From: a virus
Virus record (IMG/VR): IMGVR_UViG_3300012926_000005
Coordinates: 1 to 59,548 of that record
Strand: one strand, 5' to 3'
DNA length: 59,548 bases
Below, one piece after another: positions 1 to 59,548 of this stretch. Made by a program: the position numbers and the translations under genes. The notes under the pieces were generated by a model that had not been told where the DNA came from, did no database searches, and saw only the letters and a program-made list of their open reading frames with translations. Positions within the stretch are counted from its first letter, which is position 1; each line of letters opens with the position of its first letter.

Positions 1-2
1 CG

Positions 3-233
3 GTTTTGACTGCTGCCACGCTTCCGGCTGCTCCCATTGCCATTGCAATGCTTGGCACCCTAGGTACGGTTGCAGTTACGTCGTGGGCCAACCAAGCGTC
101 ATTCGGTCGGTACTTCGATGGTAGCGTTATCCTGATGCCGGGTGGTGCGTTGTCTATCCAGACTTCGGCGGCTTCGGGCACTAACGGCCTGCTGTGTGAG
201 TACATCTGGGAAGAAATTCCAATCACAGCTTAA
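3..233 (+). CDS. Head decoration/fibre-like protein, C-terminal part (5' end cut by window)
   Basis: Open from the window edge to the stop at 231-233. The residues are Ala/Gly/Thr/Pro-rich and end in a tail containing WEE, as in small phage head-decoration or fibre proteins that end in an aromatic-acidic strand. It reads like the second half of the truncated gene at 59202-59548. The direct end-to-end join is out of frame, so some bases are probably missing between the two ends. There is no start codon of its own with a Shine-Dalgarno (SD) site. Function is inferred from style and from its place beside the head genes. Confidence 0.55.
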   Translation, partial: VLTAATLPAAPIAIAMLGTLGTVAVTSWANQASFGRYFDGSVILMPGGALSIQTSAASGTNGLLCEYIWEEIPITA

Positions 234-252
234 CCATTCTGAATCTCCCTTG

Positions 253-285
253 ACGGCCCTGTTAGCTTGACGGCGGCAGGGCCGT
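253..285 (+). terminator. Stem-loop after decoration gene
   Basis: A perfect 9-bp stem (ACGGCCCTG / CAGGGCCGT) with a 15-nt loop, followed by ACTTTC. It lies between the stop at 233 and the microprotein start at 312. The T-run is short, so it may be a weak terminator or an RNA-processing hairpin. Confidence 0.5.
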
Positions 286-311
286 ACTTTCAAGGTGTGA
301 TGGAGTAGGCC

Positions 312-386
312 ATGAAGAAGATGAAGGGCAAGTGCTACGGCGGTAAGATGGGCAAGAAGATGAAGGGTAAACCAGGGGGTAAGTAG
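312..386 (+). CDS. Lys/Gly-rich 24-aa microprotein
   Basis: ATG to TAG, 24 codons, about one third Lys, with repeated KMKGK-type units, one Cys and one Tyr. A GGAGTAGG-type SD precedes the ATG. It ends one base before the next gene. Two comparable Lys/Gly-rich microproteins lie at 54534 and 54708 beside the capsid genes. A nucleic-acid-binding or capsid-lumen role is possible but unproven. Confidence 0.55.
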   Translation: MKKMKGKCYGGKMGKKMKGKPGGK

Positions 387-387
387 T

Positions 388-1383
388 ATGTCGTGGAGCA
401 CGATGGCCCTAGAACTTTCGGGACAGACACCGTGCCCCTATTTGTTCTGCTTGACTCTGGTAAACCGAGCATGGAAGGACGTGCAGAGAGAGTATCTGTG
501 GTCATTCCTCTGGCTGGACTTCGCCATACCTACCCCTAGTCCCACGGCTACAGGGACGGTTACTACGGCCATCGGCAGCACTCAGGTAACAGGCGATGCG
601 GCAGCATCGGCAGCATGGGCCTTGATACCTCTGTCAACGCCTATCACTTCACAGCAGTTCCGGGTAGGCCAAGGAACTATCTACAACATCATCGCTGTAG
701 ACTTTACCGTTCCTACGGCGGCGGTTTTAACGCTTGACCGTATCTATGTCGATCCGCCTAACGGAGCGGGCCAGGGCTATCAGATTTACGGAGTGTACTA
801 TCATGCTCCGGTAAAAAACTTTGTCTGGTTTGATACTATCCGCGATCCTGTGACCGGGTACACAATAAAGACCACAACGACGCGGCAAGAAGCTGACGAC
901 GCTGATCCGCAAAGACTGATGTACACCTACACGGACTCAGCTTTGCCGTACAAGATCGACTTGACGGCGGGGAGCTTCTACGGCTTTCCCATGTACGAAC
1001 TTTGGCCAGCGCCGACGAACAATCTTACTCTGGTAGCAGAATGTTTTTTAGGTGACGTAGATTTTGATAACACCGTGCCAGGGTCGAGCGATACGGTAAC
1101 GCCTCCGCTGAGTGAAGACGTGGTAATGGAAAAGGCCAAAGAAAAAGCATACGAGTGGTGCGCGGCCAATCTGGATAAACTGAGTCCAGCGGCAAGACGC
1201 GCTGACTTCGCGCTTCTCATGGGACAAGCAAAAGCCGAGTTCAAGCGGCTGATTAACCAGTATATCTTAAAAGATGAAGCCTTCTCGAATCGCAGCCATA
1301 TACCCTACGCGGAGTCAAGAGATTATTTACCAGAACTGCCTTGGGTTTCTATGAGACAGGATATCGGGATATTTCCCGGATAA
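388..1383 (+). CDS. Putative head-tail adaptor/neck protein
   Basis: 331 aa, first long gene after the head genes (which continue at the window end if the genome is circular). The N-terminus is aromatic-rich (VNRAWKDVQ), the middle is Thr/Val-rich beta-like sequence, and the C-terminal third is helical and charged (about residues 240-310). This layout fits adaptor proteins that dock under a portal, such as tail tubular protein A or P22 gp4-type proteins, but no diagnostic motif is visible. The start at 388 follows the preceding TAG by one base. Confidence 0.4.
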   Translation: MSWSTMALELSGQTPCPYLFCLTLVNRAWKDVQREYLWSFLWLDFAIPTPSPTATGTVTTAIGSTQVTGDAAASAAWALIPLSTPITSQQFRVGQGTIYNIIAVDFTVPTAAVLTLDRIYVDPPNGAGQGYQIYGVYYHAPVKNFVWFDTIRDPVTGYTIKTTTTRQEADDADPQRLMYTYTDSALPYKIDLTAGSFYGFPMYELWPAPTNNLTLVAECFLGDVDFDNTVPGSSDTVTPPLSEDVVMEKAKEKAYEWCAANLDKLSPAARRADFALLMGQAKAEFKRLINQYILKDEAFSNRSHIPYAESRDYLPELPWVSMRQDIGIFPG

Positions 1384-1384
1384 T

Positions 1385-2545
1385 ATGAAAAGACTACTTA
1401 CTATCGCTGTGCTTCTGATTCTGTCTAACGTTGGACACTCGCAGTCAAACGTAGGTTCTGGCAGTGCCAGCACTAATGCTGACGGCACTTCACGTGTGGC
1501 CGCAACGCCGACTAGCTTATTCTATGACGGCTTCGAGACTTCTTTTGACACGGGGGCGAAGTGGAATTCCCCTACCAGCGCGGGTGGTGGAGTGGGAGAA
1601 GCATTTGTATCAGGCGGCGGGGCGATCACGTTAGGTACGGGAACGACGATCAACGGTTACAGCTACGTTCAGAGCCAAGTGACCTACCAACCCGTTCCCC
1701 CTGGGTTTTTGGTGTTTGAAGACGCAATCAAAGTTGACACTACGATTCCGGCGAACACGGAAGCATTTTGGGGTTTTGGTACTTCTCCTGCTTCACCTAC
1801 GGCGGCTGTTCCTATCACGGAAGGCTGCGGATTTGAAATACAGTCTTCAGGTACGGCGGGTACGGCTAAGATGTTCGCTGTTTGCTTCGCTGGAAGTACG
1901 CGAAACAATATTCAGGATTTGTCAGCGGCGACGGGAAACAGTAAACAGCCGACAGACGGCAATACGCATGTTTATTTCGTTTACTTCCGTGGCGATAGGT
2001 ATTGGTTTGCGATTGACTCACCTACGAACATAGTGGCACAGCAATTCAATGGAGCTAACGGGCCGAACGTAAACACGCAGCCGTTAAAGATTCAAGCTGT
2101 AGCAGGAACGATTGCTCCTGTATCAAGCCTGACTATTACTGTGGCTTCTGTCTGGGTAGGAGACTCCGGCAGTAACGGAGTCTATTCAGCGGCTTCTGGG
2201 TCACAGGCATCGGCAATACAGACCATTCAGTCAACGGCCACAGAGTCAGGGCATATATTAAAAGGCTCTGCCGGTAATTTTTACGGAGTCGTAGTTACTT
2301 CTACGGTCAATGGCCTAGTGATGATTTTCAATTCTGCGACTGTACCGGGAGACGGAGCGGTGACGCCAATCTACTGTCTACGTCTTACTCCTGACTCTGG
2401 CGGATCAGGGACAGTGAGTATCAGCTTTCTTCCCGGCCCTCCGGCCTTGTTTACTACTGGAATTTCTGTAGCTATGTCCACAGGCACGAATTGTGCCTCT
2501 AAGACGGCGAGTGCAACGGCGTGGATTACGGGGCTGGTGAAATGA
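1385..2545 (+). CDS. Secreted-like Gly/Ser-rich virion or fibre protein
   Basis: 386 aa. The first 20 residues form a Sec-type leader: MKR, a Leu/Ile-rich core, then a polar GHSQ end. The rest is low in charge and rich in Gly, Ser, Thr and Val, with alternating beta-strand patterns and a DGFETSF segment like the start of concanavalin-like domains. A copy of the 14-mer at 1423-1436 encodes SNVG within the leader. It overlaps the next gene by ATGA (2542-2545), indicating translational coupling. It lies in the virion block, so an exported fibre or adhesin-like product is inferred. Confidence 0.45.
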   Translation: MKRLLTIAVLLILSNVGHSQSNVGSGSASTNADGTSRVAATPTSLFYDGFETSFDTGAKWNSPTSAGGGVGEAFVSGGGAITLGTGTTINGYSYVQSQVTYQPVPPGFLVFEDAIKVDTTIPANTEAFWGFGTSPASPTAAVPITEGCGFEIQSSGTAGTAKMFAVCFAGSTRNNIQDLSAATGNSKQPTDGNTHVYFVYFRGDRYWFAIDSPTNIVAQQFNGANGPNVNTQPLKIQAVAGTIAPVSSLTITVASVWVGDSGSNGVYSAASGSQASAIQTIQSTATESGHILKGSAGNFYGVVVTSTVNGLVMIFNSATVPGDGAVTPIYCLRLTPDSGGSGTVSISFLPGPPALFTTGISVAMSTGTNCASKTASATAWITGLVK

Positions 2546-4335
2546 AGCATATTATTTGCATAGTGCTCCTATCAGGTCTGTGTCTGGGGCAAGCGGTAAC
2601 AGGGACATCGGGTAGCGGCTCGCCATCTGGCACTTCTAATGTCCAGCCGACGTTTGTTAGTAACAGCGCTGCGTCAGTGGTCGGTGCAGGTACGACGCTG
2701 ACTATTACAGCGCCAGCAACCATTACAAACGGCAATGCGCTAGTAATTTTCATGTCAATTTCTGGAGCCGCAAGCGAAACGTTTACTTTTCCTGCGGGAT
2801 TTTCCCAGATTGGTTCTACTCTTAGTTCTGTGGGCAGTGCGAAGATTCAAGTTGCCGCAGCCTGTAAAGTCGCCGCAAGTGAATCCGGAAACTACGTCGT
2901 TAGCTGGAATAACAACACCAATACGGCTGTGGGCTGGATGGTCAACTTGTCCGGTACAAGCTGCACGACGGACGGAGTAGGTACGGCTTCTGGTAATGCC
3001 TCTACGCTCACGGCAACGACTTTCACTCCGACAACGGCAAACGACATTTTTCTTGTCCTAAGTTCTCAGTCTTCTTCTGCTCTTAATTGGGTCAATGTGC
3101 CTGGGAACGTGGTTAAAATAGCGCAGTCCAGCGATTCGTTTTTGGGCTACTTGCCATGGGGTACTGGCGTTTCGCCAGCGGTAAAGATGGCTTATACTCT
3201 GTCTGGGTCGGCCAATGCCAATGACTCAGGTGTTTTTGTTATTGCTTTTCCAGCTACAACGACAGCAACGAATGCCCTGGTAGCCAATTCGTCTTCAGTC
3301 GCGCAAAGGGTCAACAGTATCAACGTGACCAACGGGATAGACGCTGGAGGAAGCATTAAAGGAAGTACTTTTTTAATACCTAATGGAGCTTCCTGCACAT
3401 CAACATCTTCTGGTCTTGATGGTATTTCTGCTGGCGGAAATATAGAGAAATTGCTTTGTATCAACAGTGCTGGTGCCTTGTCCTTAGATGCTGGTGGCGG
3501 ACTGACGTTTGTGAGCACGGCGGGCGGTGCGCGTGGCGGGCCATCGTTCTTGATTAGCAATGGAGCGCTAGCAGGGGTAAGTATCGATGCCAGTCAAGAT
3601 TTACCGATGGCAGATATAACTTCGCCGGGAAACGATTTGGTAGTTGGATGTAAAACTGGAGCACCAGCATCACTTATTAACTGCACTTCAGCATCTCAGT
3701 CCGGGAATATTTACGTGAACGTACAAACTGGACTTGCAGAGTTCTTTCAAGTAAATGACTCTACGGTTTTTGAGGTTGTAGGCGGCGGAACGATATTTAC
3801 TGAGGCTGCTGGGCCTACGAATGTTGCGTCTTCTGGTTCCTTTTGGGAAGATTCAACCGCGCATGAATGGAAGTCATCTACGGCGGGGTCATCTACGCCT
3901 GGTCTATTTGCAAGAGTTCAACCCGGAGTAATCCACCAAACTGCTCAAACAGCGGCAATATCTACAGCAACGCTCTGTGCTTCTTCAGCGGGGGCTTGTA
4001 ATGTTGCTGGAACCTATCATGTCAGTTTTGTCTTCTGGGAAGACGGTACCGCTTGCGCTACTCCGGGTACAGGTGGAGTAACTTTTTTGCTTACATGGAC
4101 GGATTTCAATACAACCTCGCACCCAGCAGTGTCGCTAGGGATGGATGATGCAAGTGCTATTAATGCAGTGTCACAAACTTTCCATTTCCAGACTTCTTTA
4201 GCCGCAGCTTGGGCATCCGGTGATTTTAATATTTCAACCAATGGTGCGATTATCCAGTATGCAACGGGCTATACGGCCTGCGGAGTCGGCACGGGGAGTT
4301 ATGGTTTAGATATTGCGGTTACGAGGGTGAGGTAG
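2542..4335 (+). CDS. Tail-fibre-like beta-rich protein with Sec-type leader
   Basis: About 597 aa from the ATG at 2542, chosen because it forms an ATGA overlap with the previous stop; the open frame extends upstream to 2521. The first 17 residues are a short hydrophobic leader starting MKH. The body is a Ser/Thr/Gly/Ala-rich beta protein. The C-terminal 130 residues look like a distinct beta-sandwich with three or four Cys, which could be a receptor-binding head. A Sec leader on a cytoplasmically assembled virion protein would be unusual. Confidence 0.45.
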   Translation: MKHIICIVLLSGLCLGQAVTGTSGSGSPSGTSNVQPTFVSNSAASVVGAGTTLTITAPATITNGNALVIFMSISGAASETFTFPAGFSQIGSTLSSVGSAKIQVAAACKVAASESGNYVVSWNNNTNTAVGWMVNLSGTSCTTDGVGTASGNASTLTATTFTPTTANDIFLVLSSQSSSALNWVNVPGNVVKIAQSSDSFLGYLPWGTGVSPAVKMAYTLSGSANANDSGVFVIAFPATTTATNALVANSSSVAQRVNSINVTNGIDAGGSIKGSTFLIPNGASCTSTSSGLDGISAGGNIEKLLCINSAGALSLDAGGGLTFVSTAGGARGGPSFLISNGALAGVSIDASQDLPMADITSPGNDLVVGCKTGAPASLINCTSASQSGNIYVNVQTGLAEFFQVNDSTVFEVVGGGTIFTEAAGPTNVASSGSFWEDSTAHEWKSSTAGSSTPGLFARVQPGVIHQTAQTAAISTATLCASSAGACNVAGTYHVSFVFWEDGTACATPGTGGVTFLLTWTDFNTTSHPAVSLGMDDASAINAVSQTFHFQTSLAAAWASGDFNISTNGAIIQYATGYTACGVGTGSYGLDIAVTRVR

Positions 4336-4342
4336 GTATAAT
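4313..4342 (+). promoter_or_regulatory. Sigma70-like promoter, leaderless for 4350 gene
   Basis: TTGCGG at 4313-4318, 18-bp spacer, perfect TATAAT at 4337-4342. The ATG at 4350 lies 8 nt past the -10, so transcription would begin at or next to the start codon. No SD is seen. Confidence 0.5.
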
Positions 4343-4349
4343 TTAAGCC

Positions 4350-4784
4350 ATGAAAAATATATCCAAATCATTAGTTGGTTTTGTTGCTCTGATTATGGTT
4401 TGCATTCCGTTGGGGGCAAGTATCTACTTGTCTTCTAGCTATCAGGAAATATTTACGGTAGGCGAATTTTCGGAAAAAAACGATGTCGCCGCTATTGTCG
4501 GCAGTCAGTACAGCCATTCCGCTGGTAGCGTGACGTTCGTCATCCAAGTCGGCCATGCGGACAGCGGTCAATTCAAGCAAGGGTCACACAGCAAAGCGGA
4601 GCGTCTTGCTGTTGATTTAAATACTGGAGAATGGGCTAGTGCTTCAGGTAAACGCGGAAAAGCGGAAGGATCTGTGCTAGGCGACCTGAGACGGGCAGTA
4701 ATCAGTCAGAGAGACGCAGAGGAAGGATTCGTTATTTCTGTCCTATATCCGGGATCAAGGCTTGCAGGAAACGTTGCGAAATAG
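4350..4784 (+). CDS. Membrane-anchored small protein
   Basis: 144 aa with an N-terminal hydrophobic segment at about residues 8-28, followed by a soluble beta/alpha domain. It is probably a signal anchor facing the periplasm. It sits between fibre-like genes and has its own apparent promoter, so it may be expressed separately from the structural operon. No family recognised. Lysogenic conversion or superinfection exclusion are possibilities only. Confidence 0.5.
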   Translation: MKNISKSLVGFVALIMVCIPLGASIYLSSSYQEIFTVGEFSEKNDVAAIVGSQYSHSAGSVTFVIQVGHADSGQFKQGSHSKAERLAVDLNTGEWASASGKRGKAEGSVLGDLRRAVISQRDAEEGFVISVLYPGSRLAGNVAK

Positions 4785-4792
4785 GATATAAT
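4762..4792 (+). promoter_or_regulatory. Possible promoter, leaderless for 4799 gene
   Basis: Perfect TATAAT at 4787-4792 with a poor -35 (TTGCAG at 4762-4767, 19-bp spacer). The ATG lies 7 nt after the -10 and has no SD. Confidence 0.4.
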
Positions 4793-4798
4793 CTACCT

Positions 4799-5107
4799 AT
4801 GAAAAAACTACTCCAATCAATCTTTGGTTTGGCTCTACTGGCTACTGGTTTTGCCTGTGGGCGCTACAAGGCTCCCGTAGTCCACGCTCAAGGTCAGTTT
4901 CTTCAACAGTACGTCCTCGAAGTCAATACCCAGCGCGGCTTTAGCGGCGTCCGTTTTATGAAGAACAACGGAACTCAATTGAACCTTGACGACGGCACGT
5001 GGCTATCAGAGGCCGTTGTTAGTCCAGCAACCGGGTCTACGTTCACAAAGACAGAGGCTTTGCCGAACAGCACGGCGACCTTTACGGAGACATACTCGCA
5101 GCCATGA
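4799..5107 (+). CDS. Small exported protein
   Basis: 102 aa. MKK plus a hydrophobic core to about residue 20, then a Cys (FACG) and a likely cleavage region near VVHAQG, so export is likely. The Cys context does not match a clean lipobox. The remaining 70 residues are soluble and Thr-rich near the end. It overlaps the next gene by four bases (ATGA). Confidence 0.5.
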   Translation: MKKLLQSIFGLALLATGFACGRYKAPVVHAQGQFLQQYVLEVNTQRGFSGVRFMKNNGTQLNLDDGTWLSEAVVSPATGSTFTKTEALPNSTATFTETYSQP

Positions 5108-7119
5108 AGTCCAACGTTAGACTAATTGTGTTCCTGGTTATGGCCTGTGCATCCGCATGGGCCAATCAGGCATTTACGGGCAACTGCAACCAAGGAGGAA
5201 CTAAGGCCGTAGTTCAAGGAATTCAGTCAAGCAATAAGCTAGTCGGCAGTTATCCGGGGTGTGTAGTTACGGTTTTCATGCACGGGACTATTACGCTGGC
5301 GGCGATATTTGATGACAGCGGAACACCAATAGCCAATCCTCTCACGGCGTCACTGACTACGGGGCAATTTATCTTCACGGCTGCTAACTCTCGCTATGAT
5401 ATTCAACTTTCAGGAGGCGGGCTTCCTTCGGCGGTGACGATTACTGACGTTCTTTTTAACGACAATGCGTCGGCCAATCCATTTAGCTTCTGTACTGTGA
5501 CTTTCAGTGCAACGCCTACTTTTTCTTCGGCATCTTGCAATATCTTTCAAATGACCTTGACGGGCAATGTCGCGTCATCTATCTATTCGACGGCTACGAG
5601 CGGAGCACAAGCGATATTCATCCTCTGCCAGGACTCAAGCGGCGGGCATACGTTCACTTGGCCGACTACGATGATAGATACTCCGGCGATAAATCAAACT
5701 GCGAGTCAGTGTACTAATGTTTACTTTGTGGCCGATGCGACACCTAAATTTCATGCCGTAGGTGCTGCGGGTGACGGAAGCCATATCGTAGCAACGACAT
5801 TGAATAACGGCGCAGGTAGCGTAACTATTCCGTCCACTGGTTCAGCGGCAATCATTGCCGGAAGCAACGGCATTGTGCCTTCGACGTGCTCTACGAATAA
5901 CTACGTCAATCAGATCAACTCTTCTGGAGTACTAGTCTGCGGTACTCCAGTGACGGCGAATACAGGGACTACGCATCAGTTCTTCAGTTCCAACACTGCC
6001 GGAGGGGTATTTACGGGGACGCAGCCGACGCTATCGGACGTAGCCGCAGGTACGGCCAGTTCTGGAACGTATGACTTCTCTGGAGTGACGGTCTTTAAGA
6101 TTCGTGTAGCTGCTGGACTAACTACGGCGGCTAACGGTGAATGCGGATTTGATTCGACCAATGGGAACTATCACTGCTGGAACGGTGCGGATAACTTTGT
6201 CGGCATGTGGTCAGCTACTCCGACTACTACGGACTGTGTAAAAGCTACAGTCAGCGCCAATAAAGTATCTCTGACGGATAACGGAGGGCCGTGTGCAATT
6301 ACGGTAGCGGCAGTAGCCAGTAACTTCTTGACTAGCTACACTTCAACAACTGGACTGTTTACTAAAGCACAACCTGCCTTCACGGACATTTCTGGATCAG
6401 TAGCAGCCGCGCAATTACCTAACCCGTCATCTACGACTCTAGGCGGGGTCAAGTCGTTAGCTCTAGTAACCAATAAGTTCCTGACTGACATTACGACGGG
6501 CGGGCTTCCGGAAGCCGCACGGCCTGTAGTGGGAGACATCACGCCGGGAACAAATGGCCAGTGCATTAACACGACAGGCGGCGTAAGTGTATGGGGAGCC
6601 TGTGCAGGCACGGCGGGTGTGCAGACTACGGCTACGCCTAACACTGCGGGCGCTACGGTAGCTGGTAATACAACGGCATCTCAAGTTCTATTAGGGCAGT
6701 CGTTTGGTGCCGGGACGTTAAATACTCTAGGATCAACTTTCCGGCTAGAAGGCTACGGTACATATAATGCTGTTAACACAACGGAAACTGTAGCTATCAG
6801 CATTGTAAAGCTGGCAGGAGACGTAATAACAGGACTGTCGGTAGTGCCAGGAACTACGGGGTCGGATTTAAGTTGGCATATAATAGTCACCTGTACGACT
6901 ACGACGACCGGAGCAGCGGGAGTATTGACTTGTCCAACTTCCGGAGAGATAACCAGATCAGCGGGCGGAACTGTTACGGTAGTTCCTTATGCGGCGGCTA
7001 CTATAACAGGAGTAGACCTGACAGGAGCCAATACGTTTTCTATTGCCGCATCGTTTACGACGGCATCGGTCAGCAATTCGGCATCGCAAGCATATTTACT
7101 AGCGTTAAGGATTCAGTAA
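5104..7119 (+). CDS. Large tail-fibre-like protein with Sec-type leader
   Basis: 671 aa. Residues 1-21 form a Sec leader ending ASAWA. The 14-mer at 5109-5122 lies in codons 2-7 and encodes SNVRL. The body is almost wholly Gly/Ala/Ser/Thr/Val, with many TxxTxG units and scattered Cys, as in trimeric beta-helical fibres. A short motif (GVQTTATPNTAG) opens a C-terminal domain of about 165 residues. Its size and place before the tail genes suggest a receptor-binding fibre; the leader is odd for such a role. Confidence 0.5.
   Translation: MKSNVRLIVFLVMACASAWANQAFTGNCNQGGTKAVVQGIQSSNKLVGSYPGCVVTVFMHGTITLAAIFDDSGTPIANPLTASLTTGQFIFTAANSRYDIQLSGGGLPSAVTITDVLFNDNASANPFSFCTVTFSATPTFSSASCNIFQMTLTGNVASSIYSTATSGAQAIFILCQDSSGGHTFTWPTTMIDTPAINQTASQCTNVYFVADATPKFHAVGAAGDGSHIVATTLNNGAGSVTIPSTGSAAIIAGSNGIVPSTCSTNNYVNQINSSGVLVCGTPVTANTGTTHQFFSSNTAGGVFTGTQPTLSDVAAGTASSGTYDFSGVTVFKIRVAAGLTTAANGECGFDSTNGNYHCWNGADNFVGMWSATPTTTDCVKATVSANKVSLTDNGGPCAITVAAVASNFLTSYTSTTGLFTKAQPAFTDISGSVAAAQLPNPSSTTLGGVKSLALVTNKFLTDITTGGLPEAARPVVGDITPGTNGQCINTTGGVSVWGACAGTAGVQTTATPNTAGATVAGNTTASQVLLGQSFGAGTLNTLGSTFRLEGYGTYNAVNTTETVAISIVKLAGDVITGLSVVPGTTGSDLSWHIIVTCTTTTTGAAGVLTCPTSGEITRSAGGTVTVVPYAAATITGVDLTGANTFSIAASFTTASVSNSASQAYLLALRIQ
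5109..5122 (-). repeat. 14-mer copy, reverse orientation
   Basis: In codons 2-7 of the fibre-like gene; encodes SNVRL. Confidence 0.85.
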
Positions 7120-7149
7120 GGTCGGGGGAGTAGCTGAAAGGGAAAGGGA

Positions 7150-7452
7150 ATGAAGCATGAATTTATTGATGCAGCACTTTCTGTCGTGGTTCTCTGTGCT
7201 GGCGGTTTTATTTGGCTTGGCAAGTTGCTTATACGGCGTCATCTGGCTAAGTGGGATGCTATTGAAGCAAAACTTGAAAAACTGGACGAGTGGTACACAG
7301 CCCAGCAAGCCATTGTCCGGCATCCCGTTAAGCTCAACGGCGCTACAACAGAAGGGCATGATGAAGACATCGACAGCGATACGGACATCCTTGATCCTGA
7401 TAGCCGTAAGCTCCATAGGCGGGTACGAAGTCGGCGTCCGCCATCGGAATGA
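7150..7452 (+). CDS. Small membrane protein with coiled tail (holin/spanin-like candidate)
   Basis: 100 aa with one transmembrane segment (about residues 8-28), then a basic stretch (RRH) and an amphipathic helix with Asp/Glu/Lys heptads. An AAAGGGA SD lies next to the ATG. A second frame encodes a different membrane protein that starts within this gene (7358-7546), an arrangement reminiscent of nested Rz/Rz1 spanin pairs, although no lipobox is present. Confidence 0.5.
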   Translation: MKHEFIDAALSVVVLCAGGFIWLGKLLIRRHLAKWDAIEAKLEKLDEWYTAQQAIVRHPVKLNGATTEGHDEDIDSDTDILDPDSRKLHRRVRSRRPPSE

Positions 7453-7546
7453 CTACGATTCATGGCGTAATGGACTAGTCAGATGGCAGCAGTCTTACGC
7501 TTCATGGGAAGAGAAGTACTCACCCTATATAACTAGAGGAGAATAA
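7358..7546 (+). CDS. Nested membrane microprotein
   Basis: 62 aa from ATG 7358 (AGAAGGG upstream), starting inside the 7150 gene in another frame. One transmembrane helix (LILIAV) is followed by a Tyr/Trp-rich soluble tail. The same frame is open from an ATG at 7157, which would give 129 aa, but that first part mainly mirrors the hydrophobic region of the overlapping gene. Partner of the 7150 product is inferred from the nesting. Confidence 0.45.
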   Translation: MMKTSTAIRTSLILIAVSSIGGYEVGVRHRNDYDSWRNGLVRWQQSYASWEEKYSPYITRGE

Positions 7547-7548
7547 CT

Positions 7549-7653
7549 ATGTGTCAAGACCCTGCCCCAAGTCCCACACCGACGCCTACTCCAGTGCCGC
7601 CTCCCCCTCCACCCCCACCGCCTCCCCCTCCACCGTCTCCACTGGAGGAGTAG
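7549..7653 (+). CDS. Polyproline microprotein
   Basis: 34 aa with a strong SD (AGAGGAG). It has 21 Pro, including a run of 13, flanked by alternating Thr-Pro and ending LEE. The polyproline run would need EF-P for smooth translation. The last base of the stop codon is the first base of the 14-mer at 7653-7666. It is too short for a family call; an extended rod or linker peptide is likely. Confidence 0.55.
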   Translation: MCQDPAPSPTPTPTPVPPPPPPPPPPPPPSPLEE

Positions 7654-7666
7654 TCTAACGTTGGAC
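7653..7666 (+). repeat. 14-mer copy at gene junction
   Basis: Begins at the last base of the polyproline gene stop and ends one base before the ATG at 7668. Confidence 0.85.
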
Positions 7667-7667
7667 A

Positions 7668-9050
7668 ATGGCATACAACTACATCACGTTTTTGCAGCTT
7701 CGGGGTCAATTAGCTAATAGGCTAAATGACCCTAGTTCTGTTTTCTGGCCTGACACGGAACTAAAGTTTTATATCCAAGATGCTATAGCCTTCTGGAATT
7801 GTCTCACGGGAGACAATAGAACGTCCTACCCTCTCGCTGTAAATCCGGCACAAACATGGTATGACATGCAAACCATTGTCGGCAGTCCAAGGCTTTCTAA
7901 GCTGACAGACCAAGACTGCCTACAGAGATTGACGGCAATGTTGCTTGAGTCTAATTCCGGAGGAAGCGCTAGAGGCGTACTGTCTACGATGCAGTTCACG
8001 ACTACTGTAGGTCAGGTAGCAGGTGCGGCTTACAATCTAGTCCAGTCTCTTCAGCGGAAGCGGGATGAATTCATGTTCCGCACTGGCTGTACGTCTACGG
8101 TCGAGACTTTAAGCGCTACTCCGAACGTTGCGGAAGTTGCTTTACCGCAGACCGTGATTCAGGCGAGAAGGGCTTATTGGCTACCGCAGGACGCTACGCT
8201 GTCTACGGCATTTCCGCTGCCTAAAAACGATGACTACGGGACGACGTGTTATAGCCCGTTTTCTGCTATCACTCCCGGCCCACCGCAAGTATTCTCTGCT
8301 GGCGTAGAGCCGCCATTAAACGTAACGATCACTCCTCCTCCGTTGACGGCGGGTCAGATAGAATTGCTGACGATTGAGTCACAGCAGTTACTACCGCCTA
8401 ATCCTAATGCGTCAAAGTCTCCGGTCTTGATTCCAGTAATAATGTTCATGCCCAATGACTTCACGCCTGGTCTAGTGTGGGGTGCATTGGCAGACTTATT
8501 GATGATTTCGATTGAAGGGCAAGACGTGGAGAGAGCACAATTCGCACGGCAGAGATACGAAGAGTACATTGCTCTGATGTCTAATTACCCGTTTGTCAAT
8601 ACGGCAAGGATCGGGGGTGTTCCAGCGATAGTTGATGCCGTGGAGACATTGGACACATACAGTCCTTCTTGGAGGACAGCGGGTACAAGTCCGCCGATAG
8701 TTGGAATATCAGGGCAGAATCTAATAGCTTTTCCCACGGCGACATTGCAGTCAGTACTATTGAATCTTACGGCCAGCGCGAATATCCCTGTGCTCGATGG
8801 CGACTTCATTCAGTTGGGCGATGAAATCATAGACGTAATTCTGGACGAAGCGGTAAGCGCGGCGATGTGGAAGTGTGGCGGGGCAGAAGCGGCAGCGGCG
8901 TTTAATCTTCATGGCAATATAATCAAGCTAGCCGCAAAACGCCGTGACAAGATTAGAGCTATGGCGATATTTGCAGATGTGCTATCATCTAGGCCACAAA
9001 GAGAAAACGAATTTGCGCCGATGGAGACAGTGAATGAAACAACTGATTGA
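7668..9050 (+). CDS. Putative tail/neck structural protein
   Basis: 460 aa. The start is preceded by the 14-mer (ends 7666), so no SD is visible. The N-terminus resembles phage adaptor proteins: FLQLRGQLANRL, then FWPDTELKFYIQDAI, a pattern shared with proteins that bind under the portal. The middle is beta-rich with a polyproline patch, and the C-terminus is helical (AAKRRDKIRAMA). It probably belongs to the neck or tail tube next to the 1339-aa protein. Confidence 0.45.
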   Translation: MAYNYITFLQLRGQLANRLNDPSSVFWPDTELKFYIQDAIAFWNCLTGDNRTSYPLAVNPAQTWYDMQTIVGSPRLSKLTDQDCLQRLTAMLLESNSGGSARGVLSTMQFTTTVGQVAGAAYNLVQSLQRKRDEFMFRTGCTSTVETLSATPNVAEVALPQTVIQARRAYWLPQDATLSTAFPLPKNDDYGTTCYSPFSAITPGPPQVFSAGVEPPLNVTITPPPLTAGQIELLTIESQQLLPPNPNASKSPVLIPVIMFMPNDFTPGLVWGALADLLMISIEGQDVERAQFARQRYEEYIALMSNYPFVNTARIGGVPAIVDAVETLDTYSPSWRTAGTSPPIVGISGQNLIAFPTATLQSVLLNLTASANIPVLDGDFIQLGDEIIDVILDEAVSAAMWKCGGAEAAAAFNLHGNIIKLAAKRRDKIRAMAIFADVLSSRPQRENEFAPMETVNETTD

Positions 9051-9264
9051 AGACCACTTTCGGGAACTTCTGCTATGTAGCATGGCGCTAATCTTTGCCA
9101 TGATAGCGGTGTGGACGATTAAACATGACGCTACAGAGGCGTTTAAATGGTCGTCCGCAGCCGTTACGACGCTCCTTGGGGCGTTATTGATGCTTATGCG
9201 TGGCCCAAGTACAGAAGCCCCTCCTAAGGCGAAGTCCGACGTTGGACAAGAGGAAAAGAAGTAG
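9034..9264 (+). CDS. Holin-like two-helix membrane protein
   Basis: 76 aa. Two hydrophobic segments (about residues 12-29 and 42-55) with a short turn and a charged C-terminal tail, as in small class II holins. It overlaps the previous gene by 17 nt. The 9234-9247 variant of the 14-mer encodes SDVG near its end. The lysozyme gene lies far away (48 kb), so the holin role is tentative. Confidence 0.45.
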   Translation: MKQLIEDHFRELLLCSMALIFAMIAVWTIKHDATEAFKWSSAAVTTLLGALLMLMRGPSTEAPPKAKSDVGQEEKK

Positions 9265-12200
9265 ATGGCGGATTACTCTCGCCCAGCTTCGGCAGAACGC
9301 TTTAAGTTCGGCGGGGTAAAAACAAATTCCTCTGCCGATAGTCTTCCTCCGCACAAATATAGCTTTGCTCAAAATGTCCGTGGCTACAGTGAATCGTCTA
9401 TCCAGTCTCGTCCGCAAATCGTTCAGCAAGTAGCCGTGCCGTTCGGCGGCAGTACGTCAGTTCTTGCTTTAGAGCCGGACATAGGTATCTACAAGCAAGG
9501 GTCGGCCATTCAGCAGTTTGCTAGTGGCGTGGTAGTAGATACGGGATACTCTTCAGGCCAGGGGTGCTCAATAAGACCTTTTCGTCCCAATGCTACTCCT
9601 AACGCATGGGATTATGTTTTTGATGACGCGCAAAACAAAAAAATCTACATAAACTCTGCTGGTACGCCGACAGTCCAAAAGGTAGGGATAGCCGAGCCGC
9701 AAAACCCTCCAGATGCTTGTCCGGATCACATGAACGTAGCTGGCGTAAATGTGGCGGCGTGGACTAATTCAGGGACGATGCTAGCACCAGCGGGGTTTAA
9801 TCGGACTACAGGAACGGTGTCAGCGTTCTTTGCTGATCCTGCTTCCGTGTCTCCTAGTCTAGCGACTAGGTACAGTATCGTGGTGGATAATCAGGTCTAC
9901 GCTATCGGGATGCTGGTGTCAGTAAATCTATCGAGCGGCGGGGCACTGCAAGCTGTAGTACAAGACGTGTTTCCTGCTATCAACCCGGCAGGTACATTGA
10001 CAGTGGCGTCTATTTTTTACGATTCTGGAGTAACAGGGACTTGTGTTGTAGTACCAGCACAGATGCCTATCAGTGGGTCAATTCCGTCAGATGTTCCGAG
10101 GGCGCAGGCTGAATCGGTTTTCAATGAAGACTTCATATCTTCGCTTCGCCGGGGTAGTATTATAACCATCGGTGCCGAGCAGGTCTTTGTCAGGACTGTA
10201 ACTAAAGGGCCGCAGGGAAATATCAGCATTCAGACATCTACAACTATAAACCATGTGGCCGGAGAAGTGATTACTGGTAACTTGGCTTTAGCTGTATCGT
10301 TTACGGAAAATCCGGCGTTGATCATAGGTCAGACGATCCAGTCGGTTGATTTCGTAGCTGGTATAGGGCCAGGGATAGGGATTGCTTTCAGTGCGCTGGC
10401 AACTAATCCGTTCACGGTAGCGCCGTTCTTGTCTGATCCTACGCTTCCGACTTCGCAGCAAGACGACTATATCCACATGTCGATCTTCATAGACGACCCA
10501 GCGAAGTTTGAAGAAGTAACAATCATCTTTGACGTTAATAACGGCGTGATGTCTTTTCAGGATAATTGTTATTACCGGACAGTGAGAATCAACGACGCGC
10601 AAGCCGGATTCTCGCAGACTCTATCCCAGATCGGTGCAGCACAGTTAGCTGAACAAAGGCTACTAATTGACCAACAAGCGGCGAGTGGTGGCGCTGGGAC
10701 GGTAAGAAGTTCGATTCAGTCAGCTACCGGAGTTAGGCAGTGGTCAGAGATAAAGTTTCCTATCAGTTCGCTGAACAGGATTGGTAATGACAAGACTCGG
10801 ACTCTAGCTAATACACAAGGCGTAGAGCTTTTATTTAGGGTCAATGGCGGTACTTCAGTAGCTTGGTCTAGTCTCTGGGTAGGAAATGGTCAAGACCCGG
10901 ACGTAGGGGATACGGGCAGTCCGATATTCTATCGGGTAAGACCGAGAAGCGCAGTTACAGGCGTTAAGGGAAATCCGAGTCCGGCGACTCGATACGGTGT
11001 AAATCCAAGAAGGCAGCAAGTGATAGTGTCTCTGCCATCGGCGGCTTACGATACGCAGATTGATACTTGGGACATTGAGAGAACTGGAGCGACGCTGACT
11101 GACTGGAGATATGTAGGTTCTACGCAGACGACGAATACGACCTACACGGACAAGCTATTTGATTCAGTTATTGAAAATAATTCGACCGATCAGTTTATGA
11201 ACCTAGAGCCGTTCCCATCTATTGGCCCTCCGATTACGGCTATATCGGCAACGATCATAGGCACGGTTATGACGGCGGTGTTTCCGCTGTCAACGGCTGC
11301 ATTAGGTTTGAGTTCAGTGGGTACGCTGTCTCAGCTTGGCAATCTTCTGCCGGGAAATCTGTTCAACGTTGGACAACAGGTATTCACGCTGCGTAAGCGG
11401 CCTACTGTAGTGTCTACGACGGCAACGACGCAGACATACCTATTCACGCTTGAGGAAAACGCAGGAACGCAGACTAATCCACTGGTTTTACTACAAGAGC
11501 CTACGTTAGCCGCGCAACCAACGAACAACGTGTGGGGGCCGGATGCGTTTGGCGTGTTCTTTTCGGTGAATGCGGGAACGGTCAATAACGGCGGTTCTTT
11601 GGGATTAAGGCCAGGACTGATTCAGTGGACAAATCCGAACAATCCTGACGGGGCTAGCGATGCGAACACGAAAGATATTTGTCCGCCTACGGAGCCTCTT
11701 ATAAATGGCGAACTACTTGGGCCTACGCCGTGCGTGGCGTCCTCTAAGCGCTGGTGGAGAGGGGCTAGGAATAGTGACGGTTCGTATTCATGGGGAAATG
11801 AAATCCCTGTAGGCGCGGGACTGGCCGCAGAGTTCGGAATCTGTTCAGATGGTGAAGCTGTCTACTTCGTAGCTAAAGACGGCATCTGTAAGCATTCTGG
11901 TGGGCCTAGGCAATCCCTGACAGACGAAGATTTGTATAACTTGTTTCCGCACGAAGGCATTTTTCCGACTGACGTTACGCCGTACTCAGGTAAGACGATC
12001 TTTGCGCCGGAGTACAAGTACGCAGCTAATATGCGGCTCGGTGTCATCAATGGATTCTTGTATTACGACTATCTTGACAGTACGCAGGCGCAGAGGACTT
12101 TAGTTTGTAACCTGAAGACTGGCGCATGGGTGCCGGATGACTACTCTAATATTTCCAGAGTGTCAATTCACGTTCCTTCTGGCGCGGCAGCGTCAAACTT

Positions 12201-13284
12201 TCTAATTCCTGCATCGGCTGTGCGCAATCAGCAGCTATTCATGGGTGCGGTTAATGGAGCGATCTATATAGAGCAATCCAGTCCTGCACCGTCAAGTGGA
12301 GAAACAATTTCCTGTGCCGTGATTACGCGGGAAGAGATGTTAGGCGACATCCGCGCAAACAAGATGTTTGGTGATGCTGCACTAGATACGCTGGCAGCGG
12401 GGAGTAGTATAACCGTGACGCCTGTATTCCTAGGGGCCTTGTTTGGCACTACAACGACTATTACTGGAGGACAGAGTTCGCGGCCTACATCGCCTCCGAC
12501 CGTTAACCTTCTAGGTGAACAGCTAAAGCGTAGCATGGGTCTGTCTTTGACATGGACAGATCAAGGTACTACGACGGTTCTGTATTCGTGGCAGCCGTCC
12601 TATTTAACGCAGCCGGAAGACATTTCTAATCGGTTTACCGATTGGGACAACTGCGGAACTGAGGACAGCAAATTCATTCAGGGATTTGAGATTGAGGCCG
12701 ACACGTTGAATGTGGCTAAGGGTTTAGTAGTAAGAAGCGCTGATAGTCTTTTGACTACGGCGTTCACTTCGCCAACGGGTACGAACACTATCACGGCCAA
12801 CGGCCAGCAAGTCATCGACTGTTCATTTAATAGTCCGTTCTCTTCGCATCTGGTTAGGATAGAGCCGCAAGACTCCAACGTTTGGAGGCTTTTCCGCGTA
12901 AAGTGGATTTACCAGCCGACTCCGGAATCCGCGTTAACGTGGGCTACGCAAGCTACGGCGTTTGGATTTGATGGCTACCTGCACATGAAAGAGATTCTTG
13001 CGGCATTTGCTTCCAACGCTGCGGTGACGTTGACGATTACCGCTTACGACGGTCTATCTCCAGCGGCGATTACTCTACCAAACTCAGGCGGGGCATATCA
13101 AAAAATACTTTTTCCGTGTACCCCTAACAAAGGCTTGTTGTATGGCTTTTCAGCTGTATCTAGTGCTCCCTTTCAGCTGTACCAAGCTGACTGCGAGCTT
13201 TTAGTTAAACAGTGGGGCAGCGACGGACAATACGTTAGATACCGTGGATTCGGCGGGCCGCACGGCCCTGGAGCGGTTATCTAG
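9265..13284 (+). CDS. Large tail protein (nozzle/tail tubular B-like candidate)
   Basis: 1339 aa, the longest product here. N-terminal residues 1-40 are SRPASAERFKFGGVKTN-like, then the sequence has an extended beta-rich composition. Around residues 560-640 there are Fn3/Ig-like strands (YDTQIDTWDIERTG). Several segments repeat a WxxxxDY/GAVNGxIY style typical of beta-propeller-like tail hubs. It is monocistronic-size and follows the adaptor gene immediately. A short-tail nozzle or hub protein is the best inference; no enzymatic motif is seen. Confidence 0.5.
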   Translation: MADYSRPASAERFKFGGVKTNSSADSLPPHKYSFAQNVRGYSESSIQSRPQIVQQVAVPFGGSTSVLALEPDIGIYKQGSAIQQFASGVVVDTGYSSGQGCSIRPFRPNATPNAWDYVFDDAQNKKIYINSAGTPTVQKVGIAEPQNPPDACPDHMNVAGVNVAAWTNSGTMLAPAGFNRTTGTVSAFFADPASVSPSLATRYSIVVDNQVYAIGMLVSVNLSSGGALQAVVQDVFPAINPAGTLTVASIFYDSGVTGTCVVVPAQMPISGSIPSDVPRAQAESVFNEDFISSLRRGSIITIGAEQVFVRTVTKGPQGNISIQTSTTINHVAGEVITGNLALAVSFTENPALIIGQTIQSVDFVAGIGPGIGIAFSALATNPFTVAPFLSDPTLPTSQQDDYIHMSIFIDDPAKFEEVTIIFDVNNGVMSFQDNCYYRTVRINDAQAGFSQTLSQIGAAQLAEQRLLIDQQAASGGAGTVRSSIQSATGVRQWSEIKFPISSLNRIGNDKTRTLANTQGVELLFRVNGGTSVAWSSLWVGNGQDPDVGDTGSPIFYRVRPRSAVTGVKGNPSPATRYGVNPRRQQVIVSLPSAAYDTQIDTWDIERTGATLTDWRYVGSTQTTNTTYTDKLFDSVIENNSTDQFMNLEPFPSIGPPITAISATIIGTVMTAVFPLSTAALGLSSVGTLSQLGNLLPGNLFNVGQQVFTLRKRPTVVSTTATTQTYLFTLEENAGTQTNPLVLLQEPTLAAQPTNNVWGPDAFGVFFSVNAGTVNNGGSLGLRPGLIQWTNPNNPDGASDANTKDICPPTEPLINGELLGPTPCVASSKRWWRGARNSDGSYSWGNEIPVGAGLAAEFGICSDGEAVYFVAKDGICKHSGGPRQSLTDEDLYNLFPHEGIFPTDVTPYSGKTIFAPEYKYAANMRLGVINGFLYYDYLDSTQAQRTLVCNLKTGAWVPDDYSNISRVSIHVPSGAAASNFLIPASAVRNQQLFMGAVNGAIYIEQSSPAPSSGETISCAVITREEMLGDIRANKMFGDAALDTLAAGSSITVTPVFLGALFGTTTTITGGQSSRPTSPPTVNLLGEQLKRSMGLSLTWTDQGTTTVLYSWQPSYLTQPEDISNRFTDWDNCGTEDSKFIQGFEIEADTLNVAKGLVVRSADSLLTTAFTSPTGTNTITANGQQVIDCSFNSPFSSHLVRIEPQDSNVWRLFRVKWIYQPTPESALTWATQATAFGFDGYLHMKEILAAFASNAAVTLTITAYDGLSPAAITLPNSGGAYQKILFPCTPNKGLLYGFSAVSSAPFQLYQADCELLVKQWGSDGQYVRYRGFGGPHGPGAVI

Positions 13285-13300
13285 TGGCGCATCTTGACGC

Positions 13301-13329
13301 TTGCCTATTAATAAGTATCCTCTTATAAT
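13301..13329 (+). promoter_or_regulatory. Sigma70-like promoter
   Basis: TTGCCT at 13301-13306, exactly 17 bp, then perfect TATAAT at 13324-13329, in an AT-rich gap of 80 bp. It drives the secreted protein at 13365 after a leader of about 28 nt with an AAAGAGG SD. Confidence 0.7.
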
Positions 13330-13364
13330 TCGCTTACCAAATAAAAATATAAAGAGGCAAGACC

Positions 13365-13838
13365 TTGAAGACTCTGCTTTTGTTCTTAGCTCTATCCCTG
13401 TCCGCCGTTGCACAAGAATGCTCCAGTCCGCAAACCACTAACTTCCAAGACGGAAGTGTAAGCATTTCCTACACGTGCCTCATTGTGCATCCGGGGCAAA
13501 ATTCACCGTTTACAGAGAGCGACACTCTTACCGCGCAAGTCGTAGGGCCAAGAGTATTTTCTTCAGTGGCCGTGTCGTATCAGTCAGGATACTTCATGTA
13601 CGGGCCGTCGAATGCTATGAGCCTGAATGTGACGTTGCCGGATATTACCAGACCCGGTGCAGCGCCGCAATTTAATATCACAGGATCAGGCCAGTACTCC
13701 CAGACGGCATCAGGGCCGTTTTCCTATCCGGCGCAGGATGTTTTCCGTATCAACCAAGTCATAGCGCTAACCGGATACATCGTCGCTGTGTGTTCGGCCT
13801 ATTGCGGATATTCGATTGTAATTACGCTAAATCCGTGA
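13365..13838 (+). CDS. Exported 157-aa protein
   Basis: TTG start with AAAGAGG upstream. The Sec leader covers residues 1-17 (MKT, LLLFLALSLSAVAQ) with a clear AVA-Q cleavage site. The mature part is Gly/Ser/Thr-rich beta sequence with at least four Cys. It has its own promoter and a downstream hairpin, so it is an independent unit inside the virion block. Cell-surface modification or superinfection exclusion would fit, but there is no recognised domain. Confidence 0.55.
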   Translation: MKTLLLFLALSLSAVAQECSSPQTTNFQDGSVSISYTCLIVHPGQNSPFTESDTLTAQVVGPRVFSSVAVSYQSGYFMYGPSNAMSLNVTLPDITRPGAAPQFNITGSGQYSQTASGPFSYPAQDVFRINQVIALTGYIVAVCSAYCGYSIVITLNP

Positions 13839-13867
13839 TAGGATGTGTTCATCGGCTTGCTTAAAGG

Positions 13868-13900
13868 GCGGCAGGGTAGCGCATGATCCTCTGCCGCTTT
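13868..13900 (+). terminator. Stem-loop terminator-like
   Basis: GCGGCAG at 13868-13874 pairs with CTGCCGC at 13891-13897, then TTT. It lies between the secreted-protein gene and the next ATG. Confidence 0.4.
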
Positions 13901-13907
13901 GAAAAAC

Positions 13908-14207
13908 ATGGAAAAGCCTAAACCAGTCGAAAGAATCTACCCAGAGCAGCGCGGCCCTCTAGCCGACTTCCACGCCTGGGATGCTCACAAGAGAGCCTAC
14001 GATTTGATCTACGACCTTCACGACAAAGTAAACGCCATGAACCATGAAACCGCTACAAAAAAGTCTAACGTTGGACAGAAGGACATGCCAGCGGGCGGGC
14101 CGTCAAACACGAAGATTACAGGAATCCCTGTCGTTGGCACTCCTCCGGCCAACGGTCATACTATCCGATATAACTCTTCTACTGGAAAATTCGAGTTTGG
14201 GGTATAA
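13908..14207 (+). CDS. Hypothetical protein, possible virion component
   Basis: 99 aa from ATG 13908 (a TTG nine bases upstream is in frame). The N-terminal half is helical and charged (PVERIYPEQRGPL, AYDLIYDLHDKVNAM), then a flexible linker encoded by the 14-mer (SNVG), then a short beta tail (GHTIRYNSSTGKFEF) of the kind seen at the ends of phage structural proteins. Confidence 0.45.
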   Translation: MEKPKPVERIYPEQRGPLADFHAWDAHKRAYDLIYDLHDKVNAMNHETATKKSNVGQKDMPAGGPSNTKITGIPVVGTPPANGHTIRYNSSTGKFEFGV

Positions 14208-14265
14208 AATAGTTCTTTCCTTCCTGCAAAACCAGTGCTATCATAGCCAACGGAGATAAAATCTG

Positions 14266-14628
14266 ATGGCCTTTGGAAATATTTTCGGTAGCCTATATTT
14301 ACACGGCCTACTCGTCGTCGCTACCCCCGGCACTCCTGTATCTTTTTCACAAAACTTTCCGACTAACATCACTGGCATTGGTACGGTGCAGATGAATGCA
14401 AACCAGATCATTTTAAAGGCACCTTCCACTAATCAGGGTACGGTCTATCTTGTCTTCCGTGGCGGCAATAAAAATTTGCCTAACAGCGTCATTGTCGATC
14501 TAGTGCCGGGGCAAGCAATTACGCTAGGCACTTCTGCGGGCAATAGTCCTTACAGGCCGTTCGATTTGATGATTGACGCGGATGTGCCAAATGATGCTTG
14601 TCGTGCTACATCGGTGATAGCGGCTTGA
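14266..14628 (+). CDS. Small beta-rich structural protein candidate
   Basis: 120 aa, SD CGGAGAT. Hydrophobic/Thr/Pro-rich strands and a VYLVFRGG segment, Cys only near the end. It resembles small head or tail decoration proteins in composition. Its end overlaps the following TTG start. Confidence 0.4.
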   Translation: MAFGNIFGSLYLHGLLVVATPGTPVSFSQNFPTNITGIGTVQMNANQIILKAPSTNQGTVYLVFRGGNKNLPNSVIVDLVPGQAITLGTSAGNSPYRPFDLMIDADVPNDACRATSVIAA

Positions 14629-14984
14629 AGTACCTGAAGCTAGCTGGCCCTGCTTTGTATCCAGTACTGGACAAGATCGAAGAGGCAGGAGAGCCAAAGC
14701 CAAACCCACTGTTGTCAGTGGGTTTTGTGGCAGTAGACGACGACGGCAATGTAAAGGCACAGATTTTAGTGCATTCGGTTTGCATGGCGGAATATACGTT
14801 AGCCGAACCTGGATTTGGGCATTGCCTAGGGCCGCTGTTTCAGATGGCACATGAATTTGTTCAGAAAAGCGGAGTACCGCGAGTGCTAATGCACACGGAT
14901 TCAAAAGCGATGGAACGGATGCTTAAGCGGGTAAAGGCTAGGCCGTGGCCTGTTAAGATGTGGCAGCTATTGAGAGGGAAGTAA
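14625..14984 (+). CDS. Hypothetical protein, acyltransferase-like style
   Basis: 119 aa from TTG 14625 (TTGA overlap with the previous stop; another TTG at 14598 is possible). The sequence LLSVGFVAVDDDGNVKAQILVHS and PRVLMHTDSKAMERMLKR reads as a compact alpha/beta fold like internal phage N-acetyltransferase-type proteins found near tail genes. It lacks a clear acetyl-CoA loop, so the family is unsure. It ends in TAATG with the next gene. Confidence 0.35.
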   Translation: MKYLKLAGPALYPVLDKIEEAGEPKPNPLLSVGFVAVDDDGNVKAQILVHSVCMAEYTLAEPGFGHCLGPLFQMAHEFVQKSGVPRVLMHTDSKAMERMLKRVKARPWPVKMWQLLRGK

Positions 14985-15703
14985 TGGCAACAATAGGTGG
15001 CAGACCGGAGCAGGCTATGTTGAGAGGTATTATCTCAACGATGGGTAAACGTTCCGGCAGGCTTGTTGCTTTATCTCCAGCGGGCAAGCAGGCCAGAGCG
15101 ATTATGTGGGTATGCCGTTGTGATTGCGGCCAGACAGTAATCGTTAAAAGCTCGTCAATCAACAGTGGGAGCACTTTGAGTTGCGGGTGTTTGCGTCGAG
15201 AGGCTACAAGGGCTGCAATTGTAACTCACGGCATGTACCGTAGTCGAGAATACCGTACATGGAAGCACATGATTCAGAGATGCACTAATCCAAATAAACC
15301 AGAATGGCCAAAGTACGGCGGTCGTGGTATCGCAGTTTGTGAACGTTGGTTAACTTCATTCGAGAACTTTTATGCAGACATGGGGCCACGTCCACATGAA
15401 TTCTCGTTAGACAGAGAGAACAACAACGGCAACTACGAGCCGCCCAACTGTCGCTGGGCAGATTTGTCAACGCAAGCGCGTAATTCAAGAAAGGTTCCGT
15501 CAGTTAACAGGTCTAGATTCAAGGGCGTGTATTTTTGCAACGGTGCATGGCAAGCGCAGATAAGACACCTTAGTCGCGGAATATATATCGGCTCTTTCCC
15601 CTCAGAGGAATTAGCTGCAAAAGCATACGACCAAAAGGCGGTTGAGTTACGCGGTAGCAGTGCCGTAACAAATCAGTCAATGGGGTTATTGTCATGTGTA
15701 TAG
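14984..15703 (+). CDS. HNH homing endonuclease with AP2 DNA-binding domain
   Basis: 239 aa. A zinc-ribbon-like start (CRCDCGQ and CGCLRRE) at about residues 45-75 is followed by the HNH-associated run HGMYRSREYRTWKHMIQRC, YGGRGIAVCERW, FSLDRENNNGNYEPPNCRWA. A C-terminal AP2-like domain (about 180-230: FKGVYFCNGAWQAQIR, GIYIGSFPSEELAAKAYD) gives sequence-specific binding. This is the usual layout of free-standing phage homing endonucleases. It sits between virion genes and is coupled by TAATG to the gene before. Confidence 0.85.
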   Translation: MATIGGRPEQAMLRGIISTMGKRSGRLVALSPAGKQARAIMWVCRCDCGQTVIVKSSSINSGSTLSCGCLRREATRAAIVTHGMYRSREYRTWKHMIQRCTNPNKPEWPKYGGRGIAVCERWLTSFENFYADMGPRPHEFSLDRENNNGNYEPPNCRWADLSTQARNSRKVPSVNRSRFKGVYFCNGAWQAQIRHLSRGIYIGSFPSEELAAKAYDQKAVELRGSSAVTNQSMGLLSCV

Positions 15704-16293
15704 GCGGGAATTCGGCAAATACAGACCGCAAGGCGGAATTATCTAGCAGAGGCAAGCTACAAGACACTGCCGGGTTTCTGTCTAATCTTGGTTCTGAGCT
15801 ATCAGGCAAAGGCAAGAAAGATACTGAAGCAGGACTTGAGGACACAGGCAAAGCCAGTAAGTACTACTCTGACATTCTCTCCGGCGATCCGACAAAAGTT
15901 ATGGCCGCAGCCGCGCCGGAAATCAAGTCTATTACCGGACAGGCCGACCAGCAAAAGCAAGAAATAGCCAGAACGGGCGACAGGTCAGGCGGAACCAACG
16001 CAGCTACGCAGGACATAGGTACAAAAGTCAGGCAGCAAATATCTGACTTAATCGCCAAACAAAAGAGCGGAGCGGCGTCAGGACTTGAAAGAACAGGCGC
16101 ACAAGTGTCTAACGTTGGACAGTCGGAAACCGGGCAAGGCATAGGCGCTACGTCTTCGGCGGGTAGTGAGTATGAGGCTTTAATCTCGAATGCAATCAAG
16201 AGTCGGGAACTTTCGGCAAAGCTTCATCAGCAGGCAGTAGATGATTGGTCAAAGGCGATTGGCGATGTAATCAGTGCTGGCACGGGAGCGTAA
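15694..16293 (+). CDS. Putative internal virion/ejection protein
   Basis: 199 aa starting inside the end of the HNH gene. It is Ala/Ser/Gly/Lys/Gln-rich and largely helical; the short N-terminal motif CIGGNSANTDR resembles small internal virion proteins. The 14-mer at 16107-16120 encodes SNVG in a linker. It is the first of three consecutive genes with ejection-protein character (199, 591, 748 aa), as in P22 gp7-gp20-gp16. Confidence 0.45.
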   Translation: MCIGGNSANTDRKAELSSRGKLQDTAGFLSNLGSELSGKGKKDTEAGLEDTGKASKYYSDILSGDPTKVMAAAAPEIKSITGQADQQKQEIARTGDRSGGTNAATQDIGTKVRQQISDLIAKQKSGAASGLERTGAQVSNVGQSETGQGIGATSSAGSEYEALISNAIKSRELSAKLHQQAVDDWSKAIGDVISAGTGA

Positions 16294-18069
16294 ATGTCAG
16301 TAGGCAGATTTCTTTCCGGACTGTTCGATGAAACCAAAAAGAACGCGGAATCATCGCGCAAGAAAATGGATGAACAGCGCGAAGGCAAAAAGCGCATGTA
16401 CCAAGCTGTGCTCATGGATCACCGTTCCCCGGATGAAGGTGGGCCAACAAATGAGCAGAGAGACGAAGCGGCGAAAGAGATTGACAAGCTGGACGGAGCC
16501 AAAGGAAAAGACGGGCCGCATTCTCAGCTATCGGGAATTCTCAATATTGTTGGTAAGCTGAGAGGGAAAAAGCCAGAGCAAGCGGAAGCGAAGCCGCAAG
16601 GCAGTTTGCCGGATCAGGGATCGAGCGGTGGGCCGTTAACGGCGGGCGGTGCAAAAGATCAGCCTAAGCCGGGGCTTACGCCGCTGCAAGGTGGAGCCAA
16701 GCCGCAAGCCGACAAACAGGCACAGGGCGACCCTAACGTTTCTCCGACTAAAAAGAACATCGTCCAAAGAGGGCTGACGAAGCTGACTCAGGGTTTAGGG
16801 TTAGCTCCGGTGCCGAATACTATGACGCCGCTGAATGCTGGCGTATTTCATCCGCCGTCCGCAGAGGAAAGAGCAAAAGCCGGATTCCATACGAACGATA
16901 TGACGCAATACCGGAAAGACTTAAAAGAAGCTGTGCCAAGTATTTCCGATGAGCAGCTAGACAAGGCGGTAGAAACAAAGTTTGGTGCTATACCGAAGGC
17001 GACTAGCACAGGGCATACTTTCACCAAGAAAGGCTCTGTCACGGGCGATCAGGTTCCAGCAGAAGAAAAAGACATGCTAGGTAATCCGATTGACAAGGGT
17101 AAGAGCTACGATGTCCTAGAGAACGCGCAAGGTGAAAAGCAATACATTCCGTCTACGCCTAAGCCGGATACAGACATTACAAGAGAAGCAGAGCAGCCTG
17201 TATATAATCCAAAATCAGGTAAATTTGACCTATTTAAAGTCCGGTCGCATAGCCACAGTCATAAATCGGCTCCAGGTGAGTCCAAGGCAAAAAATGGAGG
17301 CAAGCCCCCGACCGACACGACGGGCAAGCCTGTAGGCCAGCCAGGAGCCGGGAAAGGGCCTTCTGGAGCCAGTTCTGGCAATCGGTCAATGGGCGACAAC
17401 ATCCCCATCAGGGCTTTTGGGCCACTGCAAAAGCAGTCCAACGCAATCAGTGAAGCACGTAACTCGTTAGTGGGTGATACGCCAGACAAAGTAGGCGGAC
17501 TTGCTGGAGACTTGCAGATTTTTCGGAATCCGGAATCTGTTAAAAGGGTCAGCGAGTACATCAAGTACGTGAATGCTCAGATGGAGCAAGAGTCCAAGGC
17601 GGTATCAGGTGGCGGGCCTGTAGCGGCGATAGAGTGGTATGCGGGACTTCCGGCGACAGTCAGCAATCTACAGGCAGAGCAGTTGCGTGATTATTCTAAG
17701 TCTCTGGACGGCGGGAAGGAAGACGGGCCGGAGCATAATTTCATTGCCAATTATTACCGACTACTAGGAACATGGGGCGGCATGAGGGCGGCAACGGGAG
17801 CTAGTTCAGCTAAGTGGGGATTCAAGAATCTGACTTCTGAAATGCCTACGCCTGGGCCTACTACTTCTTACTTAGAAGCTGTTACCCGCGTCAAGAACAT
17901 GGCGAATGAGTCGAACGTAGTGGCCAAGAATAACCCGATGGTACAGCCGATTGACGTAGACAAGTTAATGAAGTCCGTGCGTAGTAACGGTGCTGCTGGT
18001 GGATCGGCAATCGACAAAGAAGTAGAAGAGTTCTACAAGAAAAATCCCACACTCAAGCCGAAACAGTAA
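16294..18069 (+). CDS. Putative internal virion/ejection protein
   Basis: 591 aa, directly after the previous stop. It begins with a charged helical region (residues 1-45), then long Lys/Gly/Pro/Gln-rich disordered stretches (about 80-150 and 330-380, the latter with a His-Ser run), and a helical C-terminus. There is no enzymatic motif. Disorder plus helix and gene order support a DNA-ejection protein packed in the capsid. Confidence 0.45.
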   Translation: MSVGRFLSGLFDETKKNAESSRKKMDEQREGKKRMYQAVLMDHRSPDEGGPTNEQRDEAAKEIDKLDGAKGKDGPHSQLSGILNIVGKLRGKKPEQAEAKPQGSLPDQGSSGGPLTAGGAKDQPKPGLTPLQGGAKPQADKQAQGDPNVSPTKKNIVQRGLTKLTQGLGLAPVPNTMTPLNAGVFHPPSAEERAKAGFHTNDMTQYRKDLKEAVPSISDEQLDKAVETKFGAIPKATSTGHTFTKKGSVTGDQVPAEEKDMLGNPIDKGKSYDVLENAQGEKQYIPSTPKPDTDITREAEQPVYNPKSGKFDLFKVRSHSHSHKSAPGESKAKNGGKPPTDTTGKPVGQPGAGKGPSGASSGNRSMGDNIPIRAFGPLQKQSNAISEARNSLVGDTPDKVGGLAGDLQIFRNPESVKRVSEYIKYVNAQMEQESKAVSGGGPVAAIEWYAGLPATVSNLQAEQLRDYSKSLDGGKEDGPEHNFIANYYRLLGTWGGMRAATGASSAKWGFKNLTSEMPTPGPTTSYLEAVTRVKNMANESNVVAKNNPMVQPIDVDKLMKSVRSNGAAGGSAIDKEVEEFYKKNPTLKPKQ

Positions 18070-20315
18070 TGCAAGACCTAGCCTCTAATTCGGACTTTAC
18101 TAATCTCTCTCCAGAAGCCAAAAAGAAAGTGCTGTCTGGACTGCCGGGATTTCCGCAGTCCGCAGAAGCACAGACAAAAATCTACGAACAGTTTGGCATC
18201 AAGGAACCGGAGAAACCGAAAGAGCCGGAAGGCTTCTGGCATTCTCTAGGATCGGGATTCGGGGTAGACAAAGAGTCACGTGATTCCCGTGCTAAAGAAA
18301 TGACCGAGCATCCGGTTAAGAGTATGGGCTCTATGCCTAACCCATTATTGCCTATTATTCCCCTTAATCCCGTGCCAATGATTAAGTCAATGGGCAAGTC
18401 TTTTGGTAAGGCCCATGAATCAGAAATTCGTTCCGCAGAGAATTTTGCCAAGGGCGACATAAAGGGCGGGCTGGCGGAAAAAGCCGGAGCATTCGGCCAC
18501 ACGGTTTCAGCTGTAGCTCCGGGCGGGGAAACGATAGAGAAGTCAGGAGAGCAGTTTGGTGATAAAAACTGGAAAGGTGGACTAGGAACTGCACTCTCTG
18601 TTATCGGGCCGATACTTATAGGTGGCGCTATAAAGTCTAAGACCGGGCCGTTGAAACCACGTGCTCAATTGTCTAAACTAGTGAAAGCTACGGGCGAAAC
18701 ATCCGGCGACATGGCTGACAATCTCAATAAAGTCCAGAGCGACTTAAATGAGACGGTATCACAGAACGGTTTAGAGCATAAGACTCTAGGTACTACGGGC
18801 GATGTCCAGAAAGAGGCTACTGGATTTTATAAGACCGTAGTGGACACTAAGCAAAGAATTTCCAGCCAATATAACCTAGGTATTCAGAAGCTAGGCGGCA
18901 AAGAGTTCATGCCGACGCGGACGATTGCCAAGCTGAAAGAATTGCAAGACAAATTCCAGAAAACAGGCACTGCAGACGGCAAGGCGCAAGCGGCGGGAAT
19001 CAAGCGCATCATTGACACGGACTATTCTCATCCTAAGACCGCAGGAGCACTAGACGCAGACAGGTGGATGCAAAACGGTGTAGCGGAAGGCCAGTACAAC
19101 AAAGAGCTAACAAAGCAGATTTCCGGTACGGCTGCGGGACGTGACCCAGCGATAGCTAAAGTTATTGCCGATGGACTCAGAGACGATCTATACGAAGAGA
19201 TTTTAGGCAAAGAGCAACCGGGTACGAACTGGAGAGAAGTTAAATCAAAAGAAGGTGCTCTACTTGAGATTCAGTCGCGCCTAGGAAAGATCATTCCGGA
19301 CGTACATACCAAGCAGTTAGCCTTAGAGGGCGGCAGTAGAATGCCGTCAGCGTCGTTCTCGGTTCACGGCGGCGGTATTACTCCGAGAGTTCACATAGCC
19401 AGCAAGATGTTTCCGGGTAAGTTCGGGCCGGAGCCTACGGCGAACCGTGCAGTAGCGAAGGCATTCAGGGGAATAGAAGGCAAGACGCCGAAAAAGTCGC
19501 TGACACCGTTAAATCAGTCTAACGTTGGACAAAATCCTAAACCGCCGTCAGGCCCTAAAGGCGGTAATCCCCCTGGTGCTACGGGTAATTCAGGGTCTAA
19601 ACCGCCTCCGTCTACCCCTCCGGGTTCCACGGTCGGCAGTGCGGCAGCATCGGTAGCGGATACAAACAATTTTGCAGCGGCCAAAGCCAAACTAGGGCCG
19701 AATGCTTCCTTGAGTGAAATAGCACAAGAAGCGCAGAGGATGAAAACAGGCAATACGTCCGGCTCTGTGTCAGGAAAAGGTTCGCCTGACTTCAAGCACC
19801 AAGTATTTAATGGAGGCGATGAAATTACGACTAGCGACGGACGCACAGGGAAGGTGATTGCTACTCATGCAGACGGTAGAAGCTCTCTCTTGGTGGACTT
19901 TGGTAAAGGAAAAAAAGAGACTGTATGGCGAGAGAATATTACGTCCGTCAAGGGGCAGGGTGGCAGTACTGGACAGGCGTCTAAAAGTAAACACGCCATC
20001 ATGGAAAAACTTGAGGGAACGCCAGAAGAGTTAAAGAGAATGCGGGATCAGATGGAGGGCAGGAATAGGCATATTTTAGACAAGCTGGTAGAGGATACAA
20101 AGAACGATCCGCCGTTACAGCAAAATCAGCCTAAATTGACTTCTCTCAACGCCGAGCACCTGAAGGCTGGTAAGCCTGTGTCTGTCAAGGGTAAAAAAGG
20201 CTCCATCATAGGTAAGCATCCCGGTTCCGGAAAAATCACAGTCAAGATGGAAGATGGAAGTATCCAGCGTATAGACCCCTCGGAGTTAAATCCCAGACTT
20301 ACGCCGCTGAAATAG
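18069..20315 (+). CDS. Large internal virion/ejection protein candidate
   Basis: 748 aa. Helical and Lys/Gly-rich, with a hydrophobic Pro-rich patch (about residues 85-115) and a Gly-rich segment near 170-185. The middle holds long amphipathic helices. A disordered Pro/Gly linker includes SNVG from the 14-mer at 19517, and two small KOW/SH3-like beta units occur at the C-terminus (GDEITTSDGRTGKVIATH and AGKPVSVKGKKGSIIGKH). It shares one base (ATG/TAATG) with the gene before. Confidence 0.45.
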   Translation: MQDLASNSDFTNLSPEAKKKVLSGLPGFPQSAEAQTKIYEQFGIKEPEKPKEPEGFWHSLGSGFGVDKESRDSRAKEMTEHPVKSMGSMPNPLLPIIPLNPVPMIKSMGKSFGKAHESEIRSAENFAKGDIKGGLAEKAGAFGHTVSAVAPGGETIEKSGEQFGDKNWKGGLGTALSVIGPILIGGAIKSKTGPLKPRAQLSKLVKATGETSGDMADNLNKVQSDLNETVSQNGLEHKTLGTTGDVQKEATGFYKTVVDTKQRISSQYNLGIQKLGGKEFMPTRTIAKLKELQDKFQKTGTADGKAQAAGIKRIIDTDYSHPKTAGALDADRWMQNGVAEGQYNKELTKQISGTAAGRDPAIAKVIADGLRDDLYEEILGKEQPGTNWREVKSKEGALLEIQSRLGKIIPDVHTKQLALEGGSRMPSASFSVHGGGITPRVHIASKMFPGKFGPEPTANRAVAKAFRGIEGKTPKKSLTPLNQSNVGQNPKPPSGPKGGNPPGATGNSGSKPPPSTPPGSTVGSAAASVADTNNFAAAKAKLGPNASLSEIAQEAQRMKTGNTSGSVSGKGSPDFKHQVFNGGDEITTSDGRTGKVIATHADGRSSLLVDFGKGKKETVWRENITSVKGQGGSTGQASKSKHAIMEKLEGTPEELKRMRDQMEGRNRHILDKLVEDTKNDPPLQQNQPKLTSLNAEHLKAGKPVSVKGKKGSIIGKHPGSGKITVKMEDGSIQRIDPSELNPRLTPLK

Positions 20316-20318
20316 TTC

Positions 20319-20346
20319 TTGACAGTTTAATTCTTAGGTGCATAAT
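20319..20346 (+). promoter_or_regulatory. Sigma70 promoter for early block
   Basis: TTGACA at 20319-20324, 16-bp spacer, CATAAT at 20341-20346, just after the last virion gene. The transcript would have a leader of about 73 nt before the lipoprotein-like gene. Confidence 0.75.
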
Positions 20347-20354
20347 GGTGGAAA

Positions 20355-20389
20355 GTTAGGAAGGGCGCGGTTACGAGCCGCACCCTAAC
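20355..20389 (+). other. Structured 5' leader hairpin
   Basis: GTTAGG (20355-20360) pairs with CCTAAC (20384-20389), enclosing a GC-rich inner stem (GGGCGCGG with CCGCACC, one mismatch). It is in the leader of the 20319 transcript and lacks a T-run, so a stabilising or regulatory RNA structure is likelier than a terminator. Confidence 0.45.
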
Positions 20390-20425
20390 GGTTCGATGTA
20401 AGAGCCACTAACGAGGGTAGTGACC

Positions 20426-20632
20426 ATGACACCATTTAGAAGTATAGCAGTTCTGCTTGTAATTACTAGTCTAGGCTGTTCTCGGCACCGTCCGGTAAAA
20501 ATCCACACTGAAAATCTTCTGCGGATTACCTACAATTCTACTGAGTGTGAGCGCTTGGTAGACGGACGAATCAAATGTAAAAATGTGATATTCACGGAGA
20601 AGTCTGTAAGCGTAACAGACTTGCAGAAGTGA
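20426..20632 (+). CDS. Small lipoprotein-like protein
   Basis: 68 aa from ATG 20426 (GAGGG at proper distance; in-frame GTG 20420 less likely). The hydrophobic leader ends SLGCSRH, close to a lipobox with Gly at -1. The mature part of about 48 residues has two Cys. It could be an outer-membrane exclusion factor. GTGA overlap with the next gene. Confidence 0.5.
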   Translation: MTPFRSIAVLLVITSLGCSRHRPVKIHTENLLRITYNSTECERLVDGRIKCKNVIFTEKSVSVTDLQK

Positions 20633-20784
20633 GTAAGCAGGAAATCATCAGCGAGCTAGCTAGTATCTACTTGGCTGGTGATGGTAAGTTGTCGCTAAAG
20701 GAAGCCCGCACGAAGGCCGAGCAGAAGTTTGAGCAAGCGAAGGCGTATTACAAGAAGTGCGGCTACCTGACTGAATCTGCTTGA
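20629..20784 (+). CDS. Small helical protein
   Basis: 51 aa, GTG start overlapping the previous TGA. Two predicted helices rich in Lys/Glu/Ala (SKQEIISELASIYL and SLKEARTKAEQKFEQAKAYY). The TGA lies inside the -35 box of the next promoter. Function unknown. Confidence 0.55.
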   Translation: MSKQEIISELASIYLAGDGKLSLKEARTKAEQKFEQAKAYYKKCGYLTESA

Positions 20785-20809
20785 CATTATTCATGTAGTT
20801 TGATAAATT
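20781..20809 (+). promoter_or_regulatory. Promoter with TTGATAAA box, leaderless for 20817
   Basis: TTGACA at 20781-20786, 17 bp, TAAATT at 20804-20809. TTGATAAA at 20800-20807 overlaps the -10. ATG 20817 is 8 nt downstream without SD. Confidence 0.75.
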
Positions 20810-20816
20810 AAAACTC

Positions 20817-21176
20817 ATGAAGCCAGCCGTCAAAACCTTTCCCGATGGTCGCGAAGTCTGCCAAGATAACGCTGCGGGGAAGCGGGAGTATAAGCGGCGT
20901 AGATTTCAGGCTTACGTCGAGCACGGTAAGAGATGCTGGCTATGCGGTCGGCACATGTGGGAAGCTGAGACGACGAGCGATCACGTAATACCACGGGGTA
21001 ACGGTGGTGGCTGGAGAGACGATAGGCAAGCGAACATCCGTCCTTGCTGTGAAAATTGCAACTTCAGGCGTGGTTCTCGTAGAATGTCCCAAGTGCCGTG
21101 TCCACAATGTACTTGGCCTAACACGGTTGGGCCTGTAGACCATGAATGTTTCCGATGTAATTATAGGTTTGTATGA
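20817..21176 (+). CDS. HNH endonuclease with second zinc ribbon
   Basis: 119 aa. C40xxC43, then D55-H56 (SDHVIPRGNGG), N73, and C78xxC81-N82 form a canonical HNH site with structural zinc. A second zinc ribbon (CPQC ... CFRC) closes the protein. It is first in an early operon under a strong promoter, overlapping the Cas4-like gene by 4 nt. A restriction, recombination or homing role is possible. Confidence 0.85.
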   Translation: MKPAVKTFPDGREVCQDNAAGKREYKRRRFQAYVEHGKRCWLCGRHMWEAETTSDHVIPRGNGGGWRDDRQANIRPCCENCNFRRGSRRMSQVPCPQCTWPNTVGPVDHECFRCNYRFV

Positions 21177-22105
21177 TCTTCCCTGCTGAAGGCTTTTCTA
21201 AGTTCGAGCACTGTCCGAGGCTTCCGCAGCTAGAGCGGACGTTTCAACCTCCGCGTATCCCCGTTCGTGAGGCCGTGAAGCTATATCTGGAGTCTGGAAT
21301 ACGCTCTATAATGGCCAGCCAAAGCACAGAACCGACCGTAGAGGCGTTCCTGAGCGAAGCGGCAGCTACGGGCTATCTTTACCCTGAAGGCGAGTCCTAC
21401 ACGATTTGTCAGGATCACGCTTCATGGCTAGACGGAGCTTTGCGGTTGATAGCGGAAGAATTTCAGCCGATGGAGCAATTACCGCTTTACAAGATTGGAG
21501 AGCATCGTGTCAATGTCGAAGGATGGGACGACGTAGAGAGAGCGCACATTTTCAGGGCAACGCATGATCTTAGTGATCGTTCCTTGCGGTGGCCGGAGTT
21601 GGTTTTATCGGCAATGGATGGACGGGAAATCTGCATCCACGCCTACAAGATGTCAAGTGTTAGAAGTGGCAGACTGGCCAGTCCTCTCGTTATGGCCTAC
21701 CAGCATCCCAGCTTTCAGAACATCAATTACAGGCTTGCCAAGCTGGACGGAGATAAAGACTTCAAGAAAAGCTGGAAGCGTATCGGACGTTGGGAAATCC
21801 AGCCTAACCCCCTCTGGGAAGAGTGGCGAAGGGGAATAGAGAAAGACCGCTGTATAGACGCGATACGGGAAACGTATACGGTAAGTCCGACGTTAGACAC
21901 TGAGCAAAGAGATAGGCTGTTATTTGACGTAGAGCAGATGTGCTCTGCCCAAGAAAAGCCTTCTATTTTCCCCCGGTACAGGGAACGGTGTGGATCGTGT
22001 GTCATGAATGGTCTGTGTCACGGTGACGAGTACAGCCGTTCTCTGTACACTCCGGTCAATCAGGCCGAGCTAGAGCGCTATAAAAACAGACTGGAAAAAT
22101 TATGA
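21173..22105 (+). CDS. Cas4/RecB-like iron-sulfur nuclease-fold protein
   Basis: 310 aa. An N-terminal FSKFEHCPRL motif with C14 resembles the first block of RecB/Cas4-type PD-(D/E)XK proteins, and C273xxC276xxxxxC282 near the end supplies the other three Cys of a 4Fe-4S staple. The central nuclease block is degenerate: the usual D...ExK is not clear around MDGREICIHAYK, so the active site may be lost or altered. The 21885 copy of the 14-mer encodes SPTLD. Translationally coupled to the HNH gene and the following gene. Single-strand processing during recombination is inferred. Confidence 0.55.
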   Translation: MIFPAEGFSKFEHCPRLPQLERTFQPPRIPVREAVKLYLESGIRSIMASQSTEPTVEAFLSEAAATGYLYPEGESYTICQDHASWLDGALRLIAEEFQPMEQLPLYKIGEHRVNVEGWDDVERAHIFRATHDLSDRSLRWPELVLSAMDGREICIHAYKMSSVRSGRLASPLVMAYQHPSFQNINYRLAKLDGDKDFKKSWKRIGRWEIQPNPLWEEWRRGIEKDRCIDAIRETYTVSPTLDTEQRDRLLFDVEQMCSAQEKPSIFPRYRERCGSCVMNGLCHGDEYSRSLYTPVNQAELERYKNRLEKL

Positions 22106-22368
22106 AGGAAATAGAAATAGGCATTGACGGCGAAAAGACTGCTAGAGTGGAGTGGATGTACCCCAATATCTACAAGGACGAGTCTCTAGACTATATAGAA
22201 ATTGGACTTTATCACGTTCGTGCAGCCGATGACATTCGGATTGAATTCGACGGCGAACGTAACGGCTACGTGATACGCATGGACAGAACGGTTGAGCGTG
22301 AAGGGCATTGCGAAACGATTGAGGAAAAGCAAGAGGTTGCATTTATTCCCGCGTGGAACCAAGAATAA
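22102..22368 (+). CDS. Hypothetical acidic protein
   Basis: 88 aa, ATGA-coupled to the Cas4-like gene. Acidic, Glu/Asp/Tyr-rich with alternating strands, one Cys. No family recognised; linked by operon position to the nuclease. Confidence 0.5.
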   Translation: MKEIEIGIDGEKTARVEWMYPNIYKDESLDYIEIGLYHVRAADDIRIEFDGERNGYVIRMDRTVEREGHCETIEEKQEVAFIPAWNQE

Positions 22369-22370
22369 GC

Positions 22371-22399
22371 TTGACATGTTTTATCAACTTTGATAAATT
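22371..22399 (+). promoter_or_regulatory. Promoter with inverted TTTATCAA/TTGATAAA boxes
   Basis: TTGACA 22371-22376, 17 bp, TAAATT 22394-22399. TTTATCAA (22380-22387) and TTGATAAA (22390-22397) form an inverted pair with a 2-nt gap across spacer and -10. ATG 22406 is 7 nt past the -10 (leaderless). Confidence 0.8.
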
Positions 22400-22405
22400 A
22401 CTCAC

Positions 22406-22696
22406 ATGAAGTCAACACCCCATAGCTGGCAGACGCGGATGAATACCCGGACGGCGCGAATGAAGAAATTGATTGAAATGAACGCGCCGGATGTGATTGT
22501 CGCCGGGGAAGCTATCTTGATCCTCCGCGCACACCTGAAGACGGAAAGCAATCTGTCTTTGCTTGGTAAGCTGACACTACGGTTACTGCTTGAGTCGTTC
22601 TTGGTTTTGGTTCTGGACTTCAAGATCATCTGGTACAAGATTCATGGCTTGACGGAAGACGAAGCAATCGAAAAAGCATGTGAGACAAAGAAGTGA
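22406..22696 (+). CDS. Small protein with hydrophobic helix
   Basis: 96 aa. Basic N-terminus (residues 1-25), then a Leu-rich stretch (LLGKLTLRLLLESFLVLVLDF, about 53-73) that could be a membrane or amphipathic helix, then an acidic tail. First gene of the annealing-protein operon; GTGA overlap with the next gene. Function unknown. Confidence 0.5.
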   Translation: MKSTPHSWQTRMNTRTARMKKLIEMNAPDVIVAGEAILILRAHLKTESNLSLLGKLTLRLLLESFLVLVLDFKIIWYKIHGLTEDEAIEKACETKK

Positions 22697-22887
22697 GCGA
22701 GCTTTGGTCATGCGCTAACTGTGACACGGTAGGCCCGTTAAGTCAGCATGGCCAGTGTATAGCCTGTGGATCAATCGCAGTCATGCCAATGGCTTCTATG
22801 CCGACAGAGCCAACGGCTAAGCCAAAGAAAAAGCGAGTCAGCAAGAAACAACGTGATCTAGCGGAGTTGGAAAAACTTTTCAAGTGA
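22693..22887 (+). CDS. Small zinc-ribbon protein
   Basis: 64 aa. CANC (residues 7-10) and CIAC (22-25) form a four-Cys rubredoxin-like ribbon, followed by a Lys-rich helical tail. GTG start overlaps the preceding TGA. A nucleic-acid-binding or adapter role is likely. Confidence 0.55.
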   Translation: MSELWSCANCDTVGPLSQHGQCIACGSIAVMPMASMPTEPTAKPKKKRVSKKQRDLAELEKLFK

Positions 22888-22896
22888 GGACACAGT

Positions 22897-23829
22897 ATGA
22901 GCAGCAACGCAGAAATCATTCAGGTAAACGAGTTTGAGACTTCAATCGTTCCTGTCAAGATCATCGAGCAGAGGCAGCAGGCTCTTTGGAAATTGATGGC
23001 AGAAGCGATGGAAAAGGGAGTTGACTACGGCAAGACGCCAGGGTGCGGAGATAAGCCTTCGTTGTTTAAACCTGGCTCTGAAAAAGTGCTGGCTATGTTT
23101 CAGTTAGCCGTTGACCCGATGGTGGAAGACCTCTGCCCTCTCGGTGGCGGGGCTTACGATGAGTTCCGGGTTAGAGTCCACGTGACAGTCAAGAACAATA
23201 GCCGTTTCGTCGGCAAGGGTGTGGGCGAGTGCTCAAGCTGGGAAGAAAAGTACAAATGGCGTAAGGCTGTCACAGACGGAGAGTACGATCACATGGCCGC
23301 CATTGACCCGTCGCTTGTTCGCGTCAAGTTCGGGAAGGACTGGCAGAGCAAGAAAGAATATCAGGTGAAACAAGTTCGCGTACCGACTGCGGACATTGCC
23401 AACACCGTAGTCAAGATGGGAAAAAAGAGAGCGCAGATTGACGCTACGCTTACCTCTACTGCGGCAAGTGCCATCTTCTCGCAAGACCTTGAGGATATGC
23501 CGCCAGAGATAGCCGAAGGTATTAACGAGTCTCAGGCACAGGACGGTGAGCAGAAGCAATCTATCAAGCGTCCAGAGCGCAAGGCAGAGACAAAGGCCGA
23601 AGCGCCCAAGGCTGAAGACAAGCCGCGTGACCCAGCGAACATCTCAGAGTCTCAAGGGAAGATGCTGTACGCGATCAGCCGTCAGCGTAAACTTTCAGAC
23701 GACGAACTGAAATCAGAAGTAAAGCGGGTTTGCGGCGTAGATCATTCACGGGAGATCAAGAAAGAAGATTTCCAGAAGATCATCGACGCGATAGACCCTG
23801 GATTCGCGCATCACGATCAGAAGAAATAG
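22897..23829 (+). CDS. Putative ssDNA-annealing/recombination protein
   Basis: 310 aa, SD GAGGACACAG. The N-terminal block MEKGVDYGKTPGCGDKPSLFKPGSEKVLAMF matches a widespread phage recombination-linked family with the signature YGxxPGxxKPxLxKPGxEKL. The middle is beta-rich (YDEFRVRVHVTV, KEYQVKQVRVPTADIANTVVKMGKKRAQIDA), then a Lys/Glu/Pro linker (about 220-245) and a C-terminal helical domain. Pairing with the exonuclease at 24978 and the coiled-coil gene at 26005 is the usual SSAP/exo setting. A terminator follows. Confidence 0.5.
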   Translation: MSSNAEIIQVNEFETSIVPVKIIEQRQQALWKLMAEAMEKGVDYGKTPGCGDKPSLFKPGSEKVLAMFQLAVDPMVEDLCPLGGGAYDEFRVRVHVTVKNNSRFVGKGVGECSSWEEKYKWRKAVTDGEYDHMAAIDPSLVRVKFGKDWQSKKEYQVKQVRVPTADIANTVVKMGKKRAQIDATLTSTAASAIFSQDLEDMPPEIAEGINESQAQDGEQKQSIKRPERKAETKAEAPKAEDKPRDPANISESQGKMLYAISRQRKLSDDELKSEVKRVCGVDHSREIKKEDFQKIIDAIDPGFAHHDQKK

Positions 23830-23854
23830 TATTCGCCGTCGTCCTCCGGCGATG

Positions 23855-23895
23855 CGTGGGCGGCTTTTCGGCCATAGGGGCCGCCCACGGTTTTC
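23855..23895 (+). terminator. Rho-independent terminator
   Basis: CGTGGGCGGC (23855-23864) pairs perfectly with GCCGCCCACG (23880-23889), followed by GTTTTC. It ends the 22406-23829 operon. Confidence 0.8.
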
Positions 23896-23935
23896 AAGAT
23901 CAGCGTAAGGGCACTTGCGCTGTAGGGGAAGTGGG

Positions 23936-24250
23936 ATGGTAGGAAATAAAAGGCCAGCACAGCTAAGTAATTCTGATACCTCACTTCCCCGGTACAGTCC
24001 AACGTTAGGCGATTTTTATATGACAATCAAACACTTATTAAAGTGGTTTATTTTAGGTGAAATGACTAAGCGGTGGCAGCATATTGTCATGTCCTCTGCT
24101 TGGTTGTCTATGTTCGCCTTAGCTCTCTTCAATCCTTTCGGAAGATACCATGAATCGCGTATATGGTGGATGGTGTTTTCTGCTTGGGCATTCGGGGTGC
24201 AGGGTACAAAATTCCTAGATTGGGATAAGCAGACCAAGCCGCAATCGTAG
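23936..24250 (+). CDS. Small two-helix membrane protein
   Basis: 104 aa from ATG 23936 (GGGGAAG upstream); ATG 24020 is an alternative that removes a hydrophilic 28-residue extension containing a variant of the 14-mer (23997-24010, SPTLG). Two hydrophobic segments (about VMSSAWLSMFALALF and WWMVFSAWAFG) flank a short RYHESR loop. No family recognised. Confidence 0.5.
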   Translation: MVGNKRPAQLSNSDTSLPRYSPTLGDFYMTIKHLLKWFILGEMTKRWQHIVMSSAWLSMFALALFNPFGRYHESRIWWMVFSAWAFGVQGTKFLDWDKQTKPQS

Positions 24251-24253
24251 ACT

Positions 24254-24421
24254 ATGACAAAGCAACCACAATGCGACTGGACGGCACAAGACCTAAGCGA
24301 GAAGCGGGATACGGTGTACGTTCACTGTCAGTCACGGCTAAATCACGAAGGCCAGCACGTGCCGCCGAGAGAATGCAATAAACCGCAACCAAAACTAAGT
24401 ATCTGGTTTAGGAGGAAGTAG
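24254..24421 (+). CDS. Small Cys/His-containing protein
   Basis: 55 aa. CDW, VHCQSRLNHEGQH and ECN pattern (three Cys, three His) suggests a small metal-binding fold. An SD-like AGGAGG at its own end serves the next gene. Confidence 0.5.
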   Translation: MTKQPQCDWTAQDLSEKRDTVYVHCQSRLNHEGQHVPPRECNKPQPKLSIWFRRK

Positions 24422-24423
24422 AC

Positions 24424-24570
24424 ATGAAGACCATATTAACCATTGAGAAAGCTCAAGCTGGAGGCTATGCTCTTAGGAGTGAAAATTTCCTAACACTTCA
24501 TCCAACGTTAGACGAAGCAATTACGGCTTTACGGGCTGTGTTTGAAGTTTCAGAAAGGAAACCACAATGA
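24424..24570 (+). CDS. Small hypothetical protein
   Basis: 48 aa, SD AGGAGGAAG. A one-mismatch 14-mer (24500-24513) encodes HPTLDEA. Mixed alpha/beta pattern (TILTIEKAQAGGYAL ... LDEAITALRAVFEV). ATGA-coupled to the KTSC gene. Confidence 0.55.
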   Translation: MKTILTIEKAQAGGYALRSENFLTLHPTLDEAITALRAVFEVSERKPQ

Positions 24571-24776
24571 CAATGCACCCCGTTGAAAGCAGTATGATAG
24601 CGGCAGTGGGATGGGACAACGTAAGCGGCCTAGTGGTTCGCTTCAAAAGCGGTAATCAGGAATACCAGTATTCCGGTGTACCGGAGCATGTGTTTCAGGA
24701 GCTACGGTCTTCGGCCTCAATCGGGAAGTTTTTCAAGTCTTCCATTCAGGGGAAGTACGAGAGTGTGAAGCTATGA
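24567..24776 (+). CDS. KTSC-domain protein
   Basis: 69 aa, wholly one KTSC domain: V-SSMI-AVGWD near the start, LVVRFKSGNQEYQYSGVP in the middle, then FFKSSIQGKY at the end. The domain is common in phages and plasmids and is thought to bind nucleic acid. ATGA overlaps on both sides show a tight operon. Confidence 0.8.
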   Translation: MTMHPVESSMIAAVGWDNVSGLVVRFKSGNQEYQYSGVPEHVFQELRSSASIGKFFKSSIQGKYESVKL

Positions 24777-24976
24777 AGCTGTTTATCTGGTACAGCCCCT
24801 ATCGCGTTAAATATGGAGAATCTTTGCTGTTTGCAATGGCGGAAAGCGCCGAGCAAGCAGAGATGGAAGCAATGAATAAAGTGGAGTTATATCGCCTACC
24901 CCTTGGATTCAAGTTGGGTAAGCCAAGCAAAGTTTATGATGTTGCGTGTGCAGAGTGGCACCATTGGGAAGAGTGA
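24773..24976 (+). CDS. Small hypothetical protein
   Basis: 67 aa, Tyr/Trp-rich alpha/beta protein (LFIWYSPYRVKYG; SAEQAEMEAMNKVE). It has an ATGA overlap with the KTSC gene and is followed one base later by the exonuclease. No family recognised. Confidence 0.5.
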   Translation: MKLFIWYSPYRVKYGESLLFAMAESAEQAEMEAMNKVELYRLPLGFKLGKPSKVYDVACAEWHHWEE

Positions 24977-24977
24977 C

Positions 24978-25625
24978 ATGCCTGAAGTAGAGTTCCGCGA
25001 CACTGAAAACGGCGAACCCTGTCATAAGTACTACCGTGACGGTAAAGAGATTCCCGGCCTGTCTTACATTTTAGAGAGCAACGGTTTTTGCCGTTACGGA
25101 AAAGTCCGAAAAGACGTGATGGAAGCGGCGAGAGAGCGCGGGGATGCTGCCCACTATGCGACACGGCTCTTTGATGAAGACAATCCTAGCGGTGTCGGCA
25201 ATATAGACCAGTGGCAAGAGCAGTCCTTAAAAGATTCGCTTGACCCTTGGACACTTTCACGGCTTAAGGGCTGGGTGAAGTTTAGGATTGACTTTGATTT
25301 CAACCCGCTGATTATCGAAAAGCCGATGTGTCACGAATGGTCAGGCATGGTCTATGCGATGACTCCGGACAGATACGGTAATTCCAGCATGGGCCGTCTC
25401 GTCCCTGAGATTAAGTGTACCGCTGAGATTGAGCCGTCCTGTCAGATACAAACGGCTTTCCAGATTCAGCCGTTTAAGATGGAAACGGATTCAATTCGCC
25501 GCGTGGTCGTACAGCTTTTGGAAAACGATTACAAGATTCACGAATTCAAAGACCGTCAGGACGAGCGTCTAGCGTTCAACATTCTTGGTGCTACTTCATG
25601 GAAATGGGCCATGGGAATACGCTAG
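24978..25625 (+). CDS. PD-(D/E)XK exonuclease
   Basis: 215 aa from ATG 24978, one base after the previous stop. GDAAHYATRLFDEDN (helical His block), then EWSGMVYAMTPDRYG supplies the catalytic Asp, followed by LVPEIKCTAEIEPSCQIQTAFQIQPF with the ExK pair and the Q(T/L)xxY-like motif IV. This is the classic RecB/lambda-exo-like phage family. It probably resects DNA ends for the annealing protein at 22897. Confidence 0.8.
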   Translation: MPEVEFRDTENGEPCHKYYRDGKEIPGLSYILESNGFCRYGKVRKDVMEAARERGDAAHYATRLFDEDNPSGVGNIDQWQEQSLKDSLDPWTLSRLKGWVKFRIDFDFNPLIIEKPMCHEWSGMVYAMTPDRYGNSSMGRLVPEIKCTAEIEPSCQIQTAFQIQPFKMETDSIRRVVVQLLENDYKIHEFKDRQDERLAFNILGATSWKWAMGIR

Positions 25626-25640
25626 TCCAATGTCAGACAC

Positions 25641-25982
25641 ATGGCAACACACGTATCACAATACGGGCAGACTAACCTTCGCGGCGTTCCGAAGGTCGTA
25701 ATTATCTGGTATCGACAGGTTTATCCGGACTACTGTTTCTATTGTGGTGTGGAACTGTGTCTAGGTAACAGAACAAAAGATCATGTTGTACCCCGCTGCA
25801 ATGGCGCGATAAGGCATAACAACCTTGTGCCGTGCTGCAACGTTTGTAACGGCTTTAAGGGTTGCCTTGCTGTGTCGCACTTCCGCACTCGTTCCGAGCA
25901 CGGCCCTCTCTTCTTCGGGGAAAAGAAGTATCTAGAGTCCCGTGCCTTCAAGAAAGCGCTTGACAAGTCCCTGCAAGTTTGA
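25641..25982 (+). CDS. HNH endonuclease
   Basis: 113 aa. C32xxC35, D47-H48 (KDHVVPRCNGA), N58-59 and CCNVCNGFKG form a complete HNH-zinc motif. A degenerate 14-mer (25625-25638) lies just upstream of its ATG. Its 3' end contains the promoter for the coiled-coil gene. Could be a homing-type or a recombination-linked nuclease. Confidence 0.85.
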   Translation: MATHVSQYGQTNLRGVPKVVIIWYRQVYPDYCFYCGVELCLGNRTKDHVVPRCNGAIRHNNLVPCCNVCNGFKGCLAVSHFRTRSEHGPLFFGEKKYLESRAFKKALDKSLQV

Positions 25983-25988
25983 TAAATT
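25960..25988 (+). promoter_or_regulatory. Promoter with TTGATAAA box
   Basis: TTGACA 25960-25965, 17 bp, TAAATT 25983-25988; TTGATAAA at 25979-25986. It lies inside the end of the HNH gene. The downstream gene has an SD (TTGAGGAC), so this transcript is not leaderless. Confidence 0.75.
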
Positions 25989-26004
25989 GCAGTTGAGGAC
26001 GAAA

Positions 26005-26703
26005 ATGACACCTACCGAACAAATTCTTACCATAGAACTAAACCCCAAAGAACAAGCAATGGCGCGAGAGGTAACAGCGCTGGTTAATGCTCCGCTGATT
26101 CCGTCTATCCAGACGGCAGAGCAAGACGCAGAAGCGTTCGCGTTCCTATCACGGCTGAAGGCTCAAGAAAAGGCCGTACACGCGCTTTGGGACGATGACA
26201 TTGAGATGGCGAACAAGCTACACAGGTCGCTCACGGGCAAGCGTAAGAAGTTTCTGGATGCTATAACTAACGCCTTTAGGTTGGTGGACGGCAAGCGATC
26301 AGAATATCTTGAGCGACTTGAGCGCGAGAAGCAAGAGAAGGAACGGGTTGAGCGGGAGAAGGCCCAAGCGATTCAACAAGCCGAACTGCTGGCGGAAGCG
26401 GCTACGCTGGAAAAGACGGGCGACACGCTAGGGGCTGAGTGTGTTTTGGCGGAAGCGATGAATGCACCTGCACCCGTGGTTGTTGTAGCTTCAAGTGCTC
26501 CGGTGTACGACGGCGGCTACAATCGTGCGCTGCCGTGGCAGGTAGAAGTAATCGACCCGTCAAAGGTCAAGAAAGAGTACTGGTGTTTGGACGTGGATTC
26601 TATTGGTGCTCTTGTGCGGAAAAAGGGTAAGCTGGCTGAAAACATCATTGGCGCAGGAAGCGTCCGGATTTGGCAAGGGCGTAAGACCATCATCAAGGGC
26701 TAG
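26005..26703 (+). CDS. Coiled-coil recombination-associated phage protein
   Basis: 232 aa from ATG 26005, chosen by the SD GAGGAC and the promoter position. Long helices rich in Glu/Lys/Gln/Arg (residues 30-150: LERLEREKQEKERVEREKAQ and similar) are followed by a compact C-terminal domain (about 170-232: LPWQVEVIDPSKVKKEYWCLD ... GAGSVRIWQGRKTII). This layout is common beside phage SSAP/exonuclease pairs. Mechanism unknown. Confidence 0.55.
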   Translation: MTPTEQILTIELNPKEQAMAREVTALVNAPLIPSIQTAEQDAEAFAFLSRLKAQEKAVHALWDDDIEMANKLHRSLTGKRKKFLDAITNAFRLVDGKRSEYLERLEREKQEKERVEREKAQAIQQAELLAEAATLEKTGDTLGAECVLAEAMNAPAPVVVVASSAPVYDGGYNRALPWQVEVIDPSKVKKEYWCLDVDSIGALVRKKGKLAENIIGAGSVRIWQGRKTIIKG

Positions 26704-26762
26704 TAGTCGCTTATAGGTCAACCTGACGCTACGGCGGGGTATCCTAAAGAGGTAATCAGACC

Positions 26763-26870
26763 ATGAAAAACAAGACTATTCTCCCCTCTACGGCAATTTT
26801 TTACGGTGCTCTGATGGCCTGTAGCTTTTGGAGTATAGTGGCATTAATCTGGTGGTTCGTCCAACGTTAG
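26763..26870 (+). CDS. Single-pass membrane microprotein
   Basis: 35 aa with one transmembrane helix (about residues 11-31: IFYGALMACSFWSIVALIWW). SD GAGG at proper distance. Its last three codons, including TAG, are made by the 14-mer at 26859-26872. Confidence 0.55.
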   Translation: MKNKTILPSTAIFYGALMACSFWSIVALIWWFVQR

Positions 26871-26872
26871 AC
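26859..26872 (-). repeat. 14-mer copy supplying a stop codon
   Basis: Its CAACGTTAG gives the last residues and stop of the 26763 gene, then ends two bases before the ATG at 26875. Confidence 0.85.
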
Positions 26873-26874
26873 TT

Positions 26875-27072
26875 ATGGCTGACAGAAAAGAATATTTCCG
26901 TAAGCGCTATCTGGCAAGAAAGGCCGGAGAGTGGACGCCGATGAAACGAGGGCGGCGTGTAGGATTCAGGATGAAGCCGACGCCAGAGCAGATTGATTAC
27001 GAAATACGGTTAGCCGTGGCGATAGAAATATTTTTGTCTTTCACGGTTCACGGGCATAGGATACGAGGGTAG
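26875..27072 (+). CDS. Basic hypothetical protein
   Basis: 65 aa, Arg/Lys-rich (YFRKRYLARKAGEW; MKRGRRVGFRMKPTPEQ). The 14-mer ends two bases before its ATG, leaving no SD. Nucleic-acid binding is plausible. Confidence 0.5.
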   Translation: MADRKEYFRKRYLARKAGEWTPMKRGRRVGFRMKPTPEQIDYEIRLAVAIEIFLSFTVHGHRIRG

Positions 27073-27093
27073 AGATCAGGGAGGGGAGAGTAG

Positions 27094-27297
27094 ATGGCAA
27101 AAGTTTATTTGGCGACACTGTTAGGAATCTGGATCGGAGTGGCAATTTCTATCGTGCTCGTGCGGCACGTGACAATCCCGCCGACACCTTGGATTATTGC
27201 GGGCAAATTTTGCGGATTGGCTGGATTGATTATGACTCCAGTAATGCTGTTTTTAGTGTGGCTTGCTCCGCAGACTTGGCCGAAGGTGACCCGATGA
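27094..27297 (+). CDS. Two-helix membrane protein
   Basis: 67 aa with two transmembrane helices (about residues 4-22 and 36-58) and a short charged loop. SD GGGGAGAG. ATGA overlap with the next membrane microprotein, so the pair may act together. It could be a holin or antiholin; no lysozyme is nearby. Confidence 0.55.
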   Translation: MAKVYLATLLGIWIGVAISIVLVRHVTIPPTPWIIAGKFCGLAGLIMTPVMLFLVWLAPQTWPKVTR

Positions 27298-27428
27298 CTC
27301 CCGGCAACCCTGAGCAGGAGGCACGAGAGCAGTGGGCGCGTAATATCCATGCATTTATGGGAGGGGCATTCGTCGGGTTGCTATTAGTTGCGGCAGATAT
27401 AGCTTTCTGTATTTGGATTTCAATGTGA
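27294..27428 (+). CDS. Single-pass membrane microprotein
   Basis: 44 aa. Hydrophilic N-terminal half, then one transmembrane helix (about residues 22-42). Coupled by ATGA to the gene before. Confidence 0.5.
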   Translation: MTPGNPEQEAREQWARNIHAFMGGAFVGLLLVAADIAFCIWISM

Positions 27429-27449
27429 AAACGCGGGAGGGGCAGGAAA

Positions 27450-27491
27450 ATGGCAACATGCGAAGGTTGGGATTGGGATGGAGGTTGGTAA
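27450..27491 (+). CDS. Possible 13-aa Trp-rich leader peptide
   Basis: ATG-13 codons-TAA with three Trp (residues 7, 9 and 13) and a strong SD (GGGAGGGGCAGG). TAATG overlap with the next gene could couple its translation. It is very short and may be chance. Confidence 0.3.
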   Translation: MATCEGWDWDGGW

Positions 27492-28948
27492 TGGCAACAG
27501 TGCAGGAGATCAGAGCATTTGCGTTCATGTTGTATTTACTGGCGAATACAGAGAACCGCACGGAAGAGGAGAACATTCGGGCGATTGCGGCAAGGCTTAG
27601 TGAGTACTTGTCCTGCGGAGCCACAACGGAGCTCAGCGCAGCCGAGCCGCCAGCGGAGTGTAATAAATGCGGCATAAGAGTCAGGATATTTGAAGGCATG
27701 GAAGTGCATTCAGATACACTCAGCCCACTTTGCAGTAGTGGCGATTATCTCACTTCGACCGCAGCCCCGTCCGGTCGAGAGGCGCAGCCAGAACCCAGTG
27801 AAGAATGCGGCCATGAATGGGGGCGACCAGAGAATGATCGCCATCGATGCGGAGTTATTGGCGAACATTCGGAGCATATCTGCATGAGAAGCGGATGCGA
27901 AGCTGTCAAGAAAATAGCCGAGCCCGTAAAGGGCAGAGAGGAGATGCCAACTGCAACCGAGGCCAACACCAAAACCACCGCCCGGATATCAGCGACAGGG
28001 GCCAGTGAAGCAGCAGGGAAAGACGCTTTGCTGGCCTCGGCGCTTCAAAAGATTGCTGACAATTATGGCGGCTGCCACTGCGACCACGGCGATGCTAGTT
28101 GCTGTGAAAGAGTTGGAGAATTCTGTCCACACTGTATTGCTGAATTAGCACTTGCAGGACGTGCCGCTTCGCCCGCAGTGCTGGAGTCCAGTTCCGCGCA
28201 GGCAGCGCAAGGCGATAAGGGATGGGTAAGCGAACCGGACTGGCCAACAGAACCGCGCAATGCCAGCTACCGAGCAGGGTTGCGGGATGCGCAGAAAGCA
28301 TTCACAGAATGGAAGGGAAAAGTCATCAGCTATGAGTCTGTCCGACCCTCCGCGCCCCAGGTGGCAGGGCCGAGCCAGATTGCCGATGCGGTGATTGCCT
28401 ACTTGGAGCAGCATGGGCATGAGAGCCATACACGAGATGGGATTAGGGATGTTGTCGCGCAGTTATTCCGTGGCGCACCCGCAGCCAATGTCACCGGAGA
28501 GCAGTTCTTGGCCCGTCGTGGATTCGCGGATAGCCGCAATTATTCATCGACGCAATTAGGGCCATTGCTGGAAGAGTATGCCCGTGGCGGCGCACCCTCA
28601 GGACCGCACAAGGAGCAGAAATTGGACATTACGCCATTGGTGCAGAAGTGGTTTCCAGAAATTGATCCATTCCAAGCTAGAGCAGTTTCGCTTGCTATTG
28701 ACGTGAGTGCGGCATGTTCCGCAGAGCCGCAGCGGTGGCGGGACGTGAAGGTGGACGGTCTGCCGCGAATTGGCCAATGGTGCTGTATTTCCATCGGAGG
28801 GATCGTCCAGCATCAGTCTGCGCAATTCAGCATAGACGAAGGAATGTATTTTTGGGAATGGGCAGATGAGTCATCGGACTGCGCGCCTTTTGAAGTCGTA
28901 ACCCACTGGCAACCACTACCGAGCGCACCTAAATCGGAGAGTTTGTGA
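27491..28948 (+). CDS. Mosaic Cys/His-rich protein with C-terminal DUF551-like domain
   Basis: 485 aa from ATG 27491 (GGAGG upstream; the frame extends upstream to 27413). Clusters of Cys/His at about residues 55-75, 100-140 and 185-220 look like several small metal-binding modules separated by Ala/Pro/Ser linkers. The end (WRDVKVDGLPRIGQW ... VTHWQPLPSAP) matches DUF551, a short domain found at phage protein C-termini. The pieces appear assembled from different sources. Enzymatic role unknown. Confidence 0.55.
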   Translation: MATVQEIRAFAFMLYLLANTENRTEEENIRAIAARLSEYLSCGATTELSAAEPPAECNKCGIRVRIFEGMEVHSDTLSPLCSSGDYLTSTAAPSGREAQPEPSEECGHEWGRPENDRHRCGVIGEHSEHICMRSGCEAVKKIAEPVKGREEMPTATEANTKTTARISATGASEAAGKDALLASALQKIADNYGGCHCDHGDASCCERVGEFCPHCIAELALAGRAASPAVLESSSAQAAQGDKGWVSEPDWPTEPRNASYRAGLRDAQKAFTEWKGKVISYESVRPSAPQVAGPSQIADAVIAYLEQHGHESHTRDGIRDVVAQLFRGAPAANVTGEQFLARRGFADSRNYSSTQLGPLLEEYARGGAPSGPHKEQKLDITPLVQKWFPEIDPFQARAVSLAIDVSAACSAEPQRWRDVKVDGLPRIGQWCCISIGGIVQHQSAQFSIDEGMYFWEWADESSDCAPFEVVTHWQPLPSAPKSESL

Positions 28949-29273
28949 CTATTGAAGAAAGATTTTTAGACAAGGTTTCGCCCGAGCCGATGTCCGGTTG
29001 CTGGCTGTGGACAGGTGCGACCAATGGTGAAGGCTAATCCTATTCATTTTGGAGCCTGTGACGAATCGAGAGAATGTCATTCGGGGGATCGGGCCGACGG
29101 CTATTAATGCCAAGAAAACGCATTGCATACACGGTCATGAATTTGGCGAAGAGAGCGAATATTTCTGGAAAGATAGGAAGTATAGAGTTTGTCGTCCATG
29201 CGACAGGATCAAGGCCAAAATGAATTATCTGAAGCGTAAAGACCGAAGGAGAGGCCATGACAAAGCAGAATGA
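28945..29273 (+). pseudogene. HNH homing endonuclease remnant with internal deletion
   Basis: The GTG at 28945 opens VTIEERFLDKVSPEPMSGCWLWTGATNGEG, the standard N-terminus of phage HNH endonucleases, then stops at 29037. In another frame from about 29049 the text resumes as LEPVTNRENVIRGIGPTAINAKKTHC ... CRPCDRIKA, the standard C-terminal zinc half. The central HNH block (His-Cys-Asn-His catalytic part) is absent. One homing gene with a deletion plus frameshift explains both fragments. The second fragment could still be translated from 29049. Confidence 0.75.
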
Positions 29274-29448
29274 AGCTTTCTATCAGGGATTCGCCTGCGC
29301 GATTGCTACATTGGCGAGATATGGAAGTACTTCTCCCACGCACATCATGAATGCAAACGGCGTTACCTTGGATGATCTCAAAAAGCATGGCGTTGAAGAG
29401 TTCGACCTTGCTCCGATCCGCGCAGATTGGAGATTGACTCATGCCTAA
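29257..29448 (+). CDS. Small hypothetical protein
   Basis: 63 aa, SD AGGAGAGG. FYQGFACAIATLARYGS then DDLKKHGVEEFDLAPI reads like a short HTH-sized helical protein found in phage early operons. Overlaps the HNH remnant and the next gene. Confidence 0.5.
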   Translation: MTKQNEAFYQGFACAIATLARYGSTSPTHIMNANGVTLDDLKKHGVEEFDLAPIRADWRLTHA

Positions 29449-29713
29449 AGAACCAGCCCCGCCGAGCCCCTATGAGCCACGGCTGAGACTACTACAAATG
29501 CAGATAATCGAGGCATATGAGGGAGGATCGTCAATTGACGTGCTGACCGTGCTGCGGAGCGAACTGAGTGGGCTGCTGGAAGTGGCAGCGGAGTCGTTGG
29601 AAGTGCATAAATTTACCCGTAAATTCCTGCTTGCGCTACCCGGTGCAAAAGAAGAATCAAGTTCTCCCATCATCGACAAACTGGCCCAGGAGCTAGCCAA
29701 ATGGAAAAGGTAA
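29441..29713 (+). CDS. Hypothetical helical protein
   Basis: 90 aa. Two or three helices rich in Leu/Glu (LRLLQMQIIEAYEGGSSIDVLTVLRSELSGLLEVAAES). Overlaps the neighbours on both sides by 8-13 nt. No family recognised. Confidence 0.5.
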   Translation: MPKEPAPPSPYEPRLRLLQMQIIEAYEGGSSIDVLTVLRSELSGLLEVAAESLEVHKFTRKFLLALPGAKEESSSPIIDKLAQELAKWKR

Positions 29714-29925
29714 CGGACAAGAGCGGGCTTAAGGATTTCTCGGAATTCATTGGCAAAAATTTAGCCCAAATAAAGGCTTCCACATTCGCAGATGGCAGGC
29801 GGGCGGGACTGGAAGAGGCAGCGCGGCTCTGCGAGGATCATGATTGCTCACGCATAGCTAAAAAGGTACGCACCATAGCACAGCCGTCTAACGTTGGACT
29901 TGACAAGCCTGAAGGGTTAGGGTAG
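29701..29925 (+). CDS. Hypothetical protein before replication promoter
   Basis: 74 aa, helical with a DCSRIAKKVRTIAQ segment. Its 3' end holds the 14-mer (29886-29899, SNVG) and the -35 and -10 of the replication promoter, so expression and regulation overlap on the DNA. Confidence 0.5.
   Translation: MEKVTDKSGLKDFSEFIGKNLAQIKASTFADGRRAGLEEAARLCEDHDCSRIAKKVRTIAQPSNVGLDKPEGLG
29886..29899 (+). repeat. 14-mer copy against the replication -35
   Basis: Directly adjacent to TTGACA of the replication promoter. Confidence 0.85.
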
Positions 29926-29928
29926 GAT
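29900..29928 (+). promoter_or_regulatory. Replication-block promoter abutting the 14-mer
   Basis: TTGACA 29900-29905, 17 bp, TAGGAT 29923-29928. The 14-mer ends at 29899, directly against the -35, the expected place for an activator or repressor. Confidence 0.8.
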
Positions 29929-29952
29929 GTAATCTCTTTGGTGGTTGTCTTT

Positions 29953-29991
29953 GAGAGGGTCAGTGCCCTAACACTGACTCTCTGCCTTTTT
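29953..29991 (+). terminator. Intrinsic terminator/attenuator in initiator leader
   Basis: Left arm GAGAGGGTCAGTG (29953-29965), right arm CACTGACTCTC (29972-29982), a 7-bp plus 4-bp stem with a 2-nt bulge, then TGCCTTTTT. It lies between the promoter and the initiator ATG at 30007, so initiator expression may depend on read-through. Confidence 0.7.
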
Positions 29992-30006
29992 AGGGAAAGG
30001 GTTGGC

Positions 30007-30924
30007 ATGGATATTGTAGTCAAGAACAAGCAAAACATCCCATTCTTTTGGTTACAGAACGAAGTTCTCACGGTTTTCGGCCCTAAAATTGGTGCATACG
30101 GATTAGCGGTTTACTGCATTCTCTCCTACCAGTCACAAAACTCCGGCGAAGCAAAAACATCTCTCAGGCAAATAGCTTTTACGCTTGGCATCTCTCCACA
30201 GACGGCTATGCGGTCACTAGAATGTCTGATTGAGAATAAGCTAATTGAGGTCATAAAAAAGAGCCGTTCTCAGGCAGAAGGGCCTAGTATCTATGGCATT
30301 TTGACCGTTCCTATAGGGAACGGTGGGGTAGTGACCGTTCCTGTGGGGAAGCGGTACCGTTCCCCTGTTAACACGGTACCGTTCCTCCAGAGTGACACTC
30401 TTAGTACTTATAGTAATAATAATCTTATAGATTCTTCTATCTCTTCTAAGGATTTTGTATTAGAACCTGAAGAAGTTATAAGCCCCAAACAAAAATCAAA
30501 AACAAAAGAAGGCATCGCCGACCCGCGCCACGGCGAAATCAGAAACGCAATCATGGATGTTTATATGGCGATGAACAAAGTCAGCCCAGGATGGAGCGGA
30601 CGTGAGGCGAAATGTCTAGCTAATTTTCTCAGAGAGCATCCAAGCTGGACGACGGGAAAAATTTTAGAGTGCATCCGGGATCGGTTCCGGTCAGACATAA
30701 ACACGGCGCAGGAGCCACGCTACTGGATTGAACGGCTAGCGGAATTCGCGGCAGGCCCACTAAACGCATACGGCAAACCAAAGAACGGGAGCAACGGAAA
30801 TGGAAATTCAAAAGAAGACGACAGACTTGCAAGAGCACGGGCAGCAATCAACGCAGGACTTCAACCGGGCCGTGGCGGAAATGTTGTACATGACCGTCCA
30901 GCTTTACCGGATCGAACTGACTGA
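30007..30924 (+). CDS. Phage replication initiator (winged-helix, lambda O-like role)
   Basis: 305 aa from ATG 30007 (AGGGAAAGG SD). An N-terminal winged-helix domain (about residues 1-90: IPFFWLQNEVLTVFGPKIGAYGLAVYCIL, TSLRQIAFTLGISPQTAMRSLECLIENKLIEV) binds DNA. A low-complexity linker (about 100-165) coincides with the iteron and AT-rich DNA. The C-terminal part (about 180-260) is DnaD-like: GREAKCLANFLREHPSWTTGKILECIRDRF. It is followed by a loader and a DnaB helicase, the lambda O-P order plus helicase. Confidence 0.7.
   Translation: MDIVVKNKQNIPFFWLQNEVLTVFGPKIGAYGLAVYCILSYQSQNSGEAKTSLRQIAFTLGISPQTAMRSLECLIENKLIEVIKKSRSQAEGPSIYGILTVPIGNGGVVTVPVGKRYRSPVNTVPFLQSDTLSTYSNNNLIDSSISSKDFVLEPEEVISPKQKSKTKEGIADPRHGEIRNAIMDVYMAMNKVSPGWSGREAKCLANFLREHPSWTTGKILECIRDRFRSDINTAQEPRYWIERLAEFAAGPLNAYGKPKNGSNGNGNSKEDDRLARARAAINAGLQPGRGGNVVHDRPALPDRTD
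30304..30465 (+). other. Putative lambda-like replication origin inside initiator gene
   Basis: ACCGTTCC occurs at 30304, 30334, 30356 and 30378 (last three 22 bp apart), with an inverted GGAACGGT at 30317 and a near-copy at 30346-30355. A strongly AT-rich stretch (about 30394-30465) follows. This is the lambda ori layout: iterons in the initiator gene next to a DNA-unwinding element. Confidence 0.7.
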
Positions 30925-31528
30925 GCAAGTAGCGGCGTTCTGGCAAGAGGCGTTGCAACAGTTGACGCCGGATGAAGTTCGCCAGGGCTTCCTGAAGTAC
31001 ACGCAGTCCGACCGTTGCCAATTCCCACCGAAACCCGGCGACATAATCGAAAAGTCCGGATGGGTCAAGCCGTTCGTGGATATGCGTGATCAAGAGGCAG
31101 CACGGGAAAAGGCGTATCTGGAAAGGCACTGGCAAGGAGATACTGACCCGCATCTATTGTGTGAATGTGGGCATCCGCTGCATCGGCATGGCGTGTTCAC
31201 GGCAAACACTTGCTTAGGGATGCCCGTTGACTTGACGCTCATAGGTTCGTGCGGTTGCAGAAAATTTACGCCTCAACCTGTCGCTAGTCCGCAAAATCCT
31301 ACCATCGGCTCCCAGGTAGACGGAACGCTACACCCTGGCACGGAATACTTTAAATCAGAGCCTATCAGTCCAACGTCAGACAACCCGCACGGCTTTCCGA
31401 TGCCGAAAGACGGAAAATTATTGCCGCATAAATTTATGTTTAATAGCCTAGCACCGGGAAGATGCTCAATGTGTCTTCTGTCTGAAAATGATGTTTGCCA
31501 CGGCATTATTCCTGTAGGCCGAAAATAA
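30800..31528 (+). CDS. Putative helicase loader (lambda P-like role)
   Basis: 242 aa from ATG 30800, starting inside the initiator gene. N-terminal helices (FNRAVAEMLYMTVQLYRIELTEQVAAFWQEALQQLTPDEVRQGFLKYTQSDRC) match the replication-P/loader style. A CECGHPLHRHG ... CGC cluster (about 115-155) looks like a zinc site. It lacks a Walker A, so it would be a non-ATPase loader. A variant 14-mer (31368) lies in its 3' half. Confidence 0.55.
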   Translation: MEIQKKTTDLQEHGQQSTQDFNRAVAEMLYMTVQLYRIELTEQVAAFWQEALQQLTPDEVRQGFLKYTQSDRCQFPPKPGDIIEKSGWVKPFVDMRDQEAAREKAYLERHWQGDTDPHLLCECGHPLHRHGVFTANTCLGMPVDLTLIGSCGCRKFTPQPVASPQNPTIGSQVDGTLHPGTEYFKSEPISPTSDNPHGFPMPKDGKLLPHKFMFNSLAPGRCSMCLLSENDVCHGIIPVGRK

Positions 31529-32863
31529 GTGAAGAGTCCAACGTTAGACCAGCAATCTCCGCACTCACCGGACGCCGAACGAGCGATACTAGGAGCAGTG
31601 CTACTTGATAATTCCTGCTGGTATCAAACCGACAAAATGGCGGATGTAGATTTCTACTTGCCGTCACATCAGAGAATTTATAGCACTATGGCTGAATTGG
31701 CCGACGCAGGTATAGCAATAGATTTTGTCACTTTGACGGAAGCAATTGGAGCGAGGGACAAACGCGAGTCTAGAGGTAGTGGGATGTGTGAGTCAGTAGG
31801 TGGAGTTGCCTACATCACGTCTTTGACAGACGGACTACCACGGGTAAAAAACATTGAACAGTACGTAAATATAGTTCTGGACAAGTCCAAGCGCCGTCAA
31901 CTTCTACTGGAACTTAGTTCTGCTATTGAGAGGATTCGCGGCGACCACGGGCCGATAGCAGAAGAAATAGCGCAAACCGATGCGCGGCTGATGGAGTTAG
32001 GGTCAAATACCAAATCAGACCCGAAACACATCAGAGAAATTTTAGAGGAAGCCGACGCGCAGCTACATGCCGACATGGTAGAGGCGGGAGAAAGAAAGGC
32101 AATTGGCTTTACCACGGCCAACGACTCTTTGGACGATATGACCGGGGGTTATCATCGACGGGAAGTTACGGAAATCGGCGGCGAAACTTCAGATGGTAAG
32201 TCTGTTCTCATGCGTCAGGGGATCATAGCCAATGCCTGCATGGGAGTCAGGCAGCTAGCGTTTAGCCGAGAGGTCAGCAGGCAGCGCCTAGCGCTGGACT
32301 TCAAGGCGTTCATGTCGCAGACGAACCCTAAGCACGTTTCGGACGGTCGGAAAATGGACATGTTTGAGCGTGAACGATTCAAAGATGTAAACAAGATTAT
32401 TGGCCGCTGGCCATTATGGATAGACGACTCTCGTAGTTTGCATGTCGATGACTTGGTACATAAGGCGAGAAAATTTATCCGGCAGAACCGGGTAGAGATG
32501 ATTTGGGTTGACTACATACAGCTAGTCGCGGGTACAGGAGCTAACGCGACTCTCCAGATGGAAAATGTCTGTAAAGGCATCTGGGACTTAGCAGACGGCG
32601 AAGGCGTAGCAATGGTAGTGCTGAGTCAACTAAATCGGTTCCCAGGTGAAAAAAAACAACGGCCCAGACTTCGGCGGTCAAAAGACTCCAGCAAGATCGA
32701 GCAAGACGCGCACACTGTAATATTCGTTTACCAGCCAGAAGACGACGATGGGCGGCGGATTCCGCAAAAGGCTGAGTTGGTAGTAGCTAAACAGCGCCAC
32801 GGCCCCACGGGGATCATAGGGGTAAAGTTCAATACTGAGACACTTATTTTTGAGGAGAGATGA
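31529..32863 (+). CDS. Replicative DNA helicase, DnaB type
   Basis: 444 aa. The GTG start overlaps the TAA before. N-terminal DnaB domain (SPDAERAILGAVLLDN, YLPSHQRIYSTMAELADAGIAIDFVTLTEAI), a Walker A-like GGETSDGKS (about residues 216-225, unusual for GxxSxGKT), Walker B WVDYIQL (about 323-331), and VLSQLNR. The 14-mer (31536) encodes SPTLD at codons 3-7. It unwinds the fork. Confidence 0.85.
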   Translation: MKSPTLDQQSPHSPDAERAILGAVLLDNSCWYQTDKMADVDFYLPSHQRIYSTMAELADAGIAIDFVTLTEAIGARDKRESRGSGMCESVGGVAYITSLTDGLPRVKNIEQYVNIVLDKSKRRQLLLELSSAIERIRGDHGPIAEEIAQTDARLMELGSNTKSDPKHIREILEEADAQLHADMVEAGERKAIGFTTANDSLDDMTGGYHRREVTEIGGETSDGKSVLMRQGIIANACMGVRQLAFSREVSRQRLALDFKAFMSQTNPKHVSDGRKMDMFERERFKDVNKIIGRWPLWIDDSRSLHVDDLVHKARKFIRQNRVEMIWVDYIQLVAGTGANATLQMENVCKGIWDLADGEGVAMVVLSQLNRFPGEKKQRPRLRRSKDSSKIEQDAHTVIFVYQPEDDDGRRIPQKAELVVAKQRHGPTGIIGVKFNTETLIFEER

Positions 32864-33621
32864 GACTACGAGGCTGCTACGACAATCTAGCACGGGTATT
32901 CGATCAGGCCGACGACATAGACCTGACGGCGGGTCGGGAATGTTTCAGTTCGTATCATGTCATGATGCAGGAAATGTCTTCTGTGTTCGGCTATCCGATT
33001 GAATCAGTCACGGCGGCATTTGTCAGCCTGAGTCCTAACACTGACTACCTGAAAAACCTGCGAAGCGTTGTAACGCTTCTACAGGGCCATAGGCGAGGTC
33101 TACCAGTCGAGGGGCTGACGGTGAGCACCTATGGGCACTGCAAGCTTAGGGCGTGGCAGTATATCAACGGTCTAGACTTTCTCTCGGTCACAAAAGGCCC
33201 AAAGATCACGGCATTCTATAAAAGCATTATCAATCCAGAAGACCCTATCCCTGTAGTGGTAGACGGTCACATGGTAAGCGCTTGGTGCTATCGGCGCATG
33301 AACATGAAAACCGTAGCGTCGAACATGTTTGATTATGGTGCCGTGGCTGAAGACATACGAGCGCTAGCGGGATACAGAGGTTTAATCCCGTGCCAGGCTC
33401 AAGGCGTTCTGTGGTTCACGTGGAAACGTATAAATCAAGTTGTATACAAGAGCAATCTGGATATTTACGGCGATCACTGGCAACTTAAGCGCGGGCTGGA
33501 TGATATAAAGCCATATCCAGACAGAAATATTTTACCGATACAGCAAGAATCCTTCTCTTTTCCCTTGACAACTCAACTGACCTTTGATAAATTGACAATG
33601 CAAGCAGTAGTCCAACGTTAG
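32860..33621 (+). CDS. HhH-like phage DNA-associated protein
   Basis: 253 aa, ATGA-coupled to the helicase. FVSLSPNTDYLKNLRSV, then TVSTYGHCKLRAWQYINGLDF, TKGPKITAFYKSIINPEDPIPVVVDGHMV (about residues 110-140) follow a phage family with a helix-hairpin-helix/glycosylase-like core and a conserved D-x-H. A DNA repair or replication-associated role is inferred. Its stop codon is formed by the 14-mer (33610-33623). Confidence 0.45.
   Translation: MRLRGCYDNLARVFDQADDIDLTAGRECFSSYHVMMQEMSSVFGYPIESVTAAFVSLSPNTDYLKNLRSVVTLLQGHRRGLPVEGLTVSTYGHCKLRAWQYINGLDFLSVTKGPKITAFYKSIINPEDPIPVVVDGHMVSAWCYRRMNMKTVASNMFDYGAVAEDIRALAGYRGLIPCQAQGVLWFTWKRINQVVYKSNLDIYGDHWQLKRGLDDIKPYPDRNILPIQQESFSFPLTTQLTFDKLTMQAVVQR
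33565..33593 (+). promoter_or_regulatory. Promoter with TTGATAAA box and downstream 14-mer
   Basis: TTGACA 33565-33570, 17 bp, TAAATT 33588-33593; TTGATAAA at 33584-33591, and the 14-mer at about +10 (33610-33623). Both motif classes meet here, in front of the HTH gene. Confidence 0.8.
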
Positions 33622-33623
33622 AC
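33610..33623 (-). repeat. 14-mer copy at start of HTH transcript
   Basis: Forms the stop of the HhH-like gene and lies near +10 of the HTH promoter. Confidence 0.85.
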
Positions 33624-33652
33624 CAATTTACTAAAAGAAACGGAGTGATGCC

Positions 33653-34594
33653 ATGTCAGTGAAGGTGAAAAGCAAGTCAAAAGGCAATTTAAGCAAGAGC
33701 GACAGTATTAAAGCCGCGAGAACCGGGGCAGAACCGGGGCAGACGATTGACAAGAAGGCCCAAGCCAAGCTGGACAAAGCGGCCAAGGCAGCGGAAAAAC
33801 AAGCAGCCAAAGACGCAAAGGAAGCAGAGAAGGCGGCAAAGCAGGCGGAAAAAGACGCGCAGAAAGCGGAAATAATCAAGGCCAAAGACCCGTTGATGAT
33901 GAATGGCAAAGTCATGACGGAAGAAGTCAAGCGCGAGTTTGCTATCGCGGAAGACAAGCGATTCCGGAGTCTGGAGTCAAGCTACAGACATACGCAAGTA
34001 GAGATGATGGTCATTCTCCGCGAATTCCAAGCCGCCGACCTGTGGCAGTACGTTGACAACGCTAAAGGCAAGAAGTTCACCAGCTTTGACAAGTGGCTGC
34101 GTGAGGCCGCGCCTGTGTCACGGGCCAGCGCCTATGCCAGCTTGAAGGCTGGGGAAAAGCTGTTGCCGTACATCCCCAAGGAAGAACTGGAAGGCATGAG
34201 CGTCCGGAATATCAACATTCTAAGCAAAGTCCCACGTGTGAAGTTCGAGAAAGTCGATTCGCCTATCAGAAAGGCGGCACAGGGCAGCGAGAAAGACTTG
34301 CGCGATGCGGTGAGCAAACATGCGCCGGAAGCTCATGTTGAGCACAATCAGAAGTTCACGGTTGAAGGCACGGCAGCGCCGATCATCCGAGATGCACTGG
34401 AAGCGGTAAAGCTCCTGTGCGAAGTCTTTGAAGATGGCGAAGCTCTGGAGATTCTAGCAAGTGATTGGCTGCAAAGTACGTCTCAGGACGAGCGGTTTGC
34501 CGGGATGACCAACATGGGAGCGTTTGAGGCCCTAAAGAAGCAGCTTGAATCCGAAGTGGACGAACAGGGCGGTTTGGTAGGAGAGGTAGCTTAG
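33653..34594 (+). CDS. HTH DNA-binding protein with Lys/Ala coiled coil
   Basis: 313 aa, SD ACGGAGTG. Residues 1-85 are Lys/Ala/Glu-rich coiled coil; about 110-185 contain SFDKWLREAAPVSRASAYASLKAGEKLLPYIPKEELEGMSVRNINILSKVP, which reads as an HTH (VSRASAYASL recognition helix) followed by a ParB-like helical linker. The C-terminal half is helical. It is the best local candidate for binding the dispersed 14-mer, because its own promoter carries it. Confidence 0.5.
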   Translation: MSVKVKSKSKGNLSKSDSIKAARTGAEPGQTIDKKAQAKLDKAAKAAEKQAAKDAKEAEKAAKQAEKDAQKAEIIKAKDPLMMNGKVMTEEVKREFAIAEDKRFRSLESSYRHTQVEMMVILREFQAADLWQYVDNAKGKKFTSFDKWLREAAPVSRASAYASLKAGEKLLPYIPKEELEGMSVRNINILSKVPRVKFEKVDSPIRKAAQGSEKDLRDAVSKHAPEAHVEHNQKFTVEGTAAPIIRDALEAVKLLCEVFEDGEALEILASDWLQSTSQDERFAGMTNMGAFEALKKQLESEVDEQGGLVGEVA

Positions 34595-34630
34595 GCCATG
34601 GGCTACCGTGTGGGTTTCTGAGGAAAAACA

Positions 34631-34978
34631 ATGCCAAAGAAGCCCACAAGATCACACGATGGGTACGGCTGGTATCTGACGAAAAAAGGCTACCCCCGGT
34701 TCTTTAAAAATGGCCGTATGAAACACGCATACGTTCACAGGTACGAAGCGGCTAAGATGCTAGGCAGGCCGCTAACGAAAGACGAACAAGTCAATCACGG
34801 ACGGGGCGGGAAGCAAGATTTCAGTTGGGGCAATCTGACGATCCTGGGAATCAGAGAGCATTCGTGGTATTCGGCCAAGCAAGCCTTCTGGATGAAAGTT
34901 TTAGACGTTAAGGCTGAGAAAGAGTTTTACGCAACGATTACGCAGTTAGAGGCAGAAGGGGTAAGGACAGGACTGTGA
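34631..34978 (+). CDS. HNH-type endonuclease (short)
   Basis: 115 aa. YVHRYEAAKMLGRPLTKDEQVNHGRGGKQDFSWGNLTILGIREHSW matches the HNH homing-nuclease pattern AHRxxxE...LxxxExVxHxxxxxxNNxxxNLxxLxxxEH. The middle HHIDGN is replaced by NHGRGG and no zinc Cys are present, so activity is uncertain. Confidence 0.65.
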   Translation: MPKKPTRSHDGYGWYLTKKGYPRFFKNGRMKHAYVHRYEAAKMLGRPLTKDEQVNHGRGGKQDFSWGNLTILGIREHSWYSAKQAFWMKVLDVKAEKEFYATITQLEAEGVRTGL

Positions 34979-35139
34979 TTGAAAAGTTTGCTATTTGGTG
35001 GGAGCGCATTCAGGAGATAGCGCCGTGGGCATGGCGCACCGATCCGTACCTAGAAGGCATGACGGAAGAACAGTTCAATTGGCTTCGCTCACTCGATGAA
35101 CCGCCAACGGAAATACAACAATGGACTTCAGCGACATAA
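34975..35139 (+). CDS. Small hypothetical protein
   Basis: 54 aa, GTG start overlapping the previous TGA. Trp-rich (IWWERIQEIAPWAWRTDPYL), acidic C-terminus. It overlaps the next gene by 19 nt. Confidence 0.5.
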   Translation: MIEKFAIWWERIQEIAPWAWRTDPYLEGMTEEQFNWLRSLDEPPTEIQQWTSAT

Positions 35140-35528
35140 TCGAAGCGGCTCACGATCATGTACAACAACGCCGCAAGAGGTTGGGATTAGTGCCGTGGGA
35201 CTTCAGCAAGCCCCGCATGACCCTAGTGGAGAGAATGGCCTACAATGCCAAGGACGAAGAAGACCGCCGAGTGCAAAGAGAAAATGGCGTGTATGCTGTG
35301 CGGGACGTTCTGCGGGAGCTGGGAAGAGTGCGTAAGTACGCAAAGAGGAAGAAAAAGGATCAAGCCGGGTGCGGTGATGTACGACACGGCGAAAATGTCC
35401 AGCCCGGAGCACTGCCAAAAAGTCGCAAATACAATAAGCACTATCAGGCAGCAGTATCCGCACTTAACTCATCGAGAAGCAATACTCTTGAAAGTTCTGA
35501 GAGAAGTGTACTGGCGGTCAGACACTAG
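35121..35528 (+). CDS. Hypothetical protein, overlapping frame
   Basis: 135 aa. The first 80 residues are regular helical phage-like sequence (DFSDIIEAAHDHVQQRRKRLG; VYAVRDVLRELGRVRKYAKRKKK). The end loses character where the other frame (35245-35595) becomes convincing. Either two overlapping genes or a +1/-1 frameshift fusion. Confidence 0.45.
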   Translation: MDFSDIIEAAHDHVQQRRKRLGLVPWDFSKPRMTLVERMAYNAKDEEDRRVQRENGVYAVRDVLRELGRVRKYAKRKKKDQAGCGDVRHGENVQPGALPKSRKYNKHYQAAVSALNSSRSNTLESSERSVLAVRH

Positions 35529-35595
35529 CGGTGGCGGGCCAGGGCCGCAGTATTTAGCTAAGTTGAATATCAAGTACGGAGGAAGTCATCATTAA
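35245..35595 (+). CDS. Hypothetical protein overlapping the previous gene
   Basis: 116 aa. CMLCGTFCGSWEEC cluster near the N-terminus suggests a zinc site, and the end (HREAILLKVLREVYWRSDTSGGG) is natural protein sequence. It shares about 280 nt with the 35121 gene in another frame. Confidence 0.45.
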   Translation: MPRTKKTAECKEKMACMLCGTFCGSWEECVSTQRGRKRIKPGAVMYDTAKMSSPEHCQKVANTISTIRQQYPHLTHREAILLKVLREVYWRSDTSGGGPGPQYLAKLNIKYGGSHH

Positions 35596-35779
35596 GCAAT
35601 CTGAGTGCGGTATAAACGAAGCTCTACAGATTGCCGTCAACGCCCTGAGGGGCTCTATACCGTCGGCTACGCGAGAGCAAAAAGAAAAAGCTGCTGAACG
35701 TCTACTGAGAGAACTTAACATGAGGCGGAAGATTTACAGAGACGCCAAAAGGAAGCAGAGGGAAAATGGCAAAGCGTGA
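35591..35779 (+). CDS. Small helical protein with likely ATT start
   Basis: 62 aa if translation begins at ATT 35591, with GGAGG at 35579-35583 (8 nt away). There is no ATG/GTG/TTG in frame before 35719. Residues 10-60 form Lys/Arg/Ala/Glu helices (ATREQKEKAAERLLRELNMRRK). Overlaps both neighbours. The rare start may limit yield. Confidence 0.4.
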   Translation: MKQSECGINEALQIAVNALRGSIPSATREQKEKAAERLLRELNMRRKIYRDAKRKQRENGKA

Positions 35780-35969
35780 AATAGCAAGCGTGGTTGTGAC
35801 ATTCGACCCTAACACGGGCAACATTGGCGTGGCTCCGGATGCGTGTACTCAAGCGGAAGTTCTGGCAATCTTAGAGGCTGCAAAGCAGATTGTAGTGCAG
35901 CAAGTATTCTCGCAGGCCAGAAGCGCGGGAACTATTTTAGACTCGAAAGGGATGATACCGGGGAACTGA
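35766..35969 (+). CDS. Small hypothetical protein
   Basis: 67 aa, SD AGAGGG. Compact alpha/beta: IASVVVTFDPNTGNIGVAPDA then a helix AEVLAILEAAKQIVVQQVF. Common style of single-domain phage early proteins. Confidence 0.5.
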   Translation: MAKREIASVVVTFDPNTGNIGVAPDACTQAEVLAILEAAKQIVVQQVFSQARSAGTILDSKGMIPGN

Positions 35970-35970
35970 C

Positions 35971-36414
35971 ATGGAAACCAACACAGCCCGGTCAAAGCAC
36001 TACCTAGAAAAGCAGGGGTGGAAGTGTTGGACAGTTGAGCAGATGGTCAGGATACCGCCGAGACTAGGTATGCCTGCCAAGATGTTCAAGCGGGATGCGT
36101 TTAACTTTGGAGATTTGCTTTGCTTTAAGCCTATCTGCTTAGGCGTCTACGCCACAGAGAAAGGCATAGCATTAGTACAGACCACATCTCGGTCAAACCA
36201 GTCCGAGCGAATTAAGAAAATCCATGAGATACCAGAGGCCGAGGGATGGCTACGATCTGGGGGCCGCATTTTCGTACACGGATGGGCGAAGCGTGGGCCG
36301 CGTGGAGGCCGTAAGGTCTGGGAAGTACAGGTAACAGAACTAGGTACAGAGGACGAAAAGAAGATCACGGCGGAAGAGGCTCCGCTGTTCATAGGTGCAG
36401 ACGATGACTTCTAG
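35971..36414 (+). CDS. Restriction-endonuclease-fold phage protein
   Basis: 147 aa. KHYLEKQGWKCWTVEQMVRI, FNFGDLLCFKPICLGVYATEKGIALVQTTSRSNQSERIKKI, GGRIFVHGWAKR follows a phage family with a Holliday-junction-resolvase/VRR-like PD-(D/E)XK fold: G-D for the acid and Q-T-T-S where E-x-K is usual. Catalysis is therefore uncertain. Could act in recombination or junction resolution. Confidence 0.5.
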   Translation: METNTARSKHYLEKQGWKCWTVEQMVRIPPRLGMPAKMFKRDAFNFGDLLCFKPICLGVYATEKGIALVQTTSRSNQSERIKKIHEIPEAEGWLRSGGRIFVHGWAKRGPRGGRKVWEVQVTELGTEDEKKITAEEAPLFIGADDDF

Positions 36415-36583
36415 GCCGCGCATTACCCGCGAAGGGAACCGTTGGAGAGTTGTAGGATGGGCAAATAATTTCACCGTGAGAAGTTTTGCCCATGCCTGTT
36501 TCTGTGCCAAGTATTGTCTGAAAGAGCCTAAGAAAATAGGGGCCGCATGGTCACCGAAAGAGCAGCCGGGAAGTGTTGAGTGA
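36404..36583 (+). CDS. Small basic protein
   Basis: 59 aa from ATG 36404 (GTG 36395 also in frame). Arg/Lys-rich with a Cys pair (HACFCAKYC). Starts within the previous gene. Confidence 0.45.
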   Translation: MTSRPRITREGNRWRVVGWANNFTVRSFAHACFCAKYCLKEPKKIGAAWSPKEQPGSVE

Positions 36584-36679
36584 AGTTCGTTTTGGCAAGT
36601 TTACTACGCCAATATCCGCGAGTTGCGTCCGGAGCCTGAGCGGACTTCACTGAGCTGTTCTGCGGAATAGGGAGGAGAT

Positions 36680-36877
36680 ATGAGCTATAAAGACGAGCGT
36701 TGGTTTCGAGATGGAGAGTGTGATGAATTGTGCTCTGGTGATTCGCCAGAACGGGCCAAAGCCCGCCAATTCATACGCGACATTCTGTGGGAGAAACCGG
36801 GGAATAAGCCGAGACTAGATCGAGAAAACCTTATGGTCGATGATTTACTTTCCCAATTTACAACAAGGAGAAATTAA
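36680..36877 (+). CDS. Small charged protein
   Basis: 65 aa, SD GGGAGGAG. Glu/Asp/Arg-rich (DGECDELCSGDSPERAKARQF). The 96-bp gap before it holds a long-range inverted pair GTGAAGT...ACTTCAC but no clear promoter. Confidence 0.5.
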   Translation: MSYKDERWFRDGECDELCSGDSPERAKARQFIRDILWEKPGNKPRLDRENLMVDDLLSQFTTRRN

Positions 36878-36896
36878 ATACAGCCGGGGGGGCGAT

Positions 36897-37109
36897 GTGA
36901 GCAACACAGAAAAATTACGGAGAATACTTAAACGCGGGCGCGAATATAGCGAGATGGCGCGTATTTCCAGAAACCAAGATTTACAAGGAATGGCTGATTA
37001 TCAAAGCGGCGTTAAGTTCGGTCTATTTCTAGCAGCACAAAATATTGCGAACGGGCGCGGCTGTGACCCAGCCCACGCAGAGGAGGCGGTAAATGTTTGC
37101 GAGGGATGA
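36897..37109 (+). CDS. Small hypothetical protein
   Basis: 70 aa from GTG 36897. Helical LRRILKRGREYSEMARIS then a Gly/Ala-rich hydrophobic part (GVKFGLFLAAQNIANG). ATGA overlap with the next gene. Confidence 0.45.
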   Translation: MSNTEKLRRILKRGREYSEMARISRNQDLQGMADYQSGVKFGLFLAAQNIANGRGCDPAHAEEAVNVCEG

Positions 37110-37351
37110 TGACTTCTAATTTAGATAGATGGATTTATTTGCTAGACCCAAGTAAAAATAAGCCAACATTGGTTTACTCTGATCAGTTATTTAGTGTGCT
37201 GGATGCGATAAAAAACTACATCGATTGCAAATCTAATTCATGCATTTCTAAGCCGCACATTACTATGGGCAGAGGACCACAGTGTCCTGGTTGCGGAGGA
37301 GACAGTAAAAAATGTGGTCACAGTAGGTCGCATCGCGGCGGAAGTCGATGA
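37106..37351 (+). CDS. Small protein with Cys-rich tail
   Basis: 81 aa from ATG 37106. Two Cys in CKSNSC and a CPGCGGDSKKCGHSRSH tail, suggesting a zinc knuckle. Overlaps the next gene by four bases. Confidence 0.5.
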   Translation: MMTSNLDRWIYLLDPSKNKPTLVYSDQLFSVLDAIKNYIDCKSNSCISKPHITMGRGPQCPGCGGDSKKCGHSRSHRGGSR

Positions 37352-38031
37352 CCACCAAAATCCTAACGCAGTGCATCCGAGTAGGGGCGATATTCGCGCT
37401 AGTGTGTGTGGGGCTGATGGCGCTTAGTCTCAAGAAGTCAGCCGATGCGCTCACACAGGCAGAAATCGTAGCCAGCGCAGAGCTACGAGAGGCCCATAGT
37501 CTAACGTTGGATGTTCACTATAAGCTAGTCGAGCCAGGGGGATTGCTAGACATCTCCAAGGCTACGATGCTGCACATAGACCGTGCATCAGGGGAGGCTG
37601 CGATAGCCAGCAGGCAGCAGAGGGTCTACTGGGATCAGCTAGGGGCAAGGTCGGTAACGACACTAGCGGCAGCGCAGCACTCGATTGAGACGCTAGACCG
37701 GACGATTGCCAGTATAGGCCAGGACGTACACGGGACAACGCAGGCGGTTGACGGGGTATTAGTCAAGACCGGGGAGTCGGTTGACTCAGTGAATGCCGAT
37801 GTCAGAGCATTAAACGTGATCATCGCTGACCCTGATATAACCGCGTCGATCAAGTCGCTAGCGGAATCAAGTAAACACGTCGAGTTAACTACAGAAAGCG
37901 TGTCACATATCGCGGCGACCATTGACGGACAGGTCAAAAAATTAGCGAACCCTACGAAGGGCGAAAAGGCATTGGGCTGGCTTATGACGGTTTTAAGAGG
38001 GGCTAGCTACACATCTTGGTTATTCAAATAA
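37348..38031 (+). CDS. Membrane-anchored coiled-coil protein
   Basis: 227 aa. N-terminal transmembrane helix (about residues 12-30) followed by long Ser/Thr/Ala/Val helices with heptads (QHSIETLDRTIASIGQDVHGTTQAVDGVLVKTGESVDSVNADV), like the signalling coil of chemoreceptors but without a conserved tip. A periplasmic or membrane scaffold is plausible. The 14-mer variant (37499) encodes SLTLD. Confidence 0.55.
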   Translation: MTTKILTQCIRVGAIFALVCVGLMALSLKKSADALTQAEIVASAELREAHSLTLDVHYKLVEPGGLLDISKATMLHIDRASGEAAIASRQQRVYWDQLGARSVTTLAAAQHSIETLDRTIASIGQDVHGTTQAVDGVLVKTGESVDSVNADVRALNVIIADPDITASIKSLAESSKHVELTTESVSHIAATIDGQVKKLANPTKGEKALGWLMTVLRGASYTSWLFK

Positions 38032-38050
38032 AAAGGGAGATACAAAAGGC

Positions 38051-38443
38051 ATGGGCAATTTCTTTAAGGCAATCGGGCATTTTTTTTCATCGCACTTCGG
38101 CCAAGCGCCGTCAGTGCTGCAAAAGGCAGGCTCAATTCTGAGCTACATCGCGCCACTATTGAAGCTGATCTTCGCGCAGGTAGACCCCGGAGACTCGGTT
38201 TTAGTGGCTAACACCATTGCAGAAGTCCAAACCAGCATGGCGACAGCAGCGGCTTTGATTGCAGAGTCACACAGCACAACGGACATAACCGCAAAGGCCA
38301 GAGTTGCAACGGCGCTGAGTGCTGTGGCTAACCACCTTAACGAACTATTGACGGCGGGCCACGTGAAGAACGATTCAATCAAGGCCAGCGTGACGGCGGG
38401 CGTTGAAGAGTTGCAGGCAGTGGTTAAGCAGTTGACTGCCTAG
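38051..38443 (+). CDS. Amphipathic holin-like or pore-forming candidate
   Basis: 130 aa. N-terminal FFKAIGHFFSSHFG and a hydrophobic stretch (ILSYIAPLLKLIFAQV, about 28-43), then Ala/Thr/Val amphipathic helices, no strong charge. It is last in the + operon before a terminator and next to the coiled-coil gene. A membrane-active role is possible. Confidence 0.45.
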   Translation: MGNFFKAIGHFFSSHFGQAPSVLQKAGSILSYIAPLLKLIFAQVDPGDSVLVANTIAEVQTSMATAAALIAESHSTTDITAKARVATALSAVANHLNELLTAGHVKNDSIKASVTAGVEELQAVVKQLTA

Positions 38444-38474
38444 AAAGGAGAACCGGAAAAATCGCCAGAGCATG

Positions 38475-38508
38475 AGAGGCAGAGTTTTTAAGCTCTGCCT
38501 CTTGTTTT
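38475..38508 (+). terminator. Rho-independent terminator
   Basis: AGAGGCAGAG (38475-38484), 8-nt loop, CTCTGCCTCT (38493-38502), then TGTTTTGT. It ends + transcription where the minus operon converges; the 14-mer follows at once. Confidence 0.85.
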
Positions 38509-38522
38509 GTCTAACGTTGGAC
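38509..38522 (+). repeat. 14-mer copy at convergent junction
   Basis: Immediately follows the + strand terminator and touches the last minus gene. Confidence 0.85.
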
Positions 38523-38680
38523 TAGCTAATGCAGCGTACCCCATTACAACGGCCAGGGCGTACAGCTTGACAGGGTTGGGAAAGGTCAGTGCCGGTTATC
38601 TTGCAGTCGGTTCCGGGTTGCGGTGGAGGGGTCAATTTGCCGTGTAACAGCAGAGAGAAAAACAGCACAAAGTAAATCAT
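38522..38680 (-). CDS. Small exported Cys/Pro-rich protein
   Basis: 52 aa on the minus strand. Hydrophobic leader (MIYFVLFFSLLLHG), then TPPPQPG and four Cys in the last 27 residues, with GAGG in front of the ATG. A disulfide-stabilised periplasmic peptide or outer spanin-like protein fits. The stop begins inside the 14-mer region (38509-38522). Confidence 0.5.
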   Translation of the reverse strand: MIYFVLFFSLLLHGKLTPPPQPGTDCKITGTDLSQPCQAVRPGRCNGVRCIS

Positions 38681-38713
38681 GGATTCATCCTCAGAGAAAA
38701 ATTGGTTAAAGGG

Positions 38714-38809
38714 TTAGCAATGTCTGGCCGAAACTATCAGGGCCAGGGCGATAACAAGTAAGATCATTTTGACGCTAAAATCTGCCTTAAACAAGCTCAA
38801 TCCTTTCAT
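38714..38809 (-). CDS. Membrane microprotein
   Basis: 31 aa. Polar/basic first 14 residues, then one transmembrane helix (MILLVIALALIVSA). It lies just upstream of the 52-aa exported protein, the order of an inner/outer spanin pair in miniature; unproven. Confidence 0.45.
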   Translation of the reverse strand: MKGLSLFKADFSVKMILLVIALALIVSARHC

Positions 38810-38889
38810 TTAAAGTACTGCTAGCAGCGCTAGGTTGACTTATAGGGCGTCCGGGGTAGATTTTAATAGCCGTGTACCCCCGGAACGAT

Positions 38890-39096
38890 CTACGAGCAGG
38901 CCTGAGCTATCTCAGCGCTAGTTAGTGAGAACAGGTCATGGTCACCCATATCTGTTATGGCCATCTCGAAAGTATGTTCTAAGATGAACATAGCCATCAA
39001 GAGTTGATCGTCTCTGAGAGACGGGTATTGTTTACGGAAACGGCTGAGTACAGCAAAGTGGATATCGGCAATAGCTTTCAGTTCTGATACGGGCAT
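38890..39096 (-). CDS. Small helical protein
   Basis: 68 aa from ATG 39096 (GTGGAGGACACT SD). Helical, acidic (VSELKAIADIHFAVLSRFRKQYPS; ILEHTFEMAITDMGD). Downstream hairpin CCGGGGTA...TACCCCCGG (38850-38882) without T-run. Confidence 0.5.
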   Translation of the reverse strand: MPVSELKAIADIHFAVLSRFRKQYPSLRDDQLLMAMFILEHTFEMAITDMGDHDLFSLTSAEIAQACS

Positions 39097-39140
39097 AGTG
39101 TCCTCCACAATGCGCCCTGTCACGGCGCACTAGCAAAGCG

Positions 39141-40070
39141 CTAGGCCGCGTCTTCAAACTGAAACTTGCGAGTCGGTTTGTCAACCAAAAGGCCGTCAAT
39201 GGCTGAATTCAACTTCTCAAACTCAGTTCTTACGGAGTCCCTGAGCGGTTCCTGTACCTTTAGGGCGTCTTTGGTGACTCCGTTCATGGCAGATTTGGCA
39301 CGTTCGACCAACAGGGCTAGCTGTAAGTCTGAGCCGATGTTTTTGGAGTCGAATAGCTGGCAGAATTCCTTGACCTTTTCGACTGAAGACGTGTGCAGAA
39401 TCTTTTGCTTGCCGTCCGGCCCTGGTGTCAGCTTGTCAAGGAAGTGACCGAAGAACTGTTTAGCTTCTTCCCGTAAGCTGTAAACGACTTCCGTAGACAG
39501 AGACATGGCAGTCGCAGCGGCCTTTGCCTTTGCTTCTTCGTAGAATTCAGCAGAGACATTTTTCAGGGAGTCCGGGGTGACGAATTCTTTAAACTCCCAA
39601 TAGATGGAGAATTCGGCTTTGAGGGCTTCCTTTGAGACTTGGATGCCGTTAGGCCCTAAGCGAACGCCGGGGTAGTCTTTGGGGTCAAACTCTGCCTTCA
39701 AGTTGCGTTGGTCATTCAGGACGACAGCGGCGTAGGAATCGGCCAAGCGATCTACCAGGGCGTCACGGTCAGCCTGCCAGAGTTTCATGTACTCTTCTAT
39801 GTCCGGTACGGCCTTGTGGCCTACCAGATAGACGCCGGACTTGACAAGGCCGTTGGCTACAGAGTGAGCATACAGCCAGTGCCGTGCATGGCCGTCTCTG
39901 GACTTGATAGCGGCAAGCTGCGGAGACTTGAGAAGGGACTTTGATACGCCGATACGATCAGGATCAGCGTCAATTTCAATGTGGGAAGTGGGAACCTGCC
40001 GGGAAGTGCCGACAGATTTCAGGGACAGCATAAGGCAAACTGCATTTTTAGTTACGTCTACTTGTGGCAT
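39141..40070 (-). CDS. DUF3150-like protein
   Basis: 309 aa. Opening VCLMLSLKSVGTSRQV, then IDADPDRIGVSKSLLKSPQLAAIKSRDGHARHWLYAHSV, and later YPGVRLG ... YWEFKEFVTPDSLKN, are the blocks I associate with DUF3150, a protein found with AAA+ ATPases in phages and plasmids. The C-terminal 130 residues are helical. It sits in the same minus operon as the AAA+ gene, supporting a complex. Biochemical role unknown. Confidence 0.55.
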   Translation of the reverse strand: MPQVDVTKNAVCLMLSLKSVGTSRQVPTSHIEIDADPDRIGVSKSLLKSPQLAAIKSRDGHARHWLYAHSVANGLVKSGVYLVGHKAVPDIEEYMKLWQADRDALVDRLADSYAAVVLNDQRNLKAEFDPKDYPGVRLGPNGIQVSKEALKAEFSIYWEFKEFVTPDSLKNVSAEFYEEAKAKAAATAMSLSTEVVYSLREEAKQFFGHFLDKLTPGPDGKQKILHTSSVEKVKEFCQLFDSKNIGSDLQLALLVERAKSAMNGVTKDALKVQEPLRDSVRTEFEKLNSAIDGLLVDKPTRKFQFEDAA

Positions 40071-40327
40071 GAAAATAACCTCTCTTCAAGAAATTTGATT
40101 TCAGCTTCTAAAGCTTGAGCACGGCTAGGGAATGGCCCTAGAACCGTGTCGTAGTCGATCATGGTGGCAGTCCATTCCATGCCGAAGGTCTGACAGGAGT
40201 TAGAGGGCTCAACGTTGCTTACGCGTCTAACGTTGGACAATCCGGACTCGATCAGGGGAATTAGGGCATCCGAATAGATGCCCGTAATTTTACCGTTGCC
40301 GATCAGTAGTTTGATTTGGCTGCTCAT
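40058..40327 (-). CDS. Small hypothetical protein
   Basis: 89 aa from ATG 40327 (AGGGG SD). The 14-mer (40225-40238) encodes SNVRR in this strand. Beta-then-helix pattern with a C-terminal Glu-rich helix (AQALEAEIKFLEERLF). Overlaps neighbours by a few bases. Confidence 0.5.
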   Translation of the reverse strand: MSSQIKLLIGNGKITGIYSDALIPLIESGLSNVRRVSNVEPSNSCQTFGMEWTATMIDYDTVLGPFPSRAQALEAEIKFLEERLFSCHK

Positions 40328-40472
40328 AGAATTCCCCTGTAAGTTCGTCGGCAATGGTTTTGCCTAGCTTAGACTCAAGTTCGGCGGTTGAATTGGCACA
40401 TCCGGAACCTTTTACGCCGGATACCTCAACAGTGACTTTGCCTTTGTTTATCGTGATGGTATGGGTTTCCAT
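40290..40472 (-). CDS. DUF2997-family protein
   Basis: 60 aa. ETHTITINKGKVTVEVSGVKGSGCANSTAELESKLGKT ... FYEQP is close to the DUF2997 pattern (I-x-I-x-x-x-G-x-V-x-x-E-V-x-G-x-x-G-x-x-C-x-x-x-T-x-x-L-E). In cyanobacteria this family sits next to ycf35 (DUF1257), exactly as here. Confidence 0.75.
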   Translation of the reverse strand: METHTITINKGKVTVEVSGVKGSGCANSTAELESKLGKTIADELTGEFYEQPNQTTDRQR

Positions 40473-40473
40473 G

Positions 40474-40866
40474 TTAGCGTGTGGCCGTGAGAACGATCTG
40501 GCCATCCTCCTGTACTGCGGTGGTCACATAGTAACCTTGTGACTGGTAGTGAGAGATGGCGACCTGAGTAGCGTAGGCATCTTGCAGCTTTAGGCCGTCT
40601 CTCCCAATACAGTCCTGCATTGCTTTGCCTTGTGAGCCGTAAAAATCCCACAAGAGGGTATAGCCGTCTTGTGACTGGACTACGCCGACTTCATAGGCAG
40701 AGGGGTTGCCAGCTACGCGGATAGCGTGTGAGCACTTGCCAAGGTGCCGACCGTACCACTGGTAAGTATGTTGGTCACGCACTAACTCTAACCCGAGCGA
40801 CTTGCAGGCTAGCTCTAGCGCGTCAAGGTCTTTCACGATCAATTCAATTGTGGCTACGTGGGACAT
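40474..40866 (-). CDS. DUF1257 (Ycf35-like) protein
   Basis: 130 aa. Opening MSHVATIELIVKDLDALELACKSLGLEL, then a GRHLGKCSHAIRV block, YEVGVVQSQDGYTLLWDFYG, and a C-terminal YYVTTAVQEDGQIVLTATR correspond block by block to DUF1257/Ycf35. One base separates it from DUF2997. Function unknown even in chloroplasts; physical link to an AAA+ ATPase is likely. Confidence 0.75.
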   Translation of the reverse strand: MSHVATIELIVKDLDALELACKSLGLELVRDQHTYQWYGRHLGKCSHAIRVAGNPSAYEVGVVQSQDGYTLLWDFYGSQGKAMQDCIGRDGLKLQDAYATQVAISHYQSQGYYVTTAVQEDGQIVLTATR

Positions 40867-41111
40867 TACTTTTTTCTCCCGAAAAGACGAGCAATGCGAG
40901 AGGCCGCACGGCTGAAAATGTTGGCAGTCTGTTTTGAGGGCTTGGGAGCCACGGTCTTAGGTTGTGCCTTCATAGCCGCGCTAAGAAGCTCGCGAAGCGA
41001 CTTAGAGCGACTGAAGCGACCGCCAGGACGGTTTGACCGTGGGAAGTAGAGATTGACGGACGGAATACTGCAGGACTGCCGACTGTGGCGCAGTTTAGTT
41101 TTGCTTTGCAT
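40866..41111 (-). CDS. Small basic protein
   Basis: 81 aa with about 25% Arg/Lys and Ser-rich patches (SRSKSLRELLSAAMK; FSRAASRIARLFGRKK). The amphipathic basic end could bind DNA or membrane. Lies between DUF1257 and the AAA+ gene with almost no spacing. Confidence 0.5.
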   Translation of the reverse strand: MQSKTKLRHSRQSCSIPSVNLYFPRSNRPGGRFSRSKSLRELLSAAMKAQPKTVAPKPSKQTANIFSRAASRIARLFGRKK

Positions 41112-42629
41112 TTAGTTTACCTCACTGAGATTGTAAGAACGTGCAACGTTGGACTTGGTTTCAGCCTGTATTTTATACAAGCCGGGTTCGGATGCGGAAA
41201 TGAATTTGCCTTCGGCCTGTTCGCGTAGCCGTGTGATAGTTTCACCAGCGGATACGGCAACCGGAACAACGTAGGTTGCAGCCTCTACCAGAGAACAGCG
41301 AAGGCGGAAAGCAAGGTCGCAGCATTGCTTGATTTCTGCGCCTGTCCATCCGGCATCTTTGGGCAGTTTGTCACCGTCCTTGATCTGGTATTTTTTGGCG
41401 TACAGATTCCAAATAGCTGTACGCTCTGTCTGGTTCGGAAGATCGTAAAAGAACGTGCCAAAGTTGAAGCGTCGGCGCAATTCTGGTTTCAGGGAGTCGA
41501 TGGAATTACAAGTGCCGACAAACAGCGTACGGCCTTGAGAGATAGCCTTGACGATTGCAAGGGCATGGCGAAGGTTTGCACCTGATTCGCCTACTAGGGA
41601 ACCTTTCATTCCCGAGAGGTCAAATTGAATCAGGGGAACGCCGAAGCTACCAGCAGCGGCTTTAGGGATGGCGGTTTTGCCCGCACCTGGGGGGCCTATG
41701 GATAGCATTCCGGTAGCTTGTTCGTCCTGCATCCAAGAAAGCAGTGTGCCGTGCATCTCTTGCGAGACTCCAGACAAATCGCCCTCTGTGCCTGCTAGGG
41801 CCTTTTCTATCTCGTCTAGCAGGACAATGCAGCGAAAAGGATTGTTACCTTCAAAAACCCGCGTCATGAAAGTAATGGCATTGGAGCATCCGCGAATGTC
41901 GGAAAACGTCTCAGAACCACGCCAGACGGACAGGCCAGGGGTTTGTTCTATTTGTGTCCGTTTCCTGTCCCACAAGCCCGCCACGTCAAGCCCTGACGGG
42001 CTTATAGACATGGCTACAGACTGTTCAGTCGGGAACGCAGCTAGCCCGCACGTGGCGTCAATGGCTTGAGAGATAACCGCGTCCGTCAATTCAGGCATCG
42101 ACTTGATTTGTTTTTTGGCTTCTGAGTAGACGCCAGTGATGATCGTCTTCAGTTCGTCCAACGTTGGCAGGGGTTCATCTAAGACCATGAAATCATGTTT
42201 CAGTTCTGCCGGGAGTTTGATGTCATGACAGAGAAAAACCAGAGTGCAGCCCTTGGACTTAAAAACGTCTCGAAGATTCCAAGCTGCTTGAATGAACGGC
42301 GCATCAAAAAACTTATGTGCGTTCATCACGAAAAGAATGGTCAAGTCAGGTAGCTTGATTGCTTCCCCAAGTGCCTGCACTGGATTGCGTACGGTTGACG
42401 GATTTTGACCGTAGGCCGTGCAAGCTGATTTGCTGGCTTGTGAATTGGTAAGGGCTTGAATACCGCGTACACAGTCCCAGGACAATGCAGGCACATCTAA
42501 GTCCTGCACTTTGGAGCACTGCGCCAAAATTGCGGCAATGGTAGCTTGGGGATCAGCGGTTTTGACGGCGACTAACGGGACACTGCGTTCCCGTGCCGAC
42601 TTGAATAACTGCATGAAGGTTTTAGCCAT
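41112..42629 (-). CDS. Ycf46-like AAA+ ATPase with Walker B before Walker A
   Basis: 505 aa. The N-terminal 230 residues follow the Ycf46/AAA N-domain (VQDLDVPALSWDCVRGIQ, NPVQALGEAI, DLTILFVMNAHKFF). Then CIVLLDEIEKALAG (267-280) is a Walker B, followed by GTLLSWMQ, and only then the Walker A IGPPGAGKT (311-319), LVGESG (345-350), sensor-1-like GTCNS (372-376) and RRRF (385-388). Normal AAA+ has A before B, so the core is permuted. It opens the conserved minus-strand set (DUF1257, DUF2997, DUF3150) and is probably a remodelling motor. Confidence 0.8.
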   Translation of the reverse strand: MAKTFMQLFKSARERSVPLVAVKTADPQATIAAILAQCSKVQDLDVPALSWDCVRGIQALTNSQASKSACTAYGQNPSTVRNPVQALGEAIKLPDLTILFVMNAHKFFDAPFIQAAWNLRDVFKSKGCTLVFLCHDIKLPAELKHDFMVLDEPLPTLDELKTIITGVYSEAKKQIKSMPELTDAVISQAIDATCGLAAFPTEQSVAMSISPSGLDVAGLWDRKRTQIEQTPGLSVWRGSETFSDIRGCSNAITFMTRVFEGNNPFRCIVLLDEIEKALAGTEGDLSGVSQEMHGTLLSWMQDEQATGMLSIGPPGAGKTAIPKAAAGSFGVPLIQFDLSGMKGSLVGESGANLRHALAIVKAISQGRTLFVGTCNSIDSLKPELRRRFNFGTFFYDLPNQTERTAIWNLYAKKYQIKDGDKLPKDAGWTGAEIKQCCDLAFRLRCSLVEAATYVVPVAVSAGETITRLREQAEGKFISASEPGLYKIQAETKSNVARSYNLSEVN

Positions 42630-42646
42630 AGAATCTCCTGAAAGTT

Positions 42647-42660
42647 GTCCAACGTTAGAC
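42647..42660 (-). repeat. 14-mer copy before AAA+ gene
   Basis: Lies between a membrane microprotein stop and the AAA+ ATG on the minus strand. Confidence 0.85.
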
Positions 42661-42761
42661 TACTGTGCAAGTCTGAGAAGCAACGGCAAAACGCCGTAAG
42701 CCGCGAGTAAAGCAAGTGTCCAGACGGCGATAGAAGCAAGGGAAGAGACGAAACGGCGCAT
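42660..42761 (-). CDS. Single-pass membrane microprotein
   Basis: 33 aa: RRFVSS then one hydrophobic helix (SIAVWTLALLAAYGVLPLLL). TAATG overlap with the upstream gene; the 14-mer (42647-42660) follows the stop. Confidence 0.5.
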   Translation of the reverse strand: MRRFVSSLASIAVWTLALLAAYGVLPLLLRLAQ

Positions 42762-42988
42762 TAGTTAACCTCTCTGGAAATCTCACCTAAAAACAGGGCT
42801 GTAGCTTCATAGGTCATAATGATTGGTTCGCCATCGCCTTCGCCTATGAGAGCGAGGAGACAGGACGCATGGAAGTTTGCGGCCACGATGCAAACGGACT
42901 CAGGCAGGTAGGCAAAGCGAAACAGCGGAATTTCACGTTTCGCCGTGGCAAGCGTAGGTAGAGCGGCAATGGGATCAGTGTTAAGCAT
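42761..42988 (-). CDS. Small hypothetical protein
   Basis: 75 aa from ATG 42988 (GTAGGACT upstream; frame continues to 43033). Hydrophobic, Cys/Ala-rich (FAYLPESVCIVAANFHASCLLALIGEGDGEPI). It overlaps the upstream gene by eight bases. Confidence 0.45.
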   Translation of the reverse strand: MLNTDPIAALPTLATAKREIPLFRFAYLPESVCIVAANFHASCLLALIGEGDGEPIIMTYEATALFLGEISREVN

Positions 42989-43121
42989 GGGGAGTCCTAC
43001 GTCTGTACTCATCCATGATTGCGCGATAGACAAAGTTACGTGTGCCTACGTACCAGCGCCAGTTTTCAGCAATGTCTAGCTCTAGCAGTTCGATAGCTCG
43101 CTTGACTGTCAGGTAAGGCAT
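42981..43121 (-). CDS. Small basic protein
   Basis: 46 aa, SD TTGAGGACACC. YLTVKRAIELLELDIAENWRWYVGTRNFVYRAIMDEYRRR is helical and Arg-rich. It is not covered by longer open frames. Confidence 0.55.
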   Translation of the reverse strand: MPYLTVKRAIELLELDIAENWRWYVGTRNFVYRAIMDEYRRRTPHA

Positions 43122-43160
43122 GGTGTCCTCAATTACGGCCAATAGCCGTGTGAAATGATG

Positions 43161-43517
43161 TTACTGATTACAGGTACAAATCTCTCTAGGGGAACGGTCG
43201 TTTAGCTCGATACAGGACGCTGTGTGCATACTGCCGTAGTGCTGACAAGGTGCATGGCCGATGAACGGATCACCAACTAGTACATACAAGGCAGAGGCGT
43301 AAGCGAAGGGTTCTAGGAGTTTGCCGTTACCGATTTGTCGTATAACAAGAGGCAGTCCAGAGCGTTCAATGGCATGAGATAAGAGCAAGAGGCCACCATG
43401 GAATTCAATGTAAGGGATTTCACCGCGCATTACTATCTGTCCGTAGCGGTGAGTAACAGGAATGAGGGAAACGCCTTTCGCCGTGTGTGAAACAGGTGTT
43501 GACTTTGATTGTGTCAT
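43161..43517 (-). CDS. Hypothetical protein
   Basis: 118 aa from ATG 43517 (TCAGGAGTCC SD). Hydrophobic beta/alpha pattern with Cys/His near the end (GHAPCQHYGSMHTASC ... CTC). Possibly metal-binding; no family recognised. Confidence 0.5.
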   Translation of the reverse strand: MTQSKSTPVSHTAKGVSLIPVTHRYGQIVMRGEIPYIEFHGGLLLLSHAIERSGLPLVIRQIGNGKLLEPFAYASALYVLVGDPFIGHAPCQHYGSMHTASCIELNDRSPREICTCNQ

Positions 43518-43936
43518 AAGGACTCCTGAGAGTAGAGATGGCAAGAGGCTAAGTGATGCTGCCCTTTAGTGGATTGTGCTTTAGGTGTTATTGCATGACA
43601 AGTGCAAGTTTGGACTGAGGGGTTAGAGGAAGAGAGGGGAAGGGTTTGCAGGGAAGCAACGTAGTGAGCATTCATGCTCTTAGCTTTAGAGTGAGCGTGA
43701 GCCTTACCATTGCAGTTAAAATCTGCATTTGTATCGCGGTCATAGACAAACCAACGGCCTTTCTCGCGTATTGCAATGTAGCGCGTGATATGACTTACAG
43801 CGTGTTCGCCTACTACAAATATGCTGTTATGCCGAAAACGGCACTGTGAGCACTTGTGTCTTCCCTGTGGATTGTGCTTAGGCTCTGTGGGCTGAGAGGA
43901 GTTACTTCCCTGCCCGTGCTTAACTTGTTCTGCCAT
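43514..43936 (-). CDS. Cys/His-rich protein, first gene of minus operon
   Basis: 140 aa, SD CCTGAGGTG. CSQCRFRH at about residues 29-36 and later CTCH and CHLY, with several His, suggest zinc binding; YIAIREKGRWFVYDRDTNADF gives a beta domain. The promoter at 43955-43982 is 20-50 nt upstream. Confidence 0.55.
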   Translation of the reverse strand: MAEQVKHGQGSNSSQPTEPKHNPQGRHKCSQCRFRHNSIFVVGEHAVSHITRYIAIREKGRWFVYDRDTNADFNCNGKAHAHSKAKSMNAHYVASLQTLPLSSSNPSVQTCTCHAITPKAQSTKGQHHLASCHLYSQESL

Positions 43937-43954
43937 GAATCACCTCAGGAGAAG

Positions 43955-43982
43955 AGAATAGCAGATTGATAAATGCAGTCAA
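43955..43982 (-). promoter_or_regulatory. Minus-strand promoter with TTTATCAA box
   Basis: On the minus strand TTGACT (43982-43977), 16 bp, TATTCT (43960-43955). TTTATCAA lies in the spacer (43973-43966). It starts the whole minus operon. Confidence 0.75.
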
Positions 43983-44506
43983 GCATAAAACGAGTTCTGA
44001 GCATAGAAAAGATACTTAGAAAAGATTACACAGTGAGACGACACCGGAGTGAGCGCAGCGAGCGGAGGTCTGGTAGGATAGCTGAGAGGTTAAGGGTTAT
44101 GGGAGAGGGGCTAAGAGAGGTTTGGGTATGTCAGATATGCGGCTATGAATGGCTGAAGAGTCGACAGAGGCATAGCGGCGAACGGCCTAAGCGGTGCGCT
44201 TCGGGGAAGTGTCGGAGTTCGTTATGGGACAGGGCGCGACGGTCTAACGTTGGACGGCCTGACAGGAGTGTGGTTAAGGCTAAGGGGCATCTGCCTACTC
44301 TCACGGCTAACGGAGAGCATAGCGGGCTTTGTAGCTGTCTGGTGTGCCTGTGGGCGATAGCAGGGTCACAGGGGGCCACGAAAGGGAGGACAGGGGTAAC
44401 GAAAGGCAGAGGGGGCCAGGAGGAGGGGGTATCTGTTCGCCCGTCTGTTTCGCCCGTCTCTTCTCATGTCGCTTCCGGTGTCGTGTCCGACAGGTTGTCC
44501 GTGTAG
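43973..44506 (+). CDS. Zinc-ribbon protein
   Basis: 177 aa if started at ATG 43973; ATG 44098 is an alternative giving 135 aa. VWVCQICGYEWLKSRQRHSGERPKRCASGKCRSSLWDR is a two-CxxC ribbon of a type seen in small phage DNA-binding proteins. The 14-mer (44242) encodes SNVGRPD. The Ser/Gly-rich end is likely disordered. Divergent from the minus operon, so regulation may be shared. Confidence 0.5.
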   Translation: MQSSIKRVLSIEKILRKDYTVRRHRSERSERRSGRIAERLRVMGEGLREVWVCQICGYEWLKSRQRHSGERPKRCASGKCRSSLWDRARRSNVGRPDRSVVKAKGHLPTLTANGEHSGLCSCLVCLWAIAGSQGATKGRTGVTKGRGGQEEGVSVRPSVSPVSSHVASGVVSDRLSV

Positions 44507-44612
44507 GGGTGAGCGGCGGGAGGGGGATAATACTTTGCTACCGAGAAAATTTTGCTGTTATTTCTTTTTTCAGTGTTGGAGTTCTTTGCAGATTGGACTC
44601 CATATTCACTTA

Positions 44613-44795
44613 ATGCAGCGGAACATTGAAATTCATGTGCCATTTGGTTTTTTGAGAATAGGGTGGTACTTGGACTGTGAAGATGAGAGAAACGAGATTT
44701 ACGGTAAGAGTTACGGTTGGGACGATGGCATTTGGGAGTGGGGCGTAAGTACGGAGGACTACCAGGGGGAAGAAGAAGCTGAGCTTGACAATTGA
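44613..44795 (+). CDS. Acidic small protein
   Basis: 60 aa from ATG 44613. Strongly acidic, Trp-rich (WYLDCEDERNEIYGKSYGWDDGIWEWG, then EDYQGEEEAELD). Could mimic DNA or inhibit a host protein, as many acidic phage early proteins do; unproven. No SD is visible. Confidence 0.5.
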   Translation: MQRNIEIHVPFGFLRIGWYLDCEDERNEIYGKSYGWDDGIWEWGVSTEDYQGEEEAELDN

Positions 44796-44812
44796 TAAAT
44801 CCATGTTATAGT
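44785..44812 (+). promoter_or_regulatory. Promoter with TTGATAAA box, leaderless for 44820
   Basis: TTGACA 44785-44790, 16 bp, TATAGT 44807-44812. TTGATAAA at 44792-44799 sits just after the -35. ATG 44820 is 8 nt past the -10. Confidence 0.8.
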
Positions 44813-44819
44813 ACTTGAC

Positions 44820-45149
44820 ATGATTAAGTCCGCAGTAGTTATTGCGAAGTTGCTAGGAACTGAGGGATTCACGGATCACCTTGGAAACCAGATCGAGAAG
44901 TATTGGAAGAATCAAGCAGGATTGACGGATAGGCAGAAACGGCAGCTAGTGCAACTGGATAAAGCAATATCGGAAATCAGCCACAAGTTAGACGTGAAGG
45001 AACGGCTGGCGTTTGGGAGGTTTATCGGTTTGCATAAGAAGATGAGCTTTGACGCTGGGTTAAGGATTGGTCTTACGACTCATGCAGTCAAGAACGACAA
45101 GGAAACTGAAGGTGTGACAGGTACTCAGTTCTTAACGGCTAAAAAATAA
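44820..45149 (+). CDS. Hypothetical helical protein
   Basis: 109 aa, mostly helical (IKSAVVIAKLLGTEGFTDHLGNQIEKYW; LVQLDKAISEISHKLDVKERLAFGRFI). Begins at the predicted transcription start. No family recognised. Confidence 0.5.
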   Translation: MIKSAVVIAKLLGTEGFTDHLGNQIEKYWKNQAGLTDRQKRQLVQLDKAISEISHKLDVKERLAFGRFIGLHKKMSFDAGLRIGLTTHAVKNDKETEGVTGTQFLTAKK

Positions 45150-45168
45150 AACTGGCGGCGGGGCGGGA

Positions 45169-45240
45169 ATGGCATTCAGCAACGTGAAGATGGACGATCC
45201 GAACGAGTTTTGGGATGCGTTTGCGTGGCCGCAGCCGTAG
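45169..45240 (+). CDS. 23-aa acidic microprotein
   Basis: ATG with GGGCGGGA upstream. Sequence style SNVKMDDPNEFWDAFAWPQP, acidic with two Trp. Short, so uncertain. Confidence 0.4.
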   Translation: MAFSNVKMDDPNEFWDAFAWPQP

Positions 45241-45264
45241 GAGCGACCTAAGTCAGAATCACTC

Positions 45265-45636
45265 ATGGTTCAGGGTCAGCGTATCGGCTTCAATGGATCG
45301 GAAGTGGGACGGGAGCAACCTATGAGGATTGTGCAGCATTCGTTCACGGTACAACTAGCGCAGGCGTTCCCGGATTTCCGTTTAGAGCAGGCCGTAAATG
45401 CCTCTGGGTCTTCTTTGTACTGCGTGTGTAGGAACTGTGCTGGAGAGGTCGCGCTATCGCCATCCGTATTCGCTAGCGTTTCATCGGAGAGGGCGGCAGA
45501 ATATGTTTCGTCTAACTTGGTGAGACACAGGCAGATGTGCAAGACTCCCGGTCAGATTGCACTCGAAGTTCAGCAACGGCAAACGGTGGTGCCGGAAGTA
45601 AAGCAGTTCGCCAGAAAATACACGGTAACGGAGTAA
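45265..45636 (+). CDS. Hypothetical protein with Cys cluster
   Basis: 123 aa. YCVCRNCAGEV and later HRQMC form a CxCxxC...HxxxC arrangement, a likely zinc site. Helical at both ends. Followed three bases later by the beta-domain gene. Confidence 0.5.
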   Translation: MVQGQRIGFNGSEVGREQPMRIVQHSFTVQLAQAFPDFRLEQAVNASGSSLYCVCRNCAGEVALSPSVFASVSSERAAEYVSSNLVRHRQMCKTPGQIALEVQQRQTVVPEVKQFARKYTVTE

Positions 45637-45639
45637 GGC

Positions 45640-46392
45640 ATGGACGCAGATGTAAAGCAAATCATAGACGCAGCCGACAAGCTAGACGTTAAGCTGTCGC
45701 AGACTTTGGCTGACGTGACGGCAGGAAGACTGACGGCAACGGTTTTTCGGGATTTGGAAAAATTGCCGTTGGCTAAAGTTAAGACGCCGTTGTTGTGGTT
45801 GCAGGACGGTAATGTCGGTAACAGTGGGGGAGCCAGCCCGAAACCCCACGGCAGTTTTTCTTTCGCTAACTCCGGCGATGTCACGATATTTCCCGCAGGA
45901 GCGTTTGACAATTATTTCTTCCTTATGACGTTTCCCTTGCCGCAGGCGATTCCTGGTAACTTTGTGTTGGCTTTTGACAACTTCTCTGTGGTTCCGGAGT
46001 CGGCGGGTTTGTGTCAGGCATTGGAAGCGCAGATTGAAGTCAGGGACGGAATCAATGTTTACAATATGGCGTGGCAAGCAGATCAGTCAAGTAAGACCAT
46101 GCGGCTATTTAACCATGTGGCGCAGAAGTGGGTAGAAGTGCCGAGTATTCCGTTTCCGGACTTGTCAAAGCCTGTGCGATGGTCGGCGGAATTCCGGATT
46201 GACCGGGTAGCCAGCACGACAACCCATGATGTGTTGTGGCTGAATGGTGTCAGGTATCCGGTAGGGGTAACGCAACCAGCAACGCCAATAGTGACTCCGA
46301 TAGAAATGAGCGTAGCTTTCCAGTTGGACGCTAATGCCGCTGGGTCTAATTATACGGCGGAAATTTCCGGCATGAAGGTAGCATGGCTGTAA
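45640..46392 (+). CDS. Jelly-roll/LamG-like beta protein
   Basis: 250 aa. Residues 1-50 helical (VKQIIDAADKLDVKLSQTL), then a beta-sandwich-like domain to the end: FFLMTFPLPQAIPGNFVLAFDNF, RWSAEFRIDRV, DVLWLNGVRYPV, IEMSVAFQLDANAAGSNYTAEISGM. Concanavalin-like folds often bind glycans; a particle or cell-surface role is plausible. Confidence 0.45.
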   Translation: MDADVKQIIDAADKLDVKLSQTLADVTAGRLTATVFRDLEKLPLAKVKTPLLWLQDGNVGNSGGASPKPHGSFSFANSGDVTIFPAGAFDNYFFLMTFPLPQAIPGNFVLAFDNFSVVPESAGLCQALEAQIEVRDGINVYNMAWQADQSSKTMRLFNHVAQKWVEVPSIPFPDLSKPVRWSAEFRIDRVASTTTHDVLWLNGVRYPVGVTQPATPIVTPIEMSVAFQLDANAAGSNYTAEISGMKVAWL

Positions 46393-46598
46393 GAGTTGAG
46401 GTCGTGTCAGCAGATGGAGTCTTGACGATTCCTGTAAATGCTGACGAGTACAACGTTAGACGTGAGCACGGGATGTTGTTACGTCATGGTATCGCTGTGT
46501 ATGGCAAGTCGATCATAAAACAAAAGTATGGTAGTTTTACCTGCTATCAGCAAGGATTGACTGTGGCCGAAGATTTTGACTATCAAGACCCAGCTTGA
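46383..46598 (+). CDS. Small hypothetical protein
   Basis: 71 aa, overlapping the previous gene by 10 nt. Beta-rich with basic residues (VEVVSADGVLTIPVNADEYNVRREHGMLLR). A one-mismatch 14-mer encodes YNVRR. Ends within the -35 region of the next promoter. Confidence 0.5.
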   Translation: MAVRVEVVSADGVLTIPVNADEYNVRREHGMLLRHGIAVYGKSIIKQKYGSFTCYQQGLTVAEDFDYQDPA

Positions 46599-46622
46599 CA
46601 TCTTTATCAAACCGTGTATACT
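46595..46622 (+). promoter_or_regulatory. Promoter with TTTATCAA box, leaderless for 46629
   Basis: TTGACA 46595-46600, 16 bp, TATACT 46617-46622 with an upstream TG. TTTATCAA at 46603-46610. ATG 46629 is 7 nt past the -10. It may feed XRE, lysozyme and packaging genes. Confidence 0.8.
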
Positions 46623-46628
46623 CAGGCA

Positions 46629-46880
46629 ATGAGTTTCGAGCAGCAGTTCACGGGGATGGTAGACGACTTACATAACCATGAACGTTTTGCCGTGCGACTG
46701 GCACTGATTCAATCGGGTACGATGCAGAGATGGACGGAGGAAGCCAATGCAGTTAAGTTCCGCAATCGTTTTAGGCGATACACTCAAAAGGTCAACCTCA
46801 ACCAACTGGTTGCAAAAACGATGGGGCGGCTGGTGGGGTTGCGCCATCGGCGGGGCGTTGCTGGCGATGGGCCTAGGTGA
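46629..46880 (+). CDS. Basic hypothetical protein
   Basis: 83 aa from ATG 46629. N-terminal helix, then an Arg/Lys-rich half (FRNRFRRYTQKVN). The last 134 nt overlap the next gene in another frame, so the C-terminal end may be shared DNA with low constraint. Confidence 0.45.
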   Translation: MSFEQQFTGMVDDLHNHERFAVRLALIQSGTMQRWTEEANAVKFRNRFRRYTQKVNLNQLVAKTMGRLVGLRHRRGVAGDGPR

Positions 46881-47127
46881 GCAGTTCTTAGCCGAGATAA
46901 CGCACACGGGCATGAGTCCGCTGGATTGTCCGTCCGTAGAAAAGGCTTTGCCGTGGCTGACGCAGCCGATACTCGATGAAATTACCCGGCTATACCATGA
47001 AGTCATTCAGGGTCGAATCACGATTGAAACCGTGGCGGCGTATGTGCAGACGGTGGAGCCGCAGACGATTTCAGTAGAAATTGGCGAATATCAGTTCGGT
47101 TTCTCAGGTATAAAGACTTACGCATGA
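46747..47127 (+). CDS. Hypothetical phage protein
   Basis: 126 aa, strong SD GGAGGAAGCC. Trp/Gly-rich start (STNWLQKRWGGWWGCAIGGALLAMGLG), then helices (ALPWLTQPILDEITRLYHEVIQG). The style matches a common phage family just upstream of regulators, name unknown. ATGA-coupled to the XRE gene. Confidence 0.55.
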   Translation: MQLSSAIVLGDTLKRSTSTNWLQKRWGGWWGCAIGGALLAMGLGEQFLAEITHTGMSPLDCPSVEKALPWLTQPILDEITRLYHEVIQGRITIETVAAYVQTVEPQTISVEIGEYQFGFSGIKTYA

Positions 47128-47429
47128 AGAAGGCAAACAAATGGAATGGGAAAACAGCGCCGACGATCTCACGGAAGACGAATGGCAAAGATTCCAATGG
47201 GGCCGAGTCCGCAGCGCTAGTTCTTCTGCGGCAAGACTTCGCTCTGCATTGTCGCAGACTGAGAACGGGCATGGGGTTGACGCAAGCGGAGTTTGGTAAG
47301 TTGCTGGGCTACGGTAAGACCAACGGCTATGTTGCGGTAAGTCGGCTGGAGCGGGGAGAACATAAGCCACAGCAAGAGTATTTAGTCCGGTTCATGGAAA
47401 TTCAGATCAAGTACGACAATCGAGTTTAG
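47124..47429 (+). CDS. XRE-family HTH regulator
   Basis: 101 aa. CRRLRTGMGLTQAEFGKLLGYGKTNGYVAVSRLERGEHKPQQEYLVRF is a Cro/CI-type HTH (about residues 43-92). The 40-residue N-terminus is polar and basic. ATGA overlap with the previous gene. The 14-mer follows its stop by less than 20 nt, so autoregulation is possible. One of two candidate binders of the genome's repeated motifs. Confidence 0.75.
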   Translation: MKKANKWNGKTAPTISRKTNGKDSNGAESAALVLLRQDFALHCRRLRTGMGLTQAEFGKLLGYGKTNGYVAVSRLERGEHKPQQEYLVRFMEIQIKYDNRV

Positions 47430-47442
47430 TCCAACGTTAGAC
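47429..47442 (-). repeat. 14-mer copy after XRE gene
   Basis: Starts at the end of the XRE stop codon, just before the TTG-start gene. Confidence 0.85.
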
Positions 47443-47453
47443 AGGAGAAAATT

Positions 47454-47885
47454 TTGGCCTACGGCATTCCCAAGATCACCAGCAAGGAACTAAAGCAGCA
47501 GATACTTGACTGCATTTCGGCGGTTCTGGAAAGAGACGCCAACCTGTCCGGAAACAATCTAGCCTTCTACGGCGCGGACATTGATTTCAAGATGGATTTG
47601 ACGCTGGTGTCACGGGGCGAACAGCGCGTAGGAGTGTTCGCCACGGCCACAGTAGGCGATTCTAGCCCTCCGCAGAAGCCAGAGGGGTCAGTGAAGCCTA
47701 CGGTTCCAGAAGCCCCACAGAAGGCAACTGTTAAGGTTTCAGGCCGACGCCAGACAGGGAGGAAACATGTCGCTCACAAGAACCCTAGCAGTACTGACAA
47801 GAGCCTGGAGTCAAAGCCGGGGGCAGCACAAGCGGACAAACGAACTGTTGTTACGCTTAGTCCGGGCACAGGAGAAATTAGCTAA
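47454..47885 (+). CDS. Hypothetical protein
   Basis: 143 aa, TTG start with AGGAG. The first 70 residues are alpha/beta (LKQQILDCISAVLERDA ... YGADIDFKMDLTLVSRGEQRVGVFAT), then a Pro/Lys/Ser disordered tail. The tail overlaps the 47767 gene. Confidence 0.5.
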   Translation: MAYGIPKITSKELKQQILDCISAVLERDANLSGNNLAFYGADIDFKMDLTLVSRGEQRVGVFATATVGDSSPPQKPEGSVKPTVPEAPQKATVKVSGRRQTGRKHVAHKNPSSTDKSLESKPGAAQADKRTVVTLSPGTGEIS

Positions 47886-47988
47886 TATTCCTGACCCGGA
47901 CATAAAGCAAGAGCAATTCAAGTTAACGAGTATTGACCGTCAGGCAGACGAACCGGACGACGACGAATCAGAGGGGTTGGAGTTTTGA
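47767..47988 (+). CDS. Small protein overlapping the previous gene
   Basis: 73 aa with a very strong SD (AGGGAGGAAAC) inside the 47454 gene. Basic N-terminal helix (LTRTLAVLTRAWSQSRGQHKRTNELLLRLVRAQEKL), strongly acidic end (DEPDDDESEG). Just before the lysozyme; it could be a membrane-associated lysis helper, but no clear transmembrane segment is present. Confidence 0.5.
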   Translation: MSLTRTLAVLTRAWSQSRGQHKRTNELLLRLVRAQEKLANIPDPDIKQEQFKLTSIDRQADEPDDDESEGLEF

Positions 47989-48416
47989 TTACAAATATCC
48001 TGAGTCAATTAAAACGGGATGAGGGCTTGAGCCTCAAGCCCTATCGGGATAGTCGCGGCATTATTACGGTGGGTTACGGCCACAACTTAGAAGTTAACCG
48101 CGAGAGCGCCAGAGAAATCACAGAAGAACGCGCTAACCAGTTTCTCCAGTCTGACCTAGAGGAAGTTACGCGGCGAATCCATATGAAAATAGATTGGGCC
48201 GACAGGCTAGATACTGTCCGGTTTGGCGTCCTGCAAAACTTGGGTTTTAATGTCGGTGTTGGTGCGCTGCTAGGTTTCAAGAAAACTCTGGGCTATATCG
48301 AGAACGGCGACTATAACAGCGCAGCCGATGAAATGCTTGATTCAGATTGGGCCAAGCAAGTAGGCGACCGGGCGGTACGGCTGGCAGAACAAATGCGCTC
48401 CGGCCAATGGGTCTAA
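47985..48416 (+). CDS. GH24 lysozyme (endolysin)
   Basis: 143 aa, TTG start overlapping the previous TGA. E13, D22 and T28 with GYGHNL keep the exact spacing of T4 lysozyme E11-D20-T26. It cleaves the muramic acid-GlcNAc bond of peptidoglycan. No signal peptide or SAR helix, so a holin is needed. It ends at the 14-mer. Confidence 0.9.
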   Translation: MITNILSQLKRDEGLSLKPYRDSRGIITVGYGHNLEVNRESAREITEERANQFLQSDLEEVTRRIHMKIDWADRLDTVRFGVLQNLGFNVGVGALLGFKKTLGYIENGDYNSAADEMLDSDWAKQVGDRAVRLAEQMRSGQWV

Positions 48417-48424
48417 CGTTGGAC
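48411..48424 (+). repeat. 14-mer copy between lysozyme and terminase
   Basis: Includes the lysozyme stop (TAA) and ends one base before the terminase small-subunit ATG. Confidence 0.85.
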
Positions 48425-48425
48425 T

Positions 48426-49022
48426 ATGCCCACAATCCCCCAAAAGATGATGGCTTGCCGCAAGCTGGGCCTAACTGACAGTTTCGAGCCGACTGCAAAA
48501 ATATCCCACATCTTCGAGAAGATAAGCCTAGGCGAAGTAATTTCTTGTCTGCGGACTTCACAGGACGAAAACGCGATGATGATATGCGCGATGTTCGATA
48601 GGCTTAATGCTTCACAGGCAAAAGCTATTGACATAGACTATTTGGCGGCAGCGGCCCACTGCAAAGACGTGTACAAAATCGCGGGATTAATCACGGAGAC
48701 TTACACGCGAGTCAAGGGGATGGAAACGGCGATGAGGGCCGCGCAAGAGTCGCCGGGGATTATGAAGTCGGTGACACGTCATGCTAAGGGCAAAGACGGC
48801 TTTCATCATGCCAAATTGGTTTTGCAGACGACAGGAGTAGCGCCGACGCCGAAGAATAACACTAACGTTTTCATTGGCAACAAGATCGACAATAGTAAGC
48901 ACCAAACGAACGTTGTGGCTACGCACTCTCAGACCGTCGATGAAGTTGGTGATATTCTCTCCAAATTGACAGTTCCTAAGGCTCTCGATGTTCCACCGTC
49001 AAGTCATAGCACGGAAGACTGA
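48426..49022 (+). CDS. Terminase small subunit
   Basis: 198 aa, ATG two bases after the 14-mer. N-terminal HTH-like helices (MACRKLGLTDSFEPTAKISHIFEKISLGEVISCLRT), a helical middle, and a Ser/Thr tail. Called from size, helices and position directly before the large terminase. Confidence 0.6.
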   Translation: MPTIPQKMMACRKLGLTDSFEPTAKISHIFEKISLGEVISCLRTSQDENAMMICAMFDRLNASQAKAIDIDYLAAAAHCKDVYKIAGLITETYTRVKGMETAMRAAQESPGIMKSVTRHAKGKDGFHHAKLVLQTTGVAPTPKNNTNVFIGNKIDNSKHQTNVVATHSQTVDEVGDILSKLTVPKALDVPPSSHSTED

Positions 49023-51213
49023 GGCTATCGAGAAAGCCAAGAATATCAAGCTGCGGGAAAACTCCGTAGAGGAGTGCATTACTCTTTACGATCACTTCAA
49101 GTCAATGGAAGTGATGGAGTCTAAACATCCGGTTTACTGCCGTAAGGGCGAATCTCCTAAAGACTTCAAGTTTACAGAGCAGGAATCAGCATGGATCAGA
49201 AATGAAATGCTGATGTGTGCTTGTTCGTTCCCGTATTGGTTCTTTCGCTACTTCTTTGTAAAATCAACAATCAAGAAAGACGGTAAGGTAGTCAGTGAAA
49301 ACATTCGCCGTCCAGACGTGTGGATAGCGCAGTTAATCTACTTGGAAATTCTGGCCGAGCTAGACTTGCGCGGTCTACCGATTTTGCTACTGGCGTTGAA
49401 AGCAAGACAACTCGGGATTTCGACGGTCACAGAAGCAATTATTCAGTGGATGGCCATATTCACTAAAGGTTCGCACTGCGTAGTAGCTTCGTCCGAAACA
49501 GAGAAGTCGGAAGAAATGGCCAACATGATTTGGCTGGGGCTTGACATGATGCCCTTGTGGATGAAGCCAGTTCTGACAAGAGAGGACAGGAAGATTGGGC
49601 CGGAGTTCGGGCTAATTCACTCAGACATTGTTTTGCAGCACGGCTCTCAGATGAAGGGTATTGCCACCGGATCGACGCCGATAGCTGCGCACCTGTCGGA
49701 AGTCGCCTATTACCCGAATCCGATTGAAACAATCGAACGTTCTTTGATTCGCGCCATGCACGAAAACCCAAGGACGTTTTTAGTTCTGGAGTCCACGGCA
49801 CGGAAAAAAGATGATTGGTTTCATAAAACTTGGGTCAAGAACCGAAAGGGCGAACAAGAGGGATACAATCGTTTTACGTGTATGTTCCTTCCCTGGTATG
49901 TCGGCAGAGACATATATCCGACTCCAGACTTCCTTTTAAGCCATCCTATACCCCAAGGGTGGCGACCCATGAAAGAGACGCTTAAACAGGCGCTAGATGC
50001 CAAGCTATACGTGTCTACGACGCCTCTGCTTAAGAAGCACATGCCCGACAATTGGGAAATGCCGATTGAGCAGATGTGGTTTTGGGAATTCAATTACCAC
50101 GAGGCGATGGAAGGCGGCGACGAAACTCTGAAGGCGTTCATGTCAGAGCTTGCGGCGGATGAAAGGTCTTGTTTCCAGTCTAAGCGTTGGTCAGTATTCG
50201 CTCAAGGTGTGCTAGATAAACTAGAGGCAGAAATCAGCGACAAGTACCAAGACTATGCCATGATCGGTGACGGCATAGATGAGCGGTTTGCGCTGAAAGA
50301 CTTTCAGTCACATTCGCACAAACGGATAGACATTGAGTGGGCCACGATTGACGGGAAAAACCTGTACTGGAAATTAATTCCGCTGAAAGAGACGCCGCGA
50401 GACGAGAAGCTAGATTTCTACTTGAGAGTATGGGAGAAACCTAAACCGGGGTATAAATATACAATCGGAATAGACATTGCTTCCGGCCAGGGGCAGAACC
50501 GGACAGTATATTTTGTCAACCGCATCGGCAAAGAAGGGGAGCCAGACCGGGAAGTAGCTTTACTGTGTTCGGCGTGGATAGCTTCACCGGAGAGTCCAGC
50601 GTTTGCTAACCTTCTGGGAATCTGGTATGGGCAGTACATGGGCGCTATGAGTCCGTATGTCGCGGAAGCACAGTTATCGCCGGAAGTTCAGAAAGCCGTA
50701 GGAGACTTTATCTCTTTCCAGCTTTCCAAGCTAGGCTACACAAACTTCTACTACATGCAGCGCTTTGATATTCGCAGGCATCCCGGCCAGAAGGGAACAC
50801 GACGCGGCTGGGCAACAATGGGATGGTCACGGCAGATGATGATGGAAGCCTTTGAGCACGCGATCAAGGCCGGATGGATCGAAGTCAATTCGCAAGAGCT
50901 AATAGACGAACTTGGGAGCCTAGAGTCTGACGTTACTGAGGGCGATAAGACGTTCTACGATCACTCTTCCGAAGGAACCGACGATGTATACATGGCGGGC
51001 GGAATTGCGTACTTTACTTCTCACGACAATCAGACTATTATGGAGCGGATGAAGGGCGCTGCCGCACCAAAAAAGAGAAAACGCGACGAAGATGCCCCTA
51101 AGCCAGAGAGAGAATCGGGCATTTCGCAATTGAGTCGCAAGTTTATGTTTGAAGACACGATGAACAAAGATTTTGCCGGAGAGGTAGAGGGGGGCGGCGG
51201 GCATGTCTACTAG
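48988..51213 (+). CDS. Terminase large subunit
   Basis: 741 aa, longer than most. ATPase: LKARQLGIST (about residues 137-147) as Walker A and TFLVLESTA (about 262-271) as Walker B with Glu. Nuclease: YTIGIDIASGQG (about 490-502) supplies the first Asp, with further acidic residues near the C-terminus (SLESDVTEGDKTFYDHSSEGTDDV). The C-terminal 60 residues are charged and may bind portal. Overlaps the small terminase by 35 nt. Confidence 0.9.
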   Translation: MFHRQVIARKTEAIEKAKNIKLRENSVEECITLYDHFKSMEVMESKHPVYCRKGESPKDFKFTEQESAWIRNEMLMCACSFPYWFFRYFFVKSTIKKDGKVVSENIRRPDVWIAQLIYLEILAELDLRGLPILLLALKARQLGISTVTEAIIQWMAIFTKGSHCVVASSETEKSEEMANMIWLGLDMMPLWMKPVLTREDRKIGPEFGLIHSDIVLQHGSQMKGIATGSTPIAAHLSEVAYYPNPIETIERSLIRAMHENPRTFLVLESTARKKDDWFHKTWVKNRKGEQEGYNRFTCMFLPWYVGRDIYPTPDFLLSHPIPQGWRPMKETLKQALDAKLYVSTTPLLKKHMPDNWEMPIEQMWFWEFNYHEAMEGGDETLKAFMSELAADERSCFQSKRWSVFAQGVLDKLEAEISDKYQDYAMIGDGIDERFALKDFQSHSHKRIDIEWATIDGKNLYWKLIPLKETPRDEKLDFYLRVWEKPKPGYKYTIGIDIASGQGQNRTVYFVNRIGKEGEPDREVALLCSAWIASPESPAFANLLGIWYGQYMGAMSPYVAEAQLSPEVQKAVGDFISFQLSKLGYTNFYYMQRFDIRRHPGQKGTRRGWATMGWSRQMMMEAFEHAIKAGWIEVNSQELIDELGSLESDVTEGDKTFYDHSSEGTDDVYMAGGIAYFTSHDNQTIMERMKGAAAPKKRKRDEDAPKPERESGISQLSRKFMFEDTMNKDFAGEVEGGGGHVY

Positions 51214-51718
51214 CGTGGACTGGAATAAAGACGGTAGCTGCTGGATTGAGATAGCACCGGGACGCAAGAAGCTATTCGGCAAAAAACACCCTGCTACACT
51301 CGCTGCAAAAAATCGTCTAACGTTGGACTACATTCGAGAGGCCAAAAATAATAAGACCCGTGGCGGGCGTGGTGTGACGGTGTACTATCGGGATGAGAGC
51401 GGGAAAATCTGCCTTCCGCCGTCTCCGGATTTAGCGCCGAAAGGATACGTGATTCACGAAGCCAGCGGGCCGATAGCGCAAGACAAACTTTGCCGTGAAA
51501 TGGAAAGAGATTTAAGGGCTGACTACGGCAATGACTACATGACAGCTTACATGGACTCTGAGCAAGGCAATCCCCGTGACGTACTGGCAAGGACTCATGC
51601 CATGTCTAATTTGGAGCGGGACTTAATTGGTGCTATGCTGGAGGACTTGGACAAAGAAGAGTCTAAACGGCAGAGAGTTAACTGCAATACGTACTTTCCT
51701 GAGCGGGAGAGAATGTAA
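51203..51718 (+). CDS. Hypothetical protein between terminase and portal
   Basis: 171 aa. Basic first half (IAPGRKKLFGKKHPATLAAKNRLTLDYIREAKNNKTRGG) and acidic helical second half. The 14-mer (51315) encodes RLTLDY. Overlaps both neighbours. No family recognised. Confidence 0.5.
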   Translation: MSTSVDWNKDGSCWIEIAPGRKKLFGKKHPATLAAKNRLTLDYIREAKNNKTRGGRGVTVYYRDESGKICLPPSPDLAPKGYVIHEASGPIAQDKLCREMERDLRADYGNDYMTAYMDSEQGNPRDVLARTHAMSNLERDLIGAMLEDLDKEESKRQRVNCNTYFPERERM

Positions 51719-52080
51719 TGGGACAAGTGAGTAAAACGCTAAGAAGGATAGAAGGCGGATATGCCCACTGGTGTCCGGGCTGTCAAGAGATGCACAAACT
51801 TCCCGACTCTTGGACTTTTGACGGTAATGTCAATAGTCCTTCTTTTTCGCCGAGCTTCAAGCATGAAGGGATAAAAAGGGTATTCGTAGATGGTAAATGG
51901 AGTGGAGAATGGGTCAGGGATTCAAGCGGCAACACCGTCCCGTTTATATGTCACTACATTCTTACTTCCGGAGTGCTTAATTTTTGTGGCGATAGCACTC
52001 ATAGCGTTGCCGGGGAAGCTGTACCAGTACCAGAGCTACCTGACGGCCTAACTGATGGACAGGCAGAGGAAATGCTGTGA
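51718..52080 (+). CDS. DUF6527-like protein
   Basis: 120 aa. HWCPGCQEMHKLP, WTFDGNVNSPSFSPSF, CHYILTSGVLNFCGDSTHSVAGEAVPVPELP match a common phage single-domain family with a CxxC and a late C-x-D-x-T-H motif. Metal binding is likely. Shares a base with the gene before and overlaps the portal start. Confidence 0.65.
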   Translation: MGQVSKTLRRIEGGYAHWCPGCQEMHKLPDSWTFDGNVNSPSFSPSFKHEGIKRVFVDGKWSGEWVRDSSGNTVPFICHYILTSGVLNFCGDSTHSVAGEAVPVPELPDGLTDGQAEEML

Positions 52081-54179
52081 GCGACAAAGACAAGCGCCGT
52101 AGCTGGCAAGTCCCGAAATATCCGTGTACCGACAAGAAAGAGCTACGGCAGTTCTTGAAGCAGAACGTTGAAGATGGCATCGGCTACCTAGAGGCTTCGC
52201 CGGGGTACTGCCAGCTGCAAGAGTCAATAAGGATTCTCTCAGGTAAGGCCGACGATAAGCTAGCCAACGAGCAAGACAAGAAAAACTACTCCAAGACTCA
52301 AACCAACCGACTCAAAAGAAATATCCGCGAGATGGTCAACTCTCTGGCGGAAATCCGCTACAATCCCGGATTCCATTCTAGTTCTAAAGACACGTTTGAC
52401 CTTGCTGAAGTGCTGAACAAGTATGGCGAGTACTGGTACAACAAAGAGTTCATTGACCTTCAGGTAAAGAAAGCTATTCAGTGGGCGGCGATCAGTCCGT
52501 GCGGATGGTTGGAGATTTGTTATCGGGAGATACCGGGAACACGGGGAGAGCGCCGGGTTGACCTGATACCTATGGGCTGGTTTGACGTAGTAATGACAGG
52601 AGTGCCGGACGACGGCGATCACCAGCAAGCCTACACGGTTACTACTATTAAAGATTTGCCGATGTATCAGGCCCATGCCCTGTTTCCAGAGTTCCAGAAA
52701 TGGCTTGCACCGGACAGGGAATCGCCGCGTGGATGGGTAGAGCGGATCAAGCAAAAAGCCAAAGAAGTAGTCAACGACGTTTTCGATACAACGCCAGATA
52801 CGACTACGGCCAAGAATCCGACGTGCAGGATTTACTATCAATACATCATTGACTTGTCTATCAATCGCACAAAATCAGCGATGAAGATGGGTTACGAGAA
52901 AAAGAAAAACCCAGAGACAGGGATAGAGGAAGAAGTAGAAACGCCGTGGAGCTACATCGTGCCGTTTGTGGGGCAGATGATACCTACAGGATTAGTTGAC
53001 AGGCCGATGCGTGTAGCCGAGCCAAGAGACTGCCGCATCTTCCCTGGTAGGCGGTTAATTATCGGTACAGAAAGACAGAACGGGCCGCACGAGGGCATTA
53101 TGTACGACGGGCCAATGTGGGACTGGCACGGCAAGGCTCCGCTGATTAAGTTCTGTGCGGATGAATGGGTGTTTGGTGAATTTTCGATGGTACATGATGT
53201 TGTGCCGATCCATGAGGCCATCAACGAGATTGACCGTATAAGCCATCAGACGCTAAGAAACAGGTTTAACCCCACAATGGGGTACAACAACCGCGCTATT
53301 GACCGGGGAAAGGCCAAGGCGGTTGATTTAAGAGTGCAGGGCGACCGGATCGGGTTTAACGGACAAGAGGCAGCGGATATTTCAAAGGCTATGGGGCCGT
53401 TGGTTCCGGCAAGTTTTAACGTCATTGAACCGTGGGTAGAAGCATTCAGGAAATACCTAGACGACGCCGAAGATTACCAGATGGGCGTCCGCAACTTTGA
53501 GGCTCTAGCCAAGATCAAGACGGCGGGAGCATCGGACGAAACCCAGAAGCTACTAGACGCAGCGGGGCCGATTGTAAAAGGCATTTCCCGTGACATGGAA
53601 CGGTCAATGCGCGACTTGGCCGACATGTTTAAATACATGGTCATTCAGTACATCGACACGCCAAAACTCATGGCAGTGTTGGGGCCGGATAGTATTACGC
53701 CAGTCAACTACGACTATGAACCGGGAAACCTGATTCCAGCGCACTTGCCAGGAGAAAATAAGTCAGGCAAAAGTATCTTCACAAAGATGGACAGAGCACA
53801 TTGGGCCGCGCAACACGCCGAGTTCATCATACTTCCTGGCCACTTGCATCAGATCACGCAAATGTCGCACAAGCTAATGATTATGCAAGCAGCCAAAATG
53901 GGCTTGCCTATTAGTTGGTGGACACTTAACGAGCGTCTAAGTCTGGGATTGAATCTAGGCCCAAGGCCAGGAAACACGGACATAGAAGCATGGTTTGCAC
54001 AGCAAAAAATGATGCTGGAATTTAAGGCTTCTCTGAGTGCCGAAGCGCAAGCGCTGCAAGGCGATGAACCGCCACACGCGGGCGGCGATAAAAAACAAGG
54101 CGGCAGGCCAAATACCGACCAAAAAGAACCTAAGCAAGCTATGAAGGGTGACGGACGCCCATTAACAAAAACTAGCTAA
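52077..54179 (+). CDS. Portal protein
   Basis: 700 aa, GTG start. N-terminal helical region, then RLKRNIREMVNSLAEIRYNPGFHSS, a conserved wing/crown area (about 110-250), helical clip and stem features (IHEAINEIDRISHQTLRNRFNPTMGYNNRAID), and a disordered Lys/Gly/Pro tail. Length and the order terminase-portal-scaffold-capsid support a P22-like large portal. Confidence 0.8.
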   Translation: MSDKDKRRSWQVPKYPCTDKKELRQFLKQNVEDGIGYLEASPGYCQLQESIRILSGKADDKLANEQDKKNYSKTQTNRLKRNIREMVNSLAEIRYNPGFHSSSKDTFDLAEVLNKYGEYWYNKEFIDLQVKKAIQWAAISPCGWLEICYREIPGTRGERRVDLIPMGWFDVVMTGVPDDGDHQQAYTVTTIKDLPMYQAHALFPEFQKWLAPDRESPRGWVERIKQKAKEVVNDVFDTTPDTTTAKNPTCRIYYQYIIDLSINRTKSAMKMGYEKKKNPETGIEEEVETPWSYIVPFVGQMIPTGLVDRPMRVAEPRDCRIFPGRRLIIGTERQNGPHEGIMYDGPMWDWHGKAPLIKFCADEWVFGEFSMVHDVVPIHEAINEIDRISHQTLRNRFNPTMGYNNRAIDRGKAKAVDLRVQGDRIGFNGQEAADISKAMGPLVPASFNVIEPWVEAFRKYLDDAEDYQMGVRNFEALAKIKTAGASDETQKLLDAAGPIVKGISRDMERSMRDLADMFKYMVIQYIDTPKLMAVLGPDSITPVNYDYEPGNLIPAHLPGENKSGKSIFTKMDRAHWAAQHAEFIILPGHLHQITQMSHKLMIMQAAKMGLPISWWTLNERLSLGLNLGPRPGNTDIEAWFAQQKMMLEFKASLSAEAQALQGDEPPHAGGDKKQGGRPNTDQKEPKQAMKGDGRPLTKTS

Positions 54180-54457
54180 TGTCTAACGTTGGACATGTCG
54201 AAGCTGCCTATCAAGAAGCAATCGAAAATCCCTCACGTTGTCGCAAAAGAAACGGAACTACATCAAGAAGCAAGACGGGACTTATGGGAGCTTACCGCTG
54301 TTTGCCTAGAGGCAAATGGCGTTCCTCTATCAGGATAAATGGCAAGACGACAATTCTAAAGAACGCCGAAGGTAAGACCTATTTTCACTCCGCAGAAGAA
54401 GCAAACGCCGCGTACATTAAAGCCGCTACAGACGCCGGGATAATTCAAGTCACTTAA
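54179..54457 (+). CDS. Orphan AP2-like domain protein
   Basis: 92 aa. The 14-mer at 54181 forms codons 2-5 (SNVG). GLMGAYRCLPRGKWRSSIRINGKTTILKN ... TYFHSAEEANAAYIKAA aligns by pattern with the AP2 domain of the HNH enzyme at 14984 (RFKGVYFCNGAWQAQIR ... FPSEELAAKAYDQKA). No HNH part is present, so it is probably a remnant or a stand-alone DNA-binding protein. Confidence 0.55.
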   Translation: MSNVGHVEAAYQEAIENPSRCRKRNGTTSRSKTGLMGAYRCLPRGKWRSSIRINGKTTILKNAEGKTYFHSAEEANAAYIKAATDAGIIQVT

Positions 54458-54533
54458 CTACTCCCTTGTTGTGCATACAACTGTATTCCAATGGCCTAAG
54501 CCTTGCTGTATATCTATAAGCGAGGTTAAAACA

Positions 54534-54611
54534 ATGTACGGTGAAAACCTGAATCACGTTGCGTTCAAGCGTGGCCGCAAAAAGGGTCACAAAAAGGGCG
54601 GGAAAAAGTAA
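54534..54611 (+). CDS. Lys/Gly-rich microprotein
   Basis: 25 aa. Polar start then repeated KKGxKKGGKK. SD GCGAGGT. Same style as 312 and 54708. Confidence 0.5.
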   Translation: MYGENLNHVAFKRGRKKGHKKGGKK

Positions 54612-54669
54612 GCAACTCCTCACCGGGAACGAGCGCGTAATGGTGCTCTCCTAAGAGGATCAGCCGGGA

Positions 54670-54694
54670 GGAGGTAGAAATACCTCCTTTCCTT
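54670..54694 (+). terminator. GAAA-loop hairpin with T-rich tail
   Basis: GGAGGTA (54670-54676), GAAA loop, TACCTCC (54681-54687), then TTTCCTTT. It could terminate or reduce read-through between the two microproteins, or set a processing site before the capsid genes. Confidence 0.6.
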
Positions 54695-54707
54695 TAAAAA
54701 GGAAAAC

Positions 54708-54806
54708 ATGAAGCGGCCAGGAGCAAAAGCGGGAACGAAGCCAGTCCTGAAGAAAATGGGCAAAAAGGGCGGCAGGGTAAAAATCAGCTACATGTCAGGG
54801 AAATGA
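54708..54806 (+). CDS. Lys/Gly-rich microprotein
   Basis: 32 aa with AAAAGGAAAAC SD. KRPGAKAGTKPVLKKMGKKGGRVK then a short hydrophobic end. Basic, probably nucleic-acid binding. Confidence 0.5.
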   Translation: MKRPGAKAGTKPVLKKMGKKGGRVKISYMSGK

Positions 54807-54812
54807 TTACCA

Positions 54813-55064
54813 ATGTCAACACCGGGAATGTCACAACCGCAGGAACAAGGTTCACCTGGGCAGGGACAGCCACCATCGGGACAGCAGCAAGACCCGTTGC
54901 AGGATTTCCGGCAGTTGGCACAGCAAGTTCAGCAGTTAGCGCAGAAGTATCCGGAAGCGGCGGAAGGTTCGGCAACGATCCTGAAAACAATCAAAGACAT
55001 GATGACAAGGGTCGCCGGAAATCCGCAGAGAACACAAGAAAAGCAAGCCCCACCAGCAAGCTAG
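54813..55064 (+). CDS. Gln/Pro-rich head-assembly protein candidate
   Basis: 83 aa. Pro/Gln/Gly start, then a coiled-coil-like helix (LQDFRQLAQQVQQLAQKYPEAAEGSATILKTIKDMM). Preferred to the overlapping frame at 54803, which is low-complexity. Lies between portal and scaffold. Confidence 0.5.
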   Translation: MSTPGMSQPQEQGSPGQGQPPSGQQQDPLQDFRQLAQQVQQLAQKYPEAAEGSATILKTIKDMMTRVAGNPQRTQEKQAPPAS

Positions 55065-55075
55065 GAGAAGAGTAA

Positions 55076-55870
55076 ATGGCATTCGACACCAAGGCAGCAC
55101 TGGCAAAGATCACTGACCCGGAAAAACGCGCAAAACTTGAAGCGGCGTTAGCTGAAGCGGACGGGTTTATTGCCGAAGTCGAAACGCTGGCCTCCAGCCT
55201 GGAAACCGAGCGCACAGCACGGACGGTCTGGGAAAAAGAAAAGACCGAGATGACAAAGAATTGGGAGACTGCCTCAAAGGAATATGAGGAAGTTTTCAAC
55301 CTCTGGTCTTCGACGGACGCCGAAAAGAAAGAAGCAGCCAAGAAACTTGACGAAGCCAACAAGTTATTGCTTGAAACAAAGGCAAAACTAGCCGAGAACA
55401 TCAAGACCGCGCCTGCGATTGACACCAGCAAATTTCAAACGGTTGAAGATGCGGTAAAGTTTGAAGCGGGCCGGACGGCGTACTTCGCTAAAGTCCTGAA
55501 AGTACAGCGCGAACACGCAAAGTTGTTCCCTGACGTTGAGCTTGACCCAGAAAAGTTGGTTCAAGAGTCTTTGGCGGCAAAGAAGCCGCTGGAAGACTAC
55601 TGGCGTGAGACGTTCAAGGTCGATGAAAAGCGGGCAGCGAATGCCAAGGCGACCGCAGACAAGCACGACAAGGAACTTGAGGACAAGGGCTACCAGCGGG
55701 CTATCGCAGAAATGCGCAACCCGTCCCTTCGGACGCTGGAGAGTTCAGAGGAGCCTTTCTACACTCCCAAGGACGGCGACAAGGTAAAGAATCCGTGGGA
55801 CTTGGAAAAAGAGGGTATCGTTCCTGCGGATGAAGCCGCACTCTTGAAAGAATTGACGACGATTCAGTAA
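55076..55870 (+). CDS. Scaffolding protein
   Basis: 264 aa, SD AGGAGAAG. Highly helical and charged, Glu/Lys/Ala-rich over residues 1-130 with coiled-coil heptads (AEVETLASSLETERTARTVWEKEKTEMTK), no Cys and a short folded C-terminal part. Position right before the capsid gene is diagnostic. Confidence 0.75.
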   Translation: MAFDTKAALAKITDPEKRAKLEAALAEADGFIAEVETLASSLETERTARTVWEKEKTEMTKNWETASKEYEEVFNLWSSTDAEKKEAAKKLDEANKLLLETKAKLAENIKTAPAIDTSKFQTVEDAVKFEAGRTAYFAKVLKVQREHAKLFPDVELDPEKLVQESLAAKKPLEDYWRETFKVDEKRAANAKATADKHDKELEDKGYQRAIAEMRNPSLRTLESSEEPFYTPKDGDKVKNPWDLEKEGIVPADEAALLKELTTIQ

Positions 55871-55894
55871 ACAAGATTCAGTAGGAGACAAGCA

Positions 55895-57088
55895 ATGTCT
55901 TTGTTCGATCAAGTAAGCGTAAGCACTCTTCCAGCCTATACAAAGGGCTTGGTCAGCCGGACATTGTTTACGGCTACGGCGTTGCTGAGAACGCTCCGCA
56001 GCAATAAAAGCATTTACAAGCCGTGGCAGGGCGGGAGCTTCATGCTGAACCCGTTCGAGAATCAGCCGCTTCCGGCTGGGCCGTACTCTCCGGGTACTGA
56101 CACTTTCACGCTTGAGGAACGGCAGACGTTTGACGGCATGATTTTCCAGCCGAAAGCGTATAACGCTCAAGTGGTCATCAACGCGGCTATCACAGACCTG
56201 TACAACACACGGGGGCCGAGCCAGATTGTTGATGTGCTGAAAGAAAAGTACGGCAATGGCTCAAACTCGTTGGATTCTCAGGTAGCGGCAGACCTGTATA
56301 TTCATGGCCAGGGATCGTCTTCGACTGTGGCCAGCAACCGTATCAAGGCGGTCAACGGATTCGCGGAAGCCCTGAACGACGGCTTTACCCCGGCGTGGAA
56401 TGGTGACGTGTTCACGCTCTACGGCAGTCAGACGCGCAACAATGCGTCCAACGGCACTGTACTGAATAGCGTTCCGTTCTGGGGCGGCAATCCGGACGGA
56501 ACATCAGCTCCTATCAGCCTTCAGATTTTGAACCAACTGTACTGGAACTGTAAACAGGGCAAGGGCGAAGGTAAGTTGATCGGCGGTCATCCGGACATGG
56601 GATTCGCTTCTGACTTCCTCTGTGGGCGCATCGCTGGATTGGTTTATCCGATGCAGCGGGCCGACGTGGATGTAGAGCACGTTGGGGTAGGCATGAAGGG
56701 TATCAAGGTCAACGGTGCGATCATCTTCCCTGACTCCTACTCGCCGGGTACGCAAAATGCGCGGTACATCCAAGATCAGAGCGTGTTGAGCCGGATAACC
56801 ACGGGCACGATTACTAATCCTGTTTCTGTCGATTCAAACACGACACTGAGCAATTTCCCGTCACGGTCAGGCGGCGTCACGACTCTGACGGTCGGTGAAG
56901 TGTTTACATGGTGGAGAACTGACACATGGCGTTTCAGCTATCCCAAGACGGGAATCTACGCATTCAAGAATTCCGGCTTGCAGATGGCGATTGACGGCGA
57001 CATGAAGGCGGATGTGATTCGTGCGGCGATGGTGTTCTGTACGCTGGTGCCGTCGAGTAACCAACAGGCATTTGGCTTTTCAGGCTAG
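55895..57088 (+). CDS. Major capsid protein
   Basis: 397 aa, SD AGGAGACAAG. N-terminal helix (TLPAYTKGLVSRTLFTATALLRTLRS), a P-domain-like middle (ERQTFDGMIFQPKAYNAQVVINAAI), and C-terminal beta. Size and place after the scaffold indicate the HK97-fold coat protein. No long N-terminal delta domain, consistent with separate scaffolding. Ends just before the only fully symmetric copy of the 14-mer (57091). Confidence 0.75.
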   Translation: MSLFDQVSVSTLPAYTKGLVSRTLFTATALLRTLRSNKSIYKPWQGGSFMLNPFENQPLPAGPYSPGTDTFTLEERQTFDGMIFQPKAYNAQVVINAAITDLYNTRGPSQIVDVLKEKYGNGSNSLDSQVAADLYIHGQGSSSTVASNRIKAVNGFAEALNDGFTPAWNGDVFTLYGSQTRNNASNGTVLNSVPFWGGNPDGTSAPISLQILNQLYWNCKQGKGEGKLIGGHPDMGFASDFLCGRIAGLVYPMQRADVDVEHVGVGMKGIKVNGAIIFPDSYSPGTQNARYIQDQSVLSRITTGTITNPVSVDSNTTLSNFPSRSGGVTTLTVGEVFTWWRTDTWRFSYPKTGIYAFKNSGLQMAIDGDMKADVIRAAMVFCTLVPSSNQQAFGFSG

Positions 57089-57090
57089 TA

Positions 57091-57104
57091 GTCTAACGTT
57101 AGAC
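57091..57104. repeat. Only fully symmetric 14-mer copy
   Basis: GTCTAACGTTAGAC, a perfect palindrome between capsid and decoration genes. Confidence 0.9.
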
Positions 57105-57119
57105 ACGGAGAGTTTAGAA

Positions 57120-57767
57120 ATGTTCAATTTTACCGACAAGTCGCTTTACAACATCGCCGTGGCAAATGGTGGACTGAATAACATCAACGTGTCCAACCTG
57201 GGCCAAATCAGCACGATTGTTACAGGCATCGGCGGCGGCACAATTAGCTACGGCAGCTTGGACGACGTAGGCAAGCGTTGCTGGGTCGAAGCGGCCAATA
57301 TCGGACTGGTGACAGTCACGGCCAACGGTACGCTATTTGGTGGTCTGTATCAGCTTGTCCAAGTGGACTCTACGGCGCTGGCGTCTAACGTGGCCGTGGG
57401 GCGTGTGGCCTATATCAAGAATACGGCAGCGGGCAACGCGGCCTATCAGGTTACAGACGAATCAGTGGCTACGGCCAATACAGAAGTGGCCGGAATTTTC
57501 CTGAACACCGTCACACCGGGTAACTTCTGCGCTATCTGTATCGGCGGAAAAGTCAATGTCAAGCTGAAGGCGACAATCTCCAACGGCGCAGCGGCAGAAG
57601 GCGACAGCCTATTCAGTGGCGGCGGCTCTGGGTCAGTCGATGACTTGACTACTGCGGTGACTTGGGGAACTAACTTGCTGGGCAAGTTTCTTGGGACTGC
57701 TTTGGCCGTTCCGGTCAACAACACAACCATTGCGATGCAGATTCGCGGAGTCTTGGGGATTTACTAA
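57120..57767 (+). CDS. Head decoration/structural protein
   Basis: 215 aa from ATG 57120 (GGAGAG SD). Gly/Ala/Val/Thr-rich beta protein (ISYGSLDDVGKRCWVEAANIGLV; ICIGGKVNVKLKATISNGAAAEGDSLFSGGG). Matches capsid-proximal decoration proteins such as the trimeric small beta-barrels. No SD competition upstream; the 14-mer is at 57091. Confidence 0.55.
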   Translation: MFNFTDKSLYNIAVANGGLNNINVSNLGQISTIVTGIGGGTISYGSLDDVGKRCWVEAANIGLVTVTANGTLFGGLYQLVQVDSTALASNVAVGRVAYIKNTAAGNAAYQVTDESVATANTEVAGIFLNTVTPGNFCAICIGGKVNVKLKATISNGAAAEGDSLFSGGGSGSVDDLTTAVTWGTNLLGKFLGTALAVPVNNTTIAMQIRGVLGIY

Positions 57768-58093
57768 TGGCCTTTCCTGATCCTACAGTAATGCCAGCAA
57801 CGGGTATCGGCAACAAGAGCATGACTATTGTGTCGCTCCACGGCCCTACATCTTACCTAACGGGCGGCGTGATTGTTGGAGCGGCAACGTTCTTGTTGCA
57901 AAAGCTGGACTTTGTTGAGCCGATGGAACTAAGTACAGACGCTTTGTCGTTTGTCCGCATTGTATCTACGCCCGTGGCTGGTGGAGCGGCTACGGTAAAA
58001 GTTCTGTGGTTGGTGGCGGCTACGGGATTAGAAGTCGGGAATGGCACGAACTTGAGCGCCAAAAGAATCACGTGTCTTGCGCTGGGTAATTAG
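57767..58093 (+). CDS. Small structural protein
   Basis: 108 aa. TAATG overlap with the gene before. Beta-rich (ATFLLQKLDFVEPMELSTDALSFVRIV), no Cys until near the end. Likely head-associated. Confidence 0.5.
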   Translation: MAFPDPTVMPATGIGNKSMTIVSLHGPTSYLTGGVIVGAATFLLQKLDFVEPMELSTDALSFVRIVSTPVAGGAATVKVLWLVAATGLEVGNGTNLSAKRITCLALGN

Positions 58094-58101
58094 GAGAGAA
58101 A

Positions 58102-59163
58102 ATGGCAGTTCAAACGGCAAATCTCGCTTCACTGAACGCGCAATTATCTGTCTCCGTAGATGTGGCGACACTTCCAAGTGTCGGCAGCGTGGGCGTCCAG
58201 ATTTCAGGAAATTTTACCGGCACAATTTCCTTCTTTGGTAGTATCGACGGCAGTAATCTATTCGCCGTGGCTGCGGTGCCGATTACGGCAGCAGGTGGAG
58301 CGGCTGTAGCGTCTACGACTTCAGGTGGCCAGTGGGCAATTACTGTCAACGGATTCAATCTTGTCATCATTAAGATGTCTTCTTACTCTGCTGGAACTGC
58401 GGTAGTTTCTACAGACGTAACGGTGGCTCCGGTAGGCGTTCCGGCGTTCCTTTCGGCCTTGTCTCAAGGTGACAACAACGGTGGGCCTCCGCTAGCTTCA
58501 GGTTTGCCGTCGCTGTCCCTATTTGGATCGGACAATGACAAGAATTTTCAAGGATCAGACAACGCTCAAATTATCTGTACTGCCGTAGCAGGGCAGGCGT
58601 TTATCACGTTCCTTGACAATCCTTGGATTCAAGGTCTGACGATTGGACAGGCAATTCTCTTGTCGGCTGCGCCTAACAGTGCGGCCATAGAGGAAGTGAT
58701 AGTAGGCACGAATAACACCCCGTCCACTGGTACAGGAACGTTCGTAGTCAATCTATTGAACGCGGTAGTCAATAACGGCTCAAACTACGGAACGTTTGAT
58801 GTCTTTGGCGTGGATGGGCCGACGACTATCGGTATTAATTCTTCAGCGCCGGGATTGTCAGTACCAGGGCAGACGGTAACAGGGGTGAAGGGGGCGCTAC
58901 AGTTGCTTTACAACCCCTCTGCGTCCGACTCTAAACGTCCTATTGTGCCGACGATCATGTCGAAGGGTAACCCGGGTGTTATGGCGGTACAAAATGTACC
59001 GGACGCCGTCGGGGCCAATGATCTTACGTTTATCAGGCAGTTATTGGAAAAACTCGTAACATTGCAGAGTCTCAATAACTTCCTTCTGGCACAATTGAAA
59101 GATGGCGGAACAATGGAAGTTCCTGCGGGGATATTCCCAGAGTCAAACGGCCAAATCAACTAA
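58102..59163 (+). CDS. Large beta-rich head/tail-associated protein
   Basis: 353 aa, SD GGAGAG. N-terminal domain with repeated TGTISFFGSIDGSNLFAV-type strands (carbohydrate-binding-like Ig style), central Gly-rich strands, and a C-terminal helix (LTFIRQLLEKLVTLQSLNNFLLAQLK). Similar style to phage decoration or fibre proteins. Confidence 0.45.
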   Translation: MAVQTANLASLNAQLSVSVDVATLPSVGSVGVQISGNFTGTISFFGSIDGSNLFAVAAVPITAAGGAAVASTTSGGQWAITVNGFNLVIIKMSSYSAGTAVVSTDVTVAPVGVPAFLSALSQGDNNGGPPLASGLPSLSLFGSDNDKNFQGSDNAQIICTAVAGQAFITFLDNPWIQGLTIGQAILLSAAPNSAAIEEVIVGTNNTPSTGTGTFVVNLLNAVVNNGSNYGTFDVFGVDGPTTIGINSSAPGLSVPGQTVTGVKGALQLLYNPSASDSKRPIVPTIMSKGNPGVMAVQNVPDAVGANDLTFIRQLLEKLVTLQSLNNFLLAQLKDGGTMEVPAGIFPESNGQIN

Positions 59164-59201
59164 AGTTTTGTAGTTAAAAAAAGGGAGACAGGAGAAACAT
59201 T

Positions 59202-59548
59202 ATGTTAGCAGAAGTTAAAAATCTTACCACTGGTGCGGTTAGCACGGCCAGAGGTTCGTTTGATACCAGTGTTGTCACGCAGGACGCTCACGCTCGTTAT
59301 CAGGAAGCTGTCATGCGCGGCAACGTTTTCATGGTCGCCAGCCAGTCCGGCGTTACGTCGCAGGCCGGGCTGTCACTCACCACGCCAGTGCTCACGCTTT
59401 TCAATCCGAAGGGCAATAACAAGGCTGCGGTTCTGCTTTGGGCAGGCGCGGTTGAAATCATTGCCACGGCTACGACTCACGTAGTTTGGCTGGCGGCAAA
59501 CAACAACGTTGCTGCGGCTGCGGTCACAGGCACGGCGTCAACGGTGAC
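59202..59548 (+). CDS. Head decoration/fibre-like protein, N-terminal part (3' end cut by window)
   Basis: 115 complete codons then two bases at the window end. SD GGAGAAAC. RGSFDTSVVTQDAHARYQEAVMRGNVFMVASQSG and LFNPKGNNKAAVLLWAGAVEI match small phage particle proteins that share an N-terminal collar and a C-terminal WEE tail; the tail is found at 3-233. Together they would make about 190 residues. Confidence 0.55.
   Translation, partial: MLAEVKNLTTGAVSTARGSFDTSVVTQDAHARYQEAVMRGNVFMVASQSGVTSQAGLSLTTPVLTLFNPKGNNKAAVLLWAGAVEIIATATTHVVWLAANNNVAAAAVTGTASTV

Follow-up and report, generated by a model that had tools for sequence, protein, structure and literature searches.

The window, the whole 59,548-nucleotide stretch of viral DNA analysed here, comes from a phage whose relatives are viruses of soil bacteria of the Acidobacteriota. 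The palindrome GTCYAACGTTRGAC occurs in it at 30 sites with at most two mismatches, namely 19 exact sites, nine with one mismatch and two with two, in agreement with the 19 exact copies and 11 near-matches of the original prediction. The 3-mismatch class (eight window sites) was treated as background. The sites are listed below with two genes for candidate binding proteins, and positions conserved in G001, a relative with ~60-65% DNA identity in aligned parts, are indicated.

1423..1436, +, site GTCTAACGTTGGAC, exact
5109..5122, +, site GTCCAACGTTAGAC at the start of gene 5104, exact
7653..7666, +, site GTCTAACGTTGGAC directly before adaptor gene 7668, exact
9234..9247, +, site, 1 mismatch
11361..11374, +, site, 1 mismatch
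14063..14076, +, site, exact; a G001 site lies ≤5 bp from the interpolated position
16107..16120, +, site, exact
19517..19530, +, site, exact
21885..21898, +, site, 1 mismatch; G001 has an exact site at the aligned base
23997..24010, +, site, 1 mismatch
24500..24513, +, site, 1 mismatch
25625..25638, +, site, 2 mismatches
26859..26872, +, intergenic site, exact
29886..29899, +, site, exact
31368..31381, +, site, 1 mismatch
31536..31549, +, site at the start of dnaB-like gene 31529, exact
33565..33593, +, predicted sigma-70-like promoter of gene 33653 (TTGACA, 17 bp, TAAATT; best-scoring pair)
33610..33623, +, site, proposed operator of gene 33653, exact
33653..34594, +, candidate binding protein 1, 313 aa, Lys/Ala-rich N-terminal part and possible helix-turn-helix (FTSFDKWLREAAPVSRASAYASLKAGEKLL)
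37499..37512, +, site, 1 mismatch
38509..38522, +, intergenic site, exact
40225..40238, +, site, exact
41141..41154, +, site, 1 mismatch
42156..42169, +, site, 2 mismatches
42647..42660, +, site upstream of AAA gene 41112-42629(-), exact
44242..44255, +, site, exact
46448..46461, +, site, 1 mismatch
47124..47429, +, candidate binding protein 2, 101 aa, predicted XRE-family helix-turn-helix, upstream of terL
47429..47442, +, site on the stop codon of XRE gene 47124, exact
48411..48424, +, site, exact
51315..51328, +, site, exact; same 14-mer at the aligned base in G001
54181..54194, +, site directly after the portal gene end (54179), exact
57091..57104, +, site, fully symmetric (TT), directly after the major capsid gene, exact; a G001 site lies ≤1 bp from the mapped position

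At the same threshold, 100 dinucleotide shuffles of the window gave a mean of 0.46 sites and a maximum of three. When 14-bp palindromes were classed by half-site, with the fourth base pooled as Y or R, the class GTCYAAC had 19 members in the window and every other class at most one. A GTCTAAC half is paired with a GTCCAAC half in 18 of the 19 exact sites, as originally predicted, and by bases 4 and 11 the mixed T/C form extends to 25 of the 30 sites (13 T>C, 12 C>T). Selection on these sites acts on their DNA.

The placement of sites relative to genes rests on our own rough gene caller, by which 15 of the 30 lie wholly within called genes. The motif had been described as read in all three frames. 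Among the 13 sites in plus-strand genes, nine are in frame 2 (the SNVG type), four in frame 1 and none in frame 0; one further site in frame 2 and one in frame 1 lie in a minus-strand gene. Read in frame 0, either T/C form contains a stop, and this reading occurs where a gene ends (33610, VQR-stop); the description therefore holds if gene ends are counted. The predicted clustering at gene boundaries is borne out, with 13 of 30 site centres no more than 40 bp from the start or stop of a gene (4.0 expected, p = 5e-5) and 15 of 30 sites touching non-coding DNA (7.5 expected, p = 0.003). Each site is oriented as a unit, as had been claimed, though its orientation is not coupled to transcription: 12 T>C and 11 C>T sites lie on plus-transcribed DNA.

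The sites are spaced at ~2 kb across the whole genome, the largest gap being 3,889 bp. The coefficient of variation (CV) of the spacing was 0.52 in the window and 0.48 in G001 compared to 0.95 by chance, and in neither case was any of 5000 random sets equally even. The evenness was also seen under a null preserving the intergenic share (0/3000 each for the window and G001). It was borderline for the exact G001 sites taken alone (P = 0.053), and the spacing in the named relatives Tunturi_1 and Tunturi_2 showed no evenness (P = 0.41 and 0.21). Promoter-like scores were not raised beside sites in the window, in G001 or in the unrelated phages G005 and G010, and the sites were therefore rejected as promoters. 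At intergenic sites the test gave p = 0.19 for the window, p = 0.56 for G001 and, uncorrected for several tests, p = 0.039 for the unrelated phage G004. Even spacing and the lack of both transcription-linked orientation and promoter enrichment are the new features here.

The signal is retained in G001, which has 24 exact and four one-mismatch sites, mostly at other positions. When the window sites were mapped onto G001, four of the 30 had a G001 site no more than 6 bp away (0.19 in the shifted null) and eight had one within 100 bp (2.7 in the null), indicating that most sites have turned over. Seven window sites fall inside ungapped tblastx blocks with G001, and at five of these G001 has unrelated sequence, indicating that they arose without insertion. 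Between the window and G001, site abundance is conserved and most positions are not. Tunturi_1 and Tunturi_2 bear the variant word GTCCAATATTGGAC, with 12 sites of this type in Tunturi_1, while the relative G003 has 46 copies of CGGTAACT in place of the palindrome. Integron core sites have the form RYYYAAC/GTTRRRY with an invariant AAC/GTT; the window letters fit, but the Tunturi variants have AAT/ATT, and this identity was rejected. No proviruses of this phage family were found in bacterial genomes by capsid alignment.

In Acidobacteriota, the likely host phylum, the motif is near-absent, with one site each in 6 of 199 genomes; 194 cyanobacterial genomes contain 12 sites. HIP1 of cyanobacteria is a highly iterated palindrome and a feature of the host chromosome. 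The window motif resembles HIP1 in its iteration but differs in its near-absence from the host phylum tested. Because copy number is kept in G001 and the likely host phylum nearly lacks the motif, the original reading as a phage-wide protein-binding site is strongly supported, as judged from sequence. Even spacing together with near-absence from the likely host phylum suggests that one phage protein binds all sites, organising or quietening the viral DNA.

The same half-site is found in the unrelated phages G004, G005, G010 and G011. These came from a scan of millions of contigs that looked for exactly these words, so the agreement among them may be due to chance. A 10-bp palindrome in at least three dispersed copies was present in 12 of 153 loci of at least 8 kb, of which six are from the groups named here, four are low-complexity and two are others. 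No protein common to all similar-palindrome phage groups was found by blastp or phmmer, and a single binder shared by all of them was rejected on this basis. Single pairs of these phages do share genes (DUF3150, an endolysin-like gene and a nuclease), and a profile of 33653 had no match in G004, G005 or G010. We claim no homology between the groups. Homologs of the DUF3150-like protein (39141-40070) were at first seen by tblastn solely in multi-site contigs. Relatives were then found at 24 loci, 23 of which were scanned for the motif: it was present in four (L439, L440 and L443 of the G005 group, and L448 of G004) and absent from 19, including L441, which is 68% identical to G005 in this protein. 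The DUF3150-like protein was therefore rejected as the binder.

The original prediction had named the products of 33653 and 47124 as candidates. The former has gained support; to judge from sequence, the binder is most likely the 33653 product, with the XRE protein 47124 as the second candidate. The predicted promoter of 33653 has a G001 equivalent (TTGACA, 17 bp, TAACTT), and the layout of promoter and site is conserved between the two genomes: the distance from the -10 hexamer to the site is 16 bp in the window and 12 bp in G001, and that from the site to the ATG is 29 bp and 23 bp, respectively. The promoter-like score beside this site is the highest among sites in both genomes (12.6 in the window, 10.2 in G001). 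Homologs of 33653 were found in G001, Tunturi_1 and Tunturi_2, in a comparison that left out G002 (13 kb), and none was found in G003, which may be incomplete. No site with up to three mismatches was present in Tunturi_1 at 41,000-45,500, around its homolog gp51 (42,752-43,444). Among 50,697 phage records (E up to 0.1), residues 83-313 of 33653 matched none but these two Tunturi phages. Searches of Pfam, PHROGs, NCBIfam and PDB gave no family or PDB match supporting DNA binding by 33653, the AF2 model was poor (pLDDT 48.8) and a fold search with it returned nothing usable; the possible helix-turn-helix is our own reading of the sequence. The tail is Lys/Ala-rich in the window and Lys-rich in G001.

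Our preferred reading, held tentatively, is that a phage-encoded dimer, most likely of the 33653 product, tiles its own genome as unoriented roadblocks or architectural anchors. The sites would be the binding sites of this DNA-binding dimer, and the 33653 product would tune its own gene via the site directly downstream of the conserved predicted promoter. On ~30 evenly tiled sites, the dimer would act genome-wide as an unoriented roadblock to transcription; alternatively, bound sites may serve as bridges by which the phage DNA is folded or covered. We infer a system with a stoperator-like effect and a nucleoid-protein-like layout.

A different binder, the XRE protein 47124, is a possible though rather doubtful alternative, in which a repressor-like dimer would read the 14-bp palindrome and the array would silence or damp transcription. 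The P22 c2 and 434 repressors serve as models for such reading, and 434 operators are likewise 14 bp. The protein is assigned to the XRE family by sequence and predicted structure: Pfam HTH_3 and HTH_31 both score above cut-offs, this being the sole sequence-specific regulator family at E ≤0.01 among 77 window ORFs, and the model has a five-helix XRE-like domain (pLDDT 73.8) with a disordered tail. Its nearest folds, P22 c2 and C.Csp231I, match weakly (E 0.11-0.12; none below 0.001). A gene of this type lies upstream of terL in four lineages (the window, G001, G003 and, as gp99, Tunturi_1), and G003 has the homolog without the palindrome, which argues against 47124 as the reader. The recognition helix, compared by eye in four sequences, is alike in the GTCYAA phages (VAVSR, VTVSR, LQITR) and unlike in G003 (ITVWQ), which has the other word; however, the window protein has a four-residue insertion before this helix relative to G001, yet the same site. 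A site also lies near the 3' end of the XRE gene in G001, where another is 106 bp upstream of the ORF start, but the window gene has no upstream site closer than 46448, which is ~660 bp away from the start of 47124.

With 33653 as the preferred binder, a bolder version, which we offer as speculation and think somewhat unlikely as a whole, makes it a lytic phage's own genome organiser. With a lysine-rich, histone-H1-like tail and a helix-turn-helix, this protein would tile the palindromes across the viral genome, control its own level via one of them and distinguish viral DNA from host DNA, in which the word is lacking; each lineage would evolve a word and reader of its own.

A purely architectural or partition array, in which the sites anchor DNA folding, copying or packaging with no effect on transcription, is unlikely. 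Sites of matS and KorB are parallels for such a layout, and a nucleoid or partition-like role, the other option of the original prediction, is consistent with the even tiling, the small largest gap, the immaterial orientation and the Lys-rich tail of 33653. Against it, no ParA/ParB, SMC or MatP family was hit among the window ORFs scanned with Pfam, and one site directly follows a conserved predicted promoter.

The original prediction had likened the sites to the stoperators of mycobacteriophage L5, that is, to operators at which a lysogeny repressor stops prophage transcription. As described in the available parts of the source, L5-type stoperators number 20-30 short sites over the phage genome, lie in short intergenic spaces and promoters, and are 13-bp asymmetric sequences, oriented with transcription as their function requires and bound by a monomer (PMC9283540). 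The window array is similar in having at least 20 dispersed short sites, enriched at gene boundaries, with half of its sites touching non-coding DNA and half inside genes. The likeness fails on symmetry, orientation and spacing. In D29, 30 matches to the L5 word at ≤2 mismatches had a spacing CV of 1.17 and followed the main orientation of the arm at 19 of 21 sites in the right arm and six of nine in the left. This test finds orientation and unevenness in the D29 stoperators, so the palindromic, unoriented and evenly spaced window sites are not of the L5 type by membership. No integrase or partition gene family, a mark of temperate phages, was hit among the Pfam-scanned window ORFs; among isolates, recombinase/integrase genes are annotated in Tunturi 3-5, according to the portion of that report available (PMC11924767). 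We consider true stoperators quite improbable.

A host-encoded DNA-binding protein or host chromosomal repeat is a very improbable source of the sites. The half-site shared with unrelated phages would fit it, and a genome scan gave many Phaeodactylibacter and Saprospiraceae matches among the matches listed, including one Phaeodactylibacter genome with 81 sites in 7.9 Mb. However, the Acidobacteriota and cyanobacterial counts are low, the agreement between unrelated phages may be chance, and in the inspected Saprospiraceae copies the word is the edge of repeated mobile elements with one flank conserved, on which ground a host repeat was rejected. A mobile palindromic repeat spreading by insertion would account for the many near-identical copies but has a negligible chance of being correct, as the site flanks have no visible common sequence and the seven sites in ungapped blocks with G001 replace sequence there.

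Other dispersed phage sites offer partial parallels to the window array, and as far as the literature was available, dispersed repressor sites and P1 C1 operators provided no closer one among the matches listed. In SPbeta, a dispersed 15-bp motif (SPBRE) is bound by one phage protein, MrpR, and the binding peaks given in the accessible text fall in the promoter regions of ten genes, named there, of this temperate prophage (PMC10516654). The ~30 window sites differ in lacking promoter enrichment, the 33653 promoter being the best single case. MrpR has a tyrosine-recombinase fold; no recombinase family was hit among the Pfam-scanned window ORFs. The Nostoc phages A-1 and N-1 have dispersed motifs in 43 and 21 copies, mostly between ORFs and inconsistent in orientation; no integrase was found and stoperators were suggested, and in the available parts of the account no binder is named and spacing is not discussed (PMC4916379). 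The words of A-1 and N-1, CCCCGGAGTCA and CCCCGGAATCA in the first 50 kb, differ between relatives as in the window family, but the main Nostoc word is asymmetric, unlike the window palindrome. T1-like phages, which are lytic, likewise carry dispersed 22-bp repeats (16 in Stevie, 20 in T1, and also in TLS) with no assigned role in the sections available, but these are asymmetric, predominantly intergenic and oriented with transcription (PMC4319613, PMC11447400).

Dispersed phage-wide words, without an assigned function, were thus already known in T1-like and Nostoc phages. The present case contributes a property that can be measured, with sites evenly spaced, unoriented and turning over while their abundance stays constant. 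It also supplies a control, in that genomes from the likely host phylum nearly lack the motif, and it names a candidate protein whose predicted promoter and adjoining site are conserved. A standing oddity is thereby opened to direct testing, in part with the Tunturi isolates.

The palindrome GTCYAACGTTRGAC was present at 30 places in the window at ≤2 mismatches (19 exact, 9 with one mismatch and 2 with two), compared to a mean of 0.46 and a maximum of 3 in shuffled sequence, in agreement with the 19 exact sites and 11 near-matches of the original prediction. Eight further sites with three mismatches look like background. When the 14-bp palindromes of the window were grouped by half-site, 19 belonged to the class GTCYAAC and every other class had at most one member. 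The predicted pairing of a T half (GTCTAAC) with a C half (GTCCAAC) was likewise recovered in 18 of the 19 exact sites and in 25/30 overall. Such hybrids also prevail in the relative G001 (20/28), with symmetric TT sites prevailing in the unrelated viral contig G010. The window sites are unoriented with respect to transcription, and comparison of their flanks revealed no visible common bases.

An IMG/VR scan for the exact word GTCTAACGTTGGAC gave 62 stretches, and the only multi-copy contigs were 3300035111_000017 (G001; 59,682 bp, 24 exact and 4 one-mismatch sites) and 3300047314_000077 (G002; 13,169 bp, 7 exact sites). Once reversed and rotated, G001 aligns collinearly with the window, and the aligned parts show roughly 60-65% DNA identity. 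The window ends lie ~48 bp apart on G001, and the window was therefore treated as a near-complete circular map. Two named relatives, the phages Tunturi_1 and Tunturi_2 of Tunturiibacter, share 49% terminase and 58% capsid identity with the window; they were isolated on a soil strain of the Acidobacteriota, and lytic cycles are described for them (PMC11924767). Their word is GTCCAATATTGGAC-like, with 12 sites in Tunturi_1 at ≤2 mismatches (7 + 5; shuffles 0.12 and 0.09). Another palindrome, AGAACGTTCT, has three exact copies in Tunturi_1 (7634, 12565 and 44928; loci L076 and L077) and three in Tunturi_2. The relative G003 (57,363 bp; terminase 54%) had no GTCYAACGTTRGAC site at ≤2 mismatches. 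Its asymmetric word CGGTAACT occurs 46 times (about 1.3 expected), with 19 copies in the first 20 kb (0.44 in shuffles). CGGTAACT also occurs seven times in G001 and is absent from the window (about 1.8 expected from composition). Relative to ORFs of at least 100 aa, 18 of the G003 copies (L073-L075) are on the gene strand, 19 opposite and 9 outside; ATG directly follows 6/46. Since the words of these relatives differ (GTCYAACGTTRGAC, GTCCAATATTGGAC, CGGTAACT), the dispersed word varies between sub-lineages.

Window sites were mapped onto G001 through a chain of tblastx blocks, with interpolated positions outside aligned blocks that can be off. By this mapping, a G001 site lay ≤6 bp from 4/30 window sites (0.19 in the shifted null) and ≤100 bp from 8/30 (null 2.7). 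Ungapped blocks contain seven of the window sites; G001 has sites at two of these and unrelated sequence at five. Sites thus seem to be gained and lost by substitution, also within genes, with number and spacing maintained.

Spacing, expressed as a coefficient of variation (CV; lower is more even), was far more regular than chance in the window. The CV of all 30 window sites was 0.52 (random 0.95; 0/5000 random sets as even), that of the 28 sites at ≤1 mismatch 0.46 and that of the 19 exact sites 0.50 (P 0.001). G001 gave 0.48 for 28 sites (0/5000) and 0.70 for 24 exact sites (P 0.053). Under a null preserving the intergenic share, 0/3000 sets were as even for each of the window, G001 and G010. 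The 12 sites each of Tunturi_1 and Tunturi_2 were not evenly spaced (P 0.41 and 0.21), and G003's own word was borderline (P 0.051). Non-coding DNA was touched by 15/30 window sites (expected 7.5) and 15/28 G001 sites (expected 7.75; p 0.003 each), observed and expected counts both being rough, as our own simple gene caller (coding share 0.76) misses genes. The largest site-free gap in the window is 3,889 bp. Even spacing with this maximum gap would be expected if long unbound stretches were not tolerated, and is not expected of ordinary operators.

Further IMG/VR scans, with GTCCAATATTGGAC (among the matches listed) and GTCTAACGTTAGAC (93 stretches), led to four contigs that have dispersed copies and no terminase or capsid match to the window at the thresholds used: G010 and G011, with 40 and 38 sites at ≤1 mismatch, and G004 and G005, with 14 and 8 restricted to one part of the contig. 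CVs were 0.54 for G010 (0/5000), 0.59 for G011 (P 0.0002), 0.43 over the 9-site region of G005 (P 0.014) and 0.61 for G004 (P 0.054). In G010, 32/40 sites reach into non-coding DNA, against 8.1 expected (p 8e-16). The even layout recurs in these phages. Their half-site agreement may be chance, millions of contigs having been scanned, and a search for a protein common to all palindrome-bearing groups found none. G010 and G011 look like cyanophages because they carry 157 and 152 HIP1 copies. HIP1 (GCGATCGC) stands alongside about 40 GTCYAATATTRGAC sites (L299-L302, L310-L313), which in G010 fall mainly between genes; this contig further carries histidine kinase and response-regulator domains. 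Six GTCCAAYRTTGGAC-like sites lie within 2.4 kb of the 36-kb contig G006 (18157-20577; L308, L309), and other viral contigs (L137, L225, L441, L444, L460) have their own dispersed words, such as GTTATATAAC (L444) and CCGCAGTAG (L460). In the window region 39141-42629 (minus strand), a DUF3150-like protein is homologous to G004 and G005 proteins, one of which matches Pfam DUF3150; a nearby AAA ATPase matches the model of the anti-phage ATPase IteA weakly and below its cut-off (1.4e-11).

The palindrome is no regular feature of the likely host phylum, for which the Tunturi relatives point to Acidobacteriota. GTCYAAYRTTRGAC proved scarce there, with single sites in 6/199 Acidobacteriota genomes, compared to about 27 (hand count) for a backwards control pattern in the same genomes. 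Among 194 cyanobacterial genomes, 11 had GTCYAAYRTTRGAC (12 sites in total). Some Saprospiraceae genomes are rich in copies (81 in one 7.9-Mb genome), and those inspected form the borders of repeated elements. In contigs of Phaeodactylibacter mag.15 and Saprospiraceae R4_Bin_Bin_85_1, GGCTACCC-GTCTAACGTTGGACA forms the edge of several, probably mobile, repeated-element families.

Scanning D29 with the L5 stoperator word gave 30 matches at ≤2 mismatches, with a CV of 1.17 and 19/21 right-arm matches in the same orientation. L5-type stoperators are asymmetric and non-functional on reversal (PMC9283540). On the features compared, the proposed likeness to them fails: stoperators are asymmetric and orientation-dependent, with uneven spacing in D29, whereas the window sites are palindromic, unoriented and even. 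The SPbeta element SPBRE is located in promoter regions (PMC10516654), unlike the window sites, which lack promoter enrichment. Dispersed motifs, suggested to be stoperators, are described in Nostoc phages A-1 and N-1 (PMC4916379). In the first 50 kb of each, N1 (KU234532) has CCCCGGAATCA and A1 (KU234533) has CCCCGGAGTCA, main words that are different yet similar; A1 has a second dispersed word, the palindrome AGAGTSACTCTA. Oriented 22-bp repeats are described for T1-like phages (PMC4319613, PMC11447400). Searches of open-licence PMC papers found none of six 14-mers and nothing on evenly spaced palindromes in phage genomes.

Two genes are candidates for the binding protein:
33653..34594, plus strand, candidate 1 (33653)
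47124..47429, plus strand, candidate 2, XRE family (47124)

Promoter-like scores next to intergenic sites were not raised in the window (p 0.19), G001 (p 0.56), G010 (p 0.34) or G005 (p 0.87); G004 gave p 0.039. The top score in the window and in G001 is at the same place, where a predicted promoter (TTGACA, 17 bp, then TAAATT in the window and TAACTT in G001) followed by a palindrome lies directly upstream of 33653 or its homolog, with 29 bp from site to ATG in the window and 23 bp in G001. The preceding gene is a DUF7178 gene in the window and the dnaB-like gene in G001, so the promoter and palindrome go with 33653. The 313-aa product has homologs in G001 (47%), Tunturi_1 (26%) and Tunturi_2 (27%); none was found in the possibly incomplete contigs G003, G004, G005 and G010. 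Residues 83-313 match only Tunturi_1 and Tunturi_2 among 50,697 phage records. Its N-terminal stretch is rich in Lys/Ala in the window and in Lys in G001; the Tunturi homologs lack this stretch, and their shorter form coincides with fewer, less even sites, a correlation across three lineages only. The well-conserved FTSFDKWLREAAPVSRASAYASLKAGEKLL segment looks, by sequence, like a helix-turn-helix; family, profile and PDB libraries gave this no support, and the structure model was poor. 47124 is clearly an XRE protein, and in each of the four lineages the gene precedes terL. Its recognition helix, read by eye, is VAVSR in the window, VTVSR in G001, LQITR in Tunturi_1 and ITVWQ in G003. Sites lie at or near the 3' end of the XRE gene in the window and G001, and an extra G001 site is 106 bp upstream of the XRE ORF start.

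Collectively, the palindrome is abundant, selected, phage-specific, unoriented and evenly spaced. We infer recognition by a dimer that the phage itself encodes, with 33653 more likely than 47124. Some 30 bound dimers may act as transcription roadblocks or as architectural anchors, and the site at the binder's own promoter would provide feedback.
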